A stretch of DNA of 64,000 nt, from positions 4,466,701 to 4,530,700 of the forward strand of contig OZ038450.1 of the NCBI GenBank assembly GCA_964036195.1, given 5' to 3'. This stretch comes from Sphaerolaimus hirsutus (lineage: Eukaryota; Nematoda; Chromadorea; Monhysterida; Sphaerolaimidae). Of the stretch, positions 1 through 64,000 are shown piece by piece (the stretch's first letter is position 1; every line of letters begins with the position of its first letter). The notes beneath the pieces are model-generated. The model was not told where the DNA came from, did not search any database, and saw nothing but the letters and a program-made list of their open reading frames with translations. A program made the translations under genes and the position numbers.

Positions 1-88
1 TTGGAAAAAAAAACGTTTTTTTTTTAACTCGATGTTTTTTTTAAAAAAAAACGTTTTTTTTATTAAAAAAAAACATCGGCCAACCCTA
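1..88. repeat. Truncated end of a hAT-type MITE
   Basis: Alternating T and A runs around ACGTTTTTT end at 88 in the inverted terminus CCAACCCTA. The same arrangement and the same terminus are seen in the complete element at 10343-11031, so this is one end of a second copy cut by the window edge. Confidence 0.7.
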
Positions 89-202
89 GTCACCTCACAG
101 CAGTAAACTCACATGCACTCAAAGGTGATTTACGAGTTTTCTATTTTTTTGGCTAATTTCAGTAGGTAACTAAAATAGGCAAGGCTATTTTTATTAACGC
201 AC

Positions 203-836
203 CTGCACGTCGCCCCAAGGTATGATCTGATGTCCGTGGCACACACCAATCCTGAAGTTTCCTATCGTGAGTACCTTCGTGTCCGGATAGATCGATACCT
301 GCGCACATGAAAAGTAGAGCACTTCCATTCTAGTTGACAGCGGGGTGTCAACTGGGTTGAAAAAAATCAATTTCCTTAAGGTGCTTGTCGGGATGGTCGG
401 TGTCTTTTTGCAAATTTCTTTTTTAAAGACTTTAAAAACCGAAACCATCTTTTTAAACACAAACATTTCTTCACTACAAAAATGCCCAGAAGTGGGTATA
501 GTCTAAAGAATAAATATATGACGCGACGGACACGCCCCCCCCACCCCCCTGCAGGGTACGTCCTTGGCTAAAAACAGTGCACAAGAAAGTTCCCAACCAT
601 TTTAGCGCCGAAATTCTGCCCAAAAAGTGCAAAAACCACCGCACCTCATCGAAATCGCCGCGAACAACGTGCACATCGCAGGAGAGACTCTTGAAATAAT
701 CGAACATTTCTTTGGTGCACAAATTACCGGTGCACACCACGTGTTGGATTTTGTTCGGCACCAATAGCTTGCGGAATTTCGTCGGTATCGAATGCGCCCG
801 GTGGGGAATGTGCGCATCGCCGACTACGAGGACCAG
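203..836 (-). CDS. VPS29: VPS29 retromer subunit, partial (two internal exons)
   Basis: VPS29 is the metallophosphoesterase-fold subunit of retromer, which retrieves cargo from endosomes to the trans-Golgi and plasma membrane. Exon 836-645 (64 codons) begins [13 protein letters not shown] and contains [20 protein letters not shown] and VVRGDFDE; exon 298-203 (32 codons) contains [20 protein letters not shown]. These follow the family order and match residues 2 to about 97 of a protein of about 182 residues. Both exons have AG/GT borders and phase 0 joins; the 346-nt intron falls after DFDE. The first exon opens at the Leu that follows a short alternative first exon in vertebrate VPS29, so the start codon should lie upstream (above 836), beyond the repeats; I could not place it. 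The remaining C-terminal exons lie left of the window. Identification rests on recalled family sequence and is strong. Confidence 0.93.
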
Positions 837-874
837 CTGCGGGGGGGGGGGTGTATGTGTGGATGAAGGTTAAT

Positions 875-2115
875 CAGGGGTTTAGTAGGGGGGTTAGATG
901 AGGTTACCCTCCCCCAAATCCGCCAGCTACCTATCTATCCCGGAGACCCGCTCAGCTATCTATCTATCCCGGAGGCAAAATTTTTGGCTGCTATCCCCTA
1001 AACCCCCCCCCCCCGCCCCAAATCGTTCAGCTATCTATCTATCTGGAGCAATTTTTGAAAAATTTTCGCTCAAAATCGCTAATTTTTGTACTTTTTATAG
1101 TTTTTCACCTCCAAAATCGCTAGTTCATGTTCATTATCGCCTATGTGCTTATATACTTATTTTTAGCTATTTTTCACCTATTTTTAGCGATTTTTCCCCC
1201 TTTTCTTCCTTCGATACCTCGGAAAACCCTATATATTGAACCCCCGCGAACCCCCCACCCAGCAAATTTTTCAGCTATCTATCCCTCCGGAAGAGCGATT
1301 TGCTATCTATATGAACCCCCGCGGGTAGGGCTCGAACTCGACTCGACTCGACTCGTGACTCGAGGGTAAAATAGGGTACCGACTCGACTCGGCTGACTCG
1401 ACCGGAAAAATGACTCGAGGTTTTTGCCTGACTCGACTCGAAATTTTGGCAAATTTCGAGTCAGGGTTCTCCATTCAATCATGTCAAAAATATCAATTTT
1501 AACTTGATTTTTTAAACATATATGTTAAAAATTTTGTGCGCAAATGCTCATTTCAACACCACATGCATGATTAATCATCAATTGGCTTGGCATATGTATT
1601 CAATGATAAATACATAGGATGTTGCTTTCCATTCCTTGTCTGAAATTGGCTTTTGTAATTTGCTGGCTGGTTGAGGGGTGGCATTTTTTCCTGGTTTTTA
1701 TGTTAACATGTTGTTTTATTATAAAAACCAAGTAATAAATATATTTCCATCCCTAGGCTGTTTTTATTTATGGCAATATCTGAACTTGTGTGACAAAAAG
1801 TTATTATTTTTGCTTTATCTTGCTCTAACTTGATATTAAAATGAATTGTTAGCTTTTTACTTCATTAAGTGTGTGGGAAAACATTGGTAAAACCAGTAAA
1901 AATAAAATTTCCACAAGCATCCTACCAGAAGGTAATACATCCGACTCGACTCGAGACTCGACATTTCTGCCTGACTCGACTCGATTTTTCAGTGACTCGT
2001 CCGACTCGACTCGCCGACTCGACCGGAAAAATTTTGGGGCTCTGACTCGAACTCGAGTTTGAAAAAAATCGAGTTTCGAGCCCTACCGCGGGGGTCCAAA
2101 TCTACAAAACCCCTG
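875..2115. mobile_element. hAT-type MITE, carries a nested MITE
   Basis: Termini are CAGGGGTTT and its inverse, flanked on both sides by the 8-bp duplication AGGTTAAT (867-874 and 2116-2123), the hAT signature. The interior carries repeats of AGCTATCTATC and polyC tracts, shared with the copy at 40684-41175. Removing the nested element at 1326-2085 leaves about 480 bp, close to that copy. It lies upstream of the VPS29 exons, probably in its first intron. No transposase is present. Confidence 0.85.
1326..2085. mobile_element. Nested hAT-type MITE with GACTCGACTCG subterminal repeats
   Basis: Inverted termini TAGGGCTCGAACTCG and TAGGGCTCGAAACTCG flank an AT-rich core; both subterminal regions are full of GACTCG repeats. 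The flanks CCGCGGG on each side look like a 7-8 bp duplication, and joining them restores the sequence of the outer element, so this copy inserted later. Confidence 0.8.
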
Positions 2116-2123
2116 AGGTTAAT

Positions 2124-3095
2124 GCTTTACATGGAAGGTTACCGTATTTTGAAGAATAAAGTGATTCCATTGTAATGTGTGCGGACATCGGAAAATACGT
2201 TTAATCGTTTAGGTCGTCAAAATTTACAAATTTTATGGATATTTCACAGACGCGTCCTTTCCATTTCTAACGATTCCATGACTGCATAATTGTCACCCCA
2301 TATGTTGCCACTTGACAAACGGCATAATTTCACCCGATGACGAATGAGTACGTTCACAGCACTTAGTAACGTCGTATATTTCAAACAATTCCGGCTAGTT
2401 CCAGAAAAAGAAACTTCCAGAATGTTCATCAGTCAATCTCAGTAAAAAAAGTTCTAAATCAACCCAGCAAGGAGCAAAGCGGAAAACGTCACTCATTTTT
2501 GATCGAACAAAAGCGAAAGGCAGAACAGATGTTTGCAACGTAAAAACTGACCATTTTTCTAGGAATGCGTAATCTTTTGTTTCGAACAACGGCGACTCGA
2601 CAATGAACCAGCCAACGGTTCGATGTTTTCTTTTTTGTGGATTTCGTAAATTAACAAGAAAAAAGTGTCCAGACAAACCGATTCGATATACACGCTGAAG
2701 GTTACGATTTTTAGCCCATTGGCAACGTTCCAAATTCCTGAAGTTAAAGGTCACTCACAAGATGAATGAAACCCAAAACACTGTCAAATGCTACGCTCCA
2801 TAAAATTTTTCAAACCAGAACAACATATTATTCATTACATGAAACCATCTGGAAGCCAAGTTAATTGACAGGTAAGCGTACACAATCCAAAACTTGAATT
2901 TTAATCAGCTTAATGAGTCGCCCTTATTGTAAAGCTTCCAGAAGGTTCTATTTTATGGTTGCAAGTCCATTTTATTCTAGAAGCTTCATTCTAGAAGCTT
3001 CCACAGCTCCCATATGATCGTTCCATAATTACGTTGAAAAGTCGAGATCCCCGTGCAGTCCTTTCTAGCTATTTCCCGTTTAAAATATGTGAATA
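2124..3095. other. Intergenic, no gene recognised
   Basis: Between the MITE cluster and the gene at 3096. A 119-codon minus-strand frame at 2395-2754 has no recognisable domain and no clear splice borders. A short direct repeat of TTCTAGAAGCTTC lies near 2976-3001. The promoter of the downstream gene presumably lies here, but no convincing core element was seen. Confidence 0.4.
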
Positions 3096-6000
3096 ATGCC
3101 TCAAAGTGAATGGATTCCATGCGGGGACATGTTTGAGTTTGAAAATGACGAAAATATATATTTCGTTCAGCTGCCCGAGGACGACATGCAAAAAGCGGCT
3201 TTTCCCGTCGTTTTTGGGTATGGAACTGATGCTGTGAAGCCGGTGAAGCGACAGGGGGATGAGATTGGTGAGTTTTTGTCGTTGGAGTTATGTCAGTGAC
3301 CCTTCGCTCTATTTTAGTTGACGTTCCGTCAAGTCAACTTATGTAATTTGTCAACTGTCAACAATTTTTAGTTGAAAATATGTCAAAAGACTAGTCGGGT
3401 GGATGCACTCTAATGAATTATTGAATTTAAATTATACATTGAAATTATAAGGAAGTGATTTTGGCACGCTTTCAATTGAAAATTCAATTGTCAAGTGACC
3501 TCGATTGACACTGCGTCAACTTATGGACTCATTCTAGATAGCTGGTGAAAAGATCGCTTCAGGGAGAATTTTCTCACTTGTCAGAAAAGTGTTGCCTTGT
3601 CACTTTCCATTCATGATTTGACTAGCTACTTAACCAGTTTCTTGTCAAATTTCCATACATGCGGAATTTCGCACCCATACCCCCAAAATCCAACCATCAC
3701 CAAAATCACCCCCTCGCAGTACCCCCCTTTTCTGGCATCAGCGACGCCAACAATGTGGCGCTTGGCCCCCCGCCATACAAACGACCAGCCACCGCTGAAA
3801 AAGTCGCCGCGCATCTGAGAAATGTGAGCATTAGCGACGAGTGTCAACAGAGGGCCGGGGAAAGGGATTGGTTCTTTATGAGACGACCCGTGGGTTTGGA
3901 TGGGGTTTTGGGGGTTGCCATAAACTTATGTTCAGTTGTATTTGTGGGGCTGGGGTTCCGATCCCGAAAAATGTCAGGATTTTTAATACGAGTTCCCTAC
4001 GCCTGAACTCGAGTCCAGGTACTGATTGGAAAAAATTCTAAAGGGTCTTTGTTGGGTGCTTTTTATTTATCGTTATTGACGCGTGCATTGTGCCCACACA
4101 CTAGTTGTAGTTGACATCAAAATTCGTGTTAACTATTTAAATTTTAAATAATTATGTGATTTCAATATTCCTATGCGATAGAGCATAGTTTATTTTATAT
4201 TGTAACACTTGATTTTCATTGTTTCTGTTATATTTGATGCTTTAAAATATGTTTTTGTGTGATTTTGTTGACATCCAGTTATTATACATTTATTTGCGAT
4301 GTCAACTAGTGTGTGTGGGCCCATTATCACATTTTAACAAAAAAAACTTTTACATTCAGGTGGAAACATTCGAGGAAATTGAACAGCGTCTCCAGCTGTC
4401 AGATGAGGAAGATGCCTGCAATTTAGAAAATTCTGGCCAGGTGCCAACAAATTCTGAATCTACATTGTCTGATGTGCCTGAAATCACAGTCAAACCAGAG
4501 TATCAGGATCTGTTGAGACGGCAGGCTGACAGTTTTGGCCCTTTTATCAGACAGTCAGTTTGTGGTACCTACCGGGCTTTCTTTTGATGGAGGATTTCGA
4601 AAAAAAAGCAAAAAGTAACTGAAGAATTTTGAGTTTTTTTTTTGGGCGGTGGAGGGGGTGGCTACGCGGGGGTTTGTCTGAGAAAGATATATTGTTGACC
4701 GTTTGGTGAGGTAAATTCCCCCAATAAACTCGTGCAAGCAAATTAGGAGAAAAAAACTGGATGGGAAATTTTAAAAAATTTCAATTTGCCGCGGTCGTCC
4801 ATTATTTCATTCCGTTTGTCACCATTGTAGTTAACTGTAACGAAATAAACCCTGATTAAATTCTATACTTCCAACGCAGACCCTCCGAATCGCTGGCGCT
4901 CGTTCCCTACATTCCCCCGGAAGAGCTTCTCCGAACAACTTCTGATCCGAACACGTCCACCTACGTTCCACCCGAATCCGACCAATCAGCGTCGAGTTCA
5001 TGTCATGGGTCCAGTTCCGATTTTGTAAGCTCAGCTGATGGTGACAGTCGGAATTTGCGCGACAATTCCAGTCGGAAAAGTGCTAGGCCGTTTGCAAAGG
5101 CTAATAGAAGAGTGAAGTTTACCGTGTGCACTGGGAATGATTGCGAGGATCAAAAGAGCTCCGAGTTTTTGGCCCCGCCCACCGGTCCCGTTGGCGCGGT
5201 CGGTTTTAGTTTTTTTTTGTGTTTTCGCCGTATCTTTTGGTAATGAGGGTTGGAAAAAAGCGATTTTTTAAGCTGCCTAAAATCTATTTTTTAATGGTTG
5301 TCAAAATTAGTCGTATTTATCTAAAATCGCATCTGAGGATGGACTAAGAGCCATATAAATTGATAGTCGATGCACACTAATGCTTTAGTGGTAATAAATA
5401 TAATTACTGTGGGGCTTTGGAAAAGCTTGAAAGTCAGTTATTTTCAATTTTAACGTAATAAATTTGTTAATTTACTTTGTGCATCACATTTCATTGACCG
5501 CTGAAAGTGCATGTTCTTACTGAGAACAATATAAATCACCATGCATGCATTTGCATTAAGCTGCGTTTACACTGGCACGTGTGACGACAAAATTTTTTTG
5601 GGCTTTTAACTTTCGTTATGTGACGAAAATTGAATATTTGTTGTGTCAGATACCTAGATCTCGATCACTCTTTTTGCCTAGGACAAACATAAATTTTTAT
5701 ATATGACGTGATCATACACAATAAAACAAACAAGAAAATTTGTCGTCACAAGTTGTCGGTTCGAGTTGTTCCCGGGAGCCTCGTTAACGAGGCTCCCGGG
5801 AACAACTCGAACCGACAACCTGTGACGACAAAAATTTTGTTTCGTTTTATTGTGTATGATAACGTCATATATAAAAATTTATGTTTGTCCTAGGCAGAAA
5901 GGGTGATCGAGATCTAGGTGTCTGACACAACAATTATTTAATTTTCGTGACATAAAGAAAGTTGAAAGCCCAAAAAGTTTTTGTCGTCACACGTGTCAGT

Positions 6001-6688
6001 GTAAACGCCGCTTTAACGTTTGATATGAAAACATAGTGCAAGCAAACATATGTATACTTTCCGCAATGATTCACAGCCCCATTTTTACTCGGCGGCCCGC
6101 ATGCTTTGCATTTTTCTTAAGGAAACACTCCATTATGACGTCATAATTAAAAAAATTCTAGCAAAAAAAAAAAAATGACGGTGAAAAACATTCCTCGTTT
6201 GTACGCAACTCCGCCTTTTTCTTTATTTAAATATTTTTCTTTTGTGAACGTGCATACGTAAGTATCCAGCATTCGCGTTATCGACCAGGACATAAATAAT
6301 TTTGGGCTCATACTTCGCGGCTCGGCGAGTATACATTACACGCGTAAAAGCACAAAAAAGAGAAGCTACACCGAATCCAAATGCAAAATCTTTCAACTCA
6401 GTCGGTACAATTCACATTTAAACGCATCTACCCACGTTTCAGACCTCCCAACTGGGCCCAACATCTCAATTTTCAAAATCTCCCGTGAACCAGTCTTCCA
6501 ATCGGAAGCAACCTAGTCCGCGCCCAATTATTTCGTTTCCCAGCGACGAAAGCTCTCTGGACAGGGTGAATTCGAATGAAGGCGATTTTGAGTTTGGGTC
6601 AAACGACTTGGACACGCCTAGGATTCAGGAGGTGTTTGATACGAAGGCGGTAACTCCTTGCGGCAGTGTGGAGGATATGGAATTGTGA
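3096..6688 (+). CDS. Unknown protein, 344 aa, five exons
   Basis: Exons 3096-3267, 3720-3823, 4360-4553, 4880-5198 and 6443-6688 join with GT-AG borders and matching phases, and sum to 1035 nt, exactly 345 codons. An in-frame stop lies two codons before the ATG. The N-terminal 57 residues are acidic and aromatic (MPQSEWIPCGDMFEFENDEN). The middle has a Pro-rich patch (LGPPPYKRP), a Glu-rich segment (VETFEEIEQRLQLSDEED) and YIPPEELL; the C-terminal half is Ser-rich and low complexity. No signal peptide, membrane segment or known domain is visible, so it is probably a cytosolic or nuclear, partly disordered protein. Introns 2 and 4 carry MITEs (4091-4320, 5556-6016, 6085-6334). The second exon could instead run on to a GTGGGT donor, adding about 22 residues in frame. 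I do not recognise the family and assign no function. Confidence 0.65.
4091..4320. mobile_element. Short MITE, termini CACACACTAGTTG
   Basis: Left end TGCCCACACACTAGTTG and right end CAACTAGTGTGTGTGGGC are inverted copies. CATT occurs next to both ends and may be the target duplication. Related to 43256-43420. It lies in the second intron of the unknown gene. Confidence 0.65.
5556..6016. mobile_element. Foldback MITE with TTAA ends and a perfect palindromic core
   Basis: TTAA stands at both ends (5556-5559 and 6013-6016), followed by inverted termini containing GCGTTTACACTG. The two halves are inverted copies along nearly their whole length and meet at GTTAAC (centre between 5785 and 5786) with no loop. 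TTAA duplication suggests a piggyBac-like mobiliser, although the termini are not the canonical CCY. Lies in the last intron of the unknown gene. Confidence 0.8.
6085..6334. mobile_element. MITE, TACTCGGCGG family
   Basis: Ends TACTCGGCGG and CTCGGCGAGTATA are inverted. The interior holds the family landmarks GCATGC, AAACACTCCATTATGACGTC and a GTACGC box. Relatives are at 6856-7466, 45954-46196, 48404-48615 and 54893-55142. Confidence 0.6.
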
Positions 6689-6855
6689 TTTTTGTGGTCA
6701 CTTATGTTGTTGTTTTTTAAGCGGAAGGGAGCCAAGTTCGAACAGGACTATGGTGCTGTTCGATTTGGGGTAGCGCAAAGTTGTATGTCGTTTTGGTATA
6801 ATTAAATACTCTCTCTGAGCACTGGATTGTGTGGATTTGAATTTCTTGACTTTAT

Positions 6856-7466
6856 GTATACTCGGCGGACGTCGCATACTTATGTTTTACGCGCCAGCGA
6901 TGTGCTTATACTTTCACAAAAATATTTTTAAAGGCGGTGTCGCAGCGACTGAGGCCTTCTGTGCATGTTTACCCGGTGTGCATGTTGACCCTTATTTTCA
7001 CTCAAAATCGCTAATTTCCATACCTTTTAATCGATTTTTTTCCTTCAAAATCACTAGTTCATGTGTTTTATTGTCGTTTTTCTGCTATTTTTTGTAGTAT
7101 ATGTGCTTATATACCCATTTTTGGTATTTTTCACCTACTTTTTGCGATTTTTTGACTTTTTTTCTACATCACAAAAAAGCCTATATATTGAACCCCTTAA
7201 CCCCAAAAATTTTTACCAGATATCTATCCTTCCAAAGGAGCGATTAGCTATATATCGAACCCCCTGGAGAGTCAAAATCTAGAATACCCCCGACATGCAC
7301 AGCGGGTAAACATGCACAGAGGCACAGGCCCGTCGCAGCATTGTATTTTTTTGCCCTGACGTTTTTTTTCTTTTTGGGAACAATTTTGATCTTATAAACG
7401 ATGGCGTCATGATGGAGCGTTTTATTCAGAAAATAGCATAGCATGCGGTCAGCGGAGTATATAAAT
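6856..7466. mobile_element. Nested MITE cluster
   Basis: The outer pair of ends (TATACTCGGCGGACGTCGCAT and GCATGCGGTCAGCGGAGTATA) belongs to the TACTCGGCGG family. Inside is a second inverted pair around GCATGTTTACCC (about 6965 and 7305), and inside that a fragment of the CTATCTATC hAT-type family (about 6995-7285). Three insertion layers can be read. Confidence 0.55.
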
Positions 7467-8052
7467 AGTTTTATTATTTTTTTGTGCACGTTTGTCTTTT
7501 GAGCGTAATAATTATTTTTGTGGAATTATTAGTCCGGTATTTATGTGCTTTGTTTTTTATTTGTGATGCCAACCTCACTCGTATATTGTGCCGATTTAGT
7601 ACATTGTTTTCCTTTATGTATCTACATAAACACAGTTCAGTTTAGTTTTTTTTGCAAATTGTTTCGTCCTCTAAATAAAATATATTAGTTCTCATGATTT
7701 TGTATCCTTCGGAATGCACGTTTCGAGATTAGGATGAGTATAATTTTCAACATTTGCCACTTTAGATTTGTTTCTGTTCCGCAATCATTACTCGGTGTTG
7801 ATATTCAAAATTCTGTGCATAAATTCGCAATGTTCGGTCTGGTTTCTGGGCCTTGTTCCAATTCGTTTCCATTTCCAATTTTCGGTTGAATGAATGATGC
7901 AACAATTTTCAGTGAGACCGTGGATTAGAGCCTTGTCGTAAATATATTCATTGCCTGGACTATGGTATTTGTATAGATATCTTTGAGAGATATTCGACTG
8001 ATTTAGGCAGAAAACAATGTTTCTAGTGTGATGGACGTAGCCTCGCACACTG
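7467..8052. other. No gene recognised; possible polyA signal
   Basis: AT-rich. AATAAA at 7674-7679 is the first clear plus-strand signal after the unknown gene ends at 6688 and could serve it, but the repeats in between make this uncertain. An 86-codon minus-strand frame at 7788-8048 shows no domain. Confidence 0.3.
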
Positions 8053-8200
8053 TAAAAATGTCATATGTCGTGCCAGGTGCGTGACGTTCGCCATTTTCCA
8101 GAGCATTTTACATGACTTTAGACACTTTGCATGACGTTTGACATTTTACGGCGCATTTTACAGAGTCTTGGTTGGCACCTGGACTCATTCATCCAATAAA
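8053..8200. repeat. MITE with CATGTAAAATGTC-type core
   Basis: Inverted ends GTGCCAGGTGC and TTGGCACCTGG surround repeats of GACATTTTAC and CATGAC. Similar cores occur at about 40185-40258, 42630-42690, 50845-50930 and 60698-60906. Confidence 0.5.
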
Positions 8201-8627
8201 ATGAGTTAATTAAATTTAATTATTCATCCAATAAAAAAAGTTAATGAAAATAGACTTAGGTAGGTGCCTCCTATCGGTTTGTTATGGCAAACTTTTGTGG
8301 GCTTCGTCAAATCTTCAATGAACAGCGTTTTAACGGATAAATTAGGTGTTTATGTTTCCCACATGCCCAAGTGCATTGTGGCCACGCGCTAAATATTTCT
8401 GAAACATTTTAACATGAAGTATTTTAACTTGAGTTTACCAGAATGAATCATATTGGATCTCCGTCACCGGTAGTTGACAAACTAAGCATCCTTGTGAACT
8501 TGAATGCGTCCAAAGATGTTATCAGTTTCCCAATTTTGGCTGTAAACTAGTGTGTACGGCCGATAGGTTCCAAAATGTTGTTTGGCACTTACCGTCTCGT
8601 CTGCCATTCTATTGTTTCCTAGTTGAT

Positions 8628-8956
8628 CAGGGGTCAGTTCCGCAAGTGGTAGAGTACTCTCCTCTTCACTTTACTCTTTACTCTACTCTTTACTTTTTAA
8701 TTTTCCACTCGGGAAACCAGCACCAGGGGGCAGTTCCAAAATGTCAACTGTGTATCCAAATCTTATGTTATTGTATACAAATCTTATTATCACACATAAG
8801 ATTTGGATACACAGTTCACACTTTGGAACTGCCCCCTGGTGCTGGTTCCATGGGTGGAAAATTAAAAAGTAGAGTAAAAAGTAAAGAGTAGAGTAAAGTG
8901 AAATTTGAAAAGGAGAGTTTTTCTTTTTACTCTACCACTTGCGGAACGGCCCCCTG
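8628..8956. mobile_element. Foldback MITE, termini CAGGGG
   Basis: Inverted termini with CAGGGG and GTTCCGCAAG. Arms of about 165 bp run through TTTACTCTTTACTCTAC repeats and a CCAGCACCAGGGGGCAGTTCC box to a centre near 8792. No flanking duplication is visible. Confidence 0.7.
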
Positions 8957-9771
8957 GTCCAAAACTATTGGGGCCGCGCCGTTTGCGCAAATCCCGTAGA
9001 TGGCAAAGTGACAATGAAAGTGTAGCTCAAGTGACAGGTGTTTTCACTTATGTATTGAAGTTCAGGTACATAATTGATTGAACCTATCCTTGCCACTTTT
9101 CACTGATTTACTTGAATAGCTGGCATCAGGAAGTTCTGCTGCCCGTGCATTGTTTTTATAGTGGAGGTGGCAATGATTTCTCTCTTACGAAAGTGGCGGC
9201 GACAAAATAAATTAGAAAAACAGCCCCGAGACGTTACAATTAACATTCCAAAAATGGGTGTTTTTTAGGAAATATTATTAAACCTTATCTCAGATAATCT
9301 CTCAAAAATGAAAAATTAATTAAATTAAACGAACCTCTAACAAATCTAGAGAAAATAAATATAAGGTGTTTTTTTAATTTTCTTATATTTATATTTATTT
9401 AACACCCGAGATTTTTGGAAGGCTAATTATAATATGTCGAAAATTGTGGAATGTGGGAACTGACAAGGAACTATACGCGCTAGAAAAGTCACTGTCTCAA
9501 CAGTTTCGGAGCGAGCCAATATATAGGTTTGTTAAGAGGTGAAAACTAGCTAATTGTAGTTAAGGTAACGATTCACACACGTTATCTATCCATTTAGGTC
9601 GGAATCATGATCAATCGATTGGAAATTTGCCAAAAAGCAAGGTTGCGATTGCTCCGCCGCCGAAATTCGAGGGTGTTTCTATCGGTGGTGACCACCGGGC
9701 AGCCATTTCCAGTATTTGTATATGGGATCCCGCCGCCCGAGTCTGTAAGTTGGGGGAGGGGGGGTTCACAA
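8957..9771. other. Intergenic, nothing recognised
   Basis: No coding frame with supporting splice sites and no inverted repeat was found here. The plus-strand frame starting at 9627 (88 codons) runs into the neighbouring MITE and looks fortuitous. Confidence 0.4.
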
Positions 9772-10291
9772 CAGAGTTGTTAAAAGTACTGGACTTTTTC
9801 AAGAGTAAACGTAAACGTAAAGTATTTTTATTTTACTCACAAAAGAGTACAGAAAACAGTTTTATTTTTAATTTTACACTGCGTAAAAGGTGAGTAAAAT
9901 ATCTTTTTCCATAGAAAACGTAAAAATGAGTATTTTTCCAGGGAAAACGTAAAAATGGGCATTTTTCTCACGAAACGTAAAAGTGGGTATTTTTCTCACA
10001 AAAATAATGTAAAAATTGGTGTTTTTTACAATTATTATTCTGAAATACATTAAAGATGAGTGTTTTCCTCTCCTGATAAGTATTTCTTAGGAAAATGTCC
10101 TGTTTGTCACTTTCTGTTTGGCAAAATGACATTTTATGTCCCCTTAAAGTACGTTTTCTGTACTCGCGTACTTTAAAAAGTATTCTAGTATGTGAGTACC
10201 GGTATTTGTTTTCGGAGGAAACATAAACGTATTTATGCAGTAAACGTATACGCATTCATCGAGTAAACGTAAATACGTTTTAACAACTATG
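9772..10291. mobile_element. hAT-type MITE, GTTGTTAAAA termini (copy 1)
   Basis: Starts CAGAGTTGTTAAAA and ends in the inverse TTTTAACAACTATG. Flanks GTTCACAA and GTTCACAG agree at 7 of 8 positions, a hAT-type duplication. The interior repeats CGTAAACGTAAA. The second copy is at 49077-49543. Confidence 0.8.
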
Positions 10292-10342
10292 GTTCACAGA
10301 TATTCGCGCAGTGATGTCTGGCTCTTGATTGCCGCGCCTCGC

Positions 10343-11031
10343 TAGGGTTGGCCGATGTTTTTTTTAAAACGTTTTTTATTTAAAAAAAAACGTTTTTTTA
10401 TAAAAAAAACATGACGTCCGAAATGTTTTTTTTTTTAAAAAACATCAACCGAAATTTTTAGTACTAAGCACTAGGTATTTTGCAAAATTTTTGCGCGCAA
10501 GCGCGCAATTTCACACACAAATTGACATTGGTGGTTGTTTTCATTGGTTTTGTGGCATTTTTAGTATCAAAGTATCCATTTCTATGTGCTACCATGGGTT
10601 AATAAGCCGTCATATGTTGCTGTAGTTATATAATATTGAGGTAATGTGCTTCAATGTACCTCCACAGTGTGTAACATCACTCCCAAAGTAACAACCTCCT
10701 TTTTTAACCTTGTTTCATCACTATTCCGTGCGAAACTTTACCTGAAGTCACGAACATTTGACTATAAGGCGATATACAAACGATATGTCGATGAAAAATG
10801 GATATTTTTGACACAAATCACCACTTATAATGCTATCCCATGGCTCAACAGCCATTATATGGTCATATATAATAACATCACAGAGTATGTGATCGCAACT
10901 GTCTGATATACCTATATATGTTGACACAAGGTCATATCTGGGAGCTTTTAAAAAAAAACGTTTTTTATTTAAAAAAACGTTGTTTTTTTTAAAAAAACAT
11001 CGAGTTAAAAAAACGTTTTTTTCCAACCCTA
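10343..11031. mobile_element. hAT-type MITE, TAGGGTTGG termini
   Basis: Inverted termini TAGGGTTGG and CCAACCCTA are flanked by a perfect 8-bp duplication CGCCTCGC (10335-10342, 11032-11039). Subterminal blocks alternate A runs, T runs and ACGTTTTTT. Reading frames inside are incidental. Another copy is cut by the left window edge. Confidence 0.85.
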
Positions 11032-11088
11032 CGCCTCGCACTAGAAAATTTGGTGCAATTTTTGTGAAGGATTCTTGGCAATCATCTT

Positions 11089-11192
11089 TACCGTATTACC
11101 TACAATATAAGGTACCCTCTAATGTAAGGTATGCTGAACAGCTGACGAAATCGATAAAAGGTACATATACCTTTATTTGAGGTAATGCGGTA
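11089..11192. mobile_element. Very short MITE with TACCGTATTACCT ends
   Basis: About 104 bp, beginning TACCGTATTACCT and ending GAGGTAATGCGGTA, with inner ATATAAGGTA repeats. The termini resemble the CCGTATTT families further right, and TA stands at both edges. An AATATAAGG relative is near 38310-38335. Confidence 0.5.
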
Positions 11193-11273
11193 ACCTCCCC
11201 AAAGTTTGCAAAATACGCCAGATTATAGTGTTGACATTCTATGACGGCGGGCTGATTATAGCAAGGGTCTTAA

Positions 11274-14115
11274 GACTCGCTTCGCCTAAGGACCAAACCT
11301 CCCTTGTTACAAAAAATTTTTTTGCGTTTTTTTTCATGGATTTGGAATCTCCATAACCAGAAACTTAAAATTTCCTTCCATGCATATATCCGGAAATGTC
11401 ATCTTCCTACTGAAAAAATTGATCAAAGTCAAAAGTCACCATTTTTCAGGCTGTTTTTTGGAAATTCATAACTTTTGTTTGACTTTATCTATCAATATAA
11501 TATTTTGTATTTTTATTAAGAAAGTTGTGGAGATTAATTGGTCCATACAAACTAGTTTCATCAAATGTTTTTTTCTCAACGAAAATGATGGCTGAAATTT
11601 TGAAAATGGCATCAAATTTTCAGTTTGTAATTGAGAGCTTAGCTTTTTTTTGCAAAAACTGTGCCCAATTGCATAGTTTATTTTACAAAAATAAAATAGA
11701 AAAAGTAGGTCTGCCAATTTTTGCCACAACAGTTTGAAACAGCCCAACACCCGTTTCACCACCACAGACAATCCCGCTCTGAAGACTCAGATGAAGTTGT
11801 ATGAAAAAAGTTTCCATCATAAACTTAGGTTATTTTTCCATGTTCTTTCATTTGTATATCTCCATTTTTTATTTAACATGCTTTGGATAGGTGCTGTCAT
11901 ACAAAAATGCACTTTTCACATAAAAAAATTTGACCCCCATTTTTATGGTGGATTTGGAATCTTCATACATAGAAACTAAAAATTTCCTTCCATACATATA
12001 TCTGGAAATGCCATCTTCCACTAAAAAAATTGATAAAAGTCAAAAATCATATTTTTTTCTGGATGTTTCTTAGGAAATTCAAAACTTTTGCTTGACATCA
12101 TCTATCAATGTGATATTTTGGATTTTTACCAAGATAGTTTTGGAGATTAATTGGCCCATACAAACAAACTTCATCAGACTTTGTTTTCTCACAGAAAATC
12201 GTGGCTGAAAATTTGAAAATGGCGCCAAATTTTTTGTTCTGAATTGAGAGCTTAGCTTTTTCCACAAAAACTGTGCTCAATTGCACAGTTTATGATAAAA
12301 TAATAAAATCCAAAAACTAGGTCTGCACTTTTTTACCACAGCAGTCTGAAATGATCAACAACGCAGATGTCATGATCACAGACAATCCCACTCTGAAGAC
12401 TCAGATGGAGTTTTATGAAAAAAGTTTCCATTATATTCTTAGGTTGTTTTATCATGCTCTTTCATTTGTATGTCTCCATTTTTTATTAAACACACTTTGA
12501 AAGGGTGCTGTCATACAAAAGTGTACTTTTTTAGCAAATATCACAAGTGTGATCATGTAAAATCCAAAAATAATTCATTTTTACCATTAGCTAACTGTTC
12601 TGACAGTAGCTTTTAGCTGACCATTTGGTTATTTTATGTTTCTGTTTGCAATCTAACTGCTATGAACTAGGGTTGGGACATGATATTCACATGTGATTAT
12701 TCTTGTGATATTTATTTTTTTATGCAAGTGCAATTTAGCAGAAACATAAAATAACCAAATGGCCAGCTGAAAGCTACTGTCAGAACAGTTAGCTACTAGT
12801 ACAAATGAATAATTTTTGGATTTTACATGACCACACTTGTGATATGTGCTAAAAAGTACACTTTTGTATGACAGCACCCTTTCAAAGTATGTTTAATAAA
12901 AAATGGAGACATACAAATGAAAGAGCATGATAAAATAACCTAAGAATATAATGGAAACTTTTTTCATAAAACTTCATCTGAGTCTTCAGAGTGGGATTGT
13001 CTGTGATGTGACATCTGCGTTGTTGATCATTTCAAACTGCTGTGGTAAAAAAGTGCAGACCTACTTTTTGGATTTTATTTTTTTATCATAAACTATGCAA
13101 TTGAGCACAGTTTTTGTGAAAAAAGCTAAGCTCTCAATTCAGAACAAAAAACTTGGTGCCATTTTCAAAATTTCAGCCACAATTTTCAGTGAGAAAAAAA
13201 ATCTGATGAAGTTTGATTGTATGGGCCAATTAATCTCCAAAACTATATCTATAAAAATCCAAAATATCAAATTGATAGATGATGTCAAGCAAAAGTTTTG
13301 AATTTCCAAAGAAACGTCTGGAAAAAAGATGATTTTTGACTTCAATCAATTTTTTTGTAGGAAGATGGCATTTCCAGATATATGTATGGAAAGAAATTCT
13401 TAGTTTCTATGTACAAAGATTCCAAATGCACCATAAAAATGGGGCTCAGAATTTTTTATGTGAAAAGTGAATTTTTGTATGGAAGCACCCTTACAAATTA
13501 TGTTTAATAAAAAATGGAGATATACAAATGAAAGAACATGTAAAAATAACCTAAGTTTATGATGAAAACTTTTTTCATACGACTTCATCTGAGTCTTCAG
13601 AGTGGGCTTGTCTGCGGTGGTAAGACGGGTGTCGGGCTGTTTCAAACTGTTGTGGCAAAAATTGGCAGACCTACTTTTTCTATTTTATTTTTGTAAAATA
13701 AACTATGCAATTGGGCACAGTTTTTGCAAAAAAAAGCTAAGCTCTCAATTACAAACTGAAAATTTGATGCCATTTTCAAAATTTCAGCCATCATTTTCGT
13801 TGAGAAAAAAACATTTGATGAAACTAGTTTGTATGGACCAATTAATCTCCACAACTTTCTTAATAAAAATACAAAATATTATATTGATAGATAAAGTCAA
13901 ACAAAAGTTATGAATTTCCAAAAAACAGCCTGAAAAATGGTGACTTTTGACTTTGATCAATTTTTTCAGTAGGAAGATGACATTTCCGGATATATGCATG
14001 GAAGGAAATTTTAAGTTTCTAGTTATGGAGATTCCAAATCCATGAAAAAAAACGCAAATTTTTTTTTTGTAACAGGAACAAAATAGGCATGTTTGGTTCT
14101 TAGGCGAAGCGAGTC
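11274..14115. mobile_element. Large foldback element, 2.84 kb
   Basis: Two arms of about 1.38 kb are inverted copies; both ends read GACTCGCTTCGCCTAAG in opposite orientation and are flanked by TTAA (11270-11273 and 14116-14119). Each arm contains two diverged direct units with a period of about 610 bp, both carrying TTTGGAATCT and GAGATTAATTGG landmarks, so four units alternate head to tail and inverted. The 80-bp spacer near 12655-12735 contains CTAGGGTTGGG. Long frames inside (for example 13784-14377) are repeat-derived and lack domains. TTAA flanks suggest piggyBac-type mobilisation. Confidence 0.8.
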
Positions 14116-14153
14116 TTAATTGCCTTTTTGATTGTCGTTTCCACGCTCTGGAG

Positions 14154-14375
14154 TAGTGATGGAATGGCGCCATGGCGATTTGAGGGCGCCAAAGGGCGCC
14201 GCGCCATGGCGCCATTGGCGCTTGGCGCCCTCTTCGTGTGGCGCCCTTGACGCCTGGCGCACGGTTTCTGAAAGGCGCCATGGCGCCCTTGGCGCTTGGC
14301 GCCTTTTTCCTGTGGCGCCCTTGGCGCCTGGCGCCCTGCCTAAAAAGGGCGCCAAAATGGCGCCAGCAGGGTTTC
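14154..14375. repeat. GGCGCC-rich repeat
   Basis: Begins TAGTGATGG, the terminus of the intact element at 39344-39542, and then consists almost wholly of overlapping GGCGCC and GGCGCCATGGCG palindromes separated by short spacers. The right terminus was not found. A second GGCGCC block lies at 15083-15183. Confidence 0.6.
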
Positions 14376-14814
14376 AAGGTGAGTAAACGTGACTGACAAT
14401 GTAAATAAAAAAAATAAAAATAAAAAGCACATGCGTGGTTATTTGAAATTCGCCGTAAAAAAATGGAGTAAGTGGTTCGAGTGGAATAAATTCTCTGTTT
14501 GACGGTTCATCAGACGCATCCTACGCACTGGTAAACATGGTTGGTTTTAATAAAATTCATTTTACTAAAATTGTATTTTATTTTTATTAAAATTGTATTT
14601 TATTTTAATTTTATCCATGTTTCATTTTATTTTATTTTATTCTGAAATGTCATAAATAAAATAAAATGAAACCATTTTACAAAAATTTTACAAATTTTTT
14701 ACACAAAATCGGAATATTGATGCAAGGCCATAAAACGATGGCTAGAAGCATGCAGATGAATACAAAAAAAGTTAATGTAGACTTGTGACACGGGTTGCGA
14801 TGCGACGCAGGTAG

Positions 14815-15280
14815 CAAGGACGTACGCAGGGGGGGGGGGGGCAGGGGGGGGCGGCCGCCCCCCCCGTTCCCGGGCCGGACAGAAAAAAGTGCCAGAAATG
14901 GCACTTTTCTGGGGCGAATTTGAGGGCACTTTGAAAAATTTTCGAGCGCAAGCGCGCAAATCGCCACCCCATTCTTTAATATGTATTTTCAGGTGTCAAA
15001 TATCATTACTAAAATGTCCAACAGTGCCGAAAGTGGGACTAGTACCATATATAGGTATAAATAGATACCTATAAAGTAGACGTTGGCGCCAACGCCAACG
15101 CCAATACTGCCATGGCGCTGGCGCCTACAGATGGCGCTGGCGCCTACAGATGGCGCCAGCGCCATGGCTCCATTCCTTTACTATAGGGCCAAATTTTAGG
15201 GGGGGGCGCCGCCCCCCCCCGTTCGCCGGGCTCCGTATACAATCCGCCCCCCCCGTTCAAAAATCCTGCGTACGTCCCTG
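14815..15280. mobile_element. hAT-type MITE, GGACGTACGCAGG termini
   Basis: Inverted termini CAAGGACGTACGCAGG and CCTGCGTACGTCCCTG are flanked by a perfect 8-bp duplication GCAGGTAG (14807-14814, 15281-15288). Long G and C runs sit next to each end. A GGCGCC block at 15083-15183 is probably a later insertion. Confidence 0.85.
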
Positions 15281-15288
15281 GCAGGTAG

Positions 15289-15336
15289 GTATCTTGAATT
15301 TTGACCCTCACCGGGGCCGGATTGATATGTAGCTAA
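15289..15336. repeat. Left half of a MITE split by the LTR element
   Basis: The sequence (GAATTTTGACCCTCACCGGG ... GGATTGATATGTAGCTAA) matches the beginning of the hAT-type MITE at 40684-41175. Its continuation is at 37907. The last five bases, GCTAA at 15332-15336, are the left target duplication. Confidence 0.75.
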
Positions 15337-16127
15337 TTTAAGGGTCATCTGTGGATTTACCTTGGAGAAGTGCCAACTTCCCAACCCTAGCAGAGAAGTA
15401 TTTACAGTTACTCGTTTACGGAGAATCATTAAATGTCATGTTTATGATTGCGGTTTTTATTATTAATTAATTGTGGTTTGTTGTAGTTTAATTAGTAATT
15501 TTGGTTAAGGGGAAAAGTTAGATTTTAATTGGAAGAGAGTGTATTTATTATAAAAAGCAAGCGTGAAAATCCACAAGAGAAAAGCAGTCATTATTTTGGG
15601 GTGAGAAGTAACAGTCTTAGTTAATTTGGCTTTTCAGTCAAGTAACTAAATGAGCCATTTGGAATTTTGGGGGCCCTTGGTAGGATCTTTTATGTGCGCA
15701 ATTTTCTCCTTTGCTGGAATTCTGTTTTCCAAACCAAAATCCAAAACTGACTGCTGTTTTCAGGTGGTCGGCGGTATTATAAAACCTATTTCACATGCGA
15801 CATTGCCGAATATCCCGCATGTGATTACATTGTCTGTCAACGCAATTCACCGCACAAATCCATCAAGCAAATCCATGATTCCCTATATTATTAAGCTAAC
15901 ATTGCGATAATAATTGCTGCTCAATTCACCAAGCGCACAGTAACAAAATCATGGCTGTGTAAAGTTAAGTAAAAATGACATCGCTCATGATTTTGCTCCT
16001 GTGCTTTATACAGTATTTCCAGTTTGAATCATCGTTATAAAATCATTAGGGCTGGAAAATCACCATGTATTAGCGTACCGAAAATAATTTCAATACTTGG
16101 CACCATGCCAAGGCCTATACCCTTACA
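15337..16127 (-). repeat. 3' LTR (left)
   Basis: In sense orientation it starts TGTAAGGGT and ends ACCCTTAAA; the ends are a 9-bp imperfect inverted repeat with one mismatch, so the terminus is AA rather than the usual CA. A sense TATAAAG lies at 16004-16010 and AATAAA signals at 15544-15549 and 15456-15461, giving a rough U3-R-U5 order. The opposite strand carries an 86-codon frame (15650-15910). Confidence 0.95.
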
Positions 16128-16143
16128 CTCGCCCCTCTTTGCT
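16128..16143 (-). promoter_or_regulatory. Polypurine tract
   Basis: In sense orientation AGCAAAGAGGGGCGAG abuts the first base of the 3' LTR, the position where plus-strand DNA synthesis is primed in retroelements. Confidence 0.85.
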
Positions 16144-16313
16144 GTTGTAATGCCCTCATACAACTTACTTAACAGTGAAATAGATAAAATGTAACATTCA
16201 GAAATGTAAAATGTGAATGCATAAAACCATCACCTTAGTTGACTCAGTAAATACTCAAACCAGGTGAAATTCAAAGTGTAAAAATACCATCAAAACTTAT
16301 GTTGGTTGTAATT

Positions 16314-19300
16314 TTAATTGGCACTTATCTTAAGTGTTTGAAAAGCCTGTAAGCATGCGATAGTATCCTGTGTTGAAAATTCCTTACGGGTGTTTGTCAG
16401 AAACCAAATATTTATCACGTGCTGCCCAGTAACGTATGTGTGTTCCAGGATCTTGAATTTGGTATCATCCTTGTGATTGATCAGCCGAATTGCCATGCCC
16501 TGTGGTACTGTCAACTGGATGTCTGTCTCTATATATTGTTTTTCCGTTGGCACAACCATGATCATGCGCCGTGGCATAATTTGCAGTGTATTGTTACTGG
16601 TTTCAGGGAACAATGCAAATATGGCCGAGCTGCTCACAAACAATCTTGGTACTGTTTGAATACCCATTTCTGGTTCTGGTTCTGGTTTTGCTGATTTTAC
16701 CAGTTCTCTCTGTAGTTCTGGTGAATTGTTGAAGATTTCATTCTCATATTCCATTGCTCCACCACTTGGCAGTGGGGTAGCCTTCCAGCGTGACATAGAA
16801 TCACCCAGCAGATCACAATATAGTGCACCAATTTCATCATTTTCTGGACATTGATTTATTTTTATCATCCCAATGACTTTTTTCTTTGGGTTCAACCTTA
16901 GGTTGTATCTGGTAGTTGTTCGAGGCCTGCTGTGCGGATATTTATGCACAATAGGCATTTCATCTTCATCTGAGTCCTCCAGGCCAATTGGGATGTCATC
17001 AGTAGCACCGCTCAACTCTGGCTGCAGTTGATTTGTGCTTGCTGTTACATCGCCTTGTGGTGATGTTTCTTGGTCTTTAGCCATGTCTACAGGCTGTTCT
17101 TCTTGTTGGTGCTCTGTATTTTGCTGAACTGCGGATTCTCCCTGTCCAAAGGTGGGATATATATCCTCCCTTGGATGCCACATTTTAACCAACATAGCTG
17201 GAAACTTGATGCTGGGTGCATCAGGCTCATTCCATTTTTGGATGTATACTGTCTTTGGTGGATTTCCGGTCATTTTTGTGACCATGTATGGTCCCACCCA
17301 GACATCTTTGGTTTTTCCTGTCTGATCCTTTGGAATGGTGAATGATTTCTTTAGTACCAGGCAACCTAAATGCAGCTTCTGTGCATTTGTGCATTTTCTG
17401 TCATGAATTTCTTTGTTTGTGTCATTTTGTACTTGGTTGCTCTTGTTGGCAAAGGCCCAAATCTGTCTCATATTGAGCAACAGGGTGTGCATGTATGTGG
17501 GGTATTCCATCATAGCTTCAAACTGCTTTGGCCGCAGGTCAGCTGCCACTGTAGTTCTTGGCATTTGTCCAAACACACACATGTATGGTGAGACGCCTGT
17601 GGCTGAATGTACTGCCATTCTGTTGGCCATCAGTGCATATGGCAGCCAAGTGGGCCAATCATGATGGTCCAAATCTCTCATACATGCTGCCAGTAGTCCC
17701 AATAGACTACGGTTTGCCCTTTCCACCATGCCATTGCTTTGTGGGTGAAATGGTGCTGTGCTGATCTTTCTGATCTGAAAGAGCTTCGTAATTTCTGTGA
17801 AAATTTCTCCTGTGAATGACGCATGACAATCTGATGTCAGGTACGCTGGTGCCCCATACTTGCAAATCCAATTTTCTACCAGCATCTGTGCTGCAGTTTT
17901 TGCATCGGTTCGCTCCACAGCCCATCCATCTGCCCAGCGTGAACATTTGTCCACCACCAAAAATACATAACTGTGACCAGAATAACTGGTAGGCAGTTCC
18001 AAATGGTCAATGTGGACCCATTCAAATGGCTGTAACACTGGCTGCATATCAGGCAGTGGCAGTCTTGTTTTTGGCACTGGTGAGTTGCGGGTTTGGCAGT
18101 GCATGCATGTTTTGACATAGTTGTACATGTCATAGCGCATTTCAGGCCAGTACAAATGTTGTGCCATCAATGACAAACTTTTCCTTGCATTCAAATGGCC
18201 TGCAACAGACGTGTCATGATGTTCCGCCATCATTTGTGCTCGCAGTGATTTTGGTACAAACACCCTCATACGTTTTGCCTTTTCAGGTGGTGATGTTGGA
18301 TTGCGTACATATGCCAGCAAGTTGGGATATGCGTAGTGTGGTCCCAAGCATGGTCTTTCACCATTTTCCATCTGTTTAATTAACTGCTGTGTCTCTTTGT
18401 CGTGTTCCTGGGCTGCTGCTAGCCTTTCTCTCCAATTTCTCAATTGATTTGGGGTTGGTTCACCAGCATCTTGTGGTGATTTCAACATAACCATTATTTT
18501 CACTGGTTCTGGTTGACTTTCAGTTGTTTTTTCTTTGTTAGTATTTCTTGGTCCCTTGTAAGGATCTTTGATTTCTTCTGTAGGTTCGTATGGTGGCAGC
18601 TGTCTCCACCAAGGCCTTGGTTTTGGAATTTTGGCATCATCCAACTCAATTTCCATTGGTGGATTGTCAATCCTTGCCAGTAATTCGTGGTCCTGACCTG
18701 TTGGTGCTCGTGACAAAGCATCTGCTACCACATTGGCTTTTCCAGGTCGATGTTTCACATTGAGATCATACCCTGCCAATGTCAAACAGATTCGTGTCAG
18801 ATACTGTGAATGCCCTTTTGCATTCATCAAATATGCCAGTGCCCTACTGTCTGTGTACACTGTCACTTTTCTGCCCATGCACAAGTGTTTGAACTTTTCC
18901 AATATCCATGCCAATGCTTCAGCTTCTCTGATCATTGCATGAAAATCATTGCGATTGTCAGCCACCATTGTTGATGCAAATGCAATTGGTCTGACCTCTC
19001 CAGTTTCTGGTTGACATTGTTCCAGCACTGCCCCGTACCCATGTACTGGTGGACAGGCTGCATCCACAGAAATGATCAACTCGAGTTCTGGTCTATAAAA
19101 TGCCAGCACTGGTGCTGACACCATTGCTTTTTTGAGTGATTCAAAGGCTGCCAATCTTTCTTCTGTCCATTCAAATTCAACACTCTCTTTTGTCAGTTCC
19201 ACCATTGGTTTGGCAATTATTGAATAATTCCTGATGAATCGCCTGTAAAATCCACACATGCCCAGAAATGATTTTACACCTGTCCGATTTTGTGGTAGTG

Positions 19301-22300
19301 GAAAATTTTCAATGGTTTGTGTCTTGCTGACATCCTGCTCAATGCCTCTGCCTGACAATTTGAAGCCCAGAAAAATGCATTCACTTGTTCCAAATAAGCA
19401 TTTCTTTGCCTTGAACTTTAAGCGGTACATTCTGGCTCTTTCTAACACTGCTGTTAAATCCTGCAGATGCTTTTCAACTGATGGTGATGCAGTTAGTAGA
19501 TCATCCATATAGGCCAGTACATTCTTGTTTATAATGGGCTCAAATATGGTAGTTATGGCTCTAGCATATGATGCTGGTGCCGTGCTGAGTCCAAATGGCA
19601 TTCTGGTGAAGTGGTATAGCTGGCCATTTGCTACTGCAAAGGCTGTTTTCTCAGCATCGTCAGGGTGCATTGGCAGTTGCCAATATGCTCCCAAACAATC
19701 CAAGCTACTAAAGATCTTTGGATTGAGCTCTGCAATTCTATCAAAAATCTCTGCCTGATCTGGTGCTGGAAAGGCATCACTCTCTGTGATCAGGTTCAGT
19801 TCCCTGAAGTCTTGGCGCAAACGGTGTGTGTCATCCTTTTTCTTAACCATGACAATTGCTGCACGCCATGGGCTGTTGGACTTCACAATGACACCTGATC
19901 GGAGCATTGAATTCAGTTGCTCTTCCACTACATCGCGGAGATGTGGTGGTGTCCTCCGTGGTGGCAGCTGAATGGGAGGTTTGTCACCTGTTCTGATACG
20001 GTGATATATGCCTCCTGTTATTGTTGTCAATTCACCATAATCTAATGCAAAACAATCATGAAATTGTTTTAGCAAATCTTTCAATTGTTCTTTCTGTTCT
20101 GCTGTCAATCCATCTCCAAATTCCCACACTTTCTCCAGTTTTTCCAAGCGTTCTTGAAGTGACTTCCCTGTCAGTTCATGTAAAATTATTTCATCTGGTT
20201 TTACTCCAGTATTTGGTTTCTGCATGTGGCTTCGGAATTCCTGATTAACTGCATTCACTGTTGTTTCTGGTGGTTTAGTGGTTTGTTGTGCCAATGGAAT
20301 TGCTGTACCAGCTAACTCCACATATCCAACAACTTCTCCTTTTGGTAGACATCTGTGTTGTGCTGACATGTTGTAAATATCAATGCATAACATGTCATGT
20401 CCACCTGGGACTCTGAGATATGGCAGCATCAACCCTCTGATGTTTGCAGCTGGCATTGGTATAAACACCAAATTTCTTTGAGGGTCACCTGATGGTAGTC
20501 CAGCTATCATAACTGGTATCCTTTTTCTGGTGTTACTCCTAATAAATTCTCGACTAATCAATTTCACTGGCCAGCTGGCTGCTGGTGGTCCTTGTGTAGA
20601 TGTTGAGTCACATGCGGGTCCAAGTCCAATTTGTCGTGATCCAATCCACACACGGTTGGTTGTATAGCAAATAGTCAGACGTTTAAATCTTCGGAGTAAA
20701 TCTCCACCCAGCAGTAATTCATCAGTCAGGTTCTTCACTACATGGAATGTGTGTTGCAAAGTCAGTCCAGCAATAATCACAGGAACAGTCACTTGCCCTG
20801 GAATGACCAGTGGATGACCAGTGATGGACACTAAATTGCTTTTTTCTGCCAATGTTTGTATTGGTCCGATTCCCAATGCATGCACAATTTTCTCATCTAT
20901 CAGACTGCATTGTGCGCCTGAGTCCAAAAGTGCTGCCAATGTTGTATTTGCAATACTGGCAGCAACATACAACAAGTTTCGTTTGTTGACAAATTGTATT
21001 GCTTTTACTTCATTGATTTTCTTTTGCATTTCTGATTGTTCATTTTTCTGGTTTGGTGATTCTGCCCATGCTTTGTCTTGGCCATAGTGTATGGTTAGAA
21101 CACCAACTGATCGTAGGACATCATTTCCCAGGATGACTTGGTCACCCAGTTCATCAGATACATGCAATGAATGTATGTGTTGCTGGCCCATCAGACCAAT
21201 TTCTGCTGTGACTAATCCTGCACTTGGTATCACATGTCCTGTTGCTGATGTGAGCTGTGATCCATCATTGGCTGTGGGCTCATACACCAAGTTGAGTGTA
21301 TCAGCCAAGTTCTTTCCTATCAGACTACATTGTGCCCCAGTGTCCAGCATGGCTGTAATCTGTTCTTCATTGATGAGCATCATGGCATTTGGCACTATGT
21401 AATGGTCTTCTGTTTCTGCTGCTGTGATCATATTTATGATCTCCACAGGCCTTAAGACGATTGTTTCACCATGAAGTGTAACACTCCGACCATGTGTCAA
21501 TGCTGGTGGGTTAGTACTTGGTCTAACCATACTTTCTATTTCAGATGGTGGTGCTGGGGCAGCTCTAGTAGGCCTTCTAATAGTTGTTGCCATGGGCATA
21601 CTATGCCTATGTGGATATCGATTCCTGAATCTTTGTACTGCTTGATAACATCTGCTGAGAGTGGCAATCTGCTGCCACATCCATTGGCTGAGTCTGATAA
21701 TGTAATCAAGTGCATTATGTGTCAGCTTTGCTCTGATGGCCAGTGGAATACAGCATTTCACCATGATAAAACACCATGCTGCCACTATTGGGATGACTGT
21801 CAGGATGATAACAATCTTCACCCATATATTGGATTTTGTTTTCATTATTCCTGTCACCACTGAATTCTGCGCCACTTGTTCAATGTTCTTTTTCACTGTC
21901 AGTTCCTGCTGCAGACCCAAGCCTGTCAGCAACTCATGGTGTGCCTGTAGCAAGTCAGTTTCATAAGCTTTGTCACTCCATTGTGAAAGTGCTTTGTATG
22001 GATGTAAGCCCATTGGCATGCTGGCTGCTGGTTCAATTTCAACCTGGTGCTGGTGTACGTATGTCAGTGGTAAGGGTGGTAGCTCTTTGATCTGCTGCAG
22101 AATTCCACTAACTGCTTCATATCTGACCGTTTTGTTATGTATTTGGAGTAGTTGTCTGTCGGCCATGGCACGGGGGACATCATATGTCCACTTGGTTATC
22201 ATTAATGTCTCTGGGCCCAGAAAGAATGGTCCTTTTTCAATTGCAGCAAACTGAATGGGTATATCTTTGGTACATTGGCCTGTTGTCACATTCATTGGTA

Positions 22301-23447
22301 GAATGTGATAAGTACCATTTGCTAATGGTCTGCAATACCACACATGTATGACATTACCCACTGTTTTGGCAGTAAGATATTGGTGCTCCAATATCATTCT
22401 GATGGTTTCAGTTGGATCAGATTTCAGCTGGCTAATTGTTATTGCATGCAGTGCTTTCAGCATTTTACAGTGATTGACCATTAAAAATTCAAAATAGAAT
22501 CTTTGTGATTGGTCTGCATGTAACTGCCTCAAAGTGGCTTTTGCTGCAGCCACCTCTGACATAGTTCGGTCTTCAGGAATGATGGTGATTCCTGTCAGTG
22601 ATTTGATTGCTGTGTCTCCACTGATGATTGTTTCTACAGCAAAACCTTGGTCACTCAAATACAATTGTTTTCCACAATCAACAATTTCTTGTGGTTTGGT
22701 AAATGTCAAAGCTAATAATCCATCCTCAGCAATCCATTGTCTCTGTAGACCAACACCTGGAAGCTTTTTCCATGGCTCATACCGGCATTCTGCAGAGGTA
22801 TTAGCTTGCCATATCAACAACTGATGTTCTGGTAGCACACATTGATTTTCTACATAGTGACATTTTGATACGTCAGTTCCTAATGTTGACCACATTTGAT
22901 TTTGTCTACTTTTCTGATATACTGTTGTTTGTTGCAATGCACACTGAGTGACTGTGGTTGACAATGTTTTACAACACCGGAAGCCACCATTTGTGGGTAG
23001 TTTTGATGCTGTGTTCCAACTCCTAAATTGGTTTGTCCCTGATGCCTTCATGTCTCCTGCTTTTTGACAATGATGGTAATCCATCATTCTTTTGCATTCA
23101 ACTGCTGATATTGATTGGGGTACATGTGTCACATTTGTATAACTGGTATACAGAAACGTAGTGTACTTTGTATGAATCTCTGTCCATTTGGTGCACACAT
23201 GTGCTTCTGTGACATGTTGGTATGTGTTTTGTCTATACAATTGCAATGTCAATTTGCTTGGTGCTGCGAACTCTGCCGTTGTTGAATACTGACATTTGAT
23301 ATCTGGTGGAATGGCATAACTGGCTGTTGGTGGTTGATCCATAGGGCATAACATTGGATCCATAGCTTGGATACAATGAGTGCCCAATGTGAACAGAATC
23401 AAATACAATTCCATGCTGAGAGTCTGTGATGATTTTACACTGAACAT
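16314..23447 (-). CDS. pol: Env-Pol fusion polyprotein, 2377 aa
   Basis: One uninterrupted frame. Residues 1-30: signal peptide (ELYLILFTLGTHCIQA). 30-540: Cys-rich ectodomain; a C..Y...C......W......C.Y pattern recalls chuvirus-type glycoproteins (weak). About 535-562: membrane segment (VKIVIILTVIPIVAAWCFIM), so the remainder would be cytosolic. About 700 and 843: two retropepsin domains (LDTGAQ, LDSGAQ). Then a linker, reverse transcriptase (RLRQDFRELN, AYMDDLL at about 1312), RNase H (TDSRAL about 1531, ADALSR), integrase with HHCC zinc site (HH...H, CMHC) and catalytic Asp-Asp-Glu (HIDHLE 1812, TSDCHA 1871, MVERAN 1905). About 2270-2377: dUTPase-like beta domain (VPQGMAIRL, FSTQDTIA). An acceptor (TTGTATTCATAG) precedes the ATG. 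Env placed before Pol in one frame is highly unusual; Env normally follows Pol. Alternative splicing or internal initiation could yield Pol alone. Confidence 0.9.
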   Translation of the reverse strand: MFSVKSSQTLSMELYLILFTLGTHCIQAMDPMLCPMDQPPTASYAIPPDIKCQYSTTAEFAAPSKLTLQLYRQNTYQHVTEAHVCTKWTEIHTKYTTFLYTSYTNVTHVPQSISAVECKRMMDYHHCQKAGDMKASGTNQFRSWNTASKLPTNGGFRCCKTLSTTVTQCALQQTTVYQKSRQNQMWSTLGTDVSKCHYVENQCVLPEHQLLIWQANTSAECRYEPWKKLPGVGLQRQWIAEDGLLALTFTKPQEIVDCGKQLYLSDQGFAVETIISGDTAIKSLTGITIIPEDRTMSEVAAAKATLRQLHADQSQRFYFEFLMVNHCKMLKALHAITISQLKSDPTETIRMILEHQYLTAKTVGNVIHVWYCRPLANGTYHILPMNVTTGQCTKDIPIQFAAIEKGPFFLGPETLMITKWTYDVPRAMADRQLLQIHNKTVRYEAVSGILQQIKELPPLPLTYVHQHQVEIEPAASMPMGLHPYKALSQWSDKAYETDLLQAHHELLTGLGLQQELTVKKNIEQVAQNSVVTGIMKTKSNIWVKIVIILTVIPIVAAWCFIMVKCCIPLAIRAKLTHNALDYIIRLSQWMWQQIATLSRCYQAVQRFRNRYPHRHSMPMATTIRRPTRAAPAPPSEIESMVRPSTNPPALTHGRSVTLHGETIVLRPVEIINMITAAETEDHYIVPNAMMLINEEQITAMLDTGAQCSLIGKNLADTLNLVYEPTANDGSQLTSATGHVIPSAGLVTAEIGLMGQQHIHSLHVSDELGDQVILGNDVLRSVGVLTIHYGQDKAWAESPNQKNEQSEMQKKINEVKAIQFVNKRNLLYVAASIANTTLAALLDSGAQCSLIDEKIVHALGIGPIQTLAEKSNLVSITGHPLVIPGQVTVPVIIAGLTLQHTFHVVKNLTDELLLGGDLLRRFKRLTICYTTNRVWIGSRQIGLGPACDSTSTQGPPAASWPVKLISREFIRSNTRKRIPVMIAGLPSGDPQRNLVFIPMPAANIRGLMLPYLRVPGGHDMLCIDIYNMSAQHRCLPKGEVVGYVELAGTAIPLAQQTTKPPETTVNAVNQEFRSHMQKPNTGVKPDEIILHELTGKSLQERLEKLEKVWEFGDGLTAEQKEQLKDLLKQFHDCFALDYGELTTITGGIYHRIRTGDKPPIQLPPRRTPPHLRDVVEEQLNSMLRSGVIVKSNSPWRAAIVMVKKKDDTHRLRQDFRELNLITESDAFPAPDQAEIFDRIAELNPKIFSSLDCLGAYWQLPMHPDDAEKTAFAVANGQLYHFTRMPFGLSTAPASYARAITTIFEPIINKNVLAYMDDLLTASPSVEKHLQDLTAVLERARMYRLKFKAKKCLFGTSECIFLGFKLSGRGIEQDVSKTQTIENFPLPQNRTGVKSFLGMCGFYRRFIRNYSIIAKPMVELTKESVEFEWTEERLAAFESLKKAMVSAPVLAFYRPELELIISVDAACPPVHGYGAVLEQCQPETGEVRPIAFASTMVADNRNDFHAMIREAEALAWILEKFKHLCMGRKVTVYTDSRALAYLMNAKGHSQYLTRICLTLAGYDLNVKHRPGKANVVADALSRAPTGQDHELLARIDNPPMEIELDDAKIPKPRPWWRQLPPYEPTEEIKDPYKGPRNTNKEKTTESQPEPVKIMVMLKSPQDAGEPTPNQLRNWRERLAAAQEHDKETQQLIKQMENGERPCLGPHYAYPNLLAYVRNPTSPPEKAKRMRVFVPKSLRAQMMAEHHDTSVAGHLNARKSLSLMAQHLYWPEMRYDMYNYVKTCMHCQTRNSPVPKTRLPLPDMQPVLQPFEWVHIDHLELPTSYSGHSYVFLVVDKCSRWADGWAVERTDAKTAAQMLVENWICKYGAPAYLTSDCHASFTGEIFTEITKLFQIRKISTAPFHPQSNGMVERANRSLLGLLAACMRDLDHHDWPTWLPYALMANRMAVHSATGVSPYMCVFGQMPRTTVAADLRPKQFEAMMEYPTYMHTLLLNMRQIWAFANKSNQVQNDTNKEIHDRKCTNAQKLHLGCLVLKKSFTIPKDQTGKTKDVWVGPYMVTKMTGNPPKTVYIQKWNEPDAPSIKFPAMLVKMWHPREDIYPTFGQGESAVQQNTEHQQEEQPVDMAKDQETSPQGDVTASTNQLQPELSGATDDIPIGLEDSDEDEMPIVHKYPHSRPRTTTRYNLRLNPKKKVIGMIKINQCPENDEIGALYCDLLGDSMSRWKATPLPSGGAMEYENEIFNNSPELQRELVKSAKPEPEPEMGIQTVPRLFVSSSAIFALFPETSNNTLQIMPRRMIMVVPTEKQYIETDIQLTVPQGMAIRLINHKDDTKFKILEHTYVTGQHVINIWFLTNTRKEFSTQDTIACLQAFQTLKISAN

Positions 23448-23864
23448 TGCAATAATTACACAACTATGAATACAATAGAATGAGGTAAACTCATATGAGT
23501 GTGGTAATATATTACCATTTGCAGTCTCTGTAAAATAATATACAATATATAGTATTTGCCATTCATTCTGGTTTTATGAATTTGATACTCAACACGTTAA
23601 TCCAACATACTAATGTAAATATCAACATTCCATGATCACAGTGATTGTACTTGGAGATTGTAATATTTATTGGATTTGTGTGTGTTTGTTTTGTTTTGAA
23701 GTAAATTTACAATATCCAAGTTTCTGGGTAAATAACAAGTAAACAAGTAACAAATAACACAACAATAGTGAAAGGAACATGCACATTTATTAATTAAAAA
23801 TAAAGAGATAATATTTACTCATGCATGTTACTCCCACTGACCTTTCCGTTTCTGCCCTTTATAT
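23448..23864. other. Spacer between helicase and Env-Pol ORFs
   Basis: AT-rich, no frame of note. Contains the proposed acceptor for the Env-Pol mRNA (sense AG at 23467-23466). Confidence 0.5.
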
Positions 23865-26828
23865 TTATTTTGAGGTTATTTGGGGTTTTTTATTTTGATT
23901 TGTTTCCCGTCCATTTAGTTCGAAAAAGTGTTTTGAGTTTTGTGCTGCGATGCAGTGTGGTAAATCACTTCTCTTCATCAGCGCTCTGGCCTCTGTCACT
24001 CTGTCTGGTCTCATTATGAAAGCGCCATTCTCGGCAATGTGAGAAAACAAAGTTTTCCATGCAGCTGTAGTCTTTGACAATGTGAACAGCGGTTTGAAAT
24101 CTGCCATGATCACAATGCATCTCCTTTGTCTGGTTAATGCTACACACAAATGCAGCATGTTTGTGAGGTGTGTCAGCTGGTTGTATCTGGTATTCACTGT
24201 CCACCCCGGGATCAAAATGATATCTGATGCCTGTGACCCTTGTGCAATGTCACATGTGGTCACTTTGACATTCATCTTTCTCTTTGATTTTCCATGCTTG
24301 ACTGACTTGCATCCCTCCAGGAGGTCAGCTTGCAGTTCTTTGTAATATGCCAGCACTTGAAGCTGTGACAAGGCCTCTGGGCCAGCTGTTGCTGACCATT
24401 CACTGATGAAATTGATGAACTGGCTCCTGGTCTGTTCACATTTTCTGCTGACCCTATTCCCATCTTTTGTCTGTGGAATGGCTTCTGTCTCCACATCTAA
24501 CCAGTAGATGGCAGGTAGATATTGCTTTGTGCCATCTGATAGCAGTTTGTATGGTATGGGAAATCCTGGTGGTGCATTGGCTCTAAATTCCTCCTTAGTA
24601 TGGAAGACGATTGGTGCAGTCAGATGGCCACCATATATCAGTTGCTTAACTAATCCTGCATGTTCAATTGGAGCCCTGTACACTTCACTCAATCTGAAGC
24701 ACTGCTGGCGCGGAATTGCTGAACTCATTCTGGTCAGTGCCCCCTCATTGAAAACTGTTTCCACAACTCTTCTGACAGCTGTGTGACCTAAAGTAGGCCT
24801 GCCCAACTGGTATTCATCTCCAAGCAATAGGACAATAAATCTCCTGCTGATTTGATCACTTGCACTGAGTAGGCACAGCAACTCACACAGCTCCATCTTG
24901 GTCACTTTAGTGGACTCATCCACCACCAACATGGAGAATCGGCACTCTCTAATTTTGCTTAATGCTGTGCTAATTGTTGCAGTCACAATTTGGCAGTCTC
25001 TATTGATCATATTATCCATTCCTGCTGTTTCCAGCTCCTTTTCATTCTGACACTGCTTCATTTGTTCAATCCATGATTCTGGCACTTGCTCATCCTTGTT
25101 CAATTTGCAGTCGTCTGGTATGTTGCCCTGGCGACTTCTCTCATATTGTTCCATTTTTCGGGCTGTTGCCTTGAGTTTATGGTGCCTCCAACCATGCTGC
25201 ATGGCTTCTCTGGTTTTGAGCCAGTCATCAATGGCAGCTGCCATGTTGTCTACTGCTCCATTGTCTGTTGCAGTGACCAAAACTTTGGTTGCTTGTGGCT
25301 CTGTTTTGTGCCTCTCAGCACCTGCTTGAAGGTGACGTGCTATACCCTTCACAGCAGTTGTATTCTTGCCAGATCCTGCCGGGGCTTTGATGGTGGCACA
25401 ATTGACATTTGTCTTCAAAGTGCTGAGTACGGCATCCTGTTTGTCATTGAGGCCATCTGGTCTGTCATCTGGGTAGGCATACACCGTATAATCTCTGTGC
25501 GCAGCGGGTATCATGTCTATTTGCCAGCGATGTTTTGGCAATAACACTTTCATGATTGCCAGTTCTGCCTCTGATTTCCATGGATTCATCAATGCATATG
25601 CTATGGACACATATGTCTGTTTGTCTTTTTCATCACTGACTTGTTGCTCAGTTTTGATGCATGCTTCACTCCTTCCCATTTTTCTGTGTTTTGTGAGGTA
25701 GTTCATTGCACCTTTTGACAGCACTGCCACACTAAGCTGTTGCCTAGTGCCATTCTGACATGGTGTGATAGCTGTCAAAATGCCTGGCACTTCTAGTTCT
25801 GGTTTCTTGAATGCCAGCTTTATTGGTGTGCAACTAGTCCATGTTTGAGTTTCCATTGGGACTTTCACATAAAACACTATGTGAGTAAAATCCTCTGATC
25901 TGATGATTTCAAAGTCACATGTCCATGGTGTACTTTGTCCTTTTGGCTGATTCATTTCTCTGGTCATTCTGGCCAGATGGTATTCATCTGCCAAGGTCTG
26001 CATTGCCTGGTAAATTAACATCTGTTCATCTGGTTCTTTCATCATTGCCACAATGTGAGCCCAATGCCAGGCCTGCCAGAACATCCATTCGATCTTGGCA
26101 TCTTGCTGTTGTTGGGTTGTGAGACAGCCCCCATTAGCTGTCTGTTCATATGGCATGAATGCCAGCCTTCTCAACTCTTCCAGTCCTTGCAAGGTTTCCA
26201 GTCGGTTTACATACAAGCCTTCTTGCAGACATAAGGCTGTGGTTGGAAAGTATATCATCACATGCCTGATTGACAGTATAGGTCCCACTTGGTTATTTAT
26301 TTCCATGCTTGGCGCCAAATCTGATATTTTCTGTAGTTTCTGAATACCTTTCATCAATGGTTGAATGATGCCATTCTCTTCAATGCCAGGGACCCAAAAT
26401 AGTGGCTGACCCTTTTGGATGCTTTCCACAATCACCTTTGGCATGGTGTGATCACAGATCCAAAATTCTTTGGTGTGCTTCCTGACAACTACTGACAATC
26501 CTGCTTGGTATGCCATTCCCAGATCCTTGATCTGACTGAGTATGCCAACCATTGGGGCCACAATTCCTCTTTGATTTTTCTGGCCAATCATTTTTTTCAT
26601 CACCATCACTTCACATCCCTGCCAGCTTGTTCCAGTAGCATACCTGGCAATTGCCAGATAATATGCAGGGACCTTTGCTGACCACAGATAGAGCTGTTGG
26701 AGGGGTGTTTTGATGTGTACCTGAGCCCACTGGCCTCTCTCCACTACTACTGTGGCTTCTGTGCCTATGAGCATTTCCCAATAGATATTCTCCAGAAGAT
26801 GTCGCAGATCTGACGGGACGTTCAGCAT
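23865..26828 (-). CDS. Upf1-like superfamily 1 helicase, 987 aa
   Basis: A predicted NTP-driven nucleic-acid unwinding enzyme. In order: Walker A APAGSGKNT (about residue 485), motif Ia-like VLVTATDNGAVDN, Walker B VVDEST (about 636), motif III LLLGDEYQLGRP (about 671), motif IV-like FRLSEVYRAP, motif V AQGSQASDIILIPG (about 865), motif VI CVALTRQRR (about 900). DEST, the QGS..D segment and VALTR are typical of the Upf1 branch of SF1. Walker A has Asn directly after the Lys where Ser or Thr is usual. Residues 1-460 are unrecognised, rich in Trp and Gln, and might form a Gag-like or regulatory domain. The frame is intact. It lies between Gag and Env-Pol on the same strand. LTR elements do not normally encode helicases; large-genome RNA viruses do. 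Confidence 0.85.
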   Translation of the reverse strand: MLNVPSDLRHLLENIYWEMLIGTEATVVVERGQWAQVHIKTPLQQLYLWSAKVPAYYLAIARYATGTSWQGCEVMVMKKMIGQKNQRGIVAPMVGILSQIKDLGMAYQAGLSVVVRKHTKEFWICDHTMPKVIVESIQKGQPLFWVPGIEENGIIQPLMKGIQKLQKISDLAPSMEINNQVGPILSIRHVMIYFPTTALCLQEGLYVNRLETLQGLEELRRLAFMPYEQTANGGCLTTQQQQDAKIEWMFWQAWHWAHIVAMMKEPDEQMLIYQAMQTLADEYHLARMTREMNQPKGQSTPWTCDFEIIRSEDFTHIVFYVKVPMETQTWTSCTPIKLAFKKPELEVPGILTAITPCQNGTRQQLSVAVLSKGAMNYLTKHRKMGRSEACIKTEQQVSDEKDKQTYVSIAYALMNPWKSEAELAIMKVLLPKHRWQIDMIPAAHRDYTVYAYPDDRPDGLNDKQDAVLSTLKTNVNCATIKAPAGSGKNTTAVKGIARHLQAGAERHKTEPQATKVLVTATDNGAVDNMAAAIDDWLKTREAMQHGWRHHKLKATARKMEQYERSRQGNIPDDCKLNKDEQVPESWIEQMKQCQNEKELETAGMDNMINRDCQIVTATISTALSKIRECRFSMLVVDESTKVTKMELCELLCLLSASDQISRRFIVLLLGDEYQLGRPTLGHTAVRRVVETVFNEGALTRMSSAIPRQQCFRLSEVYRAPIEHAGLVKQLIYGGHLTAPIVFHTKEEFRANAPPGFPIPYKLLSDGTKQYLPAIYWLDVETEAIPQTKDGNRVSRKCEQTRSQFINFISEWSATAGPEALSQLQVLAYYKELQADLLEGCKSVKHGKSKRKMNVKVTTCDIAQGSQASDIILIPGWTVNTRYNQLTHLTNMLHLCVALTRQRRCIVIMADFKPLFTLSKTTAAWKTLFSHIAENGAFIMRPDRVTEARALMKRSDLPHCIAAQNSKHFFELNGRETNQNKKPQITSK

Positions 26829-27203
26829 GTGAAATTCTCAAATCTGGATGTATTTTGCCATCTTGCATTCTGTCTTTGGCATATGTGACTCCATGCTTGG
26901 TAGGGTCACTATGTGGAATCAATGCCATTTGTCTTTTGTTCTCTCCTGGTGGCACTGAGTGTAATGCTCGTCTCAACTGGTCTGTCTCAAATCCTGCCAT
27001 GACCAGTCTGCCATCCAAAATTTCCTCTGTAACATATAGATTTTCTGGTTCCATTGGCTCATCCAATTCCTGCACTGTTTGTTCTGCCATTCCTGCACAA
27101 CTGTCATCCATTGATTCTGGTTCAACAGGTCCTTCCACCCAGTCATCAATGTCCCAGTCATAATACACTCTGGTTTCTGTTACATTTTCTGGTTGATCTG
27201 TTG
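26611..27203 (-). CDS. Acidic ORF upstream of, and overlapping, the helicase
   Basis: Open from a strong acceptor (CTTTCTTTTACAG at 27204-27216) with an acidic stretch (YYDWDIDDWVEGPVEPESMD) and no recognised domain. An ATG-started frame begins at 27312, with another in-frame ATG at 27223, both upstream of the acceptor; the acceptor may therefore fuse this frame to a leader start. It overlaps the helicase frame by 218 nt. Its composition past about 26830 becomes Ser/His/Arg-rich and looks out of frame, while the helicase frame looks coding there. A +1 shift around the TGA just before the helicase ATG would fuse the two. Alternatives are reinitiation, an unseen intron or a sequence error. Confidence 0.5.
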
Positions 27204-27393
27204 CTGTAAAAGAAAGTTGTTTCATTTGGTTTTTAATGTTTCTATAAGTATGTGATAAAATTCCTGGTATATGTTGTATAGAATTTTTTTTTGTTGTGTT
27301 GAGAAGTAACATTGCCTCTTCATGACAATAGTCATTAGAAGGCTAGAAAACCATCACCAAAATAAATCCACAAAGTTGTAAGTGGGTGTCAAT

Positions 27394-29094
27394 TCAAGTG
27401 TCAGTTGGCTCAGACTCCTCCACACTCATTTCAATATTGTTGTCCTTGACCATTGCCAGAAGTGCTGGCAGGTCATTCTTTGCCACACTGAAATGGCTCA
27501 TCATTTCTGGTTCTGAGTCTGAGTCAGCTTCACCATATTCTGCTGTGGTGCATTCATGGGCAACACGTTGAATCCTATATGCCATTTTCTGAGGCCCTGT
27601 CTGTTCTGCAGGCTTTCTAGGTCTTTCCTGGGCCTTTTCAAACCTTTCCTTTGGATATTTGTCAACCCCAGCTCCATCAGTCAGTTTCTGATTTCCATCT
27701 TTCTGCCCTGACTCATTCTGTGCAACTCGTGGTTGGTGAAAGCGGCGCTCGCGTGACCTATTGTGGTATTGGTTTCTGGGTGCTCCGGCCCTCTCCACTT
27801 TGGGTGCTACAGCTCTGGCTGTGTAGTTCACTTGTTGGACATTCATAGCTTTAGGAAATCGCCATCGGTGCAATGGAATTTCATCCAGTTTTTCGTTATT
27901 ATTGCCCATTGCGCCCAACAAATTCACTTGGGGATTGTTAGATGCCCAGCCCATGCCTGCATTTTTCATTCTGGCTGCACTTTCCTCTAACTTTTCCAGC
28001 ATAGACATCAGCAGTTGGAAGTCAGTGGGTGGTTCGAGTGATTGAATGGATACTAAAGCCATCAATTCATCTGACATGCTGCAGAAAACTTTTTCACCAG
28101 TTCTTTGAGCCACTTGCTCGATGGATGCTGTGGGATTCAGTGCGCGCACCAAGCGGTGCACATGGTCAGCATACTTGGTGATTGGTAAGTGCCCTTGTTT
28201 TGCAGCATCCAGTTCCCTCAGCATAGCATTGCGCCTAGCTGGTGTATGGAATCTCCTTTCCATGGCTTGGCAGAGTTGGCACCAATCCATGCGCTGGGTA
28301 AACGATAACTCTTCATAACATTGCAGTGCTGGTCCAGACAGAAATGGAGGCAGCAAATCGCACATCTCGCTCTCATTCAAGTCCAGCGATTTTGCCATTG
28401 TGATGAAGTTTTCCACAAACATCGCCCATGCTTGATCACTTTCCCCTGTGAAAATGTTCATTCTGCGCTGCATGTTTGCCATTCTGAGCTTCCATGTGAC
28501 TGTATTCACAGCATTTTTGCGAGGGTTCCTGTTTGATTGGTCACCATTGCTATCTGGAGTCCGCCCAGTCTGTCCCATCTGCCGTTCACGTGCAAACTCT
28601 TGCCTCATTTGGTCTCGAATTTCAGTGGCTAGAATCTTCACAATGTCATTCTGGTTTGTGCCCACCACATTTGCTCCTGGGTTCGCTGGCTGTGCATGTG
28701 GTACCACTGCAAATGACAGATCCTGTGGCGCCTGCTGAACAAGCCTGCCACCTTGATCCTGATCCCTTGTTTGCTGTGCTGCGGCATTCATCTCCTTCAC
28801 AATCTCTGCAGCTGCCATCTGGACAGCCTGCCCTTTCAACTCCAATATCTTGAGCAGCGTGTCCACTTTCATTTCAGCCATAACTTCTTTGAACTGTTCC
28901 CTCAATTCCTCCTGGACTCCTGGGGAGTTATTCAGCATTTCCACCATTGTATTGTATGCCTGTTGCAGGGGGCGCAGATGCTGTGTCTTGTCAGCACTGG
29001 TCGATGTCATCAACCTGACAGCCTCAGTTATCATTCTGTCATCTCCAGAGGGTTCGATTTGCCCCAGGGCATCTGTGCAAACATTGGCAAGCAT
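27394..29094 (-). CDS. gag: Gag-like capsid protein, 566 aa
   Basis: The structural protein that would assemble the intracellular particle and package RNA. After a helical, Gln-rich N-terminal region, residues about 210-370 form a Ty3/gypsy retrotransposon gag (capsid) domain: GESDQAWAMFVENFITMAKS, PPFLSGPALQCYEEL, then WCQLCQAMERRFHTP and the tail of the helical repeat. The C-terminal part is Arg-rich (NRSRERRFHQPR) and then acidic. No CCHC zinc knuckle is visible, so RNA binding may rely on the basic patch. A polypyrimidine-AG acceptor ends 12 nt before the ATG, so the mRNA is probably spliced from the leader. It is followed by the acidic ORF after about 190 nt. Confidence 0.85.
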   Translation of the reverse strand: MLANVCTDALGQIEPSGDDRMITEAVRLMTSTSADKTQHLRPLQQAYNTMVEMLNNSPGVQEELREQFKEVMAEMKVDTLLKILELKGQAVQMAAAEIVKEMNAAAQQTRDQDQGGRLVQQAPQDLSFAVVPHAQPANPGANVVGTNQNDIVKILATEIRDQMRQEFARERQMGQTGRTPDSNGDQSNRNPRKNAVNTVTWKLRMANMQRRMNIFTGESDQAWAMFVENFITMAKSLDLNESEMCDLLPPFLSGPALQCYEELSFTQRMDWCQLCQAMERRFHTPARRNAMLRELDAAKQGHLPITKYADHVHRLVRALNPTASIEQVAQRTGEKVFCSMSDELMALVSIQSLEPPTDFQLLMSMLEKLEESAARMKNAGMGWASNNPQVNLLGAMGNNNEKLDEIPLHRWRFPKAMNVQQVNYTARAVAPKVERAGAPRNQYHNRSRERRFHQPRVAQNESGQKDGNQKLTDGAGVDKYPKERFEKAQERPRKPAEQTGPQKMAYRIQRVAHECTTAEYGEADSDSEPEMMSHFSVAKNDLPALLAMVKDNNIEMSVEESEPTDT

Positions 29095-29106
29095 AACTTA
29101 AAACAA

Positions 29107-32100
29107 CTGAAATTGAATAAAATAAATAAAATTGGTGATTGGATACAAAGCAATAAAGTGACTTAATTGTCCTTAGAAATGAGGAAATTTGTTAATAAGG
29201 TTATGTATTTTCCATAAGATATAAATTACTGGGATTGCAATTGCTATTATACACAGAAAGCATGCAATATCTCTACACATCATGTACCAGGTTTTACATT
29301 TTTGTGACATACTTGTTTCAGAAGTTGACGACATCATTTACAGCCTTGGTTGAATGAGTGAGTAGATTAGGATTTTTATTGGGAATATGTTATTGAAATT
29401 GTATCGTAGATGATTTTTAGGTGTCTAAAAGTAAATGTGGAGTTCTTAGTATGGTGTCATGAATAAAAATGTGGTTTCTAATAAAATTGACATTGTGACA
29501 TTGAAAGTTGACAGCAAAGGTAGGGGTTAATGCAGCATTAAAGAGTGAATTGGAATTATGGGTCTAACTCTACTTAGTTGCTTGCAGTTGCTTAATCAAT
29601 GCGCGGAGCTGTTCAAAACTTTTTAAATTAAGTAGATTTTAAGCGAAGTAGGTATTATGATAATGCGCAGAAAATGTGGAAAAATCATTAGGAAATATAA
29701 AAATAATGCGCACAGAAATACATACATGTCATACATCCACACATCCATCCCCATCCCCCTCCCCAAGGGAAAAGCCGGCCCCAGGCGTAAGAGGGGAGGA
29801 AAGGTAAAGGGAAAAACAAAACACAAAGGAAAAAAGAGAGTAAAAAAAAATTTTTTTGAAACTGACCGGTGCCTTGGTATAAAATCCTGTTTTAATACTG
29901 AAAACAATAGGGATCAAAGTAGAGTGTTGAAATCCATTGCGAAATGGTTATTATATTGTTTGGGATAGATTGTCCCATTTGGATACACACTGAGTCATTT
30001 TTACTAAAAAGAAAAAATTCAAACTCTGCATTCGCGATGGATGTAAAATTACCTAATTTCAGTTTTTCCTGCAGTATCTTTTGGTCTAATTCCAGTTTAT
30101 TGGTGACACAAAGGTTATTAGAGTGTCTGGAAAGGTGTGTTACTTTAAATATTTACTTTTTACTTGGTATTTCCTACTTTGGTTTATTTGGCCAAGTGCC
30201 AAATTTAAAGTGAGATGGATTTGGGTTTGTTTTTTCTGGGGTTTTTATTGAGAATGTGTGTTCCTTTCTTTTAGTTCACAGTTGTAAAGTGGTTTTTTGT
30301 TTTAGATTTTTAAGATGTTGTTGCTAAAAGTTAGAAAATTTGTATGAGTAAGTTCCGCGGTTAAATTCTTTAGATTTTTAATCTTGAGCTAAACTTGTTT
30401 CTTATGGTTGAGAGGAGGATTTCTAAGCTCATTTTAAGCTCATTTTCTTCCATTCAAGCCCTTAAATCCCCCCAAACCAACTTGCAGACACTTTTCCCTT
30501 GGACTGTGGTGTGACCTGAGATTATTCCCTGAACCTCAAGGTGGCTTTCCTCTGGACTGGGCTCTGGACATTTTGCTGTGATTTTCTTGTTTCTGATTGG
30601 CTTTGTCTTGAAATAAAATGAGTAATTGCTTTGCCTACTTTTTATATGTATGTCAATCAAAGAATTGACACCTATATACCTATCCCTTATTTATACTTGA
30701 AAGTATTTTGACGAGTTGGGAAGTTGAACCTCAAACAAATCTGAAGTTAATACCAGTTCTGTGTTTGATGTTTTGTGGAGGGTTCCCAGGGAAAAGAATA
30801 TTTAAGAATATTTTAAACTAAATTTTGTTGAATGATTAGTTTTTATTTTATCTTAAATTTACTGGTATTTTCTGAGGGTTTTTGTTTGAACTACAGTTTT
30901 TAAACAATGCTTATTCCAAATTGAGCCAAAGTTCAATGTCAATGTTCTTGCCTTTTACCCTCATAACTAAATCATTTTTGAGGCGTTTCCCTCTAAAAGA
31001 CCTTCTCTCAGTAGGTCAAACTGTGTCATAGAAACTACATGTTAACTCACTGGGCGGTCCTTTCTGATGACCTCTTCTGGTTTAGCGGGGCTTGTCTCAG
31101 TGACTGTGTAGTAGACGCAGTGGGGCACATTGAGAATGTTTTATTCAAACCCAACCCTCAAATTTGAATTGTTATGAACTCGCACCTTCAAGACTAAAAC
31201 TTAAAATTCTGGCATTGTCTTAAAAGCTTTAGTTTGGGTTTTTCTTGCTGTCTGGTGATGTCTACACCTCTATCACAGGTTGGTTTCCCTCCGTAGCACT
31301 GAGTTTTCCCCAAAAAGGTAGTGTGGTACCTATCCCCTCACTCTTTAGTCTTTTACCCTGATTGTCAAGGTGACTTTTTAAAAATGGGTTTTTGAGTGTT
31401 TTTACTGGGTCATTGAGACGCGGCAGCTTTCAGTGAGCAAAATGGATGGTCACATGTGTTTACCTGACCTCTGGTTCTTGAATAATCCCCTTTTTAGTTT
31501 TTTAAATTTTAAGTAAAATCGGGAAGTTGGACAACTTTTGAGATGTTTTGTTCCTAGTGTAATTATATTGAATTTACCAGTCTCAACTACTTTTCTGGTT
31601 ACAATTTACAGGAACCTGGCTTTCAACCTTGGAAATTGAGTGAGTTGTGATTTTTTAATTAGTTTTTACAGTTTGGAAGGGTGCCAAATGAGTATTTAGT
31701 GTATTTAAGGTATGTACAAGGTTAAGTGCAAGTGGGTCAAATACTCCATACCATTTTCTCTCACCTCAGGTGTATTGAGTTCCTTATGCACTTATTCAGA
31801 AACCTAATTAAATAATTAAACCTGAAAAAACATCATTTATGTGGTTTTCTTCAGAAATTTAAGCGAAATTTCACATTTTCTTTTAAAACTATTGAGAGTT
31901 TTGAACTCAGCATGAAATTGTGATTAAAATGAGTGGTTTTGTACCCTTTTTTGATTAAACTTGAGTGAATTACAGATGAATGAAAATTTAATGTTTATTA
32001 TTATTTTGTTAGGGGTTTCTCAGTAAAACGTCATTTTTAGTCAAGTATTGTGAATTTTCACATGTTCATTTAAGTTTTTTGTTTTAGCTTGACCCCTAGT

Positions 32101-32619
32101 GTCCACATATTTATTTACATCCCAAGCTTAGTTTAGCTATTGGAGATAAGATAAATTAGGAAAGTACTTGCTGGGTCGAAATTTCGCTAAGGGAGTTTCT
32201 TATCGGAAATGAATTAGTCTACATATTGAGCCACATCTTAGGGAAATACAACATATTATTTGGTATTTTTACAGTGAGCTTAGTACTTTGGGCACATTGG
32301 AATTTCTGTCTCTTGGAATGATTCATTTCATCGGAAATCTTTTGTGTTGAATTTGTGCCTAAATATTTGTTGTAGACAGTTCTAAATAGTTGACTAAACA
32401 GTCTGAAATTCACTTCGCTCAAAAGCTGAAAATTTTAAGGACTATTTTGGTGAAATGTCTCTGAAAATTGAGATGTTTTTTGTGAGTTTTGAATTTGTAT
32501 TTTTTTGTATTTTATTCACTCCTTTTGATACCTATTTTCTTTTCACTTCCTATTACATGTGCAAATTCATTTGAGAAATAAAAACTTACTTGAAATTTCC
32601 ATCCAGTTTTGAAATTTCC
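29107..32619. other. LTR-element non-coding stretch before Gag
   Basis: AT-rich, no frame longer than about 105 codons and none with a domain. In the sense direction it would be the 3' part of the leader intron; in the antisense direction it is the upstream region of the membrane-protein gene. At 29107-29127 the sense strand has a strong acceptor (pyrimidine-rich TTCAATTTCAG) immediately before the gag ATG. Confidence 0.5.
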
Positions 32620-34782
32620 ATGGGTTTTATGTATCCCTCTGTGAGCGCCCCTCCTTGCTGAAACTGCTCTCTCCCATCATCTCAGGTGCTCGCTTTGGCT
32701 GTCGGCTCTGTGGGCTTCGATCCCGGCGATACTGGCATAGTGGGCGGATTGTGCCAGCTGGACCAGGCCGATGCAGTGCTCCTTTGCAATGGGACGCGCC
32801 AGCAGCTCCAACAGGCGACAGCCCTGCCCTGGGCTACTCGAATTCCAGGGGGTCCCTTTGTGGTGCTGTGGGGGGAGACAGGTGTCCACCCCTGAAGGAG
32901 CTGGGTCGCTTTGCACATGTTACTGTGTGCTATGAGGTCAGTTTGGGTGAATGTTTGACATGTTGTTGTTATTTTGACATTTTTCTATTTTCTTTTGGTT
33001 GGGTTGATATTTAGCAAGTGGTGATTTCGTAAATTTTTGTTGAAATGTGTTGGTGAATTTTGAGGGTGAAAACTTGGGTATTTTTGTTTTTAGGATTTGG
33101 AACTGAAGTTGGCAACCACGTTGGCGCCCACAACCTACCTGCCCGCAACCGCAACCGACCCCATGATATCCCAGTGAGTTGGGGTTGGTTGTAAATTTTA
33201 TTTATTTATGTTTTTGTTTTGAATATTTTGTGGTGTATTTTGGGTAAAATGGGAATGTATTTACTGGTGATTTCTTACATTATCTTAATCCCATGATCGT
33301 TCCTTTATGCAGGCCCGCTATGGCCAGCACCTTGACGAGCTCCACTTTCCGCTCCACCTTGGTTCCCGCCATGGTCATTACCACTAGGAAACCAGCCAGG
33401 AAATTTAAGTGAGTTAGCTAATAGTTTTGGGAATTTTTATTTTTTATTTTTACCTTGTCAAGTTTTATATGGGATTTTTATTTTTATTTATTTTTGAAGA
33501 GTAGTTTGAGAACATACCTGATTATTCCTGTTTCCATTCAGGGTGGTGGTCTTCTGCCATGGCCCTTGCCTAGGCCAAACTGCTGTGATGACCGTTGGGC
33601 CTGGTACCAGTACGGACACTATTTACGACACTGCTGCCCGGAAATTTGGTTTCGGCACCGAGCGGCTCAGCATTGTGGATGGCTACAACCATTACCTGCC
33701 CAGGCGCAAGAACTTGGCCCAGTGTGGCATCACTGGCTCAGAGCATTTTGTAGCTAGTGGTGAGTGGGTTGCTTTTTGTGGTGTTTTTTTGTTTTCTTTT
33801 TGGTGTTGTTTGGTGCAGTTAGGGTTAGGTGTTCACAAAAAAAACAGTAGTGAGTTGTGTATTATCTCCTTTTCAGTGCGGAAGGCAGTCACCCCCACCA
33901 CGGCTGTGCCCACAGCCATAGTTTCAAGCAGCACCAGCAGTACCACCACCACCAGGACCACAACTAACCTGCTGTCCACTGCCACATCCACCATCATTCT
34001 GACCAGCCCAGCCACCAGTTCCTTGTCAGATACCACGTTTAGTGATGTCTGGTCAAGCCAACAAACCACCCAACCTGAGACTGCTGAGCCTGATGATCTG
34101 GTGATTGCTGTTGCTGCTGAGCCCACAGATGGAGGAACAGGGTTTTGGGGAGATACCACTGTGAGTTTTGGGTGTTATTCAGTGGGTTTTGGTGCATTTT
34201 TGGCATTTTAAACTTAAGAGTGCATGTGTGAAAGCATGTTTGCATTTTATGCATTTTGCTGTCCATTACAGGTTGCCGACGCGGTTCTGGCCTTCGTGTT
34301 TGCTGTCCCCTGCGCCATCATCGTGTTTTTCATCTGGGAATCGCTGGTTTTCTTGTGGAGAACTCGAGGCTCTGACCCAGTGAGCACGTCTTCCGTTGAG
34401 GATGGTGTGGACGAATTTGTGCTCAATGTGGCTGGCGAAAATGCTCTAGGTTAGAAACATTTCACATGTCTAATTTGAGGTGTTTTTTAATACTTTTGTC
34501 AAAGTAGCATTATTTTTTACCGTCACTCATGCTTTACACATTTTTGCAGAGTGCCACTCCATGCTGAGTTTCCGGTCCGCGGTGGACGAAATGGGTGCTG
34601 CATCGAGGGCTGAAAACGAAAGTGTAGCTGCTGGTTTGGCCATTCCCATGCAGCCTAGGTGAGCTATAGGCTAGGTGAAATAAGTGCTGATGCATTGTGA
34701 AATGAAAACTTCATTTTGTCATTTTCCATTCAGGTTCTCCGAGGCCTATGTGTGCAGCAGGGTGACTGAGACGGAGTGCTAG
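32620..34782 (+). CDS. Unknown type I membrane protein with Ser/Thr-rich stalk, antisense inside the LTR element
   Basis: Nine exons: 32620-32640, 32686-32936, 33094-33173, 33313-33408, 33542-33759, 33877-34160, 34272-34449, 34550-34658, 34734-34782. All joins are GT-AG and phase-consistent from exon 3 on. The start is a hydrophobic stretch (VLALAVGSVGF) that may be a signal peptide. The ectodomain has VVVFCHGPCLGQTAVM and KFGFGTERLSIVDGYNHYLP, then a long Ser/Thr-rich mucin-like stalk, a membrane segment (VLAFVFAVPCAIIVFFIW) and a cytoplasmic tail of about 100 residues. Exon 2 holds a frame problem: its first part reads well in one frame, but its last 15 codons fit exon 3 only in another, with the switch near the six-G run at 32871-32876. 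This may be a base-call error, a mutation or a mis-set splice site. I recognise no family. Confidence 0.55.
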
Positions 34783-35089
34783 ATGTAGGATTTGTAGTGT
34801 TTGGTAGATTTTGGTGTAGATTGGACAGTTAGAGTTTTTGTGGAGATTTTCTTACCTTTGTTCTGTCAGATAAGTAATTGTCCCATTTGTCTGTCTAAGC
34901 CTTACCTCATGATAGATTCTGCTGCCAGTAGGACATCTTGCTAGTAAAATGTATGTCCGCGCTTTGTAATGCTTAATTTGGTGTATTTTTATCTACTTCA
35001 TGGTGCATTTATTTTACCTGTTTGTAACAAATGCAAATGCAAAGAAACTGCCATTGCGCAGGAAATTTTCTAAACTAAATTTACTAAAA

Positions 35090-35768
35090 ATGTCTCAGCG
35101 GCTGGCTAAAATTCCTGGCATTCCCCCAACTAAGCGGAATTACAATAAGCAGCCTAATTCTAGCATGGTGCAAGTGGTGTCCAAACTAAAATTTACCTGG
35201 TGCTTTTCGGTGCACACTGTCATGGCTTTTCTGGTGGCATTCATTTTACTGGGTGTCATTCTGTTGATTGGGCTCTATGGCTACTTGCCTGGCTATTTTG
35301 TGACTAGTAAGTGTATTTTTTGAAACCTAGACATGCGGAATCAACTTACCATGAAAAATCGGGATTCACATTTTTCTTGTAGCCTCCACTTGTTATGACT
35401 GCAATGTTTTGCCTCCCTGGCGCCAAAACCCTGACAGTTTTCCCTGTGGTCAGTGCACTGGGCACTATTGCATCAAGAGTGACACCATGTTGGGCAGTCA
35501 GTTTCAATTTTTATTATTTTTACTCTCCGGGCATTTGCATTTGTTGCACATTTGCATTCATGCTTCAGCTGCTCTGTCTAGCCAGAAGAGTTGTGGTTTT
35601 GGCCAGATTCCTGCGGCTGACGCCTGTGAAACTAAGGAATGGGAATCTGGGGTGCTCCAACATCATTGCTACTGCACTGGGCACTTGTGTAATGTGGGTG
35701 CCGTGAAAGTGTACTTTTGGTTTTCAATTGCTTTTGGATTGGTGGGCATTTTGTTGTTGCAGGTGTAA
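35090..35768 (+). CDS. Ly6/uPAR (three-finger) membrane protein, antisense inside the LTR element
   Basis: Three exons, 35090-35306, 35383-35496 and 35569-35768, join with consensus borders and matching phases. About 40 basic N-terminal residues are followed by a hydrophobic segment (MAFLVAFILLGVILLIGLYG), probably a signal anchor. The ectodomain holds ten cysteines in the order CxxC, CxxC, C, C, C, CxC and a final CN; the opening STCYDCN and closing HCYCTGHLCN are hallmarks of the Ly6/uPAR (LU) three-finger fold. A C-terminal hydrophobic stretch (WFSIAFGLVGILLLQV) is either a GPI signal or a second membrane segment. An in-frame ATG at 35000 would add 30 residues. It lies 0.3 kb after the other antisense gene, opposite in strand to gag-pol. 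Introns mark it as a spliced, cellular-type gene. Its function in the element is unknown. Confidence 0.7.
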
Positions 35769-37000
35769 CTGCTCTTGCATTAGGGTTTTCTTCTGATCGA
35801 TTCTCTTGCCTCGATTCTTCCTTTTTACCTTGCCATGGTTATTTTTTATTTTTTTTTTATGAGTTCCATTTTGAGTCATCATGCATTAGCATGAATTCTC
35901 GGTGAGATTGGTGAATGCATGTGTAAAACTAAAGCAAGAAGCGCGAAGCAAACAGTGTAACAATCACTTTCTTGTTTTCTTACCAAAAACAACACATTCA
36001 TGGTGGCTTGTCCCAACCACCCCATTTCAACTGGACAGCATTTTGGAGATGGCCGATAATCCCCATTCTGCCCTTTCTTGGCCTGCTGCCATAAGTGACC
36101 AAATTTACCCAAATTTTTCTTTGGGGGGGCACTACATACTTATGTCAGTGGCTGCATGGCACAACGTGTAAGCAGGTGATCACAGCGGATGCACTTATGT
36201 TGGGCTGTGATTCACGCACCGTCCATGTCGGCTGATGGAGGGGAGAGCTGGGGGGATATCCCTTGTCAGTGCATCTACCACCCAAACCTTAGTAAGTATG
36301 TGAGCAATTCTGCATCCTTGGGACACTCAGAATTTTGCAGGTGTGATTTTCCCACTAGGCCTCTCCACACACACACCCTGCTCTGGGGCGGGAGGCCATG
36401 CTTGCGTAGTTTTACCTAAGTGACATTTCATGCAATAGGTGACTTCTCATCTATGCAGTTTTACACATGTAGTACATCAAATACTACTAGTTTTTTATAA
36501 TTTTTAAAATAGTTTTTTGAAGCGAGGTTGTTGTGTTTTATAAAAATTTATTTTGAATTTATTCAGTAGAAATTGGAATTATATACTACACGCTATTTTG
36601 ATTGCATGCCAACTCTAATTCGCTACCTACTGCATGCATGTGAATTGATTTCATGTTGCATAATTACATCTCATGGGACACTTGTATATTTACACACTAA
36701 ACATTGCTAACTTGGTAAATGCGTATTTTTGATCTGGAAATGTCAGGTCCAGTGTTGATCAGGCACTGCGCCATTGTTCCCAGTCTTGAAATGTGTCAGT
36801 AAATCTGTGTAGTTATAAATTGTCTGCATTTCTTGTGTATTTTATCTTGTATTTTACTTTACTCTTGGCTTGGTATTTTATGTTTTTACTTTATGTAGTC
36901 TTGTAAAGTGTTTAAATTTGGAGAAATTATGTGTAAATGTGTAAATAAAGAGAGTTATAAACATAAAGAGAACTTCCTGTTTATCACATTACCGATTACC
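35769..37000. other. LTR-element leader region without a recognised gene
   Basis: Follows the Ly6-like gene. A plus-strand AATAAA near 36943 could end the antisense transcripts. No conserved frame is visible on either strand. Confidence 0.4.
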
Positions 37001-37001
37001 T
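36993..37001 (-). promoter_or_regulatory. Candidate leader splice donor
   Basis: Sense-strand CTGAG/GTAATCG, about 110 nt into the leader; the exon would end at 37000. Paired with the acceptors before Gag (29107), ORF2 (27204) and Env-Pol (23466), it would give spliced mRNAs for each unit. Inferred from consensus only. Confidence 0.5.
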
Positions 37002-37010
37002 CAGTCGGTG

Positions 37011-37112
37011 TCATTGGCCTCTGTTGCCATTTAGTTGCCATTCTGCTGTCACAGAGATGGTTTTTTGGACTCTTTCCAACTCGTGAAAGAAAGAATAAAA
37101 CTCGGGAGCCAT
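37011..37112 (-). CDS. Leader upstream ORF, 33 codons
   Basis: An ATG that overlaps the start of the primer-binding site opens a 33-residue frame (MAPEFYSFF...) ending 11 nt before the proposed leader splice donor. It would be the first AUG downstream of the 5' LTR and could influence translation of unspliced RNA. No function can be assigned; it may be incidental. Confidence 0.3.
   Translation of the reverse strand: MAPEFYSFFHELERVQKTISVTAEWQLNGNRGQ
37101..37111 (-). promoter_or_regulatory. Primer-binding site
   Basis: In sense orientation TGGCTCCCGAG starts four bases after the 5' LTR. The leading TGG complements a tRNA CCA tail. I could not assign the tRNA. Confidence 0.8.
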
Positions 37113-37428
37113 TAATTTAAGGGTCATCTGTGGATTTACCTTGGAGAAGTGCCAACTTCCCAACCCTAGCAGAGAAGTATTTACAGTTACTCGTTTACGG
37201 AGAATCATTAAATGTCATGTTTATGATTGCGGTTTTTATTATTAATTAATTGTGGTTTGTTGTAGTTTAATTAGTAATTTTGGTTAAGGGGAAAAGTTAG
37301 ATTTTAATTGGAAGAGAGTGTATTTATTATAAAAAGCAAGCGTGAAAATCCACAAGAGAAAAGCAGTCATTATTTTGGGGTGAGAAGTAACAGTCTTAGT
37401 TAATTTGGCTTTTCAGTCAAGTAACTAA

Positions 37429-37689
37429 ATGAGCCATTTGGAATTTTGGGGGCCCTTGGTAGGATCTTTTATGTGCGCAATTTTCTCCTTTGCTGGAATT
37501 CTGTTTTCCAAACCAAAATCCAAAACTGACTGCTGTTTTCAGGTGGTCGGCGGTATTATAAAACCTATTTCACATGCGACATTGCCGAATATCCCGCATG
37601 TGATTACATTGTCTGTCAACGCAATTCACCGCACAAATCCATCAAGCAAATCCATGATTCCCTATATTATTAAGCTAACATTGCGATAA
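37429..37689 (+). CDS. LTR-internal opposite-strand ORF, 86 codons
   Basis: Present in both LTRs (also 15650-15910). The frame opens MSHLEFWGPLVGSFMCAIF, which could be a membrane segment, and has a TATAAAAAG box about 100 bp upstream on the same strand (37328-37336; 15549-15557). No family recognised; it may be incidental to the U3 sequence. Confidence 0.3.
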   Translation: MSHLEFWGPLVGSFMCAIFSFAGILFSKPKSKTDCCFQVVGGIIKPISHATLPNIPHVITLSVNAIHRTNPSSKSMIPYIIKLTLR

Positions 37690-37782
37690 TAATTGCTGCT
37701 CAATTCACCAAGCGCACAGTAACAAAATCATGGCTGTGTAAAGTTAAGTAAAAATGACATCGCTCATGATTTTGCTCCTGTG

Positions 37783-37789
37783 CTTTATA
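37783..37789 (-). promoter_or_regulatory. TATA box of the 5' LTR
   Basis: Sense-strand TATAAAG, about 118 bp inside the U3 edge of the LTR. It is the best core promoter match on the sense strand and would drive the genomic RNA. Confidence 0.55.
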
Positions 37790-37906
37790 CAGTATTTCCA
37801 GTTTGAATCATCGTTATAAAATCATTAGGGCTGGAAAATCACCATGTATTAGCGTACCGAAAATAATTTCAATACTTGGCACCATGCCAAGGCCTATACC
37901 CTTACA

Positions 37907-38100
37907 GCTAATTGCTACTCCAGAGGGAAGATAGCTACAAAATTTTCTATTTTTAGGGGGTGGGGGGCTTGCGGGGTTCAATATATGGGCTTTTTCAAGG
38001 TATGGAATTAAGAAAATAGGAAAAAATCACATAAGTTAGTGATTTTTAAGGTGAAAATATATGAAAAGATGTGAAAATTTACAATTTTAGACAAAAATGT
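37907..38100. repeat. Right half of the MITE split by the LTR element
   Basis: GCTAATTGCTACTCCAGAGG and the following AGATAGCTAC, polyG and GGGTTCAATATATGGGC continue the hAT-type MITE whose left part is at 15289-15336; the order matches the copy at 40684-41175. The first five bases are the right target duplication. Confidence 0.75.
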
Positions 38101-39343
38101 TTTTCAATCACAACAATGAAAGCAACAACAAGGCAAATTGGCAGCTACAATCTTAAGCAACATGAAAGAAAACCTTTGCTAGAATTTTACAGACGCTCAA
38201 TTTATTGTAAAGCGAAGCATTCATGGCTTATCACTTTCAGTGAAAATCATGGCTTATCACTTTTGGCTATTTTGAACGCGACGAAATAAATATAAGGTAC
38301 CCCCTAATATAAGGCATACCTCTAATATAAGGGACAACTGGCTGCGTGCCAAAACGCACAAAATCATAAAGAACAGTCGCCAAACATGGCGAAAAGGATG
38401 AAAATGGTGCCGAAAGGCACTGCGCTAACTCTTCGTCAACTTCTGCCATTTTGTAGTGATACTGTACCACATATTTTTTTCGTACATTCCAATTTGAAAT
38501 CACAAACAAAAACATACACTAATTTAGTTACACCCTAATATTTATTTACATGCCAGAGGATACATGAGGGCGTGCCGCAAAATACTCGAGAAAAAATACT
38601 GGCAAATCTAATACATAAATATATTGCACCCACTTTTCATATGGGAACAAACCGTTTTTTTTCTGTATGACGCTCTCATGCAGGATATGCTCTTTGCGTC
38701 TGCTATTAATCTCTTTGTTCACACCGAAATTCTCCATGATCCACTACATCGAGCCACACAGAAATTGGCCACACGTGTCCATTCAAAAGCGGATTACCCC
38801 AAAAATGGCTGTGAACTTACCGCCACATGTATTGAAATACTATACATCAATTTTGTCTGTGTATCATTAGGTATTTCCCTGTATTGCGGCTTGCGAGTCA
38901 ACATATTGGCTTTAATAATGACACACAATGGCTTTAATAATGACACATTTTTCTATGACCGTTTTGGCTTTAATGTCGCTATACTTTGGCTTACCTAGCG
39001 AGGTACTTTGGCTTTACAGTCGATGGGTTTAATCTCGGGTAGCTTTAATCTCGCTATACTCTCGCTATTGTTCTGACACTTTGCATCATCACTATTGGGT
39101 ATTCATCATGATTATTATTTCTTCACTTTTCATGCGTAATCAGCTATCACCGTTCTATGTATTTATTTAAGCCCTCACTCACATTATTGAAAGGGGGGGG
39201 GGGGGTTTATTCGGTAATATCGGTATATTGCATTTATGTACTAAAATTTGGCGCCAGTGCACTTGTCGAATTTGGTCGGTCGTGATGACAAGTCAAGTGT
39301 GTGGAAGGCACTTCACTTCAAATCTCGTGAAGCGTGTGGAAGC
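38101..39343. other. Intergenic, repeat fragments only
   Basis: Contains short CTAATATAAGG repeats near 38310-38335 and a cluster of GGCTTTAAT and CTCGCTATACT repeats at about 38900-39065, probably decayed elements. A 124-codon plus-strand frame at 38624 has no domain. A 13-G run lies near 39192-39206. Confidence 0.4.
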
Positions 39344-39542
39344 TAGTGATGGTAAAGCGCCAGAAAAAGGGTGCCAAGGCGCCAGTCGGAAAGTTTGCGC
39401 TAGGCGCCAGGGCGCCATGGAAAAAGGGCGCCGTTCTGCCTTTCCGAAAGTGGGCGCCAGGCGGCACAGAAATATGCGCCAATGGCGCGGCGCCCTTTGG
39501 CGCCCTCAAATGGCGCCAGCGCCATGGGCCATCCCATCACTA
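39344..39542. mobile_element. GGCGCC-rich hAT-type MITE, 199 bp
   Basis: Termini TAGTGATGG and CCATCACTA are inverted and flanked by a perfect 8-bp duplication GTGGAAGC (39336-39343, 39543-39550). The body is a string of GGCGCC palindromes, as at 14154-14375, 15083-15183 and about 50058-50150. Confidence 0.85.
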
Positions 39543-39614
39543 GTGGAAGCGTCTTCGCAAAGGCCACTATTCCACACAATTCACGTCGAAAGTATTTTTT
39601 GCAGTGTACCTCGT

Positions 39615-39886
39615 TCAAGGTCCGCGGCGCGTTGGCATAAATGACCAACTATTTTATTTAGATGGTAAAGTAGTAAAATAACTCAAATGACATACCTCAT
39701 GAATTCGTGCCCCTCATCAATATCATAAATGCTTCTCTTGTGGACTTTTGCATGCTTTGCCAAGCGATCGTGCCTTTCGTGGACCATTTGCAAATTGGGC
39801 AATGTGCCAAATGCGTAGGTTTCTTGATAAGCCAAGTTGAGGATAAGTAGTGAATACAGAAATAATTGGGTCAATGTTCTATTCAT
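39615..39886 (-). CDS. Candidate small secreted peptide precursor
   Basis: The first exon (39886-39696) encodes a clear signal peptide (LFLYSLLILNLAYQETYA) and about 40 further residues with the dibasic site HKR before SIYDIDEGHEF. A GTATGT donor follows. A 47-nt AT-rich intron to the acceptor at 39650-39649 would add a short tail (SWSFMPTRRGP) and stop at 39615; without splicing the frame ends at 39683 in RYVI. The layout is that of a neuropeptide or small secreted factor precursor, but I do not recognise the peptide, and one short exon is thin evidence. Confidence 0.4.
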
Positions 39887-40564
39887 GGTTAAAATATTAG
39901 ATAGATTTGAGTTTGTCTGTTTATTTGTTTTTGATGCCTGAAGGGTATAATTACATGTTTCTTATAAAGTGGGCATTCTTTTTAGGTGTTAACCATCGTG
40001 AGACTGATCTCGATGGGTGGATAAAATGCCAAAACTTTTTCTCACGCCTTTTGTTAATAATATGTATTTATATGGCTTTATTTAAAAGATATCCTATTAC
40101 CCATGCTTCTTTAGGCTCCTCTATCCACACGCGTGACTGAATTCGGAATTGATTAAATAATTCCCCGATGTGATGTTCTTTGTCAGTCAGGTGCCAATCC
40201 CAGGCATACAAAATGTCAAATGTCATGCAAAGTATCAAAAGTCAAGTAAAATGGCGAGCGCACGTTGATGATGAAATATGCTTTATTAACAAAATAATTC
40301 ACATGCCATTTTTGTAAATGTTGGACTCAACTAATTGATCATATAATTATGAATTCCAAAAGGGAGAAATATTCGAAAGGAATATTTTTCTCTTACTTGT
40401 TTAACAGAGGGGAATTATTTAAAAATGGGGACTTTTAAAGGGGGAATTATTCAAGCAAATACTGTATTTACTTCCGCATTTCTGCCTCAAACTTTCACAT
40501 GCAGAAATGAAGTCTGTGCAGGACAGATAGGTACTACTCATATATGCACATATAAACTGCTTCT
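39887..40564. other. Upstream region and decayed MITEs
   Basis: From about 40150 to 40470 is a damaged copy of the CAAATAC(T/G)GTA family (right end ATTATTCAAGCAAATACTGTA) carrying inside it a CATGTAAAATGTC-type fragment (about 40185-40258). No gene seen. Confidence 0.45.
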
Positions 40565-41866
40565 GAGTCAAGTTCGGCACCGATTTTTTTAAATACAAAT
40601 CACGGCTTATAATTACACAATAGCGCTAAAAGCTTCTACACTAAAAATGCTTCTAACCCAATAAAACAATGGTAATGTGTATGCAGGGGTCTCCAGGATT
40701 TTGGCCCTCGCGGGGGCTGGATAGATAGCAAATCGCTCCTCCGGAGGGATAGATAGCTGGAAAATTTTTCTGGGGGGGGGGCTGGCGGGGGCACAATATA
40801 TAGGCTTTTTGAAGGTTAAGAAGGCAGAAAGGAGAAAAAATCGCTAATAATCAGTTAAAAGTAGCCAAAAGTAGGCACAAAATGGCTCAAAATAGGTATA
40901 TAACCATGTATATAACTGGAAAGAACGATTTTGAAGGTGAAAAACTATAAAAAGGTGTGAAAATTTGTGATTTTGAGCGAAAATTGGGGCAAAATTTCTC
41001 AAAAACCACTCCAGATAGATAGATAGCTGAGCGATTTGGGGGGGGTCTTTGGGGGTAGTAGCCAAAAAATTTGCCTCGGGATAAATAGATAGCTGAGCGG
41101 CCTCCGGGATAGATAGATAGCTGGCCGATTTGGGGGGGGCAGCCCCCCCCCAGCCCCCCCCCTAGGAGACCCCTGTGTGTATGTGAAATTGTGAACTCGC
41201 ACAAAAAAATGTTGCGAAACACCCAGTACAGAACTTTTTGGCTTATGTTTTTAAAAAACCAGCAGTTTCGATGCCTGAGTTTTTTTACAACAACAACATT
41301 TTTTAAAGATGGAAAAGAGAAACACCTGTTCCCTAAAGAACATTCCCTTGAAAATGCCCTCCCTTTGATTTGATGCAAAAGTGTCTAACTAGTTTTATGT
41401 TTGTCAAGGGGGGGCATTACGATGTCATTGTATTTACCACCACCAAAACTCTGAAGGGGGGGGGGGCATTTTCAAGGGAATGTTCTTTTTTCAATTTTGA
41501 AGCTTCAACCTGCAATGTCAGAAAAACTTTGATGTCTGGCAGCACACACGGAAGTGGGTTGCTACAGCTCACCCGGTGGCCTATAGTAGGTGGGGGTGTT
41601 GGCTACATTTCTCCTTAAATCGATCTTTATATTCCCTCAGCAATGGAGGGTACCTCAGTGCCGCACTTGACACGGACAGCAAAAATCTGTGATCTGTGAA
41701 ATTATTTACATGGACCCACACTGGAGTGAGTCACTGAAACCCCCTTGCTGGTGTATAGTGGGGGGGTTGCGTTGCATTCCCCCCAAATTTCATAGTTATT
41801 TATATACCCCCACAGCTGGAGATACAGCACTTGTAAAAGAATAAAAAGTCGGTGCCGAACTTGAGT
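40565..41866. mobile_element. Foldback element, GTTCGGCACCGA ends
   Basis: Ends AAGTTCGGCACCGATTTTTT and AAAAAGTCGGTGCCGAACTT are inverted. The layout and the CCCCCAAATTT..CCCACAGCTG segment resemble one arm of the foldback at 44089-45219. It is interrupted by the hAT-type MITE at 40684-41175 and has a small inverted pair AAAGAACATTCCCTTGAAAA (41334 and 41490). Confidence 0.55.
40684..41175. mobile_element. hAT-type MITE, CAGGGGTCTCC termini
   Basis: Perfect inverted termini CAGGGGTCTCC and GGAGACCCCTG with a perfect 8-bp duplication TGTGTATG (40676-40683, 41176-41183). Internal GATAGATAGCTG repeats and G runs. This is the best complete copy of the family found at 875-2115 and in the LTR-element target. 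Confidence 0.88.
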
Positions 41867-43060
41867 GATAAGCCTTTTACATTGGTATATGTATAAGTAC
41901 TTAAATACTTAAAATTCACTCATTCATATTTAAGCCAAACATTGCAGTTTCTGTTTTGATGGAGGTGGCAAAAGAGAAGAAAAAAAACATGGAGCCGAGC
42001 ACTAAGACAAATGAATGCATTCGAATTGCTATTAGCACGAATGCCACTGAATAGCATAAAATAAATGAATCATTTCTATTTATTCTGATTCGACCGGATG
42101 CTTCGCACAGGATGGTGCCATTATTGGATGATAAATGAGTTGTGATGAATGTTTTGCTTGAATAAACTTTAGTGAGAGTGCTGTATTTTGAACAAAATAT
42201 ATATTTTAGTATTCAGATTGTATATGGTAGATTTCAGTGCAAAATGCACGGTCGATTGGCTATAAATGGCGGTGGTATTCTTGTTGGATTGTGTATTTGC
42301 CTACGGATTTTCAGCAGACTGAAGGCACTTATAAACTATACTCAAATTGAAGCTCAAACCTTTCAGAAATCTTGAAAAAAGAACGGTTTCACAAAATATA
42401 AATATTCGACTTGTGATTTCCAGCTGTCTGAAAATTCCAATCTGATTTTTGATAAATGCAGACATGCATGAGGAGAAAATAAAATACATAGAATTCTACA
42501 GCGATTGATGGATTGCCACTGGGGATTTAAAGCCATCATAGGTTTTTAGAATTTGACAACAAACTCAAAATACTCTTGCAGACCTTGCAAAACTTGTTAG
42601 AATTTTCAAACATTGTATTTAGATATAATGGCCCAGTCCCGCACCCCCGTAGGCCAAATGTCATGTCATGTTATAATAATGTCATGTAAGTTTGCAAATT
42701 TGTAAATTGGTGTTTTTTCAAATGTTTTTAAAACTAAACGTGGTGTTGAAAAAAGGTTTTTCCTTCATAATGTAACCTCCCCTGTAAAATATCTTTTGCG
42801 TTTTACCGAAAATTTTTACATTTCACATGACAATGAGGAATGAGACGGTGTGCGATGTACTATTTTTCCCATCTCTACATATGAGGCAGGTGTATTCTGA
42901 CTGGGCAAACTAGGGTAGGTAATCCAATGTTTCGCACTTTCAATTATGATTGGAAGGTAAAACTGAAGGTTTGTATTATCGCTAGAACGTGTTCAAATGG
43001 AGTTTATATTCCACCGTGTAGACATTTTAGTGTAAGGCTTGTCTGCATGTCTTTGTCTAT
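41867..43060. other. Intergenic, nothing recognised
   Basis: AT-rich. A short CATGTCATG repeat fragment of the GTCCCGCAC family lies at about 42630-42690. No supported gene. Confidence 0.4.
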
Positions 43061-43797
43061 TACCGTATTCTGTCTAGTAGAAGGGCGGGTCTCCACTATA
43101 AGGTGCACTTTTTTACTTTTTTTTGGGCCACGAGATAAATAAATAGTAGGTGGTCTCCAATAAAAGGGTATAAACTGCTGGAATTGCGCCAAATTCATAA
43201 AAAATAAAGAATGTCAGCGGACGCTGCTATTTACCTAGTTGCTTTGGTCCCATTGGGTCCACACACGCTAGTTGACATCGACACCAAATGTCAACTGGTG
43301 CCGGTCCCGATTCCGAGCTTGCTGACGAGCCGACGAACGACGTTCAAACAAACGCAAGCTTTGAATTGGGAACGGAACTAGTTGACATTTGGTGTTGATG
43401 TCAACTAGCGTGTGTAGGGCCATTGATTTAATGTTGCATGAACTCTATGAATCGTCATTCTGTGAATGGTTTGTGATGTAACACTTTGAAAAGCCTTGGC
43501 AGAACTTGGAAAAAATAGGCTGAAAGATGGCGAGAAAAAAAGGCGGCTTCCAATAGAAGGAGGGTGCACTGTTTCGCACATACGCCTGTTTCGCACAAAC
43601 GCCCGTTTCGCACATGCATGAAACCCGTGTCGCACAAACGCCCGTTTCGCACAGGCATCATTTTTGTGCGAAACGGGCGTCTGTGCGAAACAGGCTTATG
43701 TGCGAAATACGCCTGGCCCCAATAGAAGGGCGTCTCCAATGAAATGTCGGGTAAGAAGTCGACAGAAAGGCGCCTCTCTATTAGAAGGAATACGGTA
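43061..43797. mobile_element. CCGTATT-type MITE, AGAAGGGCG form
   Basis: Begins TACCGTATTCTGTCTAGTAG and ends CTATTAGAAGGAATACGGTA, with repeated GGTCTCCAATAAAAGG-like units at both sides and TA at each edge. It carries a nested MITE (43256-43420) and a cluster of inverted CGTTTCGCACA repeats at 43575-43710. Confidence 0.7.
43256..43420. mobile_element. Short MITE, termini CACACGCTAGTTGACAT
   Basis: Inverted ends GGTCCACACACGCTAGTTG and CAACTAGCGTGTGTAGGGC, then inverted CACCAAATGTCAACT. CATT borders both ends. Same family as 4091-4320; a decayed relative may lie at about 8370-8555. Confidence 0.7.
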
Positions 43798-44088
43798 ATT
43801 GCAATTCTAACAAATTTTTGTCAAATTTTTTTCGCATAAATTCTTAATCGCAGCCAGGCAATCAAGTTCGTGTTATCCTGGACAAAAACAAAGGGACACA
43901 TGACTCGAATATTCCATGAAACTAAGTTTTTGCTGCCAAATTCAAGTCGATCTAAAAATAAGTCAACAAATGAAATGACTGGGAAGTTTTCTTCGGCTGC
44001 ATGCGTTTTTGAAGCATATTGATCAAATTTTGTCATGCGTGGGAATGTTTGCCTTTGCCCTGGTCTATCGCGAAACAAAAGTCATATA

Positions 44089-45219
44089 AACACCTTCCCG
44101 GTCACGTCCGGCACCCATTTTTTGATTTTACTTCTCACATCCTATACCCAGTTCTAGGGTGCCGCAGAGGCTGAAACTTGGGGGAGATATTGGCGCAACC
44201 CCCCTCTACCTCGCATGAATTAGGGGGGTCGCGGCGACCCCTCTCAGGGTGGGTCGCCCTAAGTGCAAAATTTTTTTGTGGCTTTTTTGGTGTCCCACAG
44301 CAGGTCCAGCACCCGCTGATTTTTGAGCTGTGGGAGCGGTATAAATCCAAAATTTTGGGGATGTGTTACCAACACCACTCCCTTACTATACACTATTCAA
44401 CCATGTGAGATTAACGTGAAAAATTTCTCAAAAATTCACTTATTCTCCAAAAAAACACCACTCCCCAATAGATGGATGACAAAAAATCCACTTTTTGGAA
44501 CTTTTTTATTAGACACTTGAAGAGATGGTTTACAATACTTTCAAGGGAAGGGTTTGATGTTTCAAGTTATGTAAAGGACCATACCTCTAAAATGCATGCA
44601 TTGCAAAATTTACTTGGGGGGAATTTCAAAGTGTAAATTTCGCAAATTTTTGTTCCTGCAATGATGTCATTATGATGTCATAAAATTCGCCCTAAGTAAA
44701 TTTTGCAATGCAGGCATTTTAGAGGTATGGTTCTTTACATAACTTTAAACATCAAACCCTTCCCTTTCAAGTATCGTAAACCATCTCTTCAAGTGTCTAA
44801 TAAAAAAGATCCAAAAAGTGAATTTTTTGTCATCCATCTATTGGGGAGTGGTGTTTTTTGGAGAATATGTGAATTTTTGAGAAATTTATCACGTTAATCT
44901 CACATGGTTGAATAGTGTATAGTAGGGGAGTGGTGTTGGTAACACATCCCCAAAATTTTAGATTTATAGCGCTCCCACAGCTCAAAAATCAGCGGGTGCC
45001 GGACCTGCTGTGGGACACCAAAAAAGCCACAAAAAATTTTTGCACTTAGGGCGACCCACCCTGAGAGGGGTCGCCGCGACCCCCCTAATTCATGCGAGGT
45101 AGAGGGGGGTTGCGCCAATATCTCCCTCAAGTTTCAGCCTCTGCGGCACCCTAGAACTGGGCGTAGGATGTGAGAAGTCAAATCAAAAAATGGGTGCCGG
45201 ACGTGACCGGGAAGGTGTT
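44089..45219. mobile_element. Foldback element, 1.13 kb, AACACCTTCCCGG ends
   Basis: Arms of about 540 bp are near-perfect inverted copies from AACACCTTCCCGGTCACGTC to its inverse, centred near 44654, with TA at both edges. Frames inside (for example 44178-44408 and its mirror 44900-45130) encode near-identical peptides only because the arms mirror each other. Confidence 0.85.
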
Positions 45220-45378
45220 TATAAATAAATAGAAGAGACTAAAAAGTCCCCGTGGATTGGGGTTATTTAAATGATGTCGCATTTGGGTGGGATTTATTGG
45301 ATCAAACATGATCATAAATCACCACAGTTTTGTGTAATTGACTGGTAGTTTCGGGCAGGATAGAGGAGTGCTTGTAAA

Positions 45379-45716
45379 TACCGTATTTGCTTGAATCACT
45401 CCCAATGAATAATACCCCATGATCATATAATAACTCTATAATAACTCTCAATGAATAATCAGATGAGTGAGAAAAAATAATTCCCCTCCTTGAATAGTTC
45501 CCTCATGAAGGCATATTTTGTGTCTAATTTGAACAAAACTGGCATGCTATCATGTTAATAAAGCATATTTCGTAGAATGAGATGATAGAAACATGCCTGA
45601 AATTTTTGACGAAATAATAATTCCTCTCCTTGAATAATTCCCCCCCCTCGAATAGTTCTCCCCTCAAAATAGGCCGATGAAAAAAATTCATCAGGGGTAT
45701 TCAAGCAAATACGGTA
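45379..45716. mobile_element. CCGTATTT-type MITE, TTGAATAATTCCC form
   Basis: Begins TACCGTATTTGCTTGAAT and ends ATTCAAGCAAATACGGTA, with TGAATAATTCCCC-like repeats inside and TA at both edges. Confidence 0.7.
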
Positions 45717-45953
45717 CATGTTAAACTCAGCAACCGATTAACTTGAATTGATATGCTTAAATATATCCATGCAAATCCATGGACAACAATCTCACCAAAA
45801 TAAGTGCCATAAATTCGCGCAACAAACAGCATTAACAAGTGAAATAAAGTGAACCATTAAGTGGTATCGTTTTGGAATGTTTATAGCCAATTCGAAGCCT
45901 GAGATTGTCAGTCCCGCAGGGAATTCGTTTTGCATCGCAAAACCATACGTAGT

Positions 45954-46196
45954 TATACTCGCGGACCGCAAAGTCTGTGCCCAAAATTATTTAAGCCTTA
46001 GTCGATAACGGATACTTATGTATGCAATCTCACCAAAAATATCTAAAAAGAAGGCGGAGTCGCGTACAAGCGACGAATGTTTTTTCCTGAAAAGGTTTTT
46101 GTGTTTCGCTGGAACAATTTTTATTTTATTAACGATGACGTCATGATGGAGTGTTTTCTTCAGAAAAATGTTTAGCATGCGGTCCTATGAGTATAC
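45954..46196. mobile_element. MITE, TACTCGCGGACCGC family
   Basis: Ends TATACTCGCGGACCGC and GCATGCGGTCCTATGAGTATA. Internal ACGATGACGTCATGATGGAG box as in its relatives. Confidence 0.6.
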
Positions 46197-47261
46197 ATGC
46201 ATTTTCAGTTTGCCCAAACAATTGGGGTGTGGGATGGTGGTTTGGGCACCTAAATACATATTTCAAGTAGAGTGGTGTTATTGCAAAGATAATGTGGTGG
46301 GAGAGTTTTCACAGCTGGTTCGATTGGTAATTCTAGTTTCCTGGTCAGTGGGAAATTGTTACATAGGTGCAGATTAATCTCACAAATGTAAGCCTGACTA
46401 ACCAGACAAATAATCGCATAGCAGCTATGCAGTCGAATGAGGATGTAAAAAATTGAATAAATATTTTTTTCATGCTGCTGAATAATGCTGAAAGTGTAGC
46501 AATATAGGGATGGCTTGGGTTTTTTAGACAGTTTTTCAAAAAGAACGTTTAAAAATGCAAGCATAGAAACCATTTTTGTTTAAAAACAACCACAGCTGAA
46601 AAATTCATTCTATCATAATAATCATTGATGTGTTAGTGTTGTAGATAATATCCAACAAATGTGCACCCACATACTTCTACAGTGGGAAACATCACTGGCA
46701 ATGTGTTTTGTTTTTTTACATAGGGTTGTTAAAGACAGGTTTTTTTCATGCCACCCGACATGCATAGTTATTTACAATTTACATGCAGATGTGTGCACCT
46801 GTGTATTTTTATGTAGCTGAGGGCATTCGGGATTCATCATCACTGCAATTGCTGCAAATGAGTGTTTCAGCTAAGAACTGGGCCTCCAAAAATTGTACAG
46901 CATCAATTTCCAGGTGCACTCTGAAAGATTACAATTTTTTATACATGTTTAGAAAACCACAAAAGCCTGAAAGTTCATACCATGGAATGGAACAATTTTA
47001 AAGTTACCACAATGTGAATAAACATAACAGTAACTGGGATCCATTGTTGTGTATAGCATTTGTTTTTGTGCACTACATGCTGCCATCGCTGTTATTATTG
47101 CCTTGATCCACTTATAAATTATCCTTCCTATCCTAAATTGGATATCAGGAGAGGGATGGGACATTGGTGAAAATGCATGTAATATTGTTTGAACTTAAGC
47201 TGCATGCCATAATTTTTCTGGTTGGTGTATTTGTAAAATACATCTAAATTTAAAATGATTT
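46197..47261. other. Intergenic, nothing recognised
   Basis: Frames of up to 107 codons on both strands show no domain and no supported splice structure. Confidence 0.4.
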
Positions 47262-47644
47262 TACAGTATTTCCTTGAAATACCCCCAGGTGGTTTATTTT
47301 GTTCAGAGTGAGAATTTTGAGGGTGGTTTTCGAGGGGGTTTATTATTTCGCCAGAAAATTTTTAACACCCAGTACTAATAACGTATGCAGACGTAGAAAA
47401 ATGCAAGAAAAACCACCATGTATAAGAGTCTATAGCCTTACATAAGTATGTAGATGATATAAACCATGTTCTAATGTAACATAATCATTGTTTTTAACGT
47501 GTGTTCTACGTTTCCCAGAGCTTTTGTCATCTACATTCCCCATACACTGAATTTGGGGGGTATTTTGAGGGGGGTTTATTAATTCATAGTGACCATTTTG
47601 AGGGGGGGGGTATTTCGAGGGGGGTAATTCGAGGAAATACGGTA
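47262..47644. mobile_element. CCGTATTT-type MITE, CCCCTCGAA form (copy 1)
   Basis: Begins TACAGTATTTCCTTGAAATACCC and ends TTCGAGGAAATACGGTA, with polyC or polyG tracts beside GAAATA near both ends and a unique core. Confidence 0.65.
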
Positions 47645-47966
47645 GGTATTTTCAAAAGGTGGAGGGAAAACAGTTGATGCATTACGAGATGTTATTTGTT
47701 TTTGATACTCGGTAGAAGTGTCCAGACATAATGATTTATGCATTGTCCTTTTTTTCTTATGCAATCGTTATATAAGTTTCACAAGAAAAAGAAAATTGTT
47801 TGAATGTTGTTTTCACAGTTCACACAAGAATGGATTCACTGCAAAAGTTTAACCAGTTCTCATTGCATCCGGTTCATGAATCCCATTGATTTTGTCAATT
47901 TTACAAAGGTAAGTGTGAAGGTGTAGAATAATGCGAAGCACAAGCAAAGACCGGAGAATATCCATA

Positions 47967-48405
47967 TACCGTATTACCTCGAATTATCCCCCCCCTTGAA
48001 TTAACCCCCCCCTCGAATTAACCCCCCCTCAAAATCGGCTGGGGAAATAATAAACCCCCCCCTCGAAATACCCCCCCCTTCGGAATGATGTACGTCATGT
48101 ACATAATAAATACGTCATGTATGCAATGTACATGATGTAATTTACTGTTTATTTGTATTGCAGCTACACATGGACATGTTTGTGTAGCTAATCTACGTTT
48201 TTATGTCCAAATATATCTTGTTTGGACACATTTATTACCTGTTTTGGGCATGCAAATGCCTACTATTTACTACGATCCTTACGAAAATTTCTGACGAAAT
48301 AATAAGACCCCCCCTCGAATAAACCCCCCCCTCGAATTAACCCCCCCTCAAATTTTGCTGGCGAAATAATAAACCCCCATGGGGGTATTTCGAGGTAATA
48401 CGGTA
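47967..48405. mobile_element. CCGTATTT-type MITE, CCCCTCGAA form (copy 2)
   Basis: Begins TACCGTATTACCTCGAATTA and ends TTTCGAGGTAATACGGTA. Repeated CCCCCCTCGAATTAA units on both sides of a core that includes TACGTCATGTACATAATAAA. Confidence 0.75.
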
Positions 48406-48615
48406 CTCAGCAGACACGATACTCTACAAACAGATAGGAGTTATGTCTTTGGCTGGCAGACGGCCAGTCGAAAACTTATGGAAGGCGTGATGACGAAGAA
48501 GTGATGACGTCATGAAGACGACGTGAAGGCGAGAAATGATGGCGACGAAAATGATGACGTCATGATGGAGTGTTTCCTCCGGAAAAATGTACGGCGTAAT
48601 GTCATCCGAGTATAC
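48404..48615. mobile_element. MITE, TACTCGGCGG family, with GATGACGTCATGA repeats
   Basis: Starts at the right edge of the previous element (TACTCAGCAG) and ends near CCGAGTATA. Contains three GATGACG/GACGTCATGA repeats and the AGTGTTTCCT box. Its left edge shares the TA of its neighbour, so it may have inserted there. Confidence 0.45.
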
Positions 48616-49076
48616 CTATGTCACTATGTGGCTACACATTTAAGAATAATTTCACTCTGTGCATTTCTTAGATATCAGACATTCACACAACACCGGTTTT
48701 CTCTCGAGTGTGTGTGCCGAAAAACCATCAATAAAGCCTCTACAAAGCCATGTGTTTCCCTTCGCTCGGCGCGACCGCATTTGAACCGCTTATCTCTAGA
48801 AACAAGCGACCGCTGGCGGCGCAGTAAATTGATATTTCATGCGACATTTCACTATCAGCTCCGCGGCTTTTGAATTGCGATGTGCGTGTATTTTGGCATG
48901 GCACAGTAGATTCGGTGTGTTGTGGTTTGGCGGAATTGGTAATTTTTTTTGAAATTTCTGGTTTGGGATATTGGGGGAGGGGGAAATAGTAGCGATTTTG
49001 GCTCCCAAATTCTCTGCCAATGAGCCGTACGCTCGCTTGATTTAACAGCTTGTATTGTGGGATGTTTTGAAGTGAA
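48616..49076. other. Intergenic, nothing recognised
   Basis: No supported gene. An opposite-strand frame (48796-49020) is Pro/Asn-rich and lacks borders. Confidence 0.35.
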
Positions 49077-49543
49077 CAGAGTTGTTAAATGTACTGAACT
49101 TTTCCAGAGTATATGTAAACAGAAATATTTATTTTTTACTCATTCCCGAGCACAGAAAATGTAAAGTAATTTTTCTACTTGAGTAAATGTGACTAAAATA
49201 CTTTCTTCCCGAGAAAACGTAAGGGTGAGTATTTTCAAGTAATTTTGGCCCAATTTTCACTCAAAGTAACCAATTTTCACTTTTTTTTGCCAATTTACAC
49301 ATTCAACTTTGCCCATTTGAAGCTTTCTTGATTAGGTATATGTATATGTATATGATCTTATTGACTTACTTTTATTATTTTTCTCTCATATATGCCTTGA
49401 AACACCTATTTAAATACTTATTAGAAACACGTTTTCTGTACTCGAGTACTTTCAAAATGTACACAAAATTTTTTCAGTAGAAATGTAAACGTATTTACTC
49501 TGTACATAAATATTTACCGAGTAAATACGTTTTAACAACTATT
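49077..49543. mobile_element. hAT-type MITE, GTTGTTAAAA termini (copy 2)
   Basis: Starts CAGAGTTGTTAAAT and ends TTTTAACAACTATT, with flanks GAAGTGAA and GAAGTGAC (7 of 8). Same family as 9772-10291. Confidence 0.8.
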
Positions 49544-49565
49544 GAAGTGACGTGTGACGCGGATA

Positions 49566-49997
49566 TACAGTATTACCTCGAATTATAACCCCTTGAATAC
49601 CCCCCCTCGAATTAACCCCACTCAAAATGGGCTGGGGAAACCCCCCCCCCTCGAAATACCCCCCTCCGGAATGATGTACATCATGTATGCAATGTACATG
49701 ATGTATTTTTTTTTACTTATTAGCATCGCAGCTACTCTTATACGCTCATTTGTGTACAGATGTACATCTATAGCCCCAATATAACCTATTTTCTCACCGT
49801 TCTCACCTATATTCTCACCGTTTATTACCGTTTTTGTGTAAGAAAAGGCGTATTCTTTACTATGAATTTCATGAAAATTTCTGGCGAAATAATAAAACCC
49901 CGTCTCGAATAAACCCCCCCTCAAATTAACCCCCCCCCCTCAAATTTTGCTGGCGAAATAATAAACCCCCATGGGGGTATTTCGAGGAAATACGGTA
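49566..49997. mobile_element. CCGTATTT-type MITE, CCCCTCGAA form (copy 3)
   Basis: Begins TACAGTATTACCTCGAATTA and ends TTTCGAGGAAATACGGTA, with the same GTACATCATGTATGCAATG core box as copy 2. Confidence 0.75.
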
Positions 49998-50057
49998 AGT
50001 GAATCCGCCTGCACTGTTGGTTCTATTGAGCCTCAGGCATGGATGGGGCTGTGATGA

Positions 50058-50150
50058 AAGCGCCATGGCGCCGTCGTTGGCGTTTGCTTTTGGCGCCATG
50101 GGTTTTTTCTTGCGCCCCTTTAAAGTGAAAAGTCACTTGGGCGCCAATAT
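50058..50150. repeat. GGCGCC-rich fragment
   Basis: AGCGCCATGGCGCC, TTGGCGCCATGGG and GGGCGCCAA occur within 90 bp; a decayed relative of the GGCGCC-rich hAT-type MITE. Termini not found. Confidence 0.4.
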
Positions 50151-50259
50151 CTTGGCCTTTATCCGGGGCAGTATCATGTCTTTTTCATATCGTTTAGTGG
50201 TTGTGTTAAGGCCAACTAGCCATTTCAAGGTCAAAGTAACTTATGATTTCGTATGATAC

Positions 50260-50697
50260 TACCGTATTTCTTCTAATAGAAGGGCGCCTTTCTATTTTTT
50301 CGCCAACTTTTTTCCTGCCCTTTTATTGGAAGACGCCCTTCTATTGGAGAGTGCCCTTCTATTTATTTTGTCAACTTGTCAGCCAATCTTTTTCAAGTTC
50401 TGTCAAGGTTTTTCAAAGTGTTTTGTCAGAGACAGTTCGCAGAATGACGATACGAAGAATTCATTCAACATTTGATGTTAAAATAGCACAAAATCAAGCG
50501 GCCAAACCCACAAATCGCAGCGTCCGCTAATATTTTGTATTTTTTATGCATTTGGCACAATTCCAGATCTTTGTGTACCTTCTATTAGAGACCGCCCTTC
50601 TATTTTTTTCGTGGCCACAAAAAGTCTAAAAAGTGTACCTTCTATTGGAGATGCCCTTCTATTGGAGACCCGCCCTTCTATTAGAAGAAATATGGTA
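50260..50697. mobile_element. CCGTATTT-type MITE, AGAAGGGCG form
   Basis: Begins TACCGTATTTCTTCTAATAG and ends ATTAGAAGAAATATGGTA, with CCCTTCTATTGGAGA repeats at both sides. Confidence 0.75.
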
Positions 50698-52159
50698 TCT
50701 ATTTATCTGATCGGATGCTTAGTCATATAACACCTGCACTAAATTTTTTTCAAACGTTCCCGAATTTGATTTTCTATTCGACGACGAATTTTCCTCCAAT
50801 TCTCCCGAATTGGTAGGGAAAGTTTTGTAAGCCAGCTGGTGGCAGTCCCGCACCCTGTGACATAAACGTCAAATGCCATGTAAAATGTCATACAAATTTG
50901 TCAAATGTCATGTAATTGCCAAAGTACAGTAATTATATTTTCTTATCATCGAAAATCTGAAAAGTATTCACAACCATGTTTGTCAACTTTTCACGAAAAT
51001 TCCATGCTTTAATTATCATTGGCATGTTTCCATCATATCAGTCCGCCAACGCCAAGTTCATTTCACGTTTAGATTCATTCCAACAAGTTTTTAAGCATAT
51101 GTAAATATATATGTTTATTTAACACCATTCAAAACTTTTATGTTCAATGGAACAGAACAAAACAGTGGGAATTTATTTCAATAACAAAGCTGGTTACAAT
51201 TAGCATGCATCTTATTTCATAAGAATATAAGTAATACAGAAGTCTGATGGGGACATTATTGTGGAGAATAAAATTCAAGTTCAACATTTTTGTTTCTTCT
51301 GAGAAACATTGTCAATTGTTTTTCATGAAAACTCCCTTCTAAAATGTTGTAAATATTAATCGAGTGCCACTGAAAATTTGCCACTGTATTTACCTGATCA
51401 AAGAATCCACATTTCAAATATTGACTAGTATTAAAAACAAGTGCTTTGAATAAAGACAGTTTGTCACAAATAATCTACCAAAAAATACAAAACGCCTCAC
51501 TTTTTCAAGAAAAAAATATGGATAGAAAGGCTTCATCAAGGCACAAAATGGTAAAATGACAGGCCAAATAAATATTCAAAAATTGCATGACATGGGTGCA
51601 AATGGTAACTTACAACTCAAAAAGGCTTCCATTGCATGAGTTCCTTTAGTGTGTAACACGGAAAATTCATCTTTGAATGGGTGCCTAGCTTACAAAAGAA
51701 ATATTTTGTAAACACCAGAATTGCTTAAAATCAAACAACACAAGCTTAGATATAAAAACGAAACAGTGGAAACAAGCGTGTGTCCATCGCTACTGCTGAT
51801 TTCTCATCTGCCAGCCATTTAGAAGCCATTTCTGCAATGGAAATAGATGGATTTTTTCTACTCGGGTGGATGCAAAAAGTGCAAGCTAAGTGCAAAATAA
51901 CCAGCAAAAAAACTTGAAGACACCAGAATACCAGCTGGTATAAAGACACAATAAATAAGACACCAAATAAAAACGAGAAATTTTCATCTAGAACATAAAT
52001 AGGTGTAAACTCATAAACAAATAAACTCAAGTGATTTATTGCAATTCACCAGTTGGAATCCATCCATTGAAGTTCAAATTTCATATATGTATAACTAGTC
52101 CAAAATCATAATACCTAGCAATAATTCCCCTGAGTTTATGTATACACTCTCCCAAAAGT
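50698..52159. other. 3' flank and probable 3' UTR of the SRCIN1/KIAA1217-like gene
   Basis: A minus-strand AATAAA at 52040-52035 lies 120 nt after the stop codon and is a good polyA candidate. Further left there is a CATGTAAAATGTC-type repeat fragment (about 50845-50930) and AT-rich sequence with no supported gene. Confidence 0.5.
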
Positions 52160-55100
52160 TCACCTCTGCGCCCTCTCAGCCACAGCAGCTACAGCAGCTC
52201 TGGCCTGGGCCACAGCCTGACCATCCTGACTGTTCACACTCTCGCTGCTACCCCCCTGGGGGTCATTGTAGGCGTCACTTGTCACCCAGGGGGGTCTCCC
52301 CTTGCCACCCCCTGTGGCAGTGGGGTTCTCATGGGTACTAGTGGCATAGCCATGATTATTCATGATTGGCTCATCTTCCAGAGCGTTTGTGCGCTCCATG
52401 GGGTGCGGTAAGGGTCCCATGAGCTGCGCTTTCAGCTCTGCCAAGTCATGGGGCAGTTTCAGGGGTGCCTGGTTGGTGGTGCTTTGGTGGCTGGTGGTTG
52501 ATGTTGTGGACCGAACCTGCCTGTCCATTGTGGCATACCTGGGGTGGGGTTGGCAAGCTGCACTGCTGTTGGTGGATTGAAAGAGTAGGGTTAGATCATT
52601 TGCTGGCTTGTATCACACTGATGAGACTACATGCTTTACACAATGTTATCATAATTTGATGAGAGAAAAATCATGAGAAAATTCTGCTCTAGCTACTAAT
52701 GCATTGTAATGCCATGTACTAAAAAATTGTTCTTTATTCATATTTTATTCATTTCATTGTAAAGCATGTTATGTGATCAGTGACAATATGCGAGGTTCTG
52801 TATGTTGGCATGCATATTGATTGATGTTGCTCAAAGGGTTGAGGTGTTTTCTCGTGTTGTTACTTTTTTGCATTGTTGTGTTGCATTTGCAAACACATGA
52901 TCATATCATCATTTACTGAAAATATGGTATTCACTCAAATGACATTAACTCCAATTAAAATGCTAATCAAGCAGAGACCCTTCACCAAAATCAACCGCCA
53001 CCATAAAGCCACTAACTTCATAGGTGGGGGTGGCACCTTTGGTTGTTGACCCTCCATCTTATCCCCACCAATAGGCTCCGAGCTAACTGAACTAGGCGTA
53101 GTTTCCCTTTGATTCTGGCTTGGTTGCCCAACAGAGGGGAACCCCATTCTCTGTGTATGACTACCATGAGTTTGCTTCTCAGCCGAACCACCACCTGGGC
53201 TTGGAGACGCGCCAACAGTTTGCAATTCTACCAGCAAGGAGTCCAATAGATTGGTGTCGCTGGGCTGCTGGGTCTGGCCGCTGGTTGCATACTGGCTCGA
53301 TGTCAGGGGGTGCGGGTTTGGGGTGTAAGGGGTTGACGTGGAGTGGGGGGTTACCGACGCTGACCTGGGGTTGGAATTGGGTTCCGTTGCTAGGGGGAGT
53401 GGGGTTCAAAGCGGCGGATAAGCGGCAAGCGGTGGACTATGGCTACTACTAAGTGTTGGTGTTCCTTTTTGCCAAGCGGTGTGATTGTGGACATCCTTTC
53501 CAGTATTATTAAGTTTGATAATCCAAACCACCCACCTAGGTTTAGCCCTGGATTGCATGCCAGGGGGTGCCGGTTTGGGGGGTGGTTGTGGACCCCTGTA
53601 GCCGGTCGGAGGTGGGGGCACCGGTGGTGCAGGAGCTGGACCCCTCGAAGAGCCCAAGGGTTCACGCAGGTCATCTTGTGAACGGCGCTGAGGGTGGTAA
53701 ATTGTTGTTGTTTTTTGGTGACTGGAGGACTAGATTCTTTGGAAGTTTTAGTGGATGGGTTTTATGTAAATTCATGTGTGCTGTGCATTTCAAATTCGAG
53801 TGCTGTATTTCTTATAATAGAAGAGCGCCATTCTATTTTTTTCATCAGTTTTTTACCTGCCGTTCTATTGGACGTGCCGTTCTATTGGAGACTGCCGTTC
53901 TATTGTTTCTGTGAGTGCTAAAAGAGCCAAAACCTGCCGTTCTATTGGAGGTATGCCATCCTATTAGACGAAATACGGTATACGTATTGTGTAACGTAAT
54001 GGAAAACGACCACCACTATTTAACTCACCCTGAGTGCACTCTGTGGCAGCTGCCTAGCGCCACTGGCCGATGTGCCTCGAATCATTTCCTGATCTTGGAC
54101 CATTGCCAGCTTTTTCATTGTCATCATTGTGTTGGTCATCTTTTTGCAACGCTTCAGCACAACGTCCATTTTTACCGGTTCCTCTTTGAGGAATCTGGAA
54201 GAAATCATTTTTGAAAAAAGTTTTTACCTGTCTTTTTCAACTGGCGTAGCTTTGACGCACCTTTCATCCTTGACAACTTTCTCCATTTCGGCGCTCATCA
54301 CAGCCTTCATGTGCGTGTGCAGCGCGGGGAATTGCGCTGCGACATTTTTCCATTGCATCGTTTAAAAAATGAATTGAAAACATTTTAAAAAAATCACTTA
54401 AAAATGACCATTGGCACAAATACCCGAAGCCAAAACCTCCAAAAATCAATCTCAACCAACTTTTCAAATGCGCCGCCAGTCTGCCGATGGAAGCGAGCTG
54501 GTTGGTGAACCCTTCGACCTCCGTTACGCGCAGCTTCCTGTTCGTGTTGACCACCGCCAAACGCAGAGATTCCACATCTGATTCTAGATCGCTGAGAGGG
54601 GGTATGCGATTTTTTGCACTTTTTTGAGTGTGTGCTGATAAATGTGGCGGTTGAGTACAGTCGTTAAGTGTGTGTGGCACTTTTTGTTGCAACGATTGAT
54701 TGTGTTGGTAATTGACATTATTTAATGGTATCGTCGAATATTTACTTCGGTGTTCCGGTACAATCCGAGAACTTGGCGCCATTTCAATGCGCTAATCACG
54801 GTACTCTATTATTCTCAGTTTGGCACCTTTGGCATCAGCGCCACCTTTTTCAAAAAGCGCCACAAAATTCGCAAAAAAAGTGTCACCTACACACTACACT
54901 CGACAGACCGCAAAGCATGCGTCCAACATTACTTATGTCTCAGTCAATAACGCGCGAGAAGTATACTTATGCATGCGCGCACTTTCAAAAAAATTCAAAA
55001 AAAAACGCGGCGTCATGTAAAAACAATGTTCTTTTGTTCCTGAAACGTTTTTTGTTCAACAAATTTGACGTTATCAACGATGACGTCACGATCAGGTGCT

Positions 55101-58100
55101 CCCTCCAAAAAAAGCACACCACGCAGTCCGCCGATTATACTAAGTCGATAATTTGCCACACCAACCCCAAAGCGCCATCTAATCTGCGCATGGCTGCCCT
55201 GTGCCTGTCAGCTTCCTGATCGGCGAGCGCGCGCTTGCGCCAAAATTCCTCATCCGTGGCGTGCGGCGCCAATGGCGCTTCCAGGTCCAGTTGTGATTTT
55301 ATGGCCGCAGTGATGTTTGAGTTGGCCGTCGATTGGCGCTGTGTGGGGGAGGGGGGGGGGGCAATTTTGGAGGTTGATTTTTTTGTCTCTGGATACAGTG
55401 GTTTCGCATACTGTTCATGTTTTTCTTCTCAATATTTGTGCCAAAAGAGCGCCTAGGACGACATAACGATTTTGGGAGGTTTACTTTATCGTTGTGTTGC
55501 AATCTAGGTTCGTTTCATTCTATTTTGATCTGAAAAATTACACCTTACAGTAGCATATGACCTACCTCCCCACCAAATCCCCAGAAAATATTCCCCCCCC
55601 CGTCAAATAATCCCCCATTAACCCACATTACTCTCCAGTAGCTGTTTAATCTTCTCGTAAGTCTCCCTGAGTAGTTCCTTGCTCGCCTGAGAATTCATCT
55701 GCGCCAATCGTTTCACGTGTTTCAGTTCGGCCTGGACGTCGCCGACGCGGTGCTTTACATCGTAAAGTTGGCGTCTCAAAGCTGGGGATGTAGTGCGCGC
55801 AGTGGTCGCGTGCTGTAGATCTGACTGCACCTTGGGGGGGTAATGTTTTTTTTGGTTTTTGGTTTCAAATTTAGGAGATTTTGTGGTGAAAAATAACGCC
55901 GATGGATAAGCAGCCGTTTTTCCCAAAGATTGAGCCCATGTATAGCTTGTACCAATTTCGCGGTACACTATTTACCGTGTAAAGCAAGTCATAGCCTTAC
56001 GAAAAAGTGTAAAAACATTCCATTCGAACAAACTATTCATGCCTTATTTTTGAAGACGATTTTTAATGCTCGTTGGCCAAATTCATGCCTGATTTCCTAG
56101 AGGACAATTGCAGAGCCATATTATTTCCGTTCTAATGTTATAAATCTTACAGTGAATTTCGATTTGATTTACATTTCCTCGCCCTTACGCCGTTACTTGA
56201 TAACTCTGACAAGCTTTGTCGTGGAATGCCGTGGAAGATTTCCCCCCAAAATAAAATAAAATCACAAATCCCCCGAAACCCAACCGAATGAAAGCTCATC
56301 TCACTCTGCCTGTCCACCTCACTAGCAGCATCGACTTCACTACTCAAAGCGCTGCCCTGCACTTTACTGCCTCCCAAAATCTCCCTTCTCAAGGCCTCGT
56401 AATCCCTCTGCAGGGTGGCGTTGGCCTCGGACATGTGGCTGGACACGTTGGACCCGCCCGAGGTGGTGTGCTTGGCCGACAGGGCCGAGTGCACCAGCGA
56501 GGACAGATTGGCCAGCTGTTTTTCCATGCCCATCATGCGCAGTCTGCGTGGGGTGGTTTCGGGTGTCTCAGCGCATGTGAGCTCTCAGCGCATTTTGCAC
56601 CATATGCACGGCGGTACAATCAATCTATTTAGATAAAGCATATCATCGATTAGTTTCCTCGGGGAATTATTTTTTCGTCAGACTCTTTCTGGAGGAACTA
56701 GGTATTCAAGGGTGAGTATTATTTTCGTCAAAGTTTCCTGCCATATTTATTCCACCTAGGTACCTACCTTTTTCTACCAGTCTGCGCGTAAATACCACAG
56801 CGCATTTTCCAGCACCATAAATACAATCACCTCATTAATCACCAAGCCATCCCCCCTACCCTTCACCCTGCAACCCTACCGCACCTAGCCTCCTCGTCGA
56901 TGACGGGCGTGGCGCTGCCCGACCGCCCGATGCTGTCGTCCCGCTCGGGGTAGGGCATGCGGGCAAAAGGGCGTGACATGTGCCCTCCGCTCGCTTCCGT
57001 GTCCGAGCCTATTTTGGGTGGCATTTTGTTTGACATCAGTTTTTGGGGGTTTAATTTTTGGCTGAGGTTTTTCTGGGGAGGGCCGTTTGGGAAAGAGACA
57101 TTTTTCTTTACTCTGAAAGTATGCTTACGTGAGAAGTCACAAAATAATCAGCTTTACAAAATCCCAATCAACAAACAATACCCTCAAATACTCACCCGCA
57201 CTCAATCTGCCACCATACTGCCTCGCACCGACCCCATGTCCGATACTACCATAACCGGCGTACCCCCTGGGGGGTCCCGTGGCCCCCGGGGGCAATGCGC
57301 TCGCTGGCCTGGTGGGGTAGTACACCCCCCTGGGACCTACGCCCACCCCCATTCCTGGGGAGGTTTGGTTGGGGTACCCACGGTTACGGGTTGTGGATGG
57401 TGGGTAGAAACCTAGGGGGGGGGAGGGGGGGAGGGTGTGTTTGTTTGGCGAGTTATGTGTGTGTGTGCGTGTAAATTTAGGATTCAAGAGCAACTAGATT
57501 TTCACAAAATCTAGAGGTTCAACTAAATTTTCCCCCAAAAATCGTACGTATTGTAACGTTAGAGCTCTTTTATATCATTCGTCATTTGGAGTTTTATCAC
57601 TGCTTCTGCTCATTGGTGTTAAATATGCTGCGAGTAACATTTTTTTAAATATACCTCTTTTAAATATAGGTCATTCAAAAAAAGACTTTCCCACTTCCAA
57701 AACCACCAATGTAATAAAATCAAAATCTTAAAGTCAATCAAAAAATGCACCCAACCAACCCCTTCCAACACCCCTGACATCAGCCATATCCAATTCACTC
57801 TCACTATAGTACTGCAACTCATCTTCAAATTGAGTCGGGGCCCTGGCACCGATTTGGGGCGGGGCCGCATGGATCTGGGGTGGGGGACCCCCTTGAGTGG
57901 GGGGTGACTGGATACCTGGAGCCCCGCCCGATTCCAAGGGGGTGGGCGTTTTCGCATTGTGCTCGCGCAGCCGCAGGATGCATCGATCGCGGATGTCACT
58001 GGAATTTTTATAATTGAGTTATTTAACATAAATATTTACCTATTAATAAATACATAATTGAGGTTGGGTTGAGTAAAGTTGGATAGATATTTTTTGTTGA

Positions 58101-61100
58101 GTTTGGGAAGTATACTGTCGAGCACTTTTAGTTACTGTTCTTTTGTACTAGAAAAGGAGCTTTTTGTATGCTTTTGGTGGAAACTGGAATAAGGGCTGTT
58201 TAGTGTTTAAATAACTAACCGAATATTACGCGCATAAATTCACGTGTCCCAATTTTTGGCTGGTTAATAAGAACTTTATAATGCATATCCAGAAAAGTTT
58301 GTAGGTCCAGACTTTGCTATCAAACTTTTCATGTATAAATATGAAGCATCCTTACATGCTGTATTTATAAATATGTAGGTACCGTATTTCCTCGAAATAC
58401 CCCCCCCCCTTGAAATACCCCCCCCCTCGTTTGACCCCCCCCCTCTCGAGACCACTATGAAACAATCACCCCCCCCCCTCGAAATACCCCCCCCCCAAAT
58501 TGAGTGTAAAGGGAACGTACATGACAATAACTGTAGTTTGTGTTCAGTGTACTGCAGAACACACGTTAAAACAATGTCGGTGTCACGTTAGAACAGTGTA
58601 CATACCATCTACATACTAATATTAGTCTACAGAACCTTATAAATGGCGGATTTTGTTGCATTTTTCGACGTCTGCGTACGTTTCAGACGACAATTTCGTA
58701 CTTGGTTTTCAAAAATTTTCTTGTGAAACAATCACCCCCCCCCTCGAAATACCCCCCCCCCTCGTTTAACCCCCCCCCTCTCGGGACCACTATGAAACAA
58801 TCACCCCCCGGGGGGTATTTCGAGGAAATACGGTACATAAAAAATAATATAAAAAAGTACCGACGAAAAATAATCTTGTTACATCCACAAACATATCACC
58901 CTACACCATATAGGTACACACCCAAATGTCGTATCATCCCTATGATGAACAGTGGTCTCTTTATTCAGGCTACCATAACCCTGCCCTAGTGACACCCTTC
59001 TCCTAGGCAAGGAGTCGTGAAATGTTGTAGTAGGGCTCGTATAAATCGATTCACTTCCTTGTCCACTGATCCTCTGTCTGGCTTCCTCCCGCGTTTGAAA
59101 AATAGTCCCTTCGCTTATTTTTGGCAATGGGGGTGGCCTATTTTTTTGGAGAAATTTTTTGCTGGTAATTTGGTTCCATCTAAAAATGTCCAAAAATTTC
59201 TAGCCGATTTTGTCACCTGAATGTGGGCGAGAAACCATTCGTATGCGGAGCTCTGTATGGAACTTTGTCTCTTTGTGAACCAGAGATTCCGGTGATAGTT
59301 TGGCGCCTTTCGAGCTGTGATTTTCGATCAACACTTGGCATGGTGCCAATGTTGAAGCCAGATTCAAAGGTGTAATGATTGGGCCTTCTGTTCATGTTTA
59401 TAACACAGTCCGACTGAATATTAATTAAAATAGCTACTATGCATTTGAATTTTGTACTGAAAATGTCAAGTGTACTGAAGGGTAATCTGTTCAGTAGGTT
59501 ATGTTTGCTTTGGCTGATGGTAATGATGTTACGCGAGTTCGGCGCCTGGTAGTTCACCCTTATCAGTTTTACGCGAGCCCTGTTCCAATTTAACCTTGGT
59601 GAATACGCGAAATTTATGTTAGATCGCTAATTTGATCTTATCACGAGATATGAAATATAAAAATATGAGATATGAAAACAGGCAAGAATCCCCACGGGTT
59701 TTCAGTGACGACAAAAATATGTATTACCGTATTTCTTCTAATAGAACGGCGCCGTTCTATTTTTTTCGTCAACTTTTTTACCTGCTGTTCTATTGGAGAT
59801 GCCGTTCTATTGGAGGCTGCCGTTCTATTTTTTTCATCAAATTACACAATTTGCATTTTAACATACGGTAGTTACGGTAGTAAGAAATACGGTAGTTATC
59901 ACTGACATTTTGTGATGCAATTTTACAATTTAACGCAGGACCTGGCATATTATTTTTGAAAAAATTTATTATTTATGTTTTGAAGTTTGTTGTAGCCATG
60001 CAAATCGGCTTTGTCTAGTGGCAATTGCAAAAAAAATTGCAAAGATAAAAACAAACATATTTCAGAAAAAATGATTGGGCCGGTCCCGTGTGCCGATTTT
60101 TTCACACAGGCCGAGGACACATGTCAAATCTTCCACTTTCAAATAGATCACAAAAAGGTGCTTTATGATTAAATTTTTTGTCTTCAGAGACAATATGTGT
60201 GAACGCCACATAAATAATCGTGAAAATTCGGTGGGCCACTTACAAATTGGGACCAGCCCCATCTTTGGCAAATCACAAATTTGCACCGTTTTTATGGACA
60301 TTATTTCTATCACCGGATGAAAAACGTTCAGACATTTTGAGCGATCACAATCAATTACGTCAATTACAAAATTACAACTCCGTTTCGGGCGGCTAAATCA
60401 AATACGCGCAGTTCAAATATTTAGTAATTTATTGGCATTATTTTGTGTGTAGAGAAAGATCTGGTGCAGTTTCATTAATCTGATAACAGATAGTAATGAT
60501 ATTAAAATACCTAAGTGTTACATCAAAATGCGATTCACCACCACAACGGGTTTTCTGTGAAAAAATGGGTACGAAGTGAAATGGTATTGACGCTTAGTAT
60601 GGTACTTTCTGTTGTGACTTTTTCTAGATTGAAAATGGTTTTGGACAATAAATTTGTCTAACTAATGTCGGCTATTTCTAAATATTATGACCATTGACCA
60701 GTCCAGTCCCATGTGCACTGAAAAATTTCATGTAAGATATAGGATGCCCCACAAATTTGTCAAATGTTATGTAAGATATAGGATGTCACACAAATTCTGT
60801 AAAAATGGAAAATATCCAGTAAAAGAGAACATTTTACCTTAAACATAAATTTGACAAATAGGTATGTGAAACTTTGTTTGACATTTTACATGGGACGGGA
60901 CTGGCTCCGGGGATTATTTCTGCCAGTGGATAAGTTTTTTTTATATTTACAAGAAAACTTCGAAGTATGAGTAAGTGAAGTCACAATTGATATTTAAGAT
61001 CAAGTGACAAGCACATTTGAAGTGGCAAGTATTTGTATTCACCAATTTTCTTCTCACATGTGAGTTGACAAGTCACTATGATTCCACTTGCCATTTTATG

Positions 61101-62773
61101 TATTTGACATTTGTTCATCTGAAAATTGACACCATTTTCCTCTTTAAGTTGTCTGCCTCAGAACTTTTCAAACACAGAACGGATCAGTTAACGTCAGTTC
61201 AAGGTTTCGCTTTTCAACTAATTTTTGTGACAAAGTATGGCGTGGAAATTGGCGGAAACAAATTTTTGTAAACTTCTGCATAAAAAGTGTCGGCATGCGA
61301 GAGATGTTTTATGGACCTATGTTCACGTTGTCAGAAATGTGAGTGATAAAAAACAAATACACTTAAAGAATACGGATGGAATTTGTGTGGGAACACCCAT
61401 CTGAGCGCGATTTAGTATAATTGTAAATTGCGACAGCTATAAAATATTTATATTCCAGTTTCCACCATCCCCATAAAAAATAAAAAATAAAATAAACCCA
61501 TCGCCCAAACAACCACTCACCCACAATCATCCAATTCATAGAAAAAGTCGCTTTTATCCTTATCCTGCACGTAAATCCTGACATGGGGCATCCTTAAATA
61601 ATCCACGCTAATTTCTTCAGGAAAAGCCTTCAGGAACAGGGATCGGACATCTGCCAGACTTTTCGGCGCGTCCGGAAGCGCCACTCGTTTCGTTTCGTCC
61701 TCCCATTGGAGAAAAACGACGCCTGTTTTTTTTGTTTTTTTTGGAGGGGTGAAGGTGTTTTGGGTGATTGAGTGACTGTGGACAGTTTTGTTATGGAGCT
61801 TTTATCAAGAAATGGGTGTAACTTCCCTTGGAAGCTCTTTAAAATACGTCAAAACACATTCAAAAAGTTAATGTCAGTCGCCAATATATTTTTAATCGGA
61901 ATTTTATCAAATTAGGCGCGCCACAGGTAAAAATTTTAAATTCTGTGCAAAAAATTTCATTCCATTCAAACTTGATTTCTTCTCCAGAACAAAACAGGAT
62001 ATTTACCTAGTTCTTGTGTACCATTTCGCAGTTATTAGCAAGGTTATTCCACACTGCAGATAAGGACATGCACATTTACAAAAAAAAACTATTTTTTTAT
62101 AAAGACTCAAAAAAATCCTTACATTGATCATAAAAAATTGGTGTCAACGTGTTGTAAGTGAGCTTGTCAAAAAAAACTTCACACACAAACAAAGGTACTC
62201 ACACTGCTTCACCCTCACGCTGGGGAATCTCAATTCACCAATGAGTGATCTTTGCTCAGCCCTCGTACAGCGCACACTATTTACCCTCCTAAATGGGTGC
62301 TGGTCAATTAAAAGTGCACTTTTACAGCTTTCACTGGTGGGCTCAGAGTCCACGTTGATGTTGTTGCCAATCTGCTTGGTGGTGCTATTGGACATCTTGT
62401 TGATGTCTCGCGGGATTACTTGTTTAGGGGTGTTTTTGTCCTTGTTTTGATGGTTGTTCAATGGTCTGGTGTTAATATTTGCATTGGTGCCGCTGTAGCT
62501 TGAATGAGAGGTTCTGCTGCACTTGGCCGTGACATATTCCTCTATTCTGTCCAGCAATGGCTTCCCGATTGGCGTTGATGTGGCTTGCGGCTGCATAATG
62601 TGTCCATTTTGATGTCCATCGGGACTTAGATATGATGAATTCATTTTCCACCCATTTTCAGCTATTCTCTGAGCATCTTTTCCATGTTGCGGCGGCCATT
62701 TTGGCAATTTCGAATTCCTGGAACTGGAACTTTTCGACGTTTTCTGCCTGTTATGCCAGTAGTTGAAATCCAT
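52160..62773 (-). CDS. KIAA1217/SRCIN1: SRCIN1/KIAA1217 (p140Cap / sickle tail) family scaffold, about 1075 aa, 14 exons
   Basis: Adaptor family linking Src signalling, actin and junctions. Exons: 62773-62203, 61722-61521, 57998-57772, 57411-57196, 57008-56885, 56543-56285, 55830-55627, 55338-55166, 54591-54461, 54336-54261, 54194-54029, 53687-53536, 53364-53017, 52538-52160. They sum to 3228 nt (1076 codons) with every phase matched. Residues 191-275 form the conserved AIP3-like N-terminal domain (VVFLQWEDETKRVALPDAP, RIYVQDKDKSDFFYELDD, then DIRDRCILRLREHN across a splice). Family motif GMEKQLANLSSLVHSAL is near 455. The coiled-coil core (about 533-783) includes FPALHTHMKAVMSAEME and FLKEEPVKMDVVLKRC. 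The C-terminal part is Pro-rich (APAPPVPPPPTG). Its length is near vertebrate SRCIN1. Two in-frame exons at 59387-58922 may add 129 residues. The ATG is provisional; further 5' exons are possible. Confidence 0.87.
53801..53980. mobile_element. CCGTATTT-type MITE in an intron, AGAACGGCG form
   Basis: Left end TGCTGTATTTCTTATAATAG, right end TATTAGACGAAATACGGTA, with CCGTTCTATTGGA repeats. Lies in intron 11 of the SRCIN1-like gene. Confidence 0.65.
54893..55142. mobile_element. MITE, TACTCGGCGG family, in an intron
   Basis: Ends ACACTCGACAGACCGC and GCAGTCCGCCGATTATA with an internal ACGATGACGTCACGATC box. Ends 24 bp from the exon at 55338-55166. Confidence 0.5.
58380..58835. mobile_element. 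CCGTATTT-type MITE in an intron, CCCCTCGAA form (copy 4)
   Basis: Begins TACCGTATTTCCTCGAAATA and ends TATTTCGAGGAAATACGGTA. Left and right blocks repeat ACCACTATGAAACAATCACC beside C runs. Lies between the cassette exons and exon 3. Confidence 0.8.
58922..59387 (-). CDS. Two candidate cassette exons of the SRCIN1/KIAA1217-like gene
   Basis: Exons 59387-59217 (171 nt) and 59137-58922 (216 nt) are open, have AG and GT borders, start and end in phase 2, and are multiples of three, so either or both could be inserted between exon 2 and exon 3 without shifting the frame. They encode Ser/Pro/basic sequence (RPPPLPKISEGTIFQ, SLPRRRVSLGQGYG). They would split the AIP3-like domain between FFYELDD and DIRDRC, which is unexpected. 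Acceptors are weak in pyrimidines. A nested separate gene is the alternative. Confidence 0.45.
59725..59894. mobile_element. CCGTATTT-type MITE in an intron, AGAACGGCG form
   Basis: Begins TACCGTATTTCTTCTAATAG; the right end carries two partial ACGGTA repeats. CCGTTCTATTGGAG units inside as at 53801-53980. Confidence 0.65.
60076..60260. repeat. Short inverted-repeat element, GGGCCGGTCCC ends
   Basis: GGGCCGGTCCCGTGTGCCGA at the left and GGGACCAGCCCC at the right are imperfect inverse copies. Related to the CAGTCCCGCAC fragments near 42630 and 50848. Confidence 0.4.
60698..60906. mobile_element. MITE, CCAGTCCAGTCCCATG ends
   Basis: Ends CCAGTCCAGTCCCATG and CATGGGACGGGACTGG are inverted, with ATGTAAGATATAGGATG and TTTGTCAAATG repeats inside. 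Lies in intron 2 of the SRCIN1-like gene. Confidence 0.6.
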
Positions 62774-64000
62774 ATCCGATTGGGCCGGCTCTGTATTCGG
62801 CGCGAAAATTCGTTAGATTATGCAAATTGTTTGCACACAAAACAACTAGTGCGCGCCAGGAAAGCGGACTCAAAATTCAAACAGCAGGCATGAATTTGAT
62901 TGGATGACAAACAAAATTTCCGAGAGAAAATAGGGACTATAAGTGCGCGTATATTTTCACCTACATATTTATTTTTGAGTTTACCGGGTAGGTAAGACAC
63001 CCACACGCATAGCAGGTGTTTTCTTGTCAGCAAACGATAAGTTTTACAATATTTCAAGGTCAACTTCGACACGCCAAAGATTGTGGAGGTGATAATACCA
63101 AATTCAGGTAATATAACGTGCATATTTTAATTGGGAATTTTAACAGAAATCTGAGATGTGTGAAAAAGTAAAATGGAATTGATATTCTATTGTAGCAGTG
63201 AGATTAAACTGTTTTCAGCTAATACTGAATGTAGCTGGGGCTACTTTTCAATAGTTTGCAAAGATTATACACCTGTGTGATAATTTAAATAGCCCGATAG
63301 TTTTTTTTTACAGACAGCTCAATCTATAAAATCGTGTAGCGATTGTCACAGTGAAATGAAGCAAAAATACCTGCCAAGAACCCTTTGGATCGAAAAACAC
63401 CTTAAAAAAATTTTCAAAGGATCGGACTGCCCGAAAAAATGTGTCGGGCTAATTTAATCCCGCTCCAGGATGTTGCGCGTAAATATTTATGTTTGCTAAA
63501 AGGTTTTGACTGCTTTGGTAGCACAACATTTCCACTGCCCAGCACATGTTAGGTCTTCTGAAGAGATCTACCTAAACATTATACAGGTGGTTCTTTTTAC
63601 GTCAATCTAATTTGGTAGAATTTAGATAGGTGAATAATTTAGTATCTACACTTTTCAACAGAGACCTGTTCCTGGAGCACCCTGTATCGCATTTGAAATA
63701 ATCGGCTAATAAGTCAAACCGTGTAAAATATCCGCTTGGGTGAACACAAATGTTAATGTGACACTGTTTCGCTGAATATTATTTAATGCTTAAGAATGTA
63801 AAATACAGAGCTGAGTGAAAAATTCTGAATAAGAGTGTGAGAAACTTTTTTATGTGACATTTTTCTCACAAGAAAATTTTGTCGTTTGTCGTACATTTTT
63901 TGTGTTTTTTTTTGTCAAAGCGCCGCTATCCGTATCATGTCATTGTTATCGACTGGGGTTTTTTGGATGACAATTTCGCATGAAACATCGTAAAGCGATT
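62774..64000. other. Upstream region of the SRCIN1/KIAA1217-like gene
   Basis: The frame of the first exon stays open for at least ten codons above the ATG, so an upstream exon is possible. No further exon, promoter element or repeat was recognised. A minus-strand frame of 101 codons at 62818-63123 has no domain. Confidence 0.35.

What the first reader, a model, noticed from the sequence alone, without database searches (positions are those of the whole stretch)
15337..37906. A 22.6 kb LTR retroelement with helicase, Env-Pol fusion and antisense cellular-type genes
All structural marks are visible: 791-bp direct LTRs, GCTAA duplication, PBS, purine tract, Gag and Pol. The gene set is outside the usual gypsy or retrovirus plan. 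I know of giant LTR elements but of none with this combination. It may represent a new lineage of large endogenous retrovirus-like elements.
Basis: partly seen in the sequence, partly recalled or inferred. Interest (0 to 1): 0.95.

Follow-up and report, generated by a model that had tools for sequence, protein, structure and literature searches.

The report
Giant retrovirus-like element with antisense genes
A 22.6-kilobase retrovirus-like jumping element in an animal genome carries a helicase, a fusion protein and, on its opposite strand, two conserved intron-containing genes for membrane proteins, and it belongs to a lineage of such elements in that genome.

Summary
On the minus strand, 15337-37906 is a complete LTR retroelement: identical 791-bp LTRs, GCTAA duplication, PBS, purine tract, Gag, UPF1-like helicase and an Env-PR-PR-RT-RH-IN frame. 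The host assembly holds five long copies on five large contigs plus a deletion derivative, each with its own 5-bp duplication; the long copies share all modules. The antisense genes look real: a type I membrane protein of at least 8 exons and a 3-exon Ly6/uPAR-like protein, with purifying selection clearest between families. The helicase occurs at 38 places or more, five of them this family. The Ly6-like exon has 27 strong places; 26 lie 3-22 kb from a helicase, all 26 on the opposite strand and 5' of it. Two related families are 22.4 and 22.8 kb long. So this is a lineage of giant Ty3-like endogenous retroviruses. In-frame Env ahead of Pol is known (Burro; a Caenorhabditis protein). I found no precedent for the helicase plus conserved, spliced antisense cargo. 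What helicase and antisense proteins do is inferred.

The parts
15332..15336 (.). target-site duplication GCTAA (3' side of element)
15337..16127 (-). 3' LTR, 791 bp
   Evidence: 100% identical to the other LTR
16128..16140 (-). polypurine tract next to the 3' LTR
   Evidence: sequence; the adjoining 15 bases are identical in 6 of 6 insertions with two LTRs
16314..23447 (-). Env-PR-PR-RT-RH-IN single ORF, 2377 aa
   Evidence: Pfam; 4 other long copies: no stop in the window's codon columns, length change only in the C2 copy (816-nt deletion)
21588..23447 (-). Env part: class III fusion glycoprotein with signal-like N-terminus and a membrane anchor near residues 540-570 (my reading; helix 540-572 in a low-confidence part of the model)
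   Evidence: Pfam (below cut-off), profile against PDB, model, Foldseek
21111..21380 (-). aspartyl protease domain 1
   Evidence: gag-asp_proteas, residues 690-779
20682..20981 (-). aspartyl protease domain 2 (tandem)
   Evidence: Asp_protease, residues 823-922
19356..19847 (-). reverse transcriptase
   Evidence: RVT_1 2e-24
18768..19169 (-). RNase H
   Evidence: RT_RNaseH_2 and RT_RNaseH
17742..18257 (-). integrase zinc-binding and core domains
   Evidence: Integrase_H2C2 and rve
23865..26828 (-). UPF1-like superfamily 1 helicase ORF, 987 aa
   Evidence: AAA_11 2.1e-12, AAA_12 1.5e-10; at least 38 loci in own genome including this one
26611..27312 (-). ORF2, 233 aa, overlapping the helicase; in the C2, C7 and C15 copies the open frame at the helicase is longer (1113-1161 aa)
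27394..29094 (-). Gag, 566 aa
   Evidence: Retrotrans_gag 1.2e-6
32686..32938 (+). antisense gene A, exon a (borders read by eye; not open in one frame in the window copy, open in family F57)
   Evidence: 70% aa identity to F57 over 47 aa; start of gene not determined
33094..33173 (+). antisense gene A, exon b
   Evidence: GT-AG, phase agreement
33313..33408 (+). antisense gene A, exon c
33542..33759 (+). antisense gene A, exon d (ectodomain)
   Evidence: 33% identity to the F38 family
33877..34160 (+). antisense gene A, exon e (Ser/Thr-rich stalk)
34272..34449 (+). antisense gene A, exon f (membrane anchor and tail)
34550..34658 (+). antisense gene A, exon g
   Evidence: 43% identity to F57
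34734..34783 (+). antisense gene A, exon h with stop
35090..35306 (+). antisense gene B, exon 1 (N-terminal membrane segment)
35383..35496 (+). antisense gene B, exon 2 (first half of Ly6/uPAR-like domain)
   Evidence: 81% identity to F57, dN 0.13 dS 1.56; 27 strong places in genome
35569..35768 (+). antisense gene B, exon 3 (second half of Ly6/uPAR-like domain, hydrophobic C-terminus, stop)
   Evidence: Pfam QVR E 0.02 (below cut-off)
37101..37111 (-). primer binding site TGGCTCCCGAG
   Evidence: sequence; the same 11 bases in 5 of 6 insertions
37116..37906 (-). 5' LTR, 791 bp
37907..37911 (.). target-site duplication GCTAA (5' side of element)

Best explanation
A giant Ty3-like endogenous retrovirus, one of a lineage in this animal. 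Shown: it moves as one unit through LTR-type insertion, since five long insertions with different 5-bp duplications share it. Its Gag, helicase and Env-Pol frames are under purifying selection. It carries two spliced antisense genes that are kept within the family and conserved between families. Inferred: a genomic RNA of about 21 kb starts in the 5' LTR, Gag packages it, PR/RT/RNase H/IN copy and insert it, and the class III Env fuses membranes for spread between cells or hosts. The UPF1-like helicase most likely handles the very long, multi-cistron RNA: unwinding it for packaging or reverse transcription, or shielding it from nonsense-mediated decay. The two antisense genes are expressed from a promoter of their own as ordinary spliced mRNAs. 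Lying antisense, their introns are not removed from the genomic RNA, so a spliced cellular-type gene can pass through the RNA stage unharmed. Their products (a Ly6/uPAR-like surface protein and a stalked type I membrane protein) most likely modify the surface of the producing cell or particle, as accessory proteins do in complex viruses.
For: LTRs, duplication, PBS, purine tract and domains. Copies with different duplications; LTR pairs with 0 differences in 4 of 6 insertions, 9/789 and 16/794 in the others. The modules are in all five long copies at 97-99% identity per block. pN/pS between pairs of long copies: Env-Pol 0.07-0.26, helicase 0.05-0.36, Gag 0-0.20. Antisense genes: variants pooled over 5 of 6 copies give A 34 synonymous/300 against 38 nonsynonymous/879 (Fisher 3.7e-5), B 9/116 against 12/406 (0.030). 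Between families: exon B2 dN 0.13 dS 1.56, B3 0.30 and 1.43, B1 0.61 and 1.34. 26 of 27 strong Ly6-like exon places lie near a helicase, 26 of 26 on the opposite strand and 5' of it. Env class III.
Against: No expression data; no function was tested. The Walker A motif of the window helicase reads GSGKNTT, with Asn after the Lys. In the F38 family the helicase frame is interrupted, so the helicase may not be needed everywhere. F45 has the sense plan but no detected gene A or B. In the window copy gene A exon a is not in one frame; the C3 derivative has a stop there, a length change in another exon and one changed acceptor. Between pairs of long copies the gene A ratio scatters from 0.17 to 1.35 on few variants, and gene B has 0 synonymous against 4 and 2 nonsynonymous changes in two pairs. 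A wrong frame of gene A on the opposite strand gave 0.42 against 0.38, so the within-family test is not specific; the between-family comparison carries more weight. An ab initio search for spliced ORFs gave 918 nt against a shuffle mean of 374 but a maximum of 936 in 60 shuffles.
Confidence: 0.8

Rival explanations
1. The antisense frames are not genes: the region makes noncoding antisense RNA that regulates the element, and the frames are by-products.
For: Antisense noncoding transcripts are known in LTR elements (PMC7264820, passages). The ab initio spliced-ORF search was weak, and ratios between long copies rest on few variants.
Against: Exon frames agree across introns in the window. GT-AG borders at the eight introns tested are kept in W, C15, C6 and C7; C3 has one changed acceptor, C2 has a deletion over part of gene A and was not in the gene B table. 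Exon B2 is 81% identical at protein level to F57 with nearly saturated synonymous sites, and gene B introns lie at the same places.
Confidence: 0.06
2. Host genes were trapped between two LTRs by nested insertion or segmental duplication, and the element is a private composite.
For: Spliced genes of cellular type inside an LTR element look like captured host DNA.
Against: Five long copies on five large contigs, each with its own 5-bp duplication, share the arrangement. Three divergent families share genes A and B at the same place.
Confidence: 0.02
3. A giant Ty3-like retrotransposon that no longer infects: Env and the antisense proteins serve only inside the host germline, for cell-to-cell movement or not at all.
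For: Copies are chromosomal insertions, with identical LTRs in 4 of 6; nothing here shows particles or infection.
Against: Env-Pol shows pN/pS 0.07-0.26 between long copies, so Env is part of a frame under selection; this does not separate intracellular spread from infection.
Confidence: 0.4
4. Misassembly of the contig.
For: None found; no reads were examined.
Against: The same structure at five places with different flanks, and related families with the same plan.
Confidence: 0.01

Closest known systems
Burro giant gypsy-like LTR elements of planarians (PMC6431247, passages read)
   Same: Over 20 kb, Ty3-like Pol, env homologous to mononegavirus fusion proteins located in frame ahead of PR, accessory domains.
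   Different: Burro has one 4,873-aa polyprotein starting with Gag and accessory domains such as BIR, BCL2 and ankyrin; no UPF1-like helicase or antisense gene is mentioned in the passages seen. The host here reads AAA as Lys in cox1, unlike the flatworm mitochondrial code as I recall it.
Gag-Env-Pol polyprotein CRE_22626 of Caenorhabditis remanei (P0057) and P0005, P0074
   Same: Homologous class III Env (23-24% identity) between Gag and the RT part of Pol.
   Different: Gag fused to Env-Pol, shorter, no helicase domain reported in the proteins, RT in another part of the tree.
Unnamed NCBI protein P0097 (3930 aa)
   Same: Ty3-like Pol with a UPF1-like helicase (AAA_11, AAA_12).
   Different: Helicase lies after integrase in one polyprotein, no Env domain matched by Pfam, no blastp match of the window helicase to it at 1e-3.
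Antisense additional ORFs of plant LTR retrotransposons, such as Grande and Retand (PMC7264820, passages)
   Same: Conserved antisense genes carried by LTR elements, with their own promoter in Grande.
   Different: The antisense ones discussed in the passages lie between pol and the 3' LTR; the word intron does not occur in that paper's main text. Here: 5' of gag, multi-exon, membrane proteins.
Chuvirus glycoprotein captured by a mosquito Pao retrotransposon (PMC10084718, passages; PMC7642597, search listing only)
   Same: Glycoprotein of a negative-strand RNA virus captured by an LTR element.
   Different: Pao family; that paper reports no clear capture by Gypsy elements.

Membership tests
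Ty3/Gypsy (Metaviridae) LTR retroelements | Pol order PR-RT-RH-IN | tested here: met
Ty3/Gypsy (Metaviridae) LTR retroelements | LTRs with 4-6 bp target duplication | tested here: met
   5 bp in 6 of 6 insertions with two LTRs; F57 GTGTC, F45 CTGGA
Ty3/Gypsy (Metaviridae) LTR retroelements | LTR termini TG...CA | tested here: not met
   TG...AA in the window family, F57 and F45. Usual but, as I recall, not universal, so I call the element Ty3-like
Ty3/Gypsy (Metaviridae) LTR retroelements | RT placed inside the Ty3 clade | tested here: inconclusive
   Nearest RTs of the proteins found are 42% identical at most, long branch 1.33; no named clade references were at hand
Retroviridae | env downstream of pol as its own gene | tested here: not met
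   Env is the N-terminus of the Pol frame
Burro | env in frame ahead of PR, element over 20 kb | tested here: met
Burro | single polyprotein with Gag and BIR/BCL2/ankyrin domains | tested here: not met
   Separate Gag; none of those domains among the Pfam matches of the five frames scanned
Burro | sequence kinship of RT | not tested
Troyka | 3-bp duplication and CG...CG termini | tested here: not met
   5 bp and TG...AA; definition from the abstract of PMC12440569
Class III fusion glycoprotein (gB/G type) | sequence-profile and fold match | tested here: met
   gB E 3.8e-9 by profile of 6 proteins; Foldseek gB 3.5e-17, nyavirus G 6.6e-22; model only partly confident (mean pLDDT 52.9), TM-scores below 0.31 in the rows shown
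UPF1-like SF1 helicase | AAA_11/AAA_12 core with the SF1 motifs | tested here: met
   motif reading from the translation is mine; Walker A departs (Asn after Lys)
Ly6/uPAR (LU) domain | 10-Cys pattern ending CxC...LCN | tested here: inconclusive
   Pattern read by eye across exons 2 and 3, family knowledge recalled; Pfam QVR E 0.02 on exon 3 alone, below cut-off

The most novel reading that the evidence does not exclude
A so far undescribed lineage of giant endogenous retroviruses that carry intron-containing membrane-protein genes as permanent cargo on the antisense strand. Antisense orientation lets spliced genes survive the RNA stage; the lineage also uses its own UPF1-like helicase to copy or protect a genome of more than 20 kb.
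Probability: 0.7. Interest if true: 0.92.

Novelty: new variant of a known kind. Interest (0 to 1): 0.86.

Why it matters
It shows a way for a retroelement to keep cellular-type genes with their introns: put them antisense. It gives a genome with at least 38 helicase loci and 27 strong Ly6-exon places in which this can be tested directly. It also adds a helicase gene to the retroelement tool kit; in large RNA genomes a helicase appears once length grows (nidoviruses, recalled), so it bears on what limits retroelement size.

Tried and rejected
Rejected: nested host genes, misassembly, Troyka, retrovirus gene order (see rivals and membership). Led nowhere: helicase against 5.8 billion proteins, none at E<=1e-3 (only proteins of 0.55-1.75 times its length that share exact words are reached, so P0097 could not appear) and against PDB sequences, none; viral-contig scans with helicase and Env-Pol, nothing confirmed; helicase core folded alone, mean pLDDT 35.7, not used; ab initio spliced-ORF test, weak; Rfam at gathering threshold, none; Pfam on 10 host-flank frames, nothing above cut-off; Pfam on 10 antisense pieces, nothing above cut-off: QVR E 0.02, and for the piece around exon B1 Baculo_F E 0.038; no tRNA found in the window or in 5 small contigs. 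My Env profile, built from the window and four proteins, found no further protein among those fetched, P0056 included, although Pfam finds the fusion domain in P0056. In one search gene B exon 1 was read in a wrong frame (ratios 0.56-1.14 in the pairs with two or more kinds of change); one search uses corrected borders. The primer tRNA and the host species were not identified: 11 contigs over 20 Mb among the contigs seen, mitochondrial contig C762 with AAA read as Lys in cox1. Gene A and Env-Pol were not searched against the whole genome, because those requests did not complete.

Rows dropped: C2 was not in the alignment behind (it has a deletion there); C3 was used only for what it still holds; 12 of 28 LTR match rows are short partial matches and were not used; the 55 helicase rows were merged by hand to 38 loci (second pieces of interrupted frames left out), and that search scored 46 of 74 candidates, so 38 is a lower bound; 10 of 37 rows are weak (E 0.0015-0.047) and none lies within 40 kb of a helicase; 7 of 122 proteins were left out of the RT tree by length, and one search listed 120 of 175 hits.

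Paper searches for precedent: (full-text library without preprints; listings of at most 20 papers). None of the listed titles and abstract starts described this combination; that is not proof that none is in print.
Full report
STRUCTURE. The element lies on the minus strand. The LTRs at 15337-16127 and 37116-37906 are identical over 791 bp and are flanked by GCTAA. The LTR reads TG...AA. A PBS-like TGGCTCCCGAG starts 4 nt inside the 5' LTR, and a purine tract lies against the 3' LTR. In the sense direction the order is: 5' LTR, an 8.0-kb leader region, Gag (566 aa), ORF2 (233 aa), a UPF1-like helicase (987 aa), then one 2377-aa frame with Env, two aspartyl protease domains, RT, RNase H and integrase, then the 3' LTR.

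COPIES. The host assembly has 348 Mb in 762 contigs. Of the 28 LTR match rows, 16 are full-length LTRs at 95% identity or more: six pairs, three that look like solo LTRs and one that adjoins a purine tract without a partner in the list. Five pairs enclose long copies, on C1 (window), C2, C6, C7 and C15. The sixth, on C3, is an older deletion derivative that keeps the LTRs and the antisense region. Six of six pairs have their own 5-bp duplication (GCTAA, CAAAT, AGACA, TTATG, ATTGC, CCATA for W, C15, C6, C7, C2, C3). LTR differences within pairs, in that order, are 0/791, 9/789, 0/790, 0/790, 0/791 and 16/794. Two of three solo LTRs have a perfect 5-bp duplication, the third only 4 bp. The four other long copies carry the modules at 97-99% identity per block. 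Env-Pol has no stop in the window's codon columns in any of them and no length change except an 816-nt deletion in C2; C2 also lacks about 0.76 kb inside gene A. The helicase region differs in length between copies: an 11-nt deletion in C15, a 527-nt insertion in C6, and a short difference between the window copy and the other four near the ORF2/helicase overlap. The open frame at the helicase runs to 1113-1161 aa in the C2, C7 and C15 copies, against 990 in the window. So the window copy is not the best guide to that gene's length.

SELECTION IN THE SENSE GENES. pN/pS between pairs of long copies is 0.07-0.26 for Env-Pol, 0.05-0.36 for the helicase and 0-0.20 for Gag (Gag pairs rest on few changes). 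The family has evolved as functional genes until recently.

ENV. Pfam gives Monjiviricetes_fusion at E 1.8e-5 but below its cut-off. P0057 (C. remanei CRE_22626) and P0056 (JGI) pass that cut-off and also carry Pol domains in the same protein. A profile of six such proteins matches herpesvirus gB in PDB sequences at 3.8e-9. An AlphaFold model is confident only for much of residues 31-376 (mean pLDDT 52.9); Foldseek finds gB (3.5e-17) and nyavirus/rhabdo-like G (6.6e-22) with low whole-length TM-scores. I read the Env as a class III fusion protein.

POL. The nearest RTs among the proteins found are 42% identical at most, and the window RT sits on a long branch. It does not group with the Gag-Env-Pol proteins P0005, P0057 and P0074 in this quick tree, so Env ahead of Pol is either old or arose more than once. 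The tree had no named clade references.

HELICASE. AAA_11 and AAA_12 match well. No relative at E<=1e-3 was found in the protein collection, whose search reaches only proteins of similar length that share exact words. In the own genome 55 rows merge to 38 loci (a lower bound) at about 35-100% identity. Many have open frames of about 1130-1180 aa. P0097 has a UPF1-like helicase after integrase and no blastp match to the window helicase at 1e-3.

ANTISENSE GENES. On the + strand, gene A has exons at 33094-33173, 33313-33408, 33542-33759, 33877-34160, 34272-34449, 34550-34658 and 34734-34783, preceded by exon a near 32686-32938; its start was not determined. The product reads as an ectodomain, a Ser/Thr-rich stalk, a membrane anchor and a tail. 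Gene B has exons at 35090-35306, 35383-35496 and 35569-35768 and reads as an N-terminal membrane segment, a 10-Cys Ly6/uPAR-like domain and a hydrophobic end (read by eye; Pfam QVR E 0.02 on exon 3 alone, below cut-off). Reading phases agree across the introns. GT-AG borders of the eight introns tested (six in A after exon b, two in B) are kept in W, C15, C6 and C7; C3 has one changed acceptor; C2 has a deletion over part of gene A and was not in the gene B table. The intron after exon a was read by eye only. Among five copies gene A has 34 synonymous and 38 nonsynonymous variants (ratio 0.38, Fisher 3.7e-5), gene B 9 and 12 (0.38, 0.030). Control frames gave 0.42-2.69, so one wrong frame of gene A came close. 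Pairs of long copies alone are too similar to judge: gene A 0.17-1.35. In exon a the window copy is not open in one frame; the F57 family has it open. The C3 derivative has a stop in exon a.

THE LINEAGE. Family F57 (57% helicase; example C3:24140059-24162446, 22.4 kb, LTRs 776 bp and 99.87% identical, duplication GTGTC) has Gag 53%, helicase, Env 63-67%, and genes A and B antisense at the same place. In that copy Env lies in two overlapping frames, so it is not one open frame there. Gene B introns lie at the same places. Exon B2 is 81% identical with dN 0.13 and dS 1.56, B3 dN 0.30 and dS 1.43, B1 dN 0.61 and dS 1.34. Family F38 (example C9 near 25.82 Mb) has Gag 40%, Env 53%, the first 156 residues of the RT piece 83% and a later stretch of Pol 61%, gene A (exon a 51%, exon d 33%) and gene B (exon 2 62%, exon 3 58%) antisense at the same place, but its helicase frame is interrupted, and in the copy read two of the interrupting stretches have stops in all three frames; its LTRs were not located. 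Family F45 (example C2:8979755-9002574, 22.8 kb, LTRs about 1.46 kb and 99.9% identical, duplication CTGGA) has Gag 42%, helicase 45%, Env 54%, but no detected gene A or B. At F41 (C1:22914277) neither Gag nor Env was found in 6 kb upstream and 3 kb downstream of the helicase. So genes A and B were seen in 3 of 4 families whose 5' region was read (window, F57, F38; not F45).

GENOME-WIDE LINK. Exon B2 has 27 strong places (E <= 2.9e-12). 26 lie 3.2-21.7 kb from a helicase locus, 26 of 26 on the opposite strand and 26 of 26 on its 5' side; the 27th is the C3 derivative, which lost the helicase. 12 of 38 helicase loci have no strong B2 place. Ten further matches are weak and not within 40 kb of a helicase. 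Gene B is therefore element cargo; its host ancestor, if any remains here, is too distant to call.

MECHANISM. Steps shown by sequence: LTR-type insertion, unit transposition, selection on the sense genes, conservation of the antisense genes between families. Steps inferred: the uses of Env, helicase, A and B. The antisense orientation matters because introns of an antisense gene are not introns of the genomic RNA; a sense gene with introns would be at risk of splicing out of that RNA. This is reasoning, not a test.

KNOWN AND NEW. Giant size and Env in frame ahead of Pol are known from Burro (PMC6431247, passages). Antisense genes are known in plant LTR elements (PMC7264820, passages). I found no report of a UPF1-like helicase gene between gag and env-pol, nor of conserved multi-exon antisense membrane-protein genes, in searches. 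I therefore call it a new variant of a known kind, with a fair chance that specialists would treat it as a new lineage.

Noticed in passing
C3:22468665-22476988 (L017): An older deletion derivative lost Gag, helicase and nearly all of Env-Pol but kept the LTRs and the antisense region, as if the antisense region alone can be mobilised in trans.
   Followed up: partly
window 20682-21380: Two aspartyl protease domains in tandem in one Pol frame.
   Followed up: no
window about 25350-25450: Walker A motif of the helicase reads GSGKNTT, with Asn after the Lys, while the other SF1 motifs look normal (my reading).
   Followed up: no
L057 (C9:25822300-25828300) and further loci: Helicase frames of the 35-38% family break at nearly the same query positions in seven loci; in the copy read, the interrupting stretches share a GTACTTTT word.
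   Followed up: partly
C762 (L046): Mitochondrial genome of the host, contig of 14,754 bp, nad1 on the opposite strand next to cox1; cox1 reads TGA as Trp and AAA as Lys at conserved places, so the flatworm code is unlikely.
   Followed up: partly
window 11305-14074 and 44085-45223: Large inverted repeats (784-nt and 370-nt arms) in the host DNA on either side of the element, likely other mobile elements.
   Followed up: no
P0097: A 3930-aa Ty3-like polyprotein with a UPF1-like helicase after integrase, a possible second acquisition of this helicase type.
   Followed up: partly
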